Below, piece by piece: positions 1-34,120 of a stretch of 34,120 nt of DNA. The translations under genes were made by a program, and so were the position numbers. Every line of letters starts with the position of its first letter. Within the stretch, counting starts at the first letter, position 1. The stretch is taken from NCBI GenBank assembly GCA_018657645.1, contig JABHWT010000281.1:1-34120 (forward strand), in the 5' to 3' direction. Origin of the DNA: Halieaceae bacterium. Its GTDB lineage: Bacteria; Pseudomonadota; Gammaproteobacteria; Pseudomonadales; Halieaceae. The notes beneath the pieces were generated by a model. It was not told where the DNA came from. It saw nothing but the letters and a program-made list of their open reading frames with translations, and did no database searches.

Positions 1-222
1 ATCGCCCGTTAGGGGCGCTCCTGTGCCAGAAACCGCGTGACAGGCCTTACAACTCCTGTCATAGACCGACGCCAGCGCCGAATCAGAGGGTGTTAAAATC
101 TTCGCCTGTGCAGCCAAAGCCATTTCATCCAGTGCACCACCAGCACCACCTTCTCCACAGGCCACCAAAAGAAAGCTCAAGCCCGCCGCCAAAATCGTCG
201 GTTTGCAACAATGTACACTCAC
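1..222 (-). CDS. Cytochrome c5-family lipoprotein, 3' part off the window
   Basis: Minus-strand frame open from 222 to the window edge (74 codons seen), too short and cut to be listed as a full ORF. The start is GTG at 222-220, with AAGGAG eight bases upstream. The first 25 residues form a hydrophobic leader ending in LVAC, a lipobox-like site, so the protein is probably a periplasm-facing lipoprotein. Residues about 61-65 are CKACH, a CxxCH heme-c attachment site, followed by the GAPLTGD pattern typical of cytochrome c5 domains. The axial methionine lies beyond the window. Known of the family: small periplasmic electron carriers. The electron partners cannot be told from here. Confidence 0.75.
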   Translation of the reverse strand, partial: MSVHCCKPTILAAGLSFLLVACGEGGAGGALDEMALAAQAKILTPSDSALASVYDRSCKACHAVSGTGAPLTGD

Positions 223-242
223 CTCATTCACTCCTTATCGAC

Positions 243-261
243 AAAAAAGCGGGCTCCCCGC
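243..261 (-). terminator. Intrinsic terminator
   Basis: On the minus strand the sequence is GCGGG-GAG-CCCGC followed by six T: a perfect 5-bp GC stem, 3-base loop and U-tract. It lies downstream of the minus-strand pair ending at 419 and just before the cytochrome c start, so it separates the two transcription units. Confidence 0.75.
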
Positions 262-418
262 TGTAGACTATACAGTGCGCTATAGTATCGTACTTTGCCA
301 GGGCAGGCGTCCGCACAATTTTGCTCGTACAGTGCAGGGCATTTTGTGAAGGTGGTTAATACCCAACAGCCAGGGCAGCTAACGCAGTGCTCTACCGGGG
401 GTAAGGTCCCGCCTTTCT

Positions 419-919
419 TTAAAAATCCGTATCCGGGTTGAGACCGAAGCGATCAATCATGTACTGATAGTAGAGTCCATCTTTCAGGAACAGCTTGAAT
501 ACCTCGTGCACCAGGCAAATCAACTTGTCGATAGCATAATCGTAATCACCATTTTTCACCTTCGTGCTCAGTGACATATTTCCCGCCCTGAGAATGGGTT
601 TTATCTCTACTCTGGCCCTGTCGATACGCCGGTGTGCGGGAATGCTCTCACTGTGACAGCGTTTAACAAAAGCTCTAAAATCCCTGTCCAGATCAGACGC
701 TTTTTCTACACCAGGGAGCACGACTGGCATGCGTAGAGCCTGTTTGGAACTATCCACAAAAACCTCAAACACAGTGTCGTGATGCCAGCCGATGCTGAAG
801 TGCGCCAGTCCTTTCTTGTCATCAAGGCGACTGAATCTGTTGAAAAAGCCGCGTTGGGCGCAGCCCTGTAGATAGTCCTCCACAGAGGCTGTCGCCCTTG
901 CTCTTGCCCCCATATTCAT
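419..919 (-). CDS. Hypothetical protein, 166 aa
   Basis: I do not recognise a family. The protein has 166 residues, is soluble and basic-leaning, and has no signal peptide or membrane segment. The C-terminal third contains a hydrophobic helix-like stretch (LICLVHEVFKLFLKDG). It starts 13 bases after the stop of the thiamine-diphosphate enzyme on the same strand and is followed by the terminator at 243-261, so the two are very likely cotranscribed. ATG at 919 and ATG at 913 are both possible starts. No function is proposed beyond a likely link to the upstream gene. Confidence 0.6.
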   Translation of the reverse strand: MNMGARARATASVEDYLQGCAQRGFFNRFSRLDDKKGLAHFSIGWHHDTVFEVFVDSSKQALRMPVVLPGVEKASDLDRDFRAFVKRCHSESIPAHRRIDRARVEIKPILRAGNMSLSTKVKNGDYDYAIDKLICLVHEVFKLFLKDGLYYQYMIDRFGLNPDTDF

Positions 920-931
920 AGGTCCATTACC

Positions 932-2098
932 TTAGTGCGCTACTGCCGCACGGCCGGGCTCAACCCCCTGCGGTGCACCCGGTGGATAGGCCCTGGCCGA
1001 CGTGAACTCTTTAATGCCCTGGCAGTTAATCACGGTGGAGGCGCCTTCGCTGGAGGCCAGCTTGTAACTTCTGGCAAGAGCATCGGTAAACTGCTCGGGG
1101 GTTTGCACGTATTCGCCCCGCACACCCAAACCCTCTGCAATTTTGTCATAGCGCAGATGCTCCTGAAACAGGTACATATGCATGGCTTGCGGATGTCGGG
1201 CAGCGCTGCCAAATACACCCCAGGCGTTATTGTTATAGACAATTACAATCATTGGAATCCGATACTTGTTCGCGGTATCCATTTCAAAGAGACTATAGGC
1301 CGTTCCCGCATCACTGGTTACACATAATACAGGGGCGCCCTTGTAGGGTGCCTGGGGACCCACTCCGCTTTGCACCGCCGCTCCAGCACCCACCGCCATG
1401 CCAATATCCGGCCCTATAGCGCCGTATTGATAAGGTGCAGCGATCAACTGACCGGGGCGATAGCCCGCTGCCCAGCGCCCCATAAATTTACCGGTGGTAA
1501 AGCCACCGGTTGTTAATACGGTTTGTCTTGGGTCTATCTCGCCCTTGTGAAAGAACTGATGCACACCCTGGCCAATCACGGCGGGGTGCAGGTAGCCGGT
1601 TTGTTGAGAGTACTTCATTCCCAATTGGTAGAGTTTGTCATTTTGCTTATCAAAGGCCTCCCTCGAAGCGGCGAGTTCCGAAACCCACTGGGGTCGTTTC
1701 TTTCTAGGCAGCGTGTCGGCTAATGCCTCCAGGAACATCCTTTCGTCGCTCACAATTCCCAGGTCAACGGGCCAGTTGCGCCCCAGGTCTTCCTGCTCCG
1801 GATGGACTCGTATGACTTTGGCACCGGGGCCGAAAGCATACTCGCCCCGCGGCGGCATGCAGTATTGCCCGATGAAGATCACCAGGTCTGCACTCATAAG
1901 CGCCGTGTTAGCAGTATTGGCCTGCATTTTATGATCATCTGGCACATGTCCACGACTGGGGCCGGTGGCGACCATGGCAATTTCGTTGCGCTTTACGACG
2001 CTCTCCGGCAGTGGGTGGAGAAATTCGATATTTTGAGAGCGGCAAATCTCTCTATACCTACATCGACTACGATGCTGGCTATCAGGAATTAAACACAT
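932..2098 (-). CDS. Thiamine-diphosphate-dependent enzyme, N-terminally truncated
   Basis: Central and C-terminal domains of an acetolactate synthase/oxalyl-CoA decarboxylase-like ThDP enzyme. The Rossmann-like central domain begins around VATGPSRGHVPDDH. The C-terminal PP domain carries a variant ThDP/Mg motif, SDAG...YNNNAWG, in place of GDG...NN. A full enzyme has about 550-600 residues; here the whole N-terminal PYR domain with the catalytic glutamate is absent. Recognisable protein ends near base 2030, and the frame beyond it to 2098 is antisense of the beta-barrel gene, so the ATG at 2098 is probably not a real start. Either the gene was broken by rearrangement or the contig is chimeric here. 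The substrate is unknown. Cotranscribed with the 166-aa gene downstream. Confidence 0.7.
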   Translation of the reverse strand: MCLIPDSQHRSRCRYREICRSQNIEFLHPLPESVVKRNEIAMVATGPSRGHVPDDHKMQANTANTALMSADLVIFIGQYCMPPRGEYAFGPGAKVIRVHPEQEDLGRNWPVDLGIVSDERMFLEALADTLPRKKRPQWVSELAASREAFDKQNDKLYQLGMKYSQQTGYLHPAVIGQGVHQFFHKGEIDPRQTVLTTGGFTTGKFMGRWAAGYRPGQLIAAPYQYGAIGPDIGMAVGAGAAVQSGVGPQAPYKGAPVLCVTSDAGTAYSLFEMDTANKYRIPMIVIVYNNNAWGVFGSAARHPQAMHMYLFQEHLRYDKIAEGLGVRGEYVQTPEQFTDALARSYKLASSEGASTVINCQGIKEFTSARAYPPGAPQGVEPGRAAVAH

Positions 2099-2790
2099 TT
2101 ATGCTAATCGGAAGCATAACCAATAGCAGTGGGACCGTGTTTGGCGCAACGGTGGACTACCGATTGAGCCCGATCCTTACCACTCGCAATGCACTAATCG
2201 GACAACCAGTTGACTCCATAGACGCCTTGTCAGAACTGTATTCCATGTCCGATATTAGACAATTTGCTCAGGACCGAACGGCGCAGAGTCGGTACGTCAC
2301 GCTCAGTGTGACCCAACCGATGAATGACAACTATCAGTTATACAGCGCAATCTCTCAGAGTGATTACGGTAGTACCGAAACCTCCGGCGGTATCGAGGGC
2401 TATGAGGGTACAGGCAGCGAGTATAATTACGAATTACAATTGATCGGCCAGAACGTGTTTACAGAAAATGACAGCCATATTTTTAGCCTGCGCCACTTCG
2501 ATGGAAGCACGACAGATAGAACGGCCTTTGGCGTAAGCGCCCGCTATAGACTGGGCACAGCGTGGCAGATTCAGCCTAAAATCTGGGTGGAGTATCGAGA
2601 GAACGCCCGGGATGATAGCGAACAGTGGAGTGTTAGACCGTCCTTGCGGTTGCAATACCGCTGGAATCGCCGCTACCATTTCGAACTGGAATTTGGCTAT
2701 GACTGGTCTGATCGCGATATTCCGTTGTACGGGAATGAGGTTGTAGGGAGTAGTTACTTTCTTCTCAGCTATCGCATAGATTTCAATTAG
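2011..2790 (+). CDS. C-terminal part of an outer-membrane beta-barrel protein, 5' truncated
   Basis: About 250 residues of alternating polar/hydrophobic strands with many Tyr, Trp and Arg and a C-terminus ending in SYFLLSYRIDFN, as in outer-membrane barrels. The stretches around TFMLIGSI, TVDYRLSPILTTRNALIGQ and ARYRLG resemble the C-terminal barrel found at the end of some gammaproteobacterial TPR-repeat surface proteins (from memory). No signal peptide and no N-terminal domain are present. The only starts are GTG codons inside sequence that belongs to the facing gene, so the 5' part is missing at the junction near 2030. As it stands it cannot be exported and should be treated as a fragment. 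Confidence 0.65.
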   Translation: MGGEIRYFESGKSLYTYIDYDAGYQELNTFMLIGSITNSSGTVFGATVDYRLSPILTTRNALIGQPVDSIDALSELYSMSDIRQFAQDRTAQSRYVTLSVTQPMNDNYQLYSAISQSDYGSTETSGGIEGYEGTGSEYNYELQLIGQNVFTENDSHIFSLRHFDGSTTDRTAFGVSARYRLGTAWQIQPKIWVEYRENARDDSEQWSVRPSLRLQYRWNRRYHFELEFGYDWSDRDIPLYGNEVVGSSYFLLSYRIDFN

Positions 2791-2847
2791 ATTGCAACCA
2801 TCGGAGCAGCCAATCCGGGTCGGACTACGTGACCGAGTGCGCCCCGC

Positions 2848-4158
2848 CTATTGGTAGCGCATTAGCATCGCATAGCCACCGTCTTCAGACAGTTCCAGGT
2901 CAGCACCCATCGGCAGGACGGCTGTATGCCCCGAACCTGGGGCGACGTCGATGGCATTACCGTCCACGTCCTCCATATCTGCGACTTTGAGGCGCTGATT
3001 GCCCCGGGGCGTAATCAGTTCAAGCTCATCGCCCACTTCAAAGCGATTTTTTACATCGACAGTTAATTTCGCCTTCGTTGAATCCCAGGCCAGAGCCTCG
3101 CCCACAAATTGCTGCCGGGAACTGGAGTAACCAATATCGTAGTTTTGATACGCATCTGGGACATGCCGACGGTAAAAACCCTCGGTGTACCCCCGGTTAG
3201 CCAGATGCTCCAACTGGCCCATTAGGCCCATATCAAATGCCCTGCCTGCCTCCGCGTCGTCGATTGCTCTGCGGTAAACCTGTGCTGTGCGCCCCACATA
3301 ATAGTGCGATTTAGTGCGGCCTTCGATTTTAAGTGAGTGAATGCCCATGTCGACCAGGCTCTTTACATGCTGCACGGCCCGCAGGTCCTTGGAGTTCATG
3401 ATATACGTGCCGTGCTCGTCTTCATAAGCGGGCATTAATTCTCCTGGGCGATTTTTCTCCTGCAACAGTACGGGGTCTACCTCTTGCGCTCCCTGGCTCG
3501 CTTCATCGATGGCGATCAGGTCCCCCGTGTTGTTCTCCTGGGCCGCGTGTACATTGTACTCCCACCGGCAGGAGTTGGTGCAGGCACCCTGATTGGAATC
3601 CCTGTGAGTCATATAGCCAGAGAGTAGGCAGCGACCTGAATAGGCAATACACAGCGCACCGTGAACAAACACCTCAAGTTCCAGTTCAGGACATTGCTGG
3701 CGAATCTCTCCGATCTCCTGAATGGAGAGTTCTCGCGACAATATAACCCGGTCTACACCCTGCTGCCCCCAGAATCGGACTGTGGCCCAGTTGACTGCAT
3801 TGGCCTGGACCGACAAATGCACACTTTGGTCAGGCCAGCGCTCTCTGACCAACATGATCAGGCCTGGGTCTGACATGATCAGCGCATCTGGGGCCATTTC
3901 GATCACCGGCTCTAAATCACGCAGGTAGCTGCGCACCTTGTCATTATGGGGAGAGATGTTGCTCGCCAGATAAAATAGTTTGCTCTGCGCATGGGCCTCT
4001 TCGATTGCGCTGGCCAAATTTTCCAGTCGGTTAAATTCGTTATTGCGCACTCGAAGGCTGTAGCGAGGCTGGCCCGCATAGACAGCATCTGCCCCGTACG
4101 CAAAGGCGTAGCGCATGCTTTTAAGAGTGCCTGCCGGCGATAGTAATTCAGTGCTCAC
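2848..4158 (-). CDS. trhP: U32-family tRNA hydroxylation protein TrhP
   Basis: 436 residues, the usual length for TrhP (YegQ). The U32 signature is present at about residues 162-180 (EVFVHGALC...SGRCLLS). It has the four cysteines C170, C177, C193 and C197, which in the family form an iron-sulfur-type site. The N-terminus (ELLSPAGTL, YGADAVYAG) is typical of the TIM-barrel domain, and a C-terminal small beta domain follows. Known of the family: prephenate-dependent hydroxylation of uridine 34 in tRNAs on the way to cmo5U/ho5U; older annotations call it a collagenase-like peptidase. It stands alone here, between the beta-barrel fragment and the tRNA. Confidence 0.92.
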   Translation of the reverse strand: MSTELLSPAGTLKSMRYAFAYGADAVYAGQPRYSLRVRNNEFNRLENLASAIEEAHAQSKLFYLASNISPHNDKVRSYLRDLEPVIEMAPDALIMSDPGLIMLVRERWPDQSVHLSVQANAVNWATVRFWGQQGVDRVILSRELSIQEIGEIRQQCPELELEVFVHGALCIAYSGRCLLSGYMTHRDSNQGACTNSCRWEYNVHAAQENNTGDLIAIDEASQGAQEVDPVLLQEKNRPGELMPAYEDEHGTYIMNSKDLRAVQHVKSLVDMGIHSLKIEGRTKSHYYVGRTAQVYRRAIDDAEAGRAFDMGLMGQLEHLANRGYTEGFYRRHVPDAYQNYDIGYSSSRQQFVGEALAWDSTKAKLTVDVKNRFEVGDELELITPRGNQRLKVADMEDVDGNAIDVAPGSGHTAVLPMGADLELSEDGGYAMLMRYQ

Positions 4159-4344
4159 AGTGCATTATTCGCTGCCGGGAACAGACCTGTCAATCTTCTC
4201 TGTAAATTTATGTTGCAGATCATCACGGCTGCATTTGCCGGCGCGTTCAGACATTGACGCCATGCGCTTTACCGGCCGACCCATACCGCTATGCCAGTCT
4301 GCACAGATATTAGTCCACTAGTTTTATCGGATGGTCCACAATAG

Positions 4345-4373
4345 TTGCGCCACACCAAAGCCCCGTGTTAACT
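4345..4373 (+). promoter_or_regulatory. Possible promoter of tRNA-Thr
   Basis: TTGCGC, 17-base spacer, TTAACT. The -10-like box ends 13 bases before the tRNA, a suitable distance for a tRNA transcript with a short leader. The boxes are only moderately close to consensus. Confidence 0.35.
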
Positions 4374-4386
4374 TTCTAGCCCCCAT

Positions 4387-4463
4387 GCCGGAATAGCTCA
4401 GCTCGGTAGAGCAGCGCATTCGTAATGCGTTGGTCGGAGGTTCAAATCCTCTTTCCGGCACCA
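4387..4463 (+). tRNA. tRNA-Thr (anticodon CGU)
   Basis: A 77-base cloverleaf including an encoded CCA. The acceptor stem GCCGGAA pairs with TTCCGGC, followed by discriminator A and CCA. The D-arm is AGCTC...GAGC. The anticodon stem GCGCA/TGCGT encloses TTCGTAA, giving anticodon CGT. The T-arm is GGAGG-TTCAAAT-CCTCT. The sequence is close to E. coli tRNA-Thr(CGU). Confidence 0.96.
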
Positions 4464-4574
4464 ATAAATTGTGCGATTTTGACACTCAGACAACGCTACA
4501 CAGCCCGCACGAGGTAGCACGACCCTGCCTTGTTAGTGCGAAAATCAAAGATCACCAAGATCAGGGAAGACGAT

Positions 4575-6359
4575 ATGAAAAATAGTAGCTTTAACATAAT
4601 AGTGGGCGCATTACTCTCCTTGTATGCTACAAATTTGCTCGCGCAATCAGGAAACACTTCATATGGCTTAGGCGCGTTAAAGCTTAATGCAAGCGGTGAC
4701 TCCAATTCGGCATTTGGCAATGATGCACTCGGTCAGAATACAACCGCTAGTGATAACACAGCCTATGGGTTCGGTGCGCTACGCCTAAATTCAAGTGGGG
4801 ATGGAAACACTGCAGGCGGCGCGTATTCACTGTTTTATAACACTACAGGTTGGGGGAATACAGCTACTGGGGCCAATACCTTATACAATAACGAAACCGG
4901 TGAGAGAAACACGGCAACGGGTTCTGGGGCATTATATTATAATACGAGCGGAAACCTGAACACGGCGCATGGATTCGCCGCACTACAGTCTAACACTTCA
5001 GGGAATGAGAATACTTCCATCGGTGCATTCTCACTACACGACAACACAACGGGCAGCTCCAATACAGCTAGTGGGCACAATGCCTTGACCTATAACACGA
5101 CCGGCACAAATAACACTGCGAGCGGTGCATATTCAATGTACTTTAATACTACGGGCCGCTATAACACAGCCAGCGGCTCGGAGTCGTTGTACGACAACAC
5201 AACAGGTAATCACAACACCGCTAGCGGGTACCTTTCACTGACCTACAACACGACCGGTAATCATAACACTGCCACCGGCGCAGATTCACTGCATAGCAAT
5301 ATAACCGGAGCGTCTAATACTGCGACCGGTTCAGAGTCACTGTATAGCAATACAACCGGAGCATCTAACACTGCGACCGGTTCAGAGTCACTCTATAGCA
5401 ACACCACCGGAAGCTATAACTCGGCAAGCGGGTTCGCTGCATTGTTTTCCAATACCACTGGTGAAGGTAACACTGCATCAGGTTATTTGGCACTGCGTTC
5501 CAACAAGACCGGGGACCGCAACACCGCAACTGGTTTTGGTGCGTTACATGACAATACCAGTGGCGGCAGCAATACAGCTACCGGCCATAGTGCCCTTGCC
5601 AACAACAAGTGGGGCAGCAGTAATACTGCAAATGGTTATGCCTCTCTTCTGAATAATATAACAGGTGTTCAGAACACGGCAACCGGATATTGGGCGTTGA
5701 ATAAGACCACCAGCGGTAAGAGAAACACTGCACTTGGGCATACCGCGGGGTACTCCAATCTATCGGGGCAAGGCAATGTATTTCTTGGATATCAGGCAGG
5801 CTATGGCGAACTGGGCCACAATAATCTGTATATCTCCAATAATTCGGTAACGCCTTTGCTCTACGGGCGATTCAGCAGAACAGCGGCCTACAACAAGCTG
5901 GGCATTGGTACCAATGTAGTTCCATCGAGTGACGCTATAACCGTTTGGAATGGCGCACGCCTCACCAAGGCTGGTGTCTGGTCTAATGCATCATCGAGAA
6001 GCCTGAAAGATAATATTCGATCACTCAGTGCTGACGATGCCAACGCTGCACTTGCTGCACTAGAACCAGTACGCTACGTGTATAAGAATTCCCGCGATGA
6101 AGAGTACATGGGATTTATCGCGGAGGATGTGCCGGACCTTGTTGCCACCAATGACCGCAAGTCGTTAGCGGCCATGGATATTGTGGCTGTGTTAACAAAG
6201 GTTGTGCAGGCACAGAACGGCAAGCTCTCCAGGCAGAATAAAAAGATAGCTGAAAAGGACGCCGAAATAGCGAACCTTAGGGCTCGGCAGGACGAACTGG
6301 CAAGTCGCGTGGATCTGTTAATGCAAACACTTGCGCCTGAAGTGTTGGCAATGAATTAG
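4575..6359 (+). CDS. Exported 17-residue-repeat protein with C-terminal S74 intramolecular chaperone
   Basis: 594 residues from ATG 4575, preferred over an upstream TTG at 4530 because it gives a clean signal peptide (cleavage after LLA, about residue 23) and has AGGGAAG in front. From N27, about 23 tandem 17-residue units (pattern NTAxGxxALxxNTTGxx) run to about residue 417; they look like a left-handed beta-roll stalk. After a linker, residues 473-478 read SSRSLK, matching the Ser...Lys dyad of the S74 endosialidase-type chaperone (usual form SDRRLK), followed by GFIAEDVP and a C-terminal coiled coil (about 548-588). Known of S74: it trimerises a fibre, then cuts itself off. Inference: a secreted or surface trimeric fibre. 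No phage genes lie nearby. Confidence 0.85.
   Translation: MKNSSFNIIVGALLSLYATNLLAQSGNTSYGLGALKLNASGDSNSAFGNDALGQNTTASDNTAYGFGALRLNSSGDGNTAGGAYSLFYNTTGWGNTATGANTLYNNETGERNTATGSGALYYNTSGNLNTAHGFAALQSNTSGNENTSIGAFSLHDNTTGSSNTASGHNALTYNTTGTNNTASGAYSMYFNTTGRYNTASGSESLYDNTTGNHNTASGYLSLTYNTTGNHNTATGADSLHSNITGASNTATGSESLYSNTTGASNTATGSESLYSNTTGSYNSASGFAALFSNTTGEGNTASGYLALRSNKTGDRNTATGFGALHDNTSGGSNTATGHSALANNKWGSSNTANGYASLLNNITGVQNTATGYWALNKTTSGKRNTALGHTAGYSNLSGQGNVFLGYQAGYGELGHNNLYISNNSVTPLLYGRFSRTAAYNKLGIGTNVVPSSDAITVWNGARLTKAGVWSNASSRSLKDNIRSLSADDANAALAALEPVRYVYKNSRDEEYMGFIAEDVPDLVATNDRKSLAAMDIVAVLTKVVQAQNGKLSRQNKKIAEKDAEIANLRARQDELASRVDLLMQTLAPEVLAMN
4653..5825 (+). repeat. Tandem 51-bp coding repeats, about 23 units
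   Basis: The 17-codon unit recurs in frame across the stalk. Most copies have diverged at DNA level but keep NTxxG...NTTG. The units around 5320-5420 are nearly identical at DNA level (ACTGCGACCGGTTCAGAGTC occurs twice), which shows recent duplication or gene conversion. Confidence 0.85.
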
Positions 6360-6472
6360 CAATATGGCCACCATGTCGCCTTCCCAAGCAGCATATCGGC
6401 AATAATATTGCACGACACCTTGTTGCTGTCGCCGTAGACACTGGCGGATCTTTGATAGGGTATTACGATGCG
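6356..6472 (-). pseudogene. Remnant of an acyl-CoA dehydrogenase C-terminus
   Basis: A minus-strand frame reads YQRSASVYGDSNKV then NIIADMLLG before a stop at 6358-6356. This aligns residue for residue with the end of the intact ACAD at 9785-10987 (YRRSASIYGGTNEV, NIIANMLFG). An in-frame TGA at 6475-6473 and loss of everything upstream mark it as a relic. Its 3' end overlaps the stop of the repeat protein on the other strand, and it lies 38 bases beyond the stop of the sensor kinase gene. Confidence 0.75.
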
Positions 6473-6509
6473 TCATTGGAAATCGACTATTTGGGCGAAC
6501 CATTTAAAA

Positions 6510-8786
6510 TCAATCAGCTTCATCCAGAGCACGGCGAATAGCGAAGGCGAGTGTGGATTGATTGTAGGGTTTAGGTAATCGATTCTCACCCAATCTCACA
6601 ACAAATTCGGCCCTGCTTCCGGTCAGAGCTTCCCGTTTTTTAATATAACCGCTAGTCAATAGTATGGCGCACTTCGGATACTTGCTCCGAACAATTTCTG
6701 CCAATTGATAGCCATCCATACCTCCGGCCATAATAATATCTGAAAAAAGCAAATCAATAGAGCTGTGTTCATCCATCACCTCTAAAGCCTTGCTGGCATC
6801 TGATGCCTTTAGTACAGAATAACCGAGATTACTGAGGTAGGCCGCTGCGACGTCCAGTAGGCTCTCCTCATCATCGACGACCAAAATAGTCTCTGTGCCC
6901 CTGGGTATCTCTGCAAGTACATTCTCCGTGCGAAAATCTGTTTGGGCACTGTCCTCCAATCTTGGGAGGAAGATATGGAATGTGGTGCCTTTACCCAGTT
7001 CTGAATCGACTTGAATATGTCCACCTGAACGTTGGACAAAACCATAAACCATACTAAGGCCAAGTCCGGTTCCCTTGCCTTCTTCCTTTGTTGTAAAGAA
7101 TGGTTCCAGAGCTTTATCTCTCACTTCGGCCGTCATTCCTGTTCCGCTATCGCTCACCGATATCACGATAAAACTACGGCTCGTGGCATTCGGGTTGTGT
7201 CTGATTTCACTGTCATCGAGCACTTTGTTTGTCGTTTTAACAATCAAGGTTCCCCCATCTGGCATGGCGTCTTTTGCATTGAGAGACAGGTTTAGTATGG
7301 TATCTTCAAGATCTCCAGCTGCGATATCAACCGGCCACAACCCGTCCCAATAGTGCGTTTCAAAAGAGACGGACGCTGTTAGCGACCTGGCAATCATATC
7401 ACTAATACCCTCGATGACCTTATTCACGTTTGTTCGCTTGGTCTCCTTGTTTTGATGTCTTGAAAAGCCAAGAAGTCGGCCGGTTAAATCAGCGCCGCGT
7501 GACGCTCCCTTGAGTGCGTTATCAATATGTACCAGGGCCTCATCATGACCAGGCAGGCCTATTTTAAGAAGCTCAAGGTTGCCCATCACCACACCTAGTA
7601 TGTTGTTAAAATCGTGAGCAACTCCTCCAGTGAGCTCACCAATAGCCTCCATTTTTTGTGCCCGGCGTAACGCCACCTCAGTGGTGTGTTTTTCAGTCAC
7701 GTCATCCAGCCTAACTACCGCCCCCTCAACATCTTTCCCCTCATCGTCCATTAGTGGGTAAACGGTTATATCCTCGTATAGGACCTCCTCATCTTTCATA
7801 TATAGTCGTCCGGCAACTATTCGTCTCTGACCCGACTTAATTGCTTCAAATACCAGTCTCATGTCTTGGGAAAGCCTGGAAAAAGACTGATCCAGAAGCT
7901 GGCCAAGCGCATCATTTTCGCTGACTCCGGTCGCCTCCTCTGCCCCTTTGTTCCACTGAGTTACCTTGCCATCAAGATCCACTCCAACAATTACTGACGG
8001 CATGGAGTTGATGATTTTTGAAAGATAGTTGCGCAGGTGAATAAGCGCGTTCTCAGCCTCATGACGCACAACTATTTCTCGCTGGAGCTTTTCGTTAAAC
8101 ACTCTATTTGCCTCAATTTCGACGCTTAGATTCTGGCGCATTGTGTTAATTTCAGAAACCAGAATACCGAACTCATCCACCTCGCTTCTTCTTTTAAAAG
8201 GCCCACGCCCTTTATCAAGTTTTAATGGAACAGCAGGTGATTTGGTGGAGGTTTCTGAAATAAAAGCTCGAATCTTTTCAATATGCCGCGTCACTAACAT
8301 ATGAAACAAAAATATAATAAACAGTGCAACGCCCAGCGTCTTGACACTCTGCGCTATTAGAATAACAAAAACCTTGTCGCGCAATCTTTGAAGGATATGT
8401 GCAGTCGTCATTGCCACTTTCAAAGAGCCTGCCACCTCCCTCTCAGCTCCTCTATTTGAGAAATCATACTCCCGCATAATCATCTGCTCAGGAGCGCCCA
8501 GCGCTCCTTTCTTAATGGGGGTAGCGCGGAACTCGTTTAGTTCAAGGTAGACAATATCAGGCAGGTTCATTATTTCTGTGAGTTCAGTGGATATCACTGC
8601 CTTGTCTAGATTCCAGATACCATTAACCAATGAATCTATATGGCTGCGATCAATCAAATTCAAAGTTGTTTCTATATCTTTCAGGTCATTCCTGTAATCC
8701 ATATACAGCTGCAGCCCCGTACTCAGCACTGTAAACAGACCGCTGAAGAGCATGACATAAAGGGTAACCTTCCGGGCAATTGACAT
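6510..8786 (-). CDS. Membrane hybrid sensor histidine kinase / response regulator
   Basis: 758 residues from ATG 8786 (a TTG at 8804 is the alternative). Order: TM1 about 7-29, periplasmic region about 30-135, TM2 about 139-165, a linker/HAMP-like and coiled stretch, PAS domain about 257-365, HisKA with GGVAHDFNN (His391), HATPase_c with NLSLNAKDA and [11 protein letters not shown], and a C-terminal receiver with DD...[13 protein letters not shown] (phosphoacceptor Asp about 683). No DNA-binding output domain is fused, so the signal must pass to a protein elsewhere. The gene lies 68 bases downstream of the periplasmic binding-protein gene on the same strand, a usual sensor pairing. Its coding sequence looks more AT-rich than the catabolic genes. 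Confidence 0.9.
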
Positions 8787-8854
8787 ACTTTGCTTAATCC
8801 ACAATTGTCACGTCAGTGAAAGTCCGCCGCGCAACGACAAGTAACAAGACCTAA

Positions 8855-9748
8855 CTACTCCCCAGGGTTGTTAACCAACTCGCTGGGGGTTTGATCCATA
8901 ATATGTTTCATGAAAACTTCACGATACTGCTTATTCTGGCCATTCCATCTTTCTACAACAGCAAGATGCTCCATCAAGACATCACTGGTCAGAATTTTAT
9001 TGATTTGCTCCATGACTCGTCTGCCAAAGGCATTATTAAAACAATGAGAATGCATGCTGGTATACATCGTCATTTCCTCAATATTGTAAAACTGGTACTT
9101 ATTGGGAATGCCTTTTATTTCGGCGTCAAATATTGCCTGAGAAGGAAATCCAAAAAAATAGTCAAGTCGGTTTCTATCCAGCATTTCGAGGTTAAATTCA
9201 ACTGCACTTCGCGATGAAAAATGAACATTCTCATGCCCTCGATATTGCTCAAGTAATTCGTGGACTCTTTTTGTATAGGACATATCTTCCAAATAGCCCA
9301 GTACTATCCCCGGATTTTCAAGCAGCTTGGCCAGGGAGAGGACATCACCGGGCTTTCCAAATAAGTGTTGTTTGGATTTTAAGGTAAAAATTCCCGTAGG
9401 AGGCGCAAGCGAAACTGGCCGGCTATGTACTCTGAAAGACCTGCTTCCCGGTACAATCCAGGCCCAGGCAACACAGACATTTTCTTCACGGATAAGAAGG
9501 TTATACCTTCGGGTATTACTGACCACGTTTTCATGATGGTATTGAGGTAGCGCCTGCTGTAAGGTCTTGGTAAGGGAGTCGGCAATACCCTGCCCTTTGA
9601 ACCTCCCTTTAGTAATGAAATTTGGGCTTTGCTCCCAACCCAGCCAGCGGATGGTTTCTTTTTCCAGAGCCAAGGCATATTCGGAGAGTAATCCAATGCC
9701 AAGCATCAGACCCAACAGGATAGTTCGCGACAAAAAACCCACTTCCAT
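8855..9748 (-). CDS. Periplasmic substrate-binding-like protein (SBP family 3 / TIGR02285-like)
   Basis: 297 residues. An N-terminal signal peptide (hydrophobic ILLGLMLGIGLLSEYALA) is followed by a family-3 solute-binding fold: IRWLGWEQSPNF at the first strand, FKGQGIADSLTKTL, and a second lobe with GYLEDMSYTKRVHELLEQY and LDRNRLDYFFGFP. The pattern recalls the TIGR02285 group (from memory), which is often found with sensors rather than ABC permeases. No permease or ATPase gene is present. It lies between the ACAD (36 bases upstream) and the sensor kinase, so a role as the kinase's ligand receptor is the best inference. The ligand is unknown. Confidence 0.75.
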   Translation of the reverse strand: MEVGFLSRTILLGLMLGIGLLSEYALALEKETIRWLGWEQSPNFITKGRFKGQGIADSLTKTLQQALPQYHHENVVSNTRRYNLLIREENVCVAWAWIVPGSRSFRVHSRPVSLAPPTGIFTLKSKQHLFGKPGDVLSLAKLLENPGIVLGYLEDMSYTKRVHELLEQYRGHENVHFSSRSAVEFNLEMLDRNRLDYFFGFPSQAIFDAEIKGIPNKYQFYNIEEMTMYTSMHSHCFNNAFGRRVMEQINKILTSDVLMEHLAVVERWNGQNKQYREVFMKHIMDQTPSELVNNPGE

Positions 9749-9784
9749 ACTCTCCTAAGGCGCCGGTGTACGGTGTGCTCTAGC

Positions 9785-10987
9785 TTAGCCAAACAGCATG
9801 TTAGCTATAATGTTTCGCTGCACCTCATTCGTTCCACCATAGATGCTGGCAGACCTTCGATATAGAAAATCTGACACGACGCCGGCGGCAAATTCGGGAC
9901 CAGATGCATCTTCTGGCCATGGACCGAGGCAGTCGCTCTCGGCATACAATGGAATGCCATAGGTGCCCAATGCCTCTACCATTAACTTCCCAAACTTCTG
10001 CGTCAACTCGGTACCACAAACCTTTAAGATTGAAGACGTCGGTACAGCCGTGTTTGACTCGCCAGACTCCTCTTCGGCAATCACACGAAAAACGCTCGCT
10101 TCCTGGGCCAAAAGTTCGACCTCCAGCTGCGCTAGTTTATTATCAAACAGTATGTCATGGGGCATTACAGGCCCCTGCTCCAGAATGTGCCTGCGAATCG
10201 TCTTTAGCCTGGTCATGGCCATTCGGCAGCGAGAAATATCCGCCGAGAAAGAACGCTCCAGGGTAAGCAGGTGCTTTGCATAGGTCCACCCCTTCCCCTC
10301 TTCACCGACCAGGTTCCCCACTGGCACGCGCACATCCTCAAAAAATACTTCATTTAGAATGTGGGCATTGTCGATTGAGTAAATTGGTTTGACGGTAATT
10401 CCAGGCGTTTTGCTGTCCACCAGCAAAAATGAAATACCGCGCTGACGTTTGGCGGAAGTATCGGTCCTGACAAGCAAAAACAACCACTCCGATTTGTGGG
10501 CATCGGAGGTCCATGTTTTCTGACCGTTGACAATGTACTCATCCCCGCACTTTAAAGCCCGGGTTTTCAATGCGACCAGATCTGACCCTGCATTAGGCTC
10601 GGAAAAACCCTGTGCCCACATGTGTTGTGCTGAACGGATAGGCGGCAAAAAGTACGCTTTCTGTGCGCTGGAACCAAAGGTATAGATCACGGGGCCTACA
10701 AGATGAAGTCCCTGGGGAGACAAGGGGGGAGCGCCACCCATAAAGCACTCGTACTCGAAGAAATGCAGCTGTCGAGTGGTCCAGCCCGGTCCCCCATGTT
10801 CTCGAGGCCAATTCGGGACAGACCATCCTCGCGCATTAAGTGCCTGGGTCCAGAACACCACATCTTCTTTGGTCGCGTGATAGCCTCGCTTGTTGCGCTC
10901 GGCCATTTCTGCAGGGATCGTATCACTAATAAACCGGCGGATGTGCTGGCAAAATTCTTCGTCTCCCTCTGGAATCTCAGCAGCCAT
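9785..10987 (-). CDS. Acyl-CoA dehydrogenase, large-subunit type
   Basis: 400 residues of FAD-dependent ACAD. Substrate/FAD loops QGFSEPNAGSDL (126-137) and WTSDAHKSEW, middle beta domain with GQKTWTS, C-terminal SIYGGTNEVQRN. The MCAD-position Glu is replaced by Gly (YGGT), but a Glu sits at the IVD/LCAD-type position (LTLERS, E244), as in FadE26/ChsE4-like large subunits. Such subunits usually pair with a catalytically silent small ACAD; none is adjacent here, although two are encoded elsewhere in the window. ATG 10987 is preceded by GGGAGG. A promoter at 11053-11081 faces it. Divergent from the crotonase gene. The chain length of the substrate cannot be told. Confidence 0.9.
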   Translation of the reverse strand: MAAEIPEGDEEFCQHIRRFISDTIPAEMAERNKRGYHATKEDVVFWTQALNARGWSVPNWPREHGGPGWTTRQLHFFEYECFMGGAPPLSPQGLHLVGPVIYTFGSSAQKAYFLPPIRSAQHMWAQGFSEPNAGSDLVALKTRALKCGDEYIVNGQKTWTSDAHKSEWLFLLVRTDTSAKRQRGISFLLVDSKTPGITVKPIYSIDNAHILNEVFFEDVRVPVGNLVGEEGKGWTYAKHLLTLERSFSADISRCRMAMTRLKTIRRHILEQGPVMPHDILFDNKLAQLEVELLAQEASVFRVIAEEESGESNTAVPTSSILKVCGTELTQKFGKLMVEALGTYGIPLYAESDCLGPWPEDASGPEFAAGVVSDFLYRRSASIYGGTNEVQRNIIANMLFG

Positions 10988-11052
10988 TTGTTCTTAACCC
11001 CTCCCGACTCACGTCCGACCACATTATGGTGTTGGAAATTCAAGTCAAAAGC

Positions 11053-11081
11053 ATGATAGTGTAAGTTAACTACGTTATCAA
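11053..11081 (-). promoter_or_regulatory. Promoter of the minus-strand ACAD, with small dyad in the spacer
   Basis: On the minus strand TTGATA, 17-base spacer, TATCAT. A short dyad, TAAC-TAC-GTTA (11067-11077), lies in the spacer/-35 area and could be an operator. It is located in the divergent region between the ACAD and crotonase genes. Confidence 0.5.
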
Positions 11082-11117
11082 TGTGACCCAACCATTTGCG
11101 AGCCGGGGAACCAAGCC

Positions 11118-11915
11118 ATGCAGTACACCGATTATGAAACTTTAAACCTGAAGCGAACCGGGAAAATTCTGACAGTAACGCTTAATCGGCCGGAGCAGTA
11201 CAATGCGGCAAATGCCCTGATGCACCAGGAACTGGTGCGTGTTTTCCAGGAGATCAACCACGACGTCGACACCCATGTTGTCGTGCTGACAGGTGCAGGC
11301 AAGGCTTTTTCGGCGGGCGGCGACATCAAGGCTATGTTGAAGTCTCTGGATGACCATCAGAGATGGGCCGAGAGCATGCGAGAGGCTCGCGATCTGCTCT
11401 ACGCTATTGTAGATCTCGACCGCCCCATCATCGCCAGAATAAACGGTCATGCAGTGGGTGTGGGAGCAACCATCGCTCTGTTTTGCGACATCACATTCGC
11501 TGTCGAAAGTGCACTCATCGGCGACCCTCACGTCAAGGTTGGGCTTACTGCCGGCGATGGCGGCGCACTGATATGGCCATTGCTTATTGGCCATGCCAGG
11601 GCCAAACGGTTACTGCTTACCGGAGACACTGTCAGCGCTGCCCAGGCTGCCGAATTGGGACTGATAACAGAAGCTGTACCCTCTCTGGAGGAATTGGACA
11701 CCAAAGTGGACGCAGTAGCGGAGCAACTGGCAGCGGGAGCATCAGTGGCAATTCGAACGACCAAGCGAGCGGCGAATATGTTGTTGCGCCAACAACTGGA
11801 TGCAGTGATAGATGGACACCTGGGCCTGGAGACCCTCTCTCACCTCACCAACGACCGAAGGGAGGCCGCCTATGCATTCCGAGACAAGCGCAAGCCCGTG
11901 TTCACGGGAACATAA
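11118..11915 (+). CDS. Crotonase-family (enoyl-CoA hydratase/isomerase-like) protein
   Basis: 265 residues with the crotonase fold: oxyanion-hole strands FSAGGDI (64-70) and NGHAVGVGA (109-117). By alignment with rat mitochondrial hydratase, the two catalytic glutamates are replaced: T118 stands where GGGCE has Glu144 and H138 (GDPHV) where QPE has Glu164. An Asp at 147 (AGDGG) lies where MenB-type crotonases have a conserved DGG Asp. It may therefore be an isomerase, hydrolase or C-C lyase rather than a simple hydratase (inference). It is first in the plus-strand catabolic run, divergent from an ACAD and 132 bases before the next ACAD, with a dyad and promoter between. Confidence 0.88.
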   Translation: MQYTDYETLNLKRTGKILTVTLNRPEQYNAANALMHQELVRVFQEINHDVDTHVVVLTGAGKAFSAGGDIKAMLKSLDDHQRWAESMREARDLLYAIVDLDRPIIARINGHAVGVGATIALFCDITFAVESALIGDPHVKVGLTAGDGGALIWPLLIGHARAKRLLLTGDTVSAAQAAELGLITEAVPSLEELDTKVDAVAEQLAAGASVAIRTTKRAANMLLRQQLDAVIDGHLGLETLSHLTNDRREAAYAFRDKRKPVFTGT

Positions 11916-11918
11916 GAA

Positions 11919-11944
11919 TTCCAACATATATAACTATGTTGAAA
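11919..11944 (+). promoter_or_regulatory. Inverted repeat, candidate operator
   Basis: CAACATA-TATAAC-TATGTTG, a perfect 7-bp dyad, extended after one mismatch by TT/AA. Its right arm overlaps the -35 box of the promoter at 11939-11967. The arms are AT-rich with no T-tract, so it suits a protein-binding site better than a terminator. Confidence 0.55.
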
Positions 11945-11967
11945 ATTTCGATCAATACAGTTATGGT
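11939..11967 (+). promoter_or_regulatory. Sigma70-type promoter ahead of the ACAD/CoA-transferase genes
   Basis: TTGAAA, 17-base spacer, TATGGT. It lies between the crotonase stop and the ACAD start at 12048, so this part of the run can be expressed separately from the crotonase. Confidence 0.5.
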
Positions 11968-12047
11968 CTTTGGCGTCGCACCTATTTGCATAATATCGGT
12001 ATACCACTGAGTTAAACAGCCCGCGGCCCTGGACGCCATACATCAAT

Positions 12048-13214
12048 ATGCAAATCATCCAGTCCTCTTTAAACGACGAATTCCGCGACAAAGTACGGGC
12101 TTGGCTGCATTCGAATGTCCCCAAAGAGCAACGACCGAAACGGGGTCGGGCCATGCGGGAATTTGATACACAGTGGCAACGCACACAGTTTGAAGCTGGC
12201 TGGGCTGGTCTCGCCTGGCCCAGAGAGTACGGGGGCCAGGGGTTCTCGCTTATTCAGCAAATGATCTGGATGCAGGAGTACGCTTTGGCTGGAGCCCCTG
12301 CCGGCGGTGCAATGTTCGTCGCAACAACACATGCGGGTCCGACGCTGATAACCCACGGCACCGAAGCACAAAAAGCGTTTCACTTACCCAAAATACTAAG
12401 CGGAGAGTCCGTCTGGTGCCAGGGCTTTTCAGAACCCGGGGCCGGGTCCGACCTGGCCGGTCTGAGCACCAAAGCGCAGATTGATGGTGAATACCTGGTT
12501 ATAAATGGTTCAAAAATATGGACCAGTTACGCTAAAGTCGCCGACTATCAGGAGCTCCTGGTACGCACTGATCCCCAGTCGAGCAGGCACAAGGGAATAT
12601 CATGGGTGATTTGCGACATGCATGCACCCGGTATTAGTGTGCGCCCCATTATGTCCATGTCCGGGTTGGATACGTTTTGTGAGGTTTTTTACGACGACGT
12701 ACGCATCCCCCTGGACCGGGTTGTCGGAGAACTCAACAATGGCTGGCGTATTGCCATGACCACACTTGGGTTTGAACGGGGAACCGCGACAATCGCTCAT
12801 CAGATAGAATTGTCCCGCACCGTCGACGCACTCCTTGAAATAGCAAAAAAAGCCGACTCGTCAGGCACCGGCGAGACGCCTATTGATGACACATCGGTTG
12901 CAGCTGAGCTAGCTGTACTTCGAGCTGAGGTAGCCACCCTGCGTTCTATGACATCGTTAACTATCTCGCGCAATCTGCATCAGGACGTTCCGGGACCGGA
13001 GGGGGCAATTGTCGCATTGTTCTTTTGTGAGCTGGCCCGACGTGTCTATGCCATGGCCATTACACTGCTGGGACCTATAGGCCTGGAACGCGACACCAAT
13101 GGACGCGACTGGCCACTGGAATATCTGGAGGCTTATAAATGGGCAATCGGTGGCGGCACCTCGGAAATCAGACGTAACCTGATAGCCGAGCGCGTGCTTG
13201 GCCTGCCTAAATAG
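12048..13214 (+). CDS. Acyl-CoA dehydrogenase, large catalytic subunit of a heteromeric pair
   Basis: 388 residues. ACAD loops CQGFSEPGAGSDL (124-136) and WTSYAKVADYQELLVRTD, and C-terminal GGGTSEIRRNLIAERVLG. Gly replaces Glu at the MCAD position; E243 (LGFERG) is at the IVD/LCAD catalytic position. It is followed after 10 bases by the small ACAD gene that lacks such a Glu, the arrangement of mycobacterial ChsE-type alpha2beta2 enzymes (FadE26-FadE27, FadE28-FadE29). Substrates of such enzymes are bulky or branched CoA thioesters. ATG 12048 has no strong Shine-Dalgarno sequence. Same strand as the carboxylase genes. Confidence 0.9.
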   Translation: MQIIQSSLNDEFRDKVRAWLHSNVPKEQRPKRGRAMREFDTQWQRTQFEAGWAGLAWPREYGGQGFSLIQQMIWMQEYALAGAPAGGAMFVATTHAGPTLITHGTEAQKAFHLPKILSGESVWCQGFSEPGAGSDLAGLSTKAQIDGEYLVINGSKIWTSYAKVADYQELLVRTDPQSSRHKGISWVICDMHAPGISVRPIMSMSGLDTFCEVFYDDVRIPLDRVVGELNNGWRIAMTTLGFERGTATIAHQIELSRTVDALLEIAKKADSSGTGETPIDDTSVAAELAVLRAEVATLRSMTSLTISRNLHQDVPGPEGAIVALFFCELARRVYAMAITLLGPIGLERDTNGRDWPLEYLEAYKWAIGGGTSEIRRNLIAERVLGLPK

Positions 13215-13224
13215 GATTCTCGAT

Positions 13225-14256
13225 ATGATCATCGACCTGTCACCGACTGAAGATCAGGCAATGATTCGGACCAGTGTAGCTGACCTGCTGGACAGTGTAC
13301 TGCCACTGGACAGACTTCTTAAGGACCACAATCACCTAGCCAGCGCAGAGCTATCCTCCTGGTCCAGCTTTGCCGATCAGGGTTTATTTGGCCTGGCCAT
13401 CGACACCGAAAGTGGCGGCACCGGCTACTCCATCGCAGAACAAGTCGTGGTCTGCAACGAGTTTGGCCGCCACCTGGTCTCCCCTATAACGATGGCGACA
13501 ATGTTGGCCACCCAGCTGGCCGTACGCGCGGGGCTAACCGACGTTGTCCGGTCATTAATTGGCGGTGACAAACGCGCCGCCTTTGCCAATCCAGTAGCTA
13601 ACATAGATTACAACGCAGGCGGGACTGCGGAAGTTCAGGTGATAGATGGAACCGGCGCCGATTACATCATCCTGATCGACGAAGAACGGGCACTGCTTTT
13701 CAATGGCAACGCGTGCGAATTTCTGCGTTCTGTACCAGCCATTGACGAAACTATCAACATAGACCGGCTCGGGTTGCCTCTCGATCAGACGCTTGTTCAT
13801 TCAAAAGATGACCTGTCGACATGCCGTCACCACACGCTTATGCTGGCGGCCTATTTGTTAGGCATGGCCGAGGTCACCCGAAACATGGCTGTGGACTACG
13901 CCAGGATACGGGAGCAATTTGGCCAGCCCATAGGTAAGTTTCAGGCGGTAAAGCATATATGCGCAGATATGGCGGTTCGGGCTGAGGCTGCCCTGGCGCA
14001 AACGTTTTATGCAGCGACCCTGGCATCTGTCGACCATCCAAACGGCGATTCTGAAGCGGCATCTGCAAGATTGATCGCAAGCCGGGCAGCCTTGGATAAC
14101 GCAAGGGCAAATATACAGGTCCATGGGGGAATGGGCTTTTCCGCCGAGTGCACTGCACATTTTTTCCTCAAGCGCGCTCATATTATTACCGCCCTGAACG
14201 CAGCCCCCCTGGCAGCACAGTCAAAAATTCTGGCAGACCTGGAGCCCCTGTCATGA
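13225..14256 (+). CDS. Acyl-CoA dehydrogenase, small non-catalytic subunit
   Basis: 343 residues from ATG 13225 (TAGGA in front); an in-frame GTG/ATG further upstream would overlap the previous gene and add unconserved residues. N-terminal helical domain, shortened middle domain, then the FAD/dimer segment ARIREQFGQPIGKFQAVKH and C-terminal HGGMGFSAECTAHFFLKRA. No Glu occurs at either known catalytic position. Such subunits complete the FAD site of a partner. The stop overlaps the start of the CoA-transferase (ATGA at 14253-14256), so the two are translationally coupled. Confidence 0.88.
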   Translation: MIIDLSPTEDQAMIRTSVADLLDSVLPLDRLLKDHNHLASAELSSWSSFADQGLFGLAIDTESGGTGYSIAEQVVVCNEFGRHLVSPITMATMLATQLAVRAGLTDVVRSLIGGDKRAAFANPVANIDYNAGGTAEVQVIDGTGADYIILIDEERALLFNGNACEFLRSVPAIDETINIDRLGLPLDQTLVHSKDDLSTCRHHTLMLAAYLLGMAEVTRNMAVDYARIREQFGQPIGKFQAVKHICADMAVRAEAALAQTFYAATLASVDHPNGDSEAASARLIASRAALDNARANIQVHGGMGFSAECTAHFFLKRAHIITALNAAPLAAQSKILADLEPLS

Positions 14257-16049
14257 GTCTCTGGCGTAGTATTGTCGACGCTAAAATCAACACACCGCAG
14301 CCAGACACAATCGACAAGCAAATGGAGTTGGGACAGGCTATAAAACGGTTTGTACGCCCCGGCATGAAAATTAATCCCGTTAGCTTACAGTCGCGGGCCA
14401 CTGCCGCCACCTATGAGTTATGCCGTCAGTTTGTCGGAAAAAATCCACAGTTTGAATTCATCTCCTCATCGCTTAGTGGAAATTATCTACAACTTGTTCA
14501 CTTAGGACTGATCAAAAAAGCCGTTGTATCATTTGCCGGCGAAGGATACCCCACGCCGGGTCCCAGTTCGGTCATGCGATGGGCTTTAGAACAGCCTGGA
14601 TTTGAAATCGAAAACTGGACCATGCTCACTATATCCCAACGATTAATGGCCGGCGCAATGGGCGTTCCATTTATCACTACTCGCTCCATCACCGGCAGCA
14701 CCATGGCCACAGAAAACAACGCTGCGGGCAGCTTTGCCGAAATAGCAGATCCCTTCAATCCCGGTCAGACCCAGGGCGTGGTGCGAGCCTACAATCCTGA
14801 CATCGCTTTTGTTCATGCGTGGGCGGCAGACAAGGCGGGAAATGCGATCTGCTTTCCACCCTACCAGGAGAACATCTACGGTGCGCTGGCGGCCCGCGAG
14901 GGTGTAGTGGTAACGGCACACAAAATAGTGTCGACTGAGTTTATCAGGCGCTACTCTCACCTGGTACGTATACCTGCTGAAGTGGTGGTATCAGTAAGCG
15001 AAGCGCCCTTTGGCTCCCATCCCTACGGGAACTTCTCCCAGGGTATCGAAGAGTTGCGGCCCTATGCCAACGATTATGCGTTTATGCGAGCTCACCGCGA
15101 GGCCCAGAACTCAAAGCGGGACTACGACGCGTGGATTGACGAATGGATATTGAACATTCAGGATCACGATGATTACCTGAACAAACTCGGCCCCAGGCGA
15201 ATTGAAACAATCTACAAGGCCGCAGAACCGGAATCGTGGAAGCAAGAGCTGGACACACATGCTATCAATCTGGACACGGCGGGTAGTCCCAGCCCCGTTG
15301 AAGTAATGATTGTTCAGGCAGCCCGCGAGATTTCAACACGGATCGAGAAACAGGGGTATAAAACAGTACTCTCAGGTGTCGGGCAGGCTACTTTAATGTG
15401 CTGGCTCGCCTATCACCAACTCAGAGAAAAAGGCATCGAGTTTGCGCTTATGGCCGAAACGGGCATGTACGGCTTCGACCCGCGCCCCAGCGATCCATTC
15501 CTTATCAACTATCGCAACCTGCCCACCACGACTATGCTGACAGATGTGTTTGAAGCACTTGGGTTGCATGGGTGTGGCAGTGATAATAGTTGTCTGGCAA
15601 CCATTGGGGCAGGCCAGATCGACAAGTTCGGAAACATTAATTCCACGCGCACTGCTGCCGGAGATTTTATCGTCGGCTCTGGCGGTGCCAATGACATTGT
15701 GACCGCCGCATCGGAAACTGTGGTTGTCGCTGGCCAACGCAGCCAGGCCTTTGTGGAAAAGGTCGACTATATCACCAGTCCTGGCAGCAAAGTTCGTTGC
15801 GTCATATCAACCATGGGCCGTTTCGAAAAGAATGACGACAACGAGTTGGTTCTCTCCGCCATTTTTATCCGACAAGATCAATCTCGCAAGGAGATTATTG
15901 CAGCCATCTGCGAACGCTGCAGCTGGCCTTTGAAAATCTCACCTGAAGTGGAGGAACTGGCACCTCCCTCAGACGAAGAACTGGCGCTGCTTAGGGTCTT
16001 CGATCCCGAGCGCTTTTTCCTCGGAAAGCCCGTCAAGCCCGATCTATAG
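14253..16049 (+). CDS. Fused alpha-beta CoA-transferase (family I-like)
   Basis: 598 residues from ATG 14253, chosen for the ATGA overlap with the ACAD stop and because the longer frame from 14148 adds unrelated residues. Residues about 30-330 form an alpha-type CoA-transferase domain and about 345-598 a beta-type domain with ALMAETGMYG (E402 in an ExG setting, the place of the catalytic Glu in family I), GAGQIDKFGNIN and VGSGGANDI. GctAB, ScoAB and IpdAB normally have the two halves as separate genes. The GSGGANDI segment recalls IpdB, which opens steroid rings as a hydrolase, so transferase and C-C hydrolase are both possible. Context between ACADs and a ketone carboxylase suggests activation of a keto acid to its CoA ester. 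Confidence 0.85.
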   Translation: MSLWRSIVDAKINTPQPDTIDKQMELGQAIKRFVRPGMKINPVSLQSRATAATYELCRQFVGKNPQFEFISSSLSGNYLQLVHLGLIKKAVVSFAGEGYPTPGPSSVMRWALEQPGFEIENWTMLTISQRLMAGAMGVPFITTRSITGSTMATENNAAGSFAEIADPFNPGQTQGVVRAYNPDIAFVHAWAADKAGNAICFPPYQENIYGALAAREGVVVTAHKIVSTEFIRRYSHLVRIPAEVVVSVSEAPFGSHPYGNFSQGIEELRPYANDYAFMRAHREAQNSKRDYDAWIDEWILNIQDHDDYLNKLGPRRIETIYKAAEPESWKQELDTHAINLDTAGSPSPVEVMIVQAAREISTRIEKQGYKTVLSGVGQATLMCWLAYHQLREKGIEFALMAETGMYGFDPRPSDPFLINYRNLPTTTMLTDVFEALGLHGCGSDNSCLATIGAGQIDKFGNINSTRTAAGDFIVGSGGANDIVTAASETVVVAGQRSQAFVEKVDYITSPGSKVRCVISTMGRFEKNDDNELVLSAIFIRQDQSRKEIIAAICERCSWPLKISPEVEELAPPSDEELALLRVFDPERFFLGKPVKPDL

Positions 16050-16090
16050 CCCGCCACATGAAATATTACAGGTACTTCGCGCCGTCCAAA

Positions 16091-16119
16091 TTGTCTCGCC
16101 CAAATCCCTATGATATTCT
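16091..16119 (+). promoter_or_regulatory. Possible promoter of the carboxylase genes
   Basis: TTGTCT, 17-base spacer, TATTCT, in the 139-base gap between the CoA-transferase and acxA. This allows separate expression of the carboxylase. Confidence 0.4.
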
Positions 16120-16132
16120 CAAGTCAATATAT

Positions 16133-16146
16133 GGAAACTTGTTTCC
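16133..16146 (+). promoter_or_regulatory. Palindrome upstream of acxA, candidate operator
   Basis: GGAAAC-TT-GTTTCC, a perfect 6-bp dyad with a 2-base centre, 13 bases after the -10 box at 16114-16119 and 42 bases before acxA. It would lie in the 5' leader and could bind a repressor. Confidence 0.4.
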
Positions 16147-16188
16147 TAAATACACCGACATAATAATTTCTCGAGGTTGTACTCCAGT

Positions 16189-18336
16189 ATGCGACGTTAT
16201 CTAGCAGCCTGTGACGCAGGTGGCACCATGACCGATGTCATTTTAGTCGACGAGGAGGGCAATTCCGTCGTCGGCAAGGCCCCCACTACACCGCACGACG
16301 AAAGCATCGGTTATATGGAATCGATGATTGAAGCTATGGACTACATGGGTATACCCAAAGAGCAACAGGGTACATTTGGCAAACAATTGGAGACCTCGAT
16401 TTACACCGGCACGTCCATGCTCAACTGCGTAATCAATATGTCAGGTTATAAAACCGGCCTCATAACGACCAGAGGTTTCGAGGACATCACCGCCCAGGGC
16501 CGCGGTAAACAGACTTTTATCGGCCTCCAGTGGTCAGAAATCACTCACATGCAATATCGAAAGCATCGCACTCCACTGGTACCGAGAAAACTGACTCGCG
16601 GCGTAACCGAACGAATCGATATGTTTGGCAATATCGCCATTCCTATGTACGAGCATGATGTGGAGCAGGCGGCTCGCGAATTAATCGTCGACGAGCAGTG
16701 CGAATCCATCGCCATTGTCTTTTTGCAGTCTTATATTAACGATCAACACGAGCAACGCGCCGGTGAAATCGTGCGTCGGGTAATGACCGAGGCGAGCCGC
16801 GATATTCCTATAGAGCTGTCCTGCCTGGTGGCTCCAACTGCCAGGGAAATATCCCGCGCCAACTCGACCATTGTCCAGGCTTATGCCTCGGATCCTGCGC
16901 GCAAGCAGTTGTTCCGGATTGAAGATGAACTAAAAAAGATGGGCTACCAGAGCAGTCTGAAGACCGTTCTTGGCTATGGTGGTGTCACCAACATCCGCTA
17001 CCCCCGCTTGTTTGAGGCGGCCATGTCGGGACCTATTGGAGGCCTGATGGGTGCCAGGTACCTCGGTAGCGTCATAGGCGAGAACAATATCGTGTGCTCC
17101 GACGTTGGTGGCACTTCGTTTGATGCCGGCGTCATCAGTTCGGGTGTGTTGCCTATTGACAGGGAGCCCGGCTTTCAAAACATGTATGTCAATGCGCCGA
17201 TGCTCGGCATTACTTCCATCGGGGCTGGAACCGGCACCTACATTCGAGTCGATCCTGCAACCAACCGCATCAAACTTGGACCGGATTCCGCTGGAGGAAC
17301 GCCGGGACCGACATTCATGGAAACCGGCAATACTACGCCCACGATTAATGACTGCAATTTATTGCTGGGCATTCTGGACGAGAATAACTACCTGGGCGGA
17401 AAGGTAAAGGTTAACAAGGAGGTCTCCTACCGCCTGTTTAAGCAGAAGGTGGCCGACCCTCTTAAAATGGATGTTTACGACGCGGCCGAGGTATGCCTGG
17501 AACTGCTCAATGTCATGATGCGGGAGCACCTGACCCAGAATCTGATGATTGGTTATGATCTGAGAGACTATACGCTGCTCGGTTATGGCGGTGGCGGTCC
17601 CCTGCACCTTCTGCCCTACGCCGGAGACAATCCCTACAAGGCAGTATGCACCGTACCCTGGGCCGGCGGGTTCTCAGCCTGGGGAGGGGCTTGCATGGAT
17701 TACGCTCACCGCCGCCACAAATCGATAACCGCCATGATCGCACCCCAGATGAGCACCAAGGAAAAGCTGGCATCCGTGGCGCCGGTAGTTGAGATATGGA
17801 GCACGCTTCGAAGTGAGTTGTTCAAGGAATTAGTCGATGAGGGCTTCGCACCCGAACAGATTGAACTACAACCCGTGGCCTACGTGCGCTACTACGGCCA
17901 GCTGGAAGACCTGGAAGTGAGTTCGCCGGTCGAGCGCCTGGATAGCCAGGAAGATCTCGACACACTATTAGCTGCCTTCGATGACCTCTATACAAAATTG
18001 TTCACCCTGGCTGCCAAACCCGATCACGGCACCTACAGCATTACCGAGGTGGCTGTTGTCGCCAAAGTCGCCACGGTAAAACCAAAGCTGATTGAGCAGC
18101 CTTTGGCGGCCAAAGAACCGCCGGCAAGTGCCTGCCAGGGCACACGCCAGCTGTATCGCAATGGAGCGTGGCAGGATGCTGATATCTTTAAAATGGAAAA
18201 CCTGTTACCAGGAAACGAAATGGACGGTCTGGCCGTTATCCAGGCTTCCAATACAACATTGTTTGTTCCACCCGAATGGCATGTCAAAATTGACAAATAC
18301 AACATTTACTGGATGACCAGGAAGGGCGAAGCATGA
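16189..18336 (+). CDS. acxA: Acetone carboxylase-type beta subunit (hydantoinase A/oxoprolinase family)
   Basis: 715 residues, equal in length to the Xanthobacter beta subunit. ASKHA nucleotide-binding motifs are present: CDAGGTMTD (8-16), CSDVGGTSFD (about 304-313) and GYGGGGPLHL (465-474). In the family this subunit activates the ketone as enol phosphate, and bicarbonate as carboxyphosphate, using ATP. It is followed by alpha and gamma genes in the known acxABC order, and the presence of gamma separates it from hydantoinase and 5-oxoprolinase. The start is ATG 16189 with GAGG upstream; a TTG at 16177 has no room for an RBS. The ketone may be acetone or larger; an acetophenone-carboxylase-like role is less likely given three subunits rather than five. 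Confidence 0.88.
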   Translation: MRRYLAACDAGGTMTDVILVDEEGNSVVGKAPTTPHDESIGYMESMIEAMDYMGIPKEQQGTFGKQLETSIYTGTSMLNCVINMSGYKTGLITTRGFEDITAQGRGKQTFIGLQWSEITHMQYRKHRTPLVPRKLTRGVTERIDMFGNIAIPMYEHDVEQAARELIVDEQCESIAIVFLQSYINDQHEQRAGEIVRRVMTEASRDIPIELSCLVAPTAREISRANSTIVQAYASDPARKQLFRIEDELKKMGYQSSLKTVLGYGGVTNIRYPRLFEAAMSGPIGGLMGARYLGSVIGENNIVCSDVGGTSFDAGVISSGVLPIDREPGFQNMYVNAPMLGITSIGAGTGTYIRVDPATNRIKLGPDSAGGTPGPTFMETGNTTPTINDCNLLLGILDENNYLGGKVKVNKEVSYRLFKQKVADPLKMDVYDAAEVCLELLNVMMREHLTQNLMIGYDLRDYTLLGYGGGGPLHLLPYAGDNPYKAVCTVPWAGGFSAWGGACMDYAHRRHKSITAMIAPQMSTKEKLASVAPVVEIWSTLRSELFKELVDEGFAPEQIELQPVAYVRYYGQLEDLEVSSPVERLDSQEDLDTLLAAFDDLYTKLFTLAAKPDHGTYSITEVAVVAKVATVKPKLIEQPLAAKEPPASACQGTRQLYRNGAWQDADIFKMENLLPGNEMDGLAVIQASNTTLFVPPEWHVKIDKYNIYWMTRKGEA

Positions 18337-20528
18337 GCAACGAACTTTCACTGAAAGATCAGCTGCGCCTCAACGACCAGAAATTCGCTGAAACCGGCTG
18401 TGTGTTCGGTCTTGAAACCTTGCCGGAAAAAGAGCGAGACCCTGGCACTTACGAGTCGGTCTGGCATACATTGCTAGGCATCTGCAATGCAGCCTGGAGT
18501 GTGGGCTGCAAGGTGTCATCATCGCCAGTTGCGGTGGAGGGTGGAGATGCCCTGTGGGCTCTGCACACACCAACCGGAGAGTGTATTTGTACATCCCGCG
18601 GCATTACCGCCCACGTGGGTCTGCTTGCCTCCATGGTACGTCACTTTATCGAACTGGACTACGAGACCTTGCCGGGCTTTAAGCCTGGCGACATTTTTGA
18701 GAACAACGACCCTCACTTTGGTGGCATTCACTGCCCCGACTTCGACACAGCAATGCCACTTTTTTACGAGGACAAGCTGGTTGCCTGGGTCAGCGCTGTG
18801 ACTCACGCCAATGATGCCGGCTCCGTGTTACCCGGGTCCATCAGCTTTATGAATCCCGATTGTTTCTCCGACGGCGTTCCGGTCACCATGGAAAAAATAG
18901 GAGAGAACGACAAGCTCTATCCCTGGTATGAAATGCGCATGAAGTCTCGCACCCGCACGCCCGAGTGGGTTATGGGTGACACCCGCGGGCGTCTGGCTGG
19001 ATGCCTTACTGTGCGCGACCGCCTGCAGGAAACTATAGCAAAATATGGCCTGGACTTCTTTCTCAAAGCCTCAAGAGAGTACATTGAGGACAGTCGTCGC
19101 TACGCTGTTTCACGTATCAAAACGCAAACTGTCCCGGGGCGCATACGGAAATCCCAGTTCAAGGATCTGGCGATGAAAGGCGGCAATGTCGTCATGCCAA
19201 AACAGGATGTTGATATTCTTATGAATCTGCCAATGGAGATGACTATTGACGAAAATGCGGCGGTTAGCTTTTCGCTGGCAGGGGCTAGTGGGACGGTACC
19301 CTTCGGAGAGAATATCACACCCACGGCACTGGCTTCCGGCCTGCTGATGGGCTATTCGCACGTTGTCGGCTTCGATATGTTCAATTCCGGCGCAACCTAC
19401 GCTATGAAATTGCAGGAACCGCCCGGTGGCACCTGGTGCAATCCCTTTCCAGTGGATTATTTCGCTGCCTGCGGACTGGGCTGGGCACCTACCGTAATGT
19501 GGCTGACTTCGCTCTATGAAGTAACCGGGCGGCTTTATCATATGCGCGGCTTTGTCGAGGAAATGTCTGCCGGTGCAGCGACGACCATGGCTGCCGAGTG
19601 GTCCGGCGAGAACCAATACGGTAACTACACCGTTGGTCTAACCCTGGAGCAAGCGTCAAATGGCTCTCCGGCACGTGGCATAGGCGATGGGGAGCCCGCT
19701 GCCTGGTGCATATTCACCGCCAACGCTGATTTTGGCAACGCCGAAATTACCGAGCTTTACTACCCCATCATGTACCTTGGTCGCAATATGCAGCCCGACT
19801 CGGGAGGCTATGGAAAATTCCGTGGCGGTATGGGACACACCACGATCTGGATGGTGAAGAACACCGACGGAGGCATTAACTATACGGCCGCTTGTTCCGG
19901 GATTCGCTCAAAGATAACGGGTAATCACGGCATGTATGGCGCCTACCCCACTATGCCAGATCGCATTTCTTATGCGCATAACACAAATATAAAGGCGCTA
20001 ATCGATGACCAGAAACCACTGATTCATGAACGGGGGGATCCGGAATACGGCGATTTAGAGCAGAACATTAAGGCTGAAATTTTGGAGGCAAATGTAGTAG
20101 TACCTGTGGTGGTAGAGCACACTCTCCAGGATTACGATATCGTGATCAATCCTATTTCCGGATCTCAGGCAATGGGCGACCCGGTAGAGCGTGACCCGGA
20201 AATGGTGCGGCAGGATCTCGACACGGGCCTGACTCGCAACTGGGTTGCCGAGGGTATTAACGGTGTCATCGCCCACAAGGACAATAACAATGAGTGGACG
20301 GTTGACGATGCTGCGACCAGCGACAGGCGACAGGCTATTCTAGATGCTCGCAAGGCTCGCGGAGTGCCGTTCAAAGAGTGGTGGCTACAGGAGAGTAAGA
20401 AGGTCCTGGCAAAGGAAGACATGCATGAAGCTGTGACCGATATGTGGAGAAGCTCCATGAGCCTGTCCCCACACTATGCAGCTGAGCTGCGCAGTTTCTG
20501 GAACCTTCCCGATGACTTCGAGTTTTGA
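18333..20528 (+). CDS. acxB: Acetone carboxylase-type alpha subunit (hydantoinase B family)
   Basis: 731 residues. The start ATG overlaps the acxA stop (ATGA). In the segment NNDPHFGGIHCPDFD...THAND, H133, D136 and H158 have the same spacing (3 and 22) as the Mn ligands His150, Asp153 and His175 I recall for Xanthobacter acetone carboxylase, so the carboxylation site looks intact. Known role: the Mn site joins the activated enolate and CO2 to give a beta-keto acid such as acetoacetate. The protein is slightly shorter than the Xanthobacter alpha subunit, which leaves room for altered substrate range. Confidence 0.88.
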   Translation: MSNELSLKDQLRLNDQKFAETGCVFGLETLPEKERDPGTYESVWHTLLGICNAAWSVGCKVSSSPVAVEGGDALWALHTPTGECICTSRGITAHVGLLASMVRHFIELDYETLPGFKPGDIFENNDPHFGGIHCPDFDTAMPLFYEDKLVAWVSAVTHANDAGSVLPGSISFMNPDCFSDGVPVTMEKIGENDKLYPWYEMRMKSRTRTPEWVMGDTRGRLAGCLTVRDRLQETIAKYGLDFFLKASREYIEDSRRYAVSRIKTQTVPGRIRKSQFKDLAMKGGNVVMPKQDVDILMNLPMEMTIDENAAVSFSLAGASGTVPFGENITPTALASGLLMGYSHVVGFDMFNSGATYAMKLQEPPGGTWCNPFPVDYFAACGLGWAPTVMWLTSLYEVTGRLYHMRGFVEEMSAGAATTMAAEWSGENQYGNYTVGLTLEQASNGSPARGIGDGEPAAWCIFTANADFGNAEITELYYPIMYLGRNMQPDSGGYGKFRGGMGHTTIWMVKNTDGGINYTAACSGIRSKITGNHGMYGAYPTMPDRISYAHNTNIKALIDDQKPLIHERGDPEYGDLEQNIKAEILEANVVVPVVVEHTLQDYDIVINPISGSQAMGDPVERDPEMVRQDLDTGLTRNWVAEGINGVIAHKDNNNEWTVDDAATSDRRQAILDARKARGVPFKEWWLQESKKVLAKEDMHEAVTDMWRSSMSLSPHYAAELRSFWNLPDDFEF

Positions 20529-20539
20529 GGAGAGCCACT

Positions 20540-21091
20540 GTGGCCGACTACGATATTTATGAATTAGAAGAGATACGCAAGCTGGTCGATGGCGAACTCC
20601 CCTGGACGACCGTTCAACAGATGATGAAGAATGCCAAGGACACGGACCGCTTTGATAAATGGATTACAATCCTGCAAGAAAGGGTGCCCTGGGATGAATA
20701 TATCCTGCTACCCCTGACGCCGGCTCTGTATATTGTACAAAAAGACAGCGACCGCATTGTCAAATGCCGCTGTGGCCACGAGTTCGGTGACTACAGAGTG
20801 AACTGGAAATTGAGCGCCCTGATCTACGTTCGCGACGATCAGGAGAAACTCTCCGAGGTATACAAGGGCCTGGAGCAGCCTGACCTTAAATGGATGCAGT
20901 TACGTGAATATTACTGCCCCGGATGCGGTTCGCAACTGGAGGTGGAGGCACTACCTAGAGGTGCTCCGCCGGACTTCGAATTCTTACCCGATCTCGATAC
21001 TTTCTACGGCAAGTGGTTACAGCGACCACTCCCACAAACAGTGGAATTTAAAGACATGACGGCAGAAGTTATCAGGAGTTGGTGTTCCTGA
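20540..21091 (+). CDS. acxC: Acetone carboxylase-type gamma subunit
   Basis: 183 residues from GTG 20540 with GAGGAG eight to thirteen bases upstream; a TTG at 20525 overlapping the acxB stop is less likely. The pattern follows known gamma subunits: LVDGELPW near the N-terminus, ILQERVPWDEYILLPL, and a zinc ribbon CRCGHEFGDYRVNWKLSA with C76, C78 plus REYYCPGCG with C126, C129. Known role: structural subunit of the (alpha-beta-gamma)2 complex. Its presence is the best single argument that the operon encodes a ketone carboxylase. Confidence 0.9.
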   Translation: MADYDIYELEEIRKLVDGELPWTTVQQMMKNAKDTDRFDKWITILQERVPWDEYILLPLTPALYIVQKDSDRIVKCRCGHEFGDYRVNWKLSALIYVRDDQEKLSEVYKGLEQPDLKWMQLREYYCPGCGSQLEVEALPRGAPPDFEFLPDLDTFYGKWLQRPLPQTVEFKDMTAEVIRSWCS

Positions 21092-21164
21092 AATCACACT
21101 CCGACAGCACATAGGCTGCGTTGCCAGCTTCCTGTAACTTTGTTTTTTTGGTGGAGAAAACCGT

Positions 21165-22232
21165 ATGCCCCTGAGAGTAGAATCAGTCGTTCTGGGCCCC
21201 CAGGTAAACCAGTATGCAGGCAAAGGCCAGCGCAGGTCCTGGCTGCAGGATGTAGCCGAAACGGCAACACATTTTGAGCGGGCGGGCCTGGACGGAATTA
21301 ATACGCCCGAGGCAGGACACGATCCTTTCCTGCCTCTAACCCTGGCTGCTGAACATACAAGCAGGGTCAGCTTAGGGACAAATATTGCCGTTTCCTTTCC
21401 CCGCAGCCCAATGGTCACTGCCCAAATAGCATGGGATTTACAGAGCTATGCCAAGGGTCGTTTTAATCTCGGGCTCGGGAGTCAGGTCAAGGGACACAAT
21501 GTAAGACGCTACAGTACGCCCTGGCCCAGTGGCCCGGGGCCTCGCATGCGCGAGTACATCCTGTGCATGAAGGCTATTTTCCAGTCATTTCAAAATCCAG
21601 ATAATTCCACCTATTACGAAGGCGATCACTATCAATTTTCCCTTATGGCCCCCTTTTTCAATCCGGGACCCAGTGACTATCCGGAAATTCCGCTCTATCT
21701 CGCAGCTGCCAACACGTATATGGCAGCACTAGCGGGCGAACTCGGTGATGGACTTCGGTTGCATCCCATCTCTACCTTCAGTTATACCCGTGATGCCATA
21801 CACAAAGCAGTCATCGAGGGAGCAATCAGGTCCGGACGGACACTGGCTGATATCGACCTTGTGGGAACACCCTTTATGGTCGTTGAAAAAGATGAAGCAT
21901 CACTGGAAAAAGCCAAACAGGGCTTGCGCCAAAAAATATCATTCTATGCATCCACACGATCCTATCACGCAATTCTAAAACATCATGACTGGGAGGATAT
22001 CGGGCTGGAATTATTCGCCCTGTCCAAAGCCGGTAAGTGGACTGAGATGCCGGAACTGATCTCCGACGATATGCTCGATGAGTGGGCGGTTGCAGGAACC
22101 TATGACGATTTTGCCGACAAACTCAAGCGACGTTCGAATGGCGTATTTAATAGTATTTCTCTTGATTTACCCCACACAGTACTCGAGGATTTTGACTGGC
22201 TGCAGCAGGCGACAAAAACCTTGCAATCCTAA
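21165..22232 (+). CDS. LLM-class (luciferase-like) oxidoreductase, TIGR03617-like
   Basis: 355 residues with the bacterial-luciferase TIM-barrel pattern: HFERAGLDGINTPEAGHDPF, VSLGTNIAVSFPRSPMVTA, and GRFNLGLGSQVKGHNVRRYS. This matches what I remember of TIGR03617 (MSMEG_2256 family), annotated as F420-dependent. No F420 biosynthesis genes are present, and FMN-dependent monooxygenases share the fold, so the cofactor is open. GGAG precedes ATG 21165. It is 73 bases after acxC on the same strand. A redox or oxygen-insertion step on a ketone, aldehyde or alcohol of the pathway is inference. Confidence 0.82.
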   Translation: MPLRVESVVLGPQVNQYAGKGQRRSWLQDVAETATHFERAGLDGINTPEAGHDPFLPLTLAAEHTSRVSLGTNIAVSFPRSPMVTAQIAWDLQSYAKGRFNLGLGSQVKGHNVRRYSTPWPSGPGPRMREYILCMKAIFQSFQNPDNSTYYEGDHYQFSLMAPFFNPGPSDYPEIPLYLAAANTYMAALAGELGDGLRLHPISTFSYTRDAIHKAVIEGAIRSGRTLADIDLVGTPFMVVEKDEASLEKAKQGLRQKISFYASTRSYHAILKHHDWEDIGLELFALSKAGKWTEMPELISDDMLDEWAVAGTYDDFADKLKRRSNGVFNSISLDLPHTVLEDFDWLQQATKTLQS

Positions 22233-22306
22233 GGGGGTAAAGGGTATTACGTAGCAGTGCCGCATCCCTGCCCTACCAGGCAAATCTCGCAAACCTGAGG
22301 TGCGCG

Positions 22307-23935
22307 ATGAAAAGACTGACAATGAACGACTATGAGGAAACTTGTCAGGATTTTCAGTGGCAAGTTCCATCATCATTCAATTTCGGCACGGATGTAATAG
22401 ACTACTGGGCAACAAAGAACCCCGATCATATCGCGTTGATAGCGTGCAATGAAGCCGGCGAGGAATGTCGTTTTAGTTTCCTCCAAATCAGTCAACAGTC
22501 CAATCAATTGGCCAATCTGTTGCAAGAACAGGGTATAGTCAAAGGTGACCGAATCCTTGTCATGCTGCCGCGAATCCCCCAGTGGCAGCTAGCAATAATC
22601 GCCTGCCTGAAGGTGGGCGCAATTCCGATTCCCTGTACCACGTTACATACCAGGAAGGATATAGACTACAGAGTCTGTCACTCCGGCGCCGTTGGGGCAA
22701 TTACTACACAAACCAACATAGCGAAGTTTGAGACTTTACCTAAAAGCGCTCTACGACTGTGTGTGGACGTCCACAATGAGGATGAGGGATGGCTTGATTT
22801 CAATCACGCCATGTTTCACTACAAACCAACATTTTCACCCGTACCAATAGCCGCAGAAGACCCGGCCATTATTTACTACACGTCGGGATCAACCGGTAGC
22901 CCCAAGGGTGTCGTCCACAGCTCCCGCTCACTTTTTACCTGGCGCGTCTCGGCCTGGTACTGGCTTACCCTCCGGGAATCAGACACCATATGGTGTACTG
23001 CCGACACCGGCTGGAGTAAGGCCGGAACCAGTATTCTGTTTGGCCCGTGGAGTTGTGGTTCAACCGTTCTCTTTTATGACGGTCCTTTCGATCCTCAAAA
23101 GCGCCTCGACCTTCTCGAGTACTATGAAGTGACAGTTTACTGTGCTGCCGCCACAGAGATCAGGCGTCTTATCTCTCTGAATTCCAAGGCCAATAATCTC
23201 GAAAAACTACGACTCACAGTATCGGCTGGAGAATCTGTAAACCCGGAGATCGTTCAATTATGGCAACAGAGAACCGGGTCACTGCTGCTTGATGGCTATG
23301 GTCAGACTGAAACTCTTATGACAGTGCTTAATTACCCCTGCGTGCCGGTAAAACCGGGTTCAATGGGGCGCCCGTTACCCGGCACAGAGGTCGCTGTTCT
23401 CGATCTGGACAATAATAGGGTCGCCCCGGAAGAGTGCGGCCGCCTGGCGATTAAAATGCCGAACCCTCAATTGATGCTTGGTTACTGGAATGATGCCGAG
23501 CGTTCCAAAGCAAGTCAGGTAACCATTGAAGGCACGGACTGGTTCATAACTGGGGACACCGTAATTATCGACCAGGATGGGTACTTGTTTTACAACGGGA
23601 GGGACGACGACATTATTAATTCATCGGGATATCGAATTGGACCAACAGAGGTGGAAAATGCCGTTATGGAGCACCCGGCAGTTCAGGAGGCTGCCGTGGT
23701 GGGCTCTCCCGACCTCGATCGCGGCGAACTCGTTACCGCATTCGTCATACTGCGGGAAGAATTCAAAGGCAGCGATAGCCTGGTGAGAGAAATACAGAAC
23801 TTCTCAAAGCAAGTAACTGCTCCCTATAAGTATCCGCGAAAAATTTATTTTGTCACAGAGTTTCCTCGCACGGTAACCGGCAAAATACTACGCAGAGAGC
23901 TTCGCCGGCGGACAACTAGTGCTCTAGACACTTAA
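22307..23935 (+). CDS. AMP-forming acyl-CoA ligase (medium-chain/ACSM-like)
   Basis: 542 residues of the ANL superfamily. P-loop-like YYTSGSTGSPKGVVHS (about 190-205), GYGQTE, the FITGDT hinge-region Asp, and the C-terminal catalytic Lys in TVTGKILRREL (about 525). The sequence DTIWCTADTGWSKAG is typical of medium-chain/ACSM-type ligases that accept C4-C10 and branched acids. ATG 22307 follows GAGGTG. Downstream of the carboxylase and LLM genes, it may activate the keto acid or the starting substrate. Confidence 0.88.
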   Translation: MKRLTMNDYEETCQDFQWQVPSSFNFGTDVIDYWATKNPDHIALIACNEAGEECRFSFLQISQQSNQLANLLQEQGIVKGDRILVMLPRIPQWQLAIIACLKVGAIPIPCTTLHTRKDIDYRVCHSGAVGAITTQTNIAKFETLPKSALRLCVDVHNEDEGWLDFNHAMFHYKPTFSPVPIAAEDPAIIYYTSGSTGSPKGVVHSSRSLFTWRVSAWYWLTLRESDTIWCTADTGWSKAGTSILFGPWSCGSTVLFYDGPFDPQKRLDLLEYYEVTVYCAAATEIRRLISLNSKANNLEKLRLTVSAGESVNPEIVQLWQQRTGSLLLDGYGQTETLMTVLNYPCVPVKPGSMGRPLPGTEVAVLDLDNNRVAPEECGRLAIKMPNPQLMLGYWNDAERSKASQVTIEGTDWFITGDTVIIDQDGYLFYNGRDDDIINSSGYRIGPTEVENAVMEHPAVQEAAVVGSPDLDRGELVTAFVILREEFKGSDSLVREIQNFSKQVTAPYKYPRKIYFVTEFPRTVTGKILRRELRRRTTSALDT

Positions 23936-23980
23936 ACCGCTGATCAAAATCGCTACTCAGGTTTCGTCGGGCAAAAGACT

Positions 23981-24009
23981 TTGACTTCTAACATTTGGTA
24001 CCCTATATT
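23981..24009 (+). promoter_or_regulatory. Sigma70-type promoter with half-palindrome just after the -10 box
   Basis: TTGACT, 17-base spacer, TATATT. Immediately downstream, TTGACACCCCTGTTAGTGA (24013-24031) shares GTTAGTGA and the AC-n6-GT core with the palindrome at 32753-32776. It would drive the DUF6125-like gene, second ligase and TetR gene. Confidence 0.6.
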
Positions 24010-24065
24010 ACATTGACACCCCTGTTAGTGATTGACAAAAATAGCTCAAATGCGGGACATTCCTT

Positions 24066-24683
24066 ATGCCAGACGAACTCAATGATTATAGTGGCTCTTA
24101 CAAAGCAGATCTTCAGTTTTCAGATTTCTCCAAGCCTGCTCTTATTCGGCTTTTACGAGCCTACCGAACAATTTTTGTCGGAATGATGGGTACCTGGAAC
24201 ACCGTTAACCGGCGTCGCATGTCGGTAGATGAGGCCTTTGAACTCGACGCAGATGTATACGAAGAACAACTCCGAAATTTTGAAGTACCTCTACTCAAGC
24301 AGGCCATGAACATCGAAGGCGATGATGTAGAAACATTACTGAAAATATTTCAAATGTGCCCCGATGGTGCCGGGGAGGATTTCTACGAATTTGATCACGA
24401 TCTTAAAAACTCCGACCACGCGGTACTTACTTTTACCCAGTGTCCTACGCTGTCCTATTTTGAATCAAAGGGCAGCACCAAGGACATTGAGTGCCTCTGT
24501 GGACCCGGAGGTGTTGAGGATCGCGCCTTTATTGAGTTTTGCAAAATCATGAATCCAAAAATGAAATGTACTGCCATACATGTTCCCCCACGAGAGGATA
24601 AAGATGGCGTTTGCTGCCAATGGGAATTCAAGGTGGACAGGGAAGCGCCGGACGACGCGGTCATCCCAAGTCGCTCTGTATAA
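24066..24683 (+). CDS. DUF6125-like protein of unknown function
   Basis: 205 residues, soluble. A helical N-terminal part (FSKPALIRLLRAYRTIF, then W) is followed by a C-terminal part with ordered cysteines: FTQCPTLSYF, ECLCGPGG, a helix, MNPKMKCTAIHVPPRE and VCCQWEF. The layout with Cys-Pro, NP...PPR and CC-W resembles DUF6125 and L-2-amino-thiazoline-4-carboxylate hydrolase-related proteins (from memory, not certain). The function is not known. It stands between two acyl-CoA ligase genes and has its own promoter at 23981-24009, so a role in handling the CoA substrate or in regulation is possible. Confidence 0.65.
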   Translation: MPDELNDYSGSYKADLQFSDFSKPALIRLLRAYRTIFVGMMGTWNTVNRRRMSVDEAFELDADVYEEQLRNFEVPLLKQAMNIEGDDVETLLKIFQMCPDGAGEDFYEFDHDLKNSDHAVLTFTQCPTLSYFESKGSTKDIECLCGPGGVEDRAFIEFCKIMNPKMKCTAIHVPPREDKDGVCCQWEFKVDREAPDDAVIPSRSV

Positions 24684-24736
24684 GGGCCCTACATAGCAGC
24701 ATGCTGCCGCACTCCTAAAGTACAGGCACTACACCC

Positions 24737-26356
24737 ATGAATCGCATTAACCTGCAACAAGAGCGCAACAGAAATCTGGGTAAGATATTGCAGCTACACG
24801 CAGAGTCGATAGGCGACGATCCCTTTTTATTGTCAGACAACGACAGATACTCCTACGCAGAATCTAATGCGACAGTGAACGCATATGCCAATGGCCTCAA
24901 AAAAATGGGCATTGAGGCGGGCAATCGCATTGTTATCTACATGAATAGCTGCGTTGAATTCGTATTCCTGACACTGGCGGCTAATAAACTGGGGGCCGTG
25001 TGGGTGCCCATAAATACCGATTACAAAGGGGATTGGTTGGCCGAGGCAATAAACGACAGCAGAGCGGCTATCCTGATTACCGATACGGACCTGTACCCAC
25101 GTGTGCTGGAAGTAGACAGCAAGGCTCAATATCCACAGCTTATCGTTAAAGACACAGGCTCCGGGAGTATGCCGGGTGACAGCTCTGTTTCTACTATTGC
25201 ACAATTAGGTGATAACCCCACCGATGAGCCAAATCTGGACTTTATTCACTACGGGGACACCTCGGCAATACTGTGGACATCCGGGACAACCGGTAAACCA
25301 AAGGGTGTCATGCAAAGCCACAATGTATGGGTTATTGCAGCGGCAAACAGCAACAAACTCTATGGTACGCAGGATGACGACATTGCCTATAATTTCCTGC
25401 CCCTATACAACTCTGCCTCGTGGGTTGGCAATATTTACCGCACCCTGGTTTCGGGAAATCCATGCGCATTGGATGATGCTTTTTCTGTATCCAGCTTCTG
25501 GGATCGAGTTCGGTTTTACCAGGCTACGCAGACCTTTACTTTAGGTGCAATGCATATGTTTTTGTGGAACGCACCAGAGACCCCTCAGGATGCCGACAAC
25601 ACCCTGCGCGTTGTATCGATGGTACCGATGCCAGATGACATTCTTATGCCATTTATTGAGCGTTTCAACCTCGAGGGAATAATGCAAGGCTATGGTCAAA
25701 GTGAGGTTATGCTCCTGCTAAGCAAACTGGACACGCGCAAGCACCGATGGAAGCCAAATGCACTTGGGCGCCTTTCTACCGATGCCGAGCTGAAGCTTTT
25801 GGATAGCCGAGGCGAAGAGGTCGCACCGGGGCAGGTTGGTGAGTTTTCAATCAAGCCACATGCCCCCTATACAATTTTTAATGGCTATTTTGATAATCCA
25901 GAGGCAACTGCCAATGCCTACAATGGTGAGTGGTTTGGCACGGGGGATCTCGGCATATGCGATGCAGATGGCGATTACTTCTTTGTCGATAGAAAGAAAG
26001 ACTACATAAGACTCAAGGGTCGCAATGTTTCCTCGCTGCAGGTGGAGTCTATTGTAATGAGACACCCCGCGGTACAAGCCGCCGCAGTTTATGGAACTCC
26101 CTCCGACCATCTGGCATCTGAGGATGAAATCAAACTCGATGTTATTCTAAAGCCTGAACAAACAGTCTCTGCAGAAGATCTGGCCAAATTTGTAAACGAA
26201 AATGCGCCTTATTACTGCGTACCCCGCTTTATTGAATTTGTCGGTGAACTTCCGTATACACCTACCAACAAACTGCAAAAATATAAACTGCGGCAGAAGA
26301 AATTATTGGACACTGTATGGGATCGCCTCGACAGTAGTTTCGTGATCAGGCGTTAA
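24737..26356 (+). CDS. AMP-forming acyl-CoA ligase (CaiC/ATP-dependent ligase-like)
   Basis: 539 residues of the ANL superfamily: WTSGTTGKPKGVMQSH (about 180-195), QGYGQSEV, GTGDLG, DRKKDYIRLKGRNVSS and a C-terminal Lys in TPTNKLQKYKLRQ. The sequence around the acyl pocket (NFLPLYNSASWVGNIYRTL) is like carnitine/crotonobetaine-CoA ligase and FadD17-type steroid-acid ligases more than the first ligase, so the two probably activate different acids. ATG 24737 has only a weak RBS. It is followed 40 bases later by the TetR gene. Confidence 0.87.
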   Translation: MNRINLQQERNRNLGKILQLHAESIGDDPFLLSDNDRYSYAESNATVNAYANGLKKMGIEAGNRIVIYMNSCVEFVFLTLAANKLGAVWVPINTDYKGDWLAEAINDSRAAILITDTDLYPRVLEVDSKAQYPQLIVKDTGSGSMPGDSSVSTIAQLGDNPTDEPNLDFIHYGDTSAILWTSGTTGKPKGVMQSHNVWVIAAANSNKLYGTQDDDIAYNFLPLYNSASWVGNIYRTLVSGNPCALDDAFSVSSFWDRVRFYQATQTFTLGAMHMFLWNAPETPQDADNTLRVVSMVPMPDDILMPFIERFNLEGIMQGYGQSEVMLLLSKLDTRKHRWKPNALGRLSTDAELKLLDSRGEEVAPGQVGEFSIKPHAPYTIFNGYFDNPEATANAYNGEWFGTGDLGICDADGDYFFVDRKKDYIRLKGRNVSSLQVESIVMRHPAVQAAAVYGTPSDHLASEDEIKLDVILKPEQTVSAEDLAKFVNENAPYYCVPRFIEFVGELPYTPTNKLQKYKLRQKKLLDTVWDRLDSSFVIRR

Positions 26357-26396
26357 CTGATCCGTCTTTCTCGTCGTAGAAAAAACTGGGTGATAT

Positions 26397-27059
26397 ATGG
26401 CAGAAACAGGCCCCACTTTAACGCGCCGCGAAAGGAAAATAGCAACACAACAGGCCATCCTCGATGCGGCCATCACGGCTTTTGCCAGGCAGGGTTACGA
26501 TGGTACGAATTTTCGTGATATTACTGCGCTAAGTGGAGCCAAGCGTGCACTAATCCTCTACTACTACAAAAACAAAGAGGCACTGTGGAAAAAATCGGTG
26601 CAAACTGTATCGGATAGATTCAGTCATCTGATGTCACAGCAGCTAAAAGAGCGCGAACACAAACTACAGGATGACAGTGACGAGGCACAGGTTCGAATGG
26701 CGCTAAATGCCTTTCTCGACACGCTCGAGCAAGTTCCAGAATTTGGTCAAATTCTACTGCGCGAGGGGACTACCGAAGGGCCGCGCCTGGATTGGCTTGC
26801 CAAACACGCTTCGCCACCCTCTGCCATCGGGTTTCGTTTGAAAAACAAGGAGCTGAACCGCAGGATCAATCGCACTGTGCTTCGCGATATCTTAAGTAGT
26901 ACGCTCATTTCGATAATTACGTTAGCCCCTCTACTTGATGCATCGCTCGCAGCCGCGCTGCGCACAAAAAATGCAGGCATTAACCCGTTGTCAAAGAAAA
27001 GAAAGGCCGAGCTTGTTGAACATATGGTGGCGCTGGCGCTATCGGACCTTACCCAATAA
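26397..27059 (+). CDS. TetR-family transcriptional regulator
   Basis: 220 residues. The N-terminal helix-turn-helix covers about residues 15-60 (ILDAAITAFARQGYDGTNFRDI, then ALILYYYKNKEALW), the standard TetR layout. The C-terminal ligand/dimer domain is helical and has no family I can name. It ends 18 bases from the convergent ACAD gene and is last of the plus-strand run, 40 bases after the second ligase. The best candidate targets are the palindrome at 32753-32776 and the related half-site near 24013-24031, both just after -10 boxes; an acyl-CoA or free acid ligand is the usual case in such loci. Confidence 0.9.
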   Translation: MAETGPTLTRRERKIATQQAILDAAITAFARQGYDGTNFRDITALSGAKRALILYYYKNKEALWKKSVQTVSDRFSHLMSQQLKEREHKLQDDSDEAQVRMALNAFLDTLEQVPEFGQILLREGTTEGPRLDWLAKHASPPSAIGFRLKNKELNRRINRTVLRDILSSTLISIITLAPLLDASLAAALRTKNAGINPLSKKRKAELVEHMVALALSDLTQ

Positions 27060-27077
27060 GCTCGACCTGGGCACTCT

Positions 27078-28265
27078 TTATCTCGAGGGTGGCAATCCAA
27101 TTGCGAACAGGGCAATCAAATCCCGCAATACCTCGTTGGATCCTCCACCGAACGTTAGCAGGCGCATTGTTAAAAAATCTCGCTGTATTCGTCCACGGCT
27201 TGGCGCAAGCTCGTCTGGCGGCTGCAGGCCACCGTGGAGCCCCATCATCTCCATACAGGAACCGGTAACGTCCTGCATTAGCTCGGTGCCAAATACCTTG
27301 GTCATCGATGCCTCTGCCATCGATTCAATGCCCTGGGTGATTTGCCAGGCCACGCGATAATTGAATAGTTTAAGCACCTCCATTCGCATTGTCAGATCGG
27401 CCAGTTTGCTACGCACCCATGGTTTTTCAATGACTTTGCAGCCATCGACGGTATTGTCTTTTGCCCAGGCTGTCATCAGCTCAATGTGACGCCCCGTTTT
27501 AGAGTGCGGTACGAGCCCGACACGCTCCATAGCCAGTTGCGAATTAATGTAGCTCCAACCTCTGTTTTCCTCGCCAATGAGGCAATCTACCGGAACCCTG
27601 ACATCGTCATAAAAAGTGGCATTGGACCGGAATCCACCCATCGCGTTAATCGGGTTGACCGTGATGCCGGGGCTATTAATATCAACCATGAAGATTGATA
27701 TTCCCTTGTGTTTTTTTACATCTGGATCCGTTCTCGCCGCCAGCCAGATATAGTCGCAGTGGTGCGCCAAACTGGTAAAGACCTTCTGCCCGTTGATAAT
27801 GTAGTGATCGCCATCTCTTACCGCTCTGGTCTGAAGAGACGCCAGATCTGTGCCTGATGCAGGCTCGGTGTAACCTATAGCGATATTGAGCTCACCGGTC
27901 AAAATCGGCGGTAGAAATCTCTGCCTTTGATCGTCCGTCCCATGCTTCATCAATGTCGGCCCAACGGTATTCAAAGCCAACATGGGTAACGGGAGGCCGT
28001 AGTACCCCATCACCGTGTCGAAAAACACATACTGATCGATCGCACTACGCCCCTGACCACCATACTCAGCAGGCCAACCCAAGCCCAACCAACCATCCTT
28101 GCCCATCTGTCTGAGTAGTGCATTGTAGTGAGGGGGCGTGTCCGGTCCTCCACCCTCCGGGCAGATAAGCAATTCCGCCTCCAGCTCGGGCGTCAGCCGC
28201 TGTTGCAGGTAATCGGTGATCTCCCTGTGCAAGCGGTGCTGATCAGCTGTCAGCTCAAAATTCAT
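27078..28265 (-). CDS. Acyl-CoA dehydrogenase, large catalytic subunit (ChsE/FadE26-28-like)
   Basis: 395 residues. ACAD loops GYTEPASGTDL (131-141) and VFTSLAHHCDYIWLAARTD, and C-terminal FGGGSNEVLRDLIALFAIG. Glu247 (AMERVG) is at the IVD/LCAD-type catalytic position; the same number is reported for mycobacterial ChsE4 (from memory). The adjacent upstream gene encodes a small ACAD lacking this Glu. Last gene of the minus-strand aldolytic module. ATG 28265 is preceded by TGAGG. The neighbours (MaoC, DUF35, Ltp-like) point to a branched or ring-attached acyl-CoA substrate. Confidence 0.92.
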   Translation of the reverse strand: MNFELTADQHRLHREITDYLQQRLTPELEAELLICPEGGGPDTPPHYNALLRQMGKDGWLGLGWPAEYGGQGRSAIDQYVFFDTVMGYYGLPLPMLALNTVGPTLMKHGTDDQRQRFLPPILTGELNIAIGYTEPASGTDLASLQTRAVRDGDHYIINGQKVFTSLAHHCDYIWLAARTDPDVKKHKGISIFMVDINSPGITVNPINAMGGFRSNATFYDDVRVPVDCLIGEENRGWSYINSQLAMERVGLVPHSKTGRHIELMTAWAKDNTVDGCKVIEKPWVRSKLADLTMRMEVLKLFNYRVAWQITQGIESMAEASMTKVFGTELMQDVTGSCMEMMGLHGGLQPPDELAPSRGRIQRDFLTMRLLTFGGGSNEVLRDLIALFAIGLPPSR

Positions 28266-28293
28266 TTACAAAACCTCATGTGTCCCAACTGTC

Positions 28294-29418
28294 TTATAGC
28301 AAATCACCAAGTCGCTGGAGCTGCACGCGAGCTGACCCAAACTTCAATTCCAGGGCCTTCGCTCTGCGGAAATAAAAATGCAGGTCGCTCGCCATATCCA
28401 CACCCACGCCACCATGCAGTTGGTGGGTCACTGCCGATGCCTTTTGACAGGCATCGCTGGTGAACGCTTTGGCGATGGCGACCTCCTTCGAACAGGGCTC
28501 ATCGCGAGCTAGCAAAGACAGGGCCTGGTAGGTTGTCCACCTGGCACCCTGTATCATCGTGTACATATCGGACATCTGATGTTGCACGGCCTGGAAAGAC
28601 CCAATTGGGCGAGAAAACTGCTCCCTCTGCTTTACATAGTCTGCTGTTTTCTGAAGCTGATACTCCGCTCCGCCAAGCATATCGGCACAGGCCAACACAC
28701 TGGCTTTTTGAAAGACAGAACTCACTATCTTCAGCCCCTGATGAATTGTTCCGACAATACAGCTGGCCGGGACTATGACTTCATTGAGCTCGAGCCGGTA
28801 CTGCTTGTCAGGGGCAATGGTTTCAATCGCTGTTAAGCTAATCCCGGGGGTACCTGCATTCACCAAAAACAGGGTACATCCACCCTCACTACCGGCGGCG
28901 CCCCCGGAACGTGCCAGAATAAGCAGGTAGCCTGCAATGTCAGCATAGGGCACAAATTGCTTAATGCCGTCGATAACGTAGTCATTACCCCGAGCTACAG
29001 CCTTGGTTGAAATATACTTCGGTTCATTGGACACCTCTGGTTCCTCGATGGCAGGACTCAGAATCATATCTCCCGCGGCGATAGCCGAAAGCAGTTCCAT
29101 TTTCTGCGAATGATTGCCCGCCGCATCCAGCAGCGTCGACGCAATCACTACCGGAAATAGTGGGCTGTCAAAAGCGGAGCGGCCCATCTCTTCAAGTAGA
29201 ATTGCAACTTCAACGAGACCCAATCCAACGCCGCCGTACTGCTCTGGAATGTTGATTCCGGGCCAGCCCAGTTCAGCCATTTTTTTCCAAAGCACAGGGG
29301 AAAACCCCGAGTCGCTCTTTTCAAGATCTCTGATGCACTGTGAGCCGCACTCCGCCTCCAGAAACTTGCGGCACAGGTCCTTCAATATTTGCTGCTCGCT
29401 GGTATAGTTAAAATCCAT
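28294..29418 (-). CDS. Acyl-CoA dehydrogenase, small subunit
   Basis: 374 residues. N-terminal helical domain (EQQILKDLCRKFLEAECG), shortened middle domain, KQREQFSRPIGSFQAVQH and C-terminal HGGVGVDMASDLHFYFRRA. No catalytic Glu at either position, as in the silent subunits of alpha2beta2 ACADs. The gap to the large-subunit gene is 28 bases, and 9 bases separate it from the DUF35 gene upstream, so it is one transcript. Confidence 0.9.
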   Translation of the reverse strand: MDFNYTSEQQILKDLCRKFLEAECGSQCIRDLEKSDSGFSPVLWKKMAELGWPGINIPEQYGGVGLGLVEVAILLEEMGRSAFDSPLFPVVIASTLLDAAGNHSQKMELLSAIAAGDMILSPAIEEPEVSNEPKYISTKAVARGNDYVIDGIKQFVPYADIAGYLLILARSGGAAGSEGGCTLFLVNAGTPGISLTAIETIAPDKQYRLELNEVIVPASCIVGTIHQGLKIVSSVFQKASVLACADMLGGAEYQLQKTADYVKQREQFSRPIGSFQAVQHQMSDMYTMIQGARWTTYQALSLLARDEPCSKEVAIAKAFTSDACQKASAVTHQLHGGVGVDMASDLHFYFRRAKALELKFGSARVQLQRLGDLL

Positions 29419-29427
29419 ACTACAGCC

Positions 29428-29859
29428 CTATTCCACCTTTTTAAAAAATGGAAGTGCCCACTCCTCGGTAACCTCTTTGAAACACAACTCCACAGGCATA
29501 TCAAAATCGATCTCGTCCGGATTGCAGTCCACCATGTTTGACACTATTCGCACCCCTTCCTCATTGTCCATTTCGATGAGAACAACCTCAAAGGGCACTC
29601 TGAACGCCGGGTGTACTTCCTGACGTAAAACCGTCCAGCTGTATACACGCCCCTTGCCACTGGATTCAACCCACACCCAATTCTGAGCCTTACAGTTTGG
29701 ACACATGACCCGCGGGGGATGGCTAAACGTTTCACATTCACCACATTTTTGAAACACCAGTTTACGTTGCTTGATTCCCTCCCAGTAGCCATCCTCAAAC
29801 GACTCCCATACGGGGTTATAAAAGTGCTGCATATATTTTGGATTGTATTCAACGGACAT
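29428..29859 (-). CDS. DUF35 Zn-ribbon/OB-fold protein, partner of the thiolase-fold lyase
   Basis: 143 residues. The rubredoxin-like zinc ribbon has C39, C42, C53 and C56 (CGEC...CPNC), followed by an OB-fold with GKGRVYSWTVLRQ and FEVVLIEMDNEEGVRIVSN. An N-terminal helix (VWESFEDGYWEGIKQRKL) is typical. In actinobacteria the DUF35 domain of ChsH2 binds and activates the aldolase Ltp2; here it is a separate protein, 4 bases downstream of the Ltp-like gene, supporting the same partnership. AAGGGG stands before ATG 29859, within the end of the previous gene. Confidence 0.92.
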   Translation of the reverse strand: MSVEYNPKYMQHFYNPVWESFEDGYWEGIKQRKLVFQKCGECETFSHPPRVMCPNCKAQNWVWVESSGKGRVYSWTVLRQEVHPAFRVPFEVVLIEMDNEEGVRIVSNMVDCNPDEIDFDMPVELCFKEVTEEWALPFFKKVE

Positions 29860-29863
29860 TTAC

Positions 29864-31039
29864 TCAATCCCCTTTAGTTAATATTAATGCGCTAGTGGGA
29901 ACGCCAAGACCGCCCGTGACAAGCACATTCTTTGCATTATCTACCTGCGAGGTAGAGGTGCCACGTATCTGCCTGACACCCTCGGCTATCAAGTTCATTC
30001 CGTGAATATATGCCTCCGATAATTGCCCTCCAGAGGTGTTGACAGGCAACTCTCCGCCCAGACGGATACGATCGCCTCCCTCACAAAATGCACCGCCCTC
30101 TCCATACTCACAGAACCCATATGCTTCGAGCTGCATCGGAACCGTAGCGGTAAAAGCATCGTACAATTGAGCCACATCAATGTCTTTCGGCGTCATTTGA
30201 GCCATTTTGAAAACGTCTTTACCTGCTTCAATACACTCGGGCAAGCCGATATTTTTGCGGTAATAGGAGGTCATGCTATGCGCGTCATAAGACGTTCCCC
30301 AACCAACACCCGAGACAAAGGCGGGCTTTTGCTTGAGCTCCATCGCCCTCTCAGGCGTTGTTACAATCAAGGCGACAGAGCCATCATTTTCGAGGCAGGT
30401 ATCGTGTAAGGTGAAAGGGTCACTTGCCACCGGGGAAAACATATATTCTTCAATAGTCAGCGGTCGACCATAGAACATCGCCCTTGGGTTTCTCAGGGCA
30501 TTCTCCCTTTGCACTAACGCGACCTGACCGAGTTGCTCCCGGGTTGCCCCCGTTTCATGCATCCAGCGTTTGGCAAACATAGCGACCCAGGAAGTCGGGC
30601 TGGCAAAACCAAACGGCATGTAGTAGCTGTATCGATACTCGGCTGGAATCGCTGTAGGGCGACCGTAGCGAACCGTGCCGCTGGCAGGTTTTAGCGAGCG
30701 ATAGCACACGACGTAGTTCGCCACACCGGATGAGACCGCCATAGCGGCATGTGCGACCGTTCCGCAGCTGGCTCCACCACCCCACGGGGTTTGTCCCATA
30801 TATTTCAAATTGGGAATGCCCATACTGCGAGCAACGTCAATATCCGGCGCCATTTCAGCGGCATAAATCCCCGCCGTACCGTAACTCGACATTCCATCTA
30901 TTTGATTTATTTCCAGACCGGCATCATCACAGGCAGCCGTTATTGCATCCACCGCCAGATGAATTTCACTACGCCCGGCATTCCTGGTGAATTCCGTCGA
31001 ACCAATACCTACTACGCACGCTTTGTTCCTCAGTGTCAT
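29864..31039 (-). CDS. Thiolase-fold Ltp2-like aldolase (SCP-x thiolase family)
   Basis: 391 residues of SCP2/SCP-x thiolase-like fold. Two tyrosines, Y293 (QLYDAFT) and Y344 (SEAYIHG), fall almost exactly where Ltp2 has its catalytic pair Tyr294/Tyr344 (from memory of the Thermomonospora curvata enzyme). The C-terminal CxG cysteine of true thiolases is replaced (VTGGLG), while a Cys at 92 (GGASCGT) remains near the nucleophile position. Inference: retro-aldol cleavage of a beta-hydroxyacyl-CoA to a ketone and a short acyl-CoA, with the DUF35 protein. AGGAG precedes ATG 31039. True thiolysis is the alternative. Confidence 0.87.
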   Translation of the reverse strand: MTLRNKACVVGIGSTEFTRNAGRSEIHLAVDAITAACDDAGLEINQIDGMSSYGTAGIYAAEMAPDIDVARSMGIPNLKYMGQTPWGGGASCGTVAHAAMAVSSGVANYVVCYRSLKPASGTVRYGRPTAIPAEYRYSYYMPFGFASPTSWVAMFAKRWMHETGATREQLGQVALVQRENALRNPRAMFYGRPLTIEEYMFSPVASDPFTLHDTCLENDGSVALIVTTPERAMELKQKPAFVSGVGWGTSYDAHSMTSYYRKNIGLPECIEAGKDVFKMAQMTPKDIDVAQLYDAFTATVPMQLEAYGFCEYGEGGAFCEGGDRIRLGGELPVNTSGGQLSEAYIHGMNLIAEGVRQIRGTSTSQVDNAKNVLVTGGLGVPTSALILTKGD

Positions 31040-31057
31040 ACCACTACTCTCCTTACA

Positions 31058-31498
31058 TTAGCCTTTTTTCGGCAGTGACATGATCGCTGTGCCCGCAGCG
31101 TGTGGCCCCATTTGATTATCACCGGCAAAGCCAAGCTCTATCAGATGTTCGCCCCCCTCTTCCCACTTGCGGGTAATTCTGGCATTCATCGCCATATTGT
31201 CGTTGGGGAAATTGGGAACCGAGAGTTTGATAGAGATCTCTTTTATCCTGGCGCCGGGGCCAGCCCATTGCTCCAGATAGGTGGAAATCAACCCGTTGGA
31301 GGTCAGGATATTCATAAACACATCCGGAGCCCCCTTGGACTGGGCAAAGTCCCTGTCGTGATGCACTGGCATAAAATCATGCGTCGCCCAAGTTGCCCCC
31401 ATGGCAATGGTAGTCGTGTCAATCTTCCTGTTTTTCTCGGGTAGATCCTGCTTTATTTCTACATCGTCCCAGTATACGTTCTGCGCTGCCTGATCCAT
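31058..31498 (-). CDS. MaoC-like hot-dog enoyl-CoA hydratase
   Basis: 146 residues from ATG 31498 (AGAGGAA in front); an ATG at 31519 would add seven residues and lies closer to the previous gene. Single hot-dog domain. HDFMPVHHD gives D41 and H46, the Asp-x4-His dyad of R-hydratases and of ChsH1. Known of the family: adds water to 2-enoyl-CoA. The small size implies dimerisation with another hot-dog protein, two of which are encoded directly upstream. Confidence 0.88.
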   Translation of the reverse strand: MDQAAQNVYWDDVEIKQDLPEKNRKIDTTTIAMGATWATHDFMPVHHDRDFAQSKGAPDVFMNILTSNGLISTYLEQWAGPGARIKEISIKLSVPNFPNDNMAMNARITRKWEEGGEHLIELGFAGDNQMGPHAAGTAIMSLPKKG

Positions 31499-31552
31499 CT
31501 TATGATTCCTCTTTAACATTCATAGTGCCAACCGATCACATCTAATTACGCC

Positions 31553-32107
31553 TCAACCGGCATAGAGTCTTCTTGTAACCATGGGGGGTCTGTAAACCAG
31601 CACATCAAACGATTGCTTGCAGAGCAGCTCATCGTGCTGGTTGTAAAATTGGTATAACATGGTGTATTTGCGACCGACTCCCTGGCGCGACAAATGGTCA
31701 TAAGTAGAGAACTTTGCCATCTGTAGTGTCCAGAACACTTCATCGCCTACCTTTATGCTCTTGAAATGCTGCTGCGTTTGCGCAGTGGCCATAACACCGG
31801 TATAGCCCTCTTCTTCAATAATCACGTTTACCTGATTATTGGGATCCGTCGGGTATTGAAACTTACCTTCCACAAACTGCTCCAGACAGGGCCTCAGGGA
31901 ACCCAGGCAGAAAACGTGCACCATTGCCGATGGAGCCAAAAGCCCTTTGTGCTCCGTTGTCTTAGCGTACTCCTCGTCTGTGTAGATAGGGTTAGTGTCC
32001 TGCATGTACTGGCACCAGTGGTCCACATCCGTGTCGCTAACGACATCGTGTGGAGGGTGTCTGGGGCTGTCCACGCCGATCAAATGCTCAACTTTCGAAT
32101 AGTCCAT
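31553..32107 (-). CDS. FAS1-like (MaoC N-type) hot-dog protein, non-catalytic partner candidate
   Basis: 184 residues from ATG 32107, chosen because AAGGAAG precedes it and MDYSKVEHLIG matches the start of the next paralogue (MDLSKMKELVG); an upstream ATG at 32167 is less likely. Hot-dog fold with DVDHWCQYMQDTNPIYTDEEYA, in which Tyr stands where hydratases have the catalytic His, and VFWTLQMAKFST. It is probably a substrate-binding half for the MaoC hydratase, as the MaoC half of ChsH2 is for ChsH1 (inference). Confidence 0.82.
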   Translation of the reverse strand: MDYSKVEHLIGVDSPRHPPHDVVSDTDVDHWCQYMQDTNPIYTDEEYAKTTEHKGLLAPSAMVHVFCLGSLRPCLEQFVEGKFQYPTDPNNQVNVIIEEEGYTGVMATAQTQQHFKSIKVGDEVFWTLQMAKFSTYDHLSRQGVGRKYTMLYQFYNQHDELLCKQSFDVLVYRPPMVTRRLYAG

Positions 32108-32187
32108 GGTAGCTTCCTTGGGACTGTCGAAGCGCAGGATACCGTAGTCATTTCTCATCTTGATCAATCCCTCTGATACGATAAAAA

Positions 32188-32688
32188 TCAGTGTTGTAAT
32201 TGAATGCTCTTCATTTGAGCCACAGTGTATTTCTGTTGACTGACCACATTTCCATCCTGGTTGGTGAACGTGTAATCAAGGTCAATCCGATAGCCTGCAC
32301 CCAAAGACGTTTCCACCTCGGCAGATGACAAACCGGCCAAAGTAACGGTATAACTCAGTCGGTCGCCAATATTTACCGGGAGCAGAAACTTCTGCTCCAG
32401 TGCTATACCCAACCCTACCTTATAACCGGCGCTTTCCAGTTCCTCGATCACAAGCTCGTGGGGCTCTGTAGGTGGACGGGGTTGCGCACTCCACAAGGGC
32501 GGCATAGTCCAGGCCATTAACATAGCGTTGGGCGCTGTTGTCACGCTGTCACCGAATTCCTTGTAGTTGCGGTCATCCTCTTTAATCACCTCACACCAAT
32601 GTCGAACATCCGATATGCTTATATTGTGGCGCAATGTCGTACTGCTAGATTCCTGCCCAACAAGTTCTTTCATCTTCGAAAGATCCAT
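32188..32688 (-). CDS. FAS1-like (MaoC N-type) hot-dog protein, paralogue of the next gene
   Basis: 166 residues. MDLSKMKELVG and DVRHWCEVIKEDDRNY align with the 31553-32107 protein (DVDHWCQYMQDTNPIY), so the two are tandem duplicates. The NPxH active-site motif is changed to RNYK, so it is almost surely not catalytic alone. First gene of the minus-strand module, with GGGAG before ATG 32688 and the promoter/palindrome at 32753-32805 upstream. Confidence 0.8.
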   Translation of the reverse strand: MDLSKMKELVGQESSSTTLRHNISISDVRHWCEVIKEDDRNYKEFGDSVTTAPNAMLMAWTMPPLWSAQPRPPTEPHELVIEELESAGYKVGLGIALEQKFLLPVNIGDRLSYTVTLAGLSSAEVETSLGAGYRIDLDYTFTNQDGNVVSQQKYTVAQMKSIQLQH

Positions 32689-32752
32689 TACCTGACTCCC
32701 ATTTCTATGAGTAAAACGACTTGCACCAGATTCGACCAGGGCTTACAAATAT

Positions 32753-32776
32753 TTCACTAACTTATATGTCAGTCAA
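32753..32776 (-). promoter_or_regulatory. 24-bp imperfect palindrome, candidate TetR operator
   Basis: Minus strand TTGACTGACATATAAGTT then AGTGAA; 18 of 24 positions are symmetrical (pattern TnACTnACnTATAnGTnAGTnA). It begins right after the -10 box, over the expected transcription start, where a TetR dimer would block initiation. Confidence 0.6.
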
Positions 32777-32805
32777 ATGATATAGAGCGGGTTAATAGCT
32801 GTCAA
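32777..32805 (-). promoter_or_regulatory. Strong sigma70-type promoter of the aldolytic module
   Basis: On the minus strand TTGACA (perfect -35), 17-base spacer, TATCAT. It lies 89 bases upstream of the first FAS1-like gene; all seven genes to 27078 follow in the same direction with gaps of 4 to 80 bases. Confidence 0.75.
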
Positions 32806-32914
32806 CAAAAGCAGTTTGTTTTGGGCTCGGAGCACGCCGGGTTTCCGAAACAAAAGGCACAGGTTATGAGCTAAAGGCATTGTGTGAAGTTATAGAGGAC
32901 CGACACGGTCTGGT

Positions 32915-34120
32915 TTACACGCTATAGACGACCTCCAGCGCCTCGTGTGTCGCCTTGGCAATCAACCCCACACCGGTACAATCACCAATTGCCACGGCCT
33001 TTATCCCTCGGTTTGTCAGTTGGTCTGCCAGGCCACTGTTTGTTTGAACATCTCCTGCTAAAATGATGGTGTCGGCGGGGATCAAATGCTCCTTTTCATT
33101 GGCCTCAATATAGAGGCCCTGATCGCAAATTCTCAGATATTTTATCCGTGTATTGACAGTCACCCCCAGGCTATCCAGGCGATCCATGTGCTCATTTCGC
33201 CGCTTTGCACCGGTTTCAGGGGTAATTCTTTTACCCTCAGCCACCAAATGCACTCTGCGACCACGCCTCGTCAAAAACTCTGCCAGCTCTACAGCAGCCA
33301 GATCTACTCCGACAACAATTACACGGCGGCCGACAGGCATCCACCACCTGGTATAGCGGCGAATACGCTGGGGCGTGAGCAGTTTTTGCATCAGGGGTGC
33401 GATGATCGGCAGAAAGAGGCGCGCAAAAATAGGCCAATGCAGTAATTCAGACCTATCGCTTGTATTGCCTATGGCCTGACGCAGCATCGCGCCAGTACGA
33501 ACGATTCGATTATCACTTCCCTTTATCAAGGGTTTCACTACTTTGCCGCCGGTGGCGATAATGGCGACATCGGGCCGCTCGGCGGAGACAAGGTTTGCCG
33601 TGGCGGTGACGCCCAGCCGAACCTCTATATTCAGCTTTTGAAGCTGGTTTTGTAAAAAGGTCAGGAATGGCTCGTTATCACTATGCACAGCGGACGCCAG
33701 AACCAGTGAGCCTCCCACTTTGGCCTGACTCTCGAGAAGCACCACTTTATGGCCTCGCTCGGCCGCCTGGCGTGCAGCTTCCATTCCTCCAGCTCCGGCT
33801 CCGACCACTACTACTTTCTTTGACCGTGCGCAGCGCGCTTCACCAAATTCGTATTCTCGCCCCGCCATTGGATTAATAGCACAGCGTAAATCATCATTCT
33901 GCTGCTGTGAGTCAACACAGTTCTGACAGGAAATGCAGCGCCGAAGATCCTCGATACGGCCCTGTTGCAACTTCAGGGGTAAATCGGGGTCAGCCAGCAA
34001 TGGCCTCGCCATGGCGATCAAGTCGGCCTGCCCCTTTTGCAGCACCTCCTCTGCATACTCTGGGTCGTGTAGTCGCCCTACCACCATTACCGGCACGTCG
34101 ACTACATTTCGTATAGCTTC
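32915..34120 (-). CDS. OYE/2,4-dienoyl-CoA reductase-type flavoprotein, N-terminus off the window
   Basis: The frame is open to the window edge (401 residues seen; a GTG at 34096 is internal, not the start). End of the FMN TIM barrel (VPVMVVGRLHDPEYAEEVL, ADLIAMARPLLADPDLP), a 4Fe-4S cysteine set CISCQNC...C, then an NAD(P)/FAD-binding domain with VVVGAGAGGMEAARQAAERG and a second dinucleotide motif near VIVVGVDLAAVELAEFL. Known relatives are FadH, trimethylamine dehydrogenase and enoate reductases that reduce conjugated double bonds. The cysteine spacing is C-x2-C-x2-C-x11-C, one residue shorter than the C-x2-C-x3-C I expect for FadH. It is 226 bases from the next gene, so its link to the aldolytic module is by position only. 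Confidence 0.85.
   Translation of the reverse strand, partial: EAIRNVVDVPVMVVGRLHDPEYAEEVLQKGQADLIAMARPLLADPDLPLKLQQGRIEDLRRCISCQNCVDSQQQNDDLRCAINPMAGREYEFGEARCARSKKVVVVGAGAGGMEAARQAAERGHKVVLLESQAKVGGSLVLASAVHSDNEPFLTFLQNQLQKLNIEVRLGVTATANLVSAERPDVAIIATGGKVVKPLIKGSDNRIVRTGAMLRQAIGNTSDRSELLHWPIFARLFLPIIAPLMQKLLTPQRIRRYTRWWMPVGRRVIVVGVDLAAVELAEFLTRRGRRVHLVAEGKRITPETGAKRRNEHMDRLDSLGVTVNTRIKYLRICDQGLYIEANEKEHLIPADTIILAGDVQTNSGLADQLTNRGIKAVAIGDCTGVGLIAKATHEALEVVYSV

Follow-up and report, generated by a model that had tools for sequence, protein, structure and literature searches.

At one locus of an uncultured Halieaceae bacterium, a complete AcxABC ketone-carboxylase operon on the forward strand meets an igr/Ltp2-type retro-aldolase operon on the reverse strand with a TetR-family gene between them, which raises the question of whether the carboxylase and the retro-aldolase act in one pathway and, if so, on what substrate. 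The window analyzed here (34,120 nucleotides) is the entire contig C237 of a draft genome with 491 contigs and 88.94% completeness. An earlier note on this DNA had described an igr-like set on one strand and, opposite, a complete AcxABC with a CoA-transferase and two CoA ligases, separated by a TetR gene. The open reading frames and families behind this description were confirmed and its inventory holds as given, except that the acx run also has its own acyl-CoA dehydrogenase pair and enoyl-CoA hydratase, and the CoA-transferase is a single fused protein.

The reverse-strand run comprises an acyl-CoA dehydrogenase with three ACAD domains (27078..28265), a second acyl-CoA dehydrogenase with ACAD domains (28294..29418; IpdE2 at 155 bits, below the cut-off), a DUF35 aldolase partner with the ChsH2 C-terminal OB fold and zinc ribbon (29428..29859; PF01796, 62 bits; PF12172, 44 bits), an Ltp2-type retro-aldolase, Ltp2A (29864..31039), a MaoC-type hydratase subunit (31058..31519; PF01575, 29 bits), a FAS1_DH/HadA-type hydratase subunit (31553..32167; PF13452, 46 bits) and a FAS1_DH-like hotdog subunit (32188..32688; PF13452 at 19.9 bits, under the gathering score of 22). 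With an acyl-CoA dehydrogenase pair, a hotdog hydratase, DUF35 and Ltp2 in a single run, it forms an igr-type module. Ltp2A matched T. curvata Ltp2 (6ok1_A) at 370 bits and exceeded the cut-off of NF005892 (499 against 469 bits), and it keeps both catalytic tyrosines (Tyr294 and Tyr344 of TcLtp2) in the motifs YDAF and EAYIHG. The run thus shares the acyl-CoA dehydrogenase pair, hotdog subunits, DUF35 and the two tyrosines with igr/Ltp2 side-chain cleavage (ChsE1E2, ChsH1H2, Ltp2; 6ok1), but differs from T. curvata Ltp2-ChsH2 in having a separate DUF35 gene, Ala for the oxyanion His of YDHF and a neighboring acx operon. According to the available text of PMC12329534, replacing this His in TcLtp2 caused a loss of only ~14-fold. 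Further along the same strand lies the C-terminal part of an OYE/FadH/BaiCD-like reductase (32915..34096; NF041087 at 203 bits against a cut-off of 825, the best-matching stretch beginning at profile position 286). The gene is truncated where the contig, and with it the window, ends; it is a possible candidate for a Delta4 reductase of the same pathway.

On the forward strand, the acx run starts with an enoyl-CoA hydratase/isomerase of the crotonase family (11118..11915; ECH_1, 188 bits), followed by a large-type, PimC-like acyl-CoA dehydrogenase subunit (12048..13214; TIGR03204 at 232 bits, cut-off 624 not reached), a small-type, IpdE2/PimD-like subunit (13198..14256; NF050027 at 102 bits, cut-off 450 not reached) and a fused alpha-beta class I CoA-transferase resembling glutaconate CoA-transferase (14253..16049; 1poi_A, 81 bits), whose start at 14253 is likely given an ATGA overlap. 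The AETG motif of the latter aligns with SENG of SCOT, weakly (16-18 bits per piece), and we presume that its glutamate has the role of that residue in class I CoA-transferases. An IpdAB-like ring hydrolase was considered for this protein but not retained, since the weak alignment preserves the Glu region typical of class I transferases; the protein is a candidate activator of the carboxylated product. The carboxylase genes come next, as AcxB-like beta (HyuA family; 16177..18336), AcxA-like alpha (HyuB family, divergent clade; 18333..20528) and AcxC-like gamma (20525..21091), and are followed by a luciferase-like (LLM class) flavin/F420 oxidoreductase (21165..22232; TIGR03617 at 353 bits, above the cut-off of 278), an MbcS-like acyl-CoA ligase (22307..23935; NF047394 at 466 bits, cut-off 850 not reached), a DUF6125-like protein (24066..24683; PF19620 at 23.9 bits, gathering score 27 not reached), a further acyl-CoA ligase (24737..26356; AMP-binding, 198 bits) and the TetR-family regulator (26397..27059; TetR_N, 42 bits). 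The LLM oxidoreductase is common to the window and the partner modules of relatives, with homologues 51-60% identical in L038, L043, L054, L057, L087, L098 and L099.

All three acetone carboxylase subunits are therefore encoded in the window, including a PF08882 gamma subunit (134 bits; 5svb_C, 154 bits), and acetone carboxylase was the best match among solved structures for both beta (5svb_B, 534 bits) and alpha (5m45_A, 382 bits). In the numbering of PMC5543143, the alpha-subunit Mn ligands His150, Asp153 and His175 are identical in 22/22 clade sequences, whereas the fourth ligand of the AMP-bound state, Glu89, is Asp in all 21 readable clade AcxA (one gap) and Glu in all 11 canonical copies. 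AcxA identity was 27-36% to the 11 canonical copies compared and 61-95% inside the clade (22 sequences), and in the AcxA tree, calculated without L054, L055, L057 and L058 (fewer than 600 residues in one piece), the clade stood apart from canonical acetone carboxylases with a support of 1.000. No close AcxA relatives were found on plasmids, where all 83 homologue records were below 60% identity (31.5-33.7% among the matches listed). Compared to AcxABC of Xanthobacter autotrophicus (5svb, 5m45), the window enzyme has the same alpha-beta-gamma set, PF08882 gamma subunit and three Mn ligands, but belongs to a separate clade with Asp in place of Glu89 and other gene partners. On these comparisons the product of the acx run would be an ATP-driven ketone carboxylase that needs no biotin and belongs to a clade of its own; jointly with the whole reading developed below, we give this an even chance.

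Metagenome-assembled genomes from Myxococcota, Acidimicrobiia, Binatota and further groups contained 25 other loci of the clade. Its usual company there is a second Ltp2 type, Ltp2B, with a Tyr/Cys pair, together with DUF35, CoA-transferases of family III, a crotonase resembling BadI/MenB, an amidohydrolase and a molybdenum hydroxylase. After AcxA or AcxC, 16 of the 25 loci have a CoA-transferase III, six have Mo-enzyme genes and three reach the contig end; a BadI-like gene lies downstream within nine, L048 has a one-operon arrangement, and in L037, L047 and L054 AcxC, DUF35 and ECH are one fused gene. Conversely, Ltp2, DUF35, BadI, CoA-transferase III and Mo genes were absent from all 11 canonical acx loci used as controls (from five genomes; two loci end early on one side). 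As the linkage of aldolase and carboxylase recurs in other groups, and neither Ltp2 nor DUF35 was found at any of these 11 canonical acetone-carboxylase loci, it exceeds what chance would give. The proposal that a retro-aldolase and an ATP-dependent ketone carboxylase belong together is thus borne out by the shared cluster in several groups and by the fusion. That the adjacent Ltp2 is the carboxylase's aldolase is not: the usual partner is Ltp2B (YDCF), which in this genome is on contig C346, while an Ltp2A relative occurs near Acx at only one of the 25 other loci (L056), in the same opposite-strand pairing.

Searches of 19 genomes (the window's own plus 18 of the 25, omitting those of L041, L042, L049, L050, L051, L052 and L058) found Ltp2B at least 66% identical in 16, counting the query genome itself, and at lower identity in G510 (55%) and G524 (49%); in nine, the contig with Ltp2B also carries AcxA, at a distance of 3.9-13.2 kb. 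The best curated model of Ltp2B is the lipid-transfer protein NF005892 (345 bits, cut-off 469 not reached). Its motif is YDCF where the bile-acid aldolase Sal has YDCY (available text of PMC12329534), so the Tyr/Cys pair is present in Ltp2B, although the latter sits in an Acx/AtcA-like cluster. In L047 and L054, Ltp2B seemed to be extended at length at its N-terminus, but this proved to be the upstream amidohydrolase gene read out of frame. LtpM of Myxococcota was ruled out as an aldolase, having the thiolase-type motif GC(A/S)AG and no YDxF in 5/5 aligned copies, and because it is thiolase-type, loci with LtpM alone were kept out of the count of aldolase loci. For the BadI-like protein, identity was 71% or higher in 17 of the 19 genomes (query included; one copy with a stop), with no orthologue in G510 and G514. 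BadI (2-ketocyclohexanecarboxyl-CoA hydrolase) and MenB are its closest crotonase families, yet it does not reach the curated cut-offs (222 bits against 467.6 for BadI), and the catalytic MenB residues, which we take to be Asp163 and Tyr258, are out of register.

Partner genes were also present in the window's own genome, on contigs other than C237, with Ltp2B, BadI, CoA-transferases and a KstD-like gene on C346 and AtcA-like genes on C199 and C146. The expected co-occurrence in relatives was not seen within the family, where Ltp2 relatives occur in 55 of 140 genomes and AcxA in the window's own genome alone; the aldolase linkage did appear elsewhere, mostly with Ltp2B. In four family members (G026, G029, G043 and G051) the module of Mo-enzyme, BadI and Ltp2B is present without an AcxA at E<=1e-60, and AcxABC is therefore not obligatory for it.

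The Mo large subunit has FAD and FeS subunit genes alongside, as in a three-subunit enzyme. Among curated models it scored highest against a CO-dehydrogenase-like one, with 332 bits where the cut-off is 950. Using atcA primers taken from the available text of PMC5554518, the reverse primer site had 0/27 mismatches in L037, L099, L125 and L131, with the forward site 1146 bases away. The primer-pair filter was passed by 10 of the 17 loci holding both sites (two locus pairs are the same gene) and failed at L046, L047, L054, L056, L057, L132 and L133. The motif PSGNEYDSG was present in 18 of 21 distinct Mo large-subunit genes covering the site and in five of the 140 family genomes, the same five that have BadI and the Mo subunit. 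This primer signature, as distinct from a comparison with AtcA sequences, suggests an AtcABC-like Mo-enzyme. KstD-like proteins (495 and 568 bits) and an OYE protein (447 bits) scored below their curated cut-offs of 789 and 793. Features in common with the anaerobic 2,3-seco pathway (AtcABC; Sterolibacterium, Steroidobacter, Thauera) are the primer signature of AtcA, retro-aldolases, proteins resembling KstD and OYE, and a type II DMSO-reductase-family gene pair beside a second AtcA-like gene. In contrast, the available texts on that pathway name neither a ketone carboxylase nor a BadI-like crotonase, and here the cluster also occurs outside Proteobacteria. The steroid marker KshA_C was uninformative (none in the own genome, 9/19 overall); some of these genomes may therefore use oxygen too.

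Taken together, gene content and recurrent partners point to a 2,3-seco-like route that breaks down steroids or close polycycles without oxygen and that the AcxABC clade would serve together with retro-aldolases, a reading that we judge about equally likely to be right or wrong. The substrate of AcxABC would probably be a methyl ketone (or ring ketone) that remains once a ring has been cleaved. The available texts of PMC6678751 and PMC8399759 give the 2,3-seco acid as a C1 ketone, propose a retro-aldol reaction yielding a 1,5-dione, and call both ring-B cleavage in oxygen-free steroid degradation and the ring-A hydrolase unknown. In the pathway that we envisage, the order of whose steps is inferred, KstD-like and OYE-like enzymes would set up a 1-en-3-one, which the AtcABC-like enzyme would turn into a 1,3-dione, and a hydrolase (perhaps the amidohydrolase) would open ring A to a 2,3-seco acid with a methyl ketone (C1-C2). 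A first retro-aldol cleavage would then remove C3-C4 as acetyl-CoA, leaving a C5 ketone; AcxABC would carboxylate the methyl ketone, and the product would be CoA-activated and split into acetyl-CoA and a C1 thioester. Before or after carboxylation, the BadI-like crotonase would open ring B between C5 and C10, and a second Ltp2-type retro-aldol reaction, which in the window could fall to the Ltp2A/DUF35/MaoC/ACAD set, would yield propionyl-CoA and a C9 ketone, giving HIP.

Several other explanations were weighed against this steroid or polycycle route. The cyclic ketone itself, for example a ring ketone made by Ltp2, might be carboxylated and CoA-activated, and the ring hydrolyzed by the BadI/MenB-like crotonase, as an oxygen-free counterpart of Baeyer-Villiger ring opening. 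By the known reaction of its family, Ltp2 turns a tertiary alcohol in a ring into a ring ketone, and the PimC/PimD-like dehydrogenases of the acx run and the frequency of the crotonase in Acx-clade genomes and near AcxA fit such a sequence; the unmet BadI cut-off, the displaced MenB residues, the four relatives with BadI and no Acx, and a thiolase-like LtpM that would be less well explained make it unlikely. The earlier note's own version, in which an isoprenoid-type branched acyl-CoA is cut to an acyclic methyl ketone that is carboxylated, activated and thiolysed as a biotin-free way past a beta-methyl branch, seems more doubtful still. Carboxylation of isoprenoid methyl ketones has been described in marine bacteria, and every enzyme class that this version needs except a thiolase is encoded in the window. 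For the final thiolysis the window offers no enzyme; the thiolase-like LtpM was seen at loci of other genomes. The Ltp2 type of the window is rare near Acx. A search for phytone or isoprenoid ketone carboxylation returned nothing relevant among the matches listed. What survives of this version is the aldolase-carboxylase link; a general bypass leaves the AtcA-like, KstD-like, OYE-like and BadI/MenB-like partners unexplained, which point to cyclic enones, and the ring route is preferred because it accounts for them.

The two operons could also be chance neighbors, one for a small ketone (acetone, butanone) and the other an unrelated side-chain-cleaving igr operon. They converge as separate transcription units and do not co-occur elsewhere in the family, but the distance of the clade from canonical acetone carboxylases, the recurrence of its neighbors with retro-aldolases and the fusion, and the repeated opposite-strand pairing in L056 argue against coincidence, which we rate as improbable as the isoprenoid version. 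That the complex is a hydantoinase/lactamase-type hydrolase instead of a carboxylase is the least credible alternative by far: the HyuAB superfamily does include hydantoinases and caprolactamase, but the PF08882 gamma subunit, the structural matches of alpha and beta, and three of four identical Mn ligands speak for a carboxylase.

No paper pairing acetone carboxylase with Ltp2 or steroid degradation was found in a search that fell short of most subscription papers, and in the broader literature the gene combination was absent among the matches listed, judged by title and start of abstract. For the steroid or polycycle route, the cluster offers concrete candidates for ring-B cleavage, for the ring-A hydrolase and for what becomes of the C1-C2 methyl ketone, backed by the gene fusion and the recurring neighborhoods. 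More tentatively, CO2 might act as a helper group, the methyl ketone from 2,3-seco opening of ring A being carboxylated so that two retro-aldolases, CoA-transferases and the BadI-like crotonase can pass ring B to HIP. This would supply the missing step at ring B and bring uncultured Myxococcota, Acidimicrobiia, Binatota and Gammaproteobacteria into the range of the route. If so, ketone carboxylation would join the few known oxygen-free ways of cutting alicyclic skeletons, and sites of sterol degradation in anoxic or marine settings would be revealed by the marker genes.

The window makes up the entire contig C237 of a draft genome (5.41 Mb, 491 contigs, 88.94% complete), and its annotation bore out the genes named in the earlier note for both runs, which are convergent. 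The plus-strand run reads ECH, a pair of ACADs, a fused CoA-transferase, AcxB, AcxA, AcxC, an LLM oxidoreductase (F420 family TIGR03617; 21165-22232, +), a ligase, a DUF6125-like gene, another ligase and TetR. The minus-strand run comprises FAS1_DH-like, FAS1_DH, MaoC, Ltp2, DUF35 and two ACAD genes, with an OYE-like gene, truncated at the contig end, located 5' of it. The minus-strand run has the layout of M. tuberculosis igr, with an ACAD pair, a hotdog hydratase and DUF35. Elsewhere in the window, a 609-residue protein (4530-6359, +) contains numerous similar NTA.G/NTTG repeats and ends in a segment resembling a peptidase S74 chaperone domain.

The solved structure nearest to the window's AcxA, AcxB and AcxC was acetone carboxylase (382, 534 and 154 bits, respectively), with scores against acetophenone carboxylase far below these (132, 338 and 39 bits). 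AcxA was detected at E<=1e-60 in 1 of 140 family genomes, its own, and in 6 of the 369 genomes of the class sample, with 28-35% identity in the five besides its own. Scanning of genome contigs identified 25 loci with AcxA at 60-75% identity, all in metagenome-assembled genomes, which are labeled as Myxococcota/Deltaproteobacteria, Acidimicrobiia and other Actinobacteria, Binatota, Gammaproteobacteria, Acidobacteria and further groups. A tree built from 22 clade and 11 canonical AcxA sequences set the clade apart with a support of 1.000; identities were 61-95% within the clade and 27-36% between clade and canonical sequences. The Mn ligands His150, Asp153 and His175 are retained in 22/22 clade sequences, and position Glu89 is Asp in 21/21 readable clade sequences and Glu in 11/11 canonical ones (numbering and roles as in excerpts of PMC5543143). 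Judged by sequence, the window's AcxABC is a member of a new AcxABC clade.

Three arrangements of the acx surroundings recur among the loci, and AcxA/AcxC is directly followed by CoA-transferase III in 16/25, by Mo-enzyme genes in 6/25 and by the contig end in 3/25. In a Gammaproteobacterium (L048), a co-directional run of ACAD, CoA-transferase III, MaoC, ACAD, ECH, CoA-transferase III and AcxBAC continues with two CoA-transferases III, a BadI-like crotonase, Ltp2B (a paralogue of the window's aldolase, Ltp2A) and DUF35. Four Acidimicrobiia/Actinomycetes loci (L037, L047, L054, L056) carry, in order, AcxB, AcxA, the FAD, FeS and Mo subunits of a Mo-enzyme, an amidohydrolase and Ltp2B, with a separate AcxC after AcxA in two of them (L037, L047). 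Ltp2B is followed by a single reading frame of ~600 codons for an AcxC-DUF35-ECH fusion with an EchA19-like crotonase part (L037 12108-13913; L047 18812-20632; L054 18120-19931); L056 breaks off at the contig end at this point. Myxococcota and others combine AcxBAC with three CoA-transferases III, and the BadI-like gene, three Mo subunits, amidohydrolase, Ltp2B, DUF35 and ECH lie downstream on the acx contig in four genomes (G515, G516, G521, G523) and on separate contigs in others. Many of these loci are flanked on the opposite side of acx by a divergent run of ETF, DUF35 and LtpM, a thiolase-like protein. None of the 11 canonical loci held Ltp2, DUF35, BadI, CoA-transferase III or Mo genes within ~9 kb per side where the contig allows (0/11). 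An Rv3169-family protein (L038 18040-19170; homologues in L039, L041, L043, L058) was also seen downstream of the CoA-transferases; in L038, L043 and L058 its gene adjoins the one for the BadI-like protein.

Partners were counted genome-wide in 19 genomes (the window's own and 18 of the 25). Ltp2B was present at at least 66% identity in 16/19, the query's genome included; G514 has a 74% fragment, and the copies of G510 and G524 reach 55% and 49%, respectively. The BadI-like protein reached at least 71% identity in 17/19, again including the query's genome (the G524 copy has an internal stop), with none at this level in G510 and G514. AcxA and Ltp2B lie 3.9-13.2 kb apart on the same contig in 9/19 genomes and on different contigs in the rest. 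The Mo large subunit was present in the examined stretches of 16/19 and was not seen in those of G513, G514 and G524.

In the window's own genome, the acx run appears to have been split off from a larger pathway, because its partners sit on three other contigs. C346 holds KstD-like, an amidohydrolase-like protein (assigned by reading of the sequence, with no NCBIfam match), CoA-transferases, ECH, DUF35, Ltp2B (74% identical to that of L048), BadI-like, further CoA-transferases, OYE/BaiCD-like and LLM-like genes. An AtcA-like Mo-enzyme, FAD and FeS subunits included, is encoded on C199 beside CoxG and a KstD-like gene. On C146, a second AtcA-like large subunit and an amidohydrolase (PF04909; 62% identical to that of L037) stand beside alpha and beta subunits of the type II DMSO-reductase family (L150, a stretch of C146, 14069-17966; beta 513 bits, above the cut-off of 481; alpha 837 bits, below the cut-off of 985), with steroid C25 dehydrogenase being of the DMSO-reductase family according to PMC6678751. 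The same neighbourhood encodes a glycyl-radical-enzyme activating protein (L150 18032-18970; TIGR02494, 346 bits, above cut-off). With 51-60% identity to its counterparts in the relatives' modules, the window's LLM gene is, by homology, a second tie between these and the acx run. A window-type Ltp2A set also adjoins Acx in L056, on the opposite strand as in the window (Ltp2 48%, MaoC 47%, DUF35 34-40%, FAS1 32%), and its hydratase/ACAD parts occur near Acx in L047.

Ltp2A scored 370 bits against T. curvata Ltp2 and retains Tyr294 and Tyr344, with the oxyanion His replaced by Ala (YDAF; roles as in excerpts of PMC12329534). Ltp2B has a YDCF motif, resembling the Tyr/Cys pair of Sal aldolase, and its second Tyr is replaced by His. 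LtpM (L038 2542-3720 and homologues), which matches the lipid-transfer model PRK06059 and has a DUF35 partner and ETF genes, was discounted as an aldolase; it carries the thiolase cysteine motif, in which, together with the DUF35 partner, it is similar to benzoylsuccinyl-CoA thiolase. The earlier note had proposed that the window's retro-aldolase makes a ketone that AcxABC recaptures by carboxylation, as a way past a beta-methyl branch. A retro-aldolase and a ketone carboxylase in one pathway held in kind, but the usual aldolase partner (Ltp2B) and the likely pathway differ.

Evidence for a steroid-type route came from degenerate primers for atcA (1-testosterone hydratase/dehydrogenase), with a product of ~1100-1200 bases in excerpts of PMC5554518. 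The reverse primer matched the Mo large subunit with 0/27 mismatches in L037, L099, L125 and L131 and 1/27 in L098, L126, L130 and L134; in these eight loci the forward primer had 2-6/23 mismatches, and the sites were 1146-1149 bases apart. The primer-pair filter passed 10 of 17 loci holding both sites. This filter also let through chance pairs, with 8-9 and 6-7 mismatches, so for L130 and L135 the forward primer taken alone carries little weight. The motif PSGNEYDSG was exact in 18/21 distinct Mo large-subunit genes covering the site and occurred, as a single match each, in 5/140 family genomes, the same five that have the BadI-like gene and Mo subunit; in the class sample, both genes were confined to the window's own genome (1/369). 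The AtcA likeness derives from primer signature and motif rather than alignment with AtcA itself. Since the best curated model is CO-dehydrogenase-like (below cut-off) and MhyADH, acting on cyclohexenone-type substrates, is the outgroup in the excerpted atcA paper (PMC5554518), the substrate may be another cyclic enone. KstD-like (495 and 568 bits, below the cut-off of 789) and OYE/BaiCD-like proteins (below curated cut-offs) would fit a 3-ketosteroid entry.

The published anaerobic route, as outlined in PMC6678751 and in excerpts of PMC8399759 and PMC6208644, proceeds through Delta1 and Delta4 steps and AtcABC to a 1,3-dione, which an unidentified hydrolase converts to a 1-oxo-2,3-seco-3-oic acid; CoA activation and retro-aldol loss of acetyl-CoA then give a 2,5-seco 1,5-dione. 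Ring-B cleavage is described there as unknown, and HIP was detected. On our reading, C1-C2 of the 2,3-seco/2,5-seco compounds is a methyl ketone, which an enzyme of the acetone-carboxylase type would naturally take as its substrate. Its carboxylation, CoA transfer and cleavage would yield acetyl-CoA and a C1 thioester, which with the C5 ketone would form a cyclic beta-ketoacyl-CoA, a BadI-type substrate whose opening would free C5 as an acid. The 2-methyl-branched thioester left on C9 would have the shape of the C3 side chain removed by ACAD, hydratase and Ltp2, so that a second retro-aldol could give propionyl-CoA and the C9 ketone, HIP. We infer that such a route would explain why a single carboxylase occurs together with several CoA-transferases, two aldolases and a crotonase of BadI-like type.

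Several findings have to be weighed against this route. Four relatives (G026, G029, G043, G051) have the Mo-enzyme, BadI and Ltp2B but lack AcxA at E<=1e-60; there must hence be an alternative route, which could be a hydrolysis that acts on the 1,5-dione directly. The BadI-like family scores below its curated cut-off, and in its alignment the MenB residues are not in register. Ltp2 relatives are frequent in the family (55/140 genomes) without Acx, which also counts against the reading, and KshA_C is present in 9/19 genomes, so oxygen may be used as well in part of this set. The new AcxABC clade within a 2,3-seco-like cluster puts the ring-B step within reach of direct tests.
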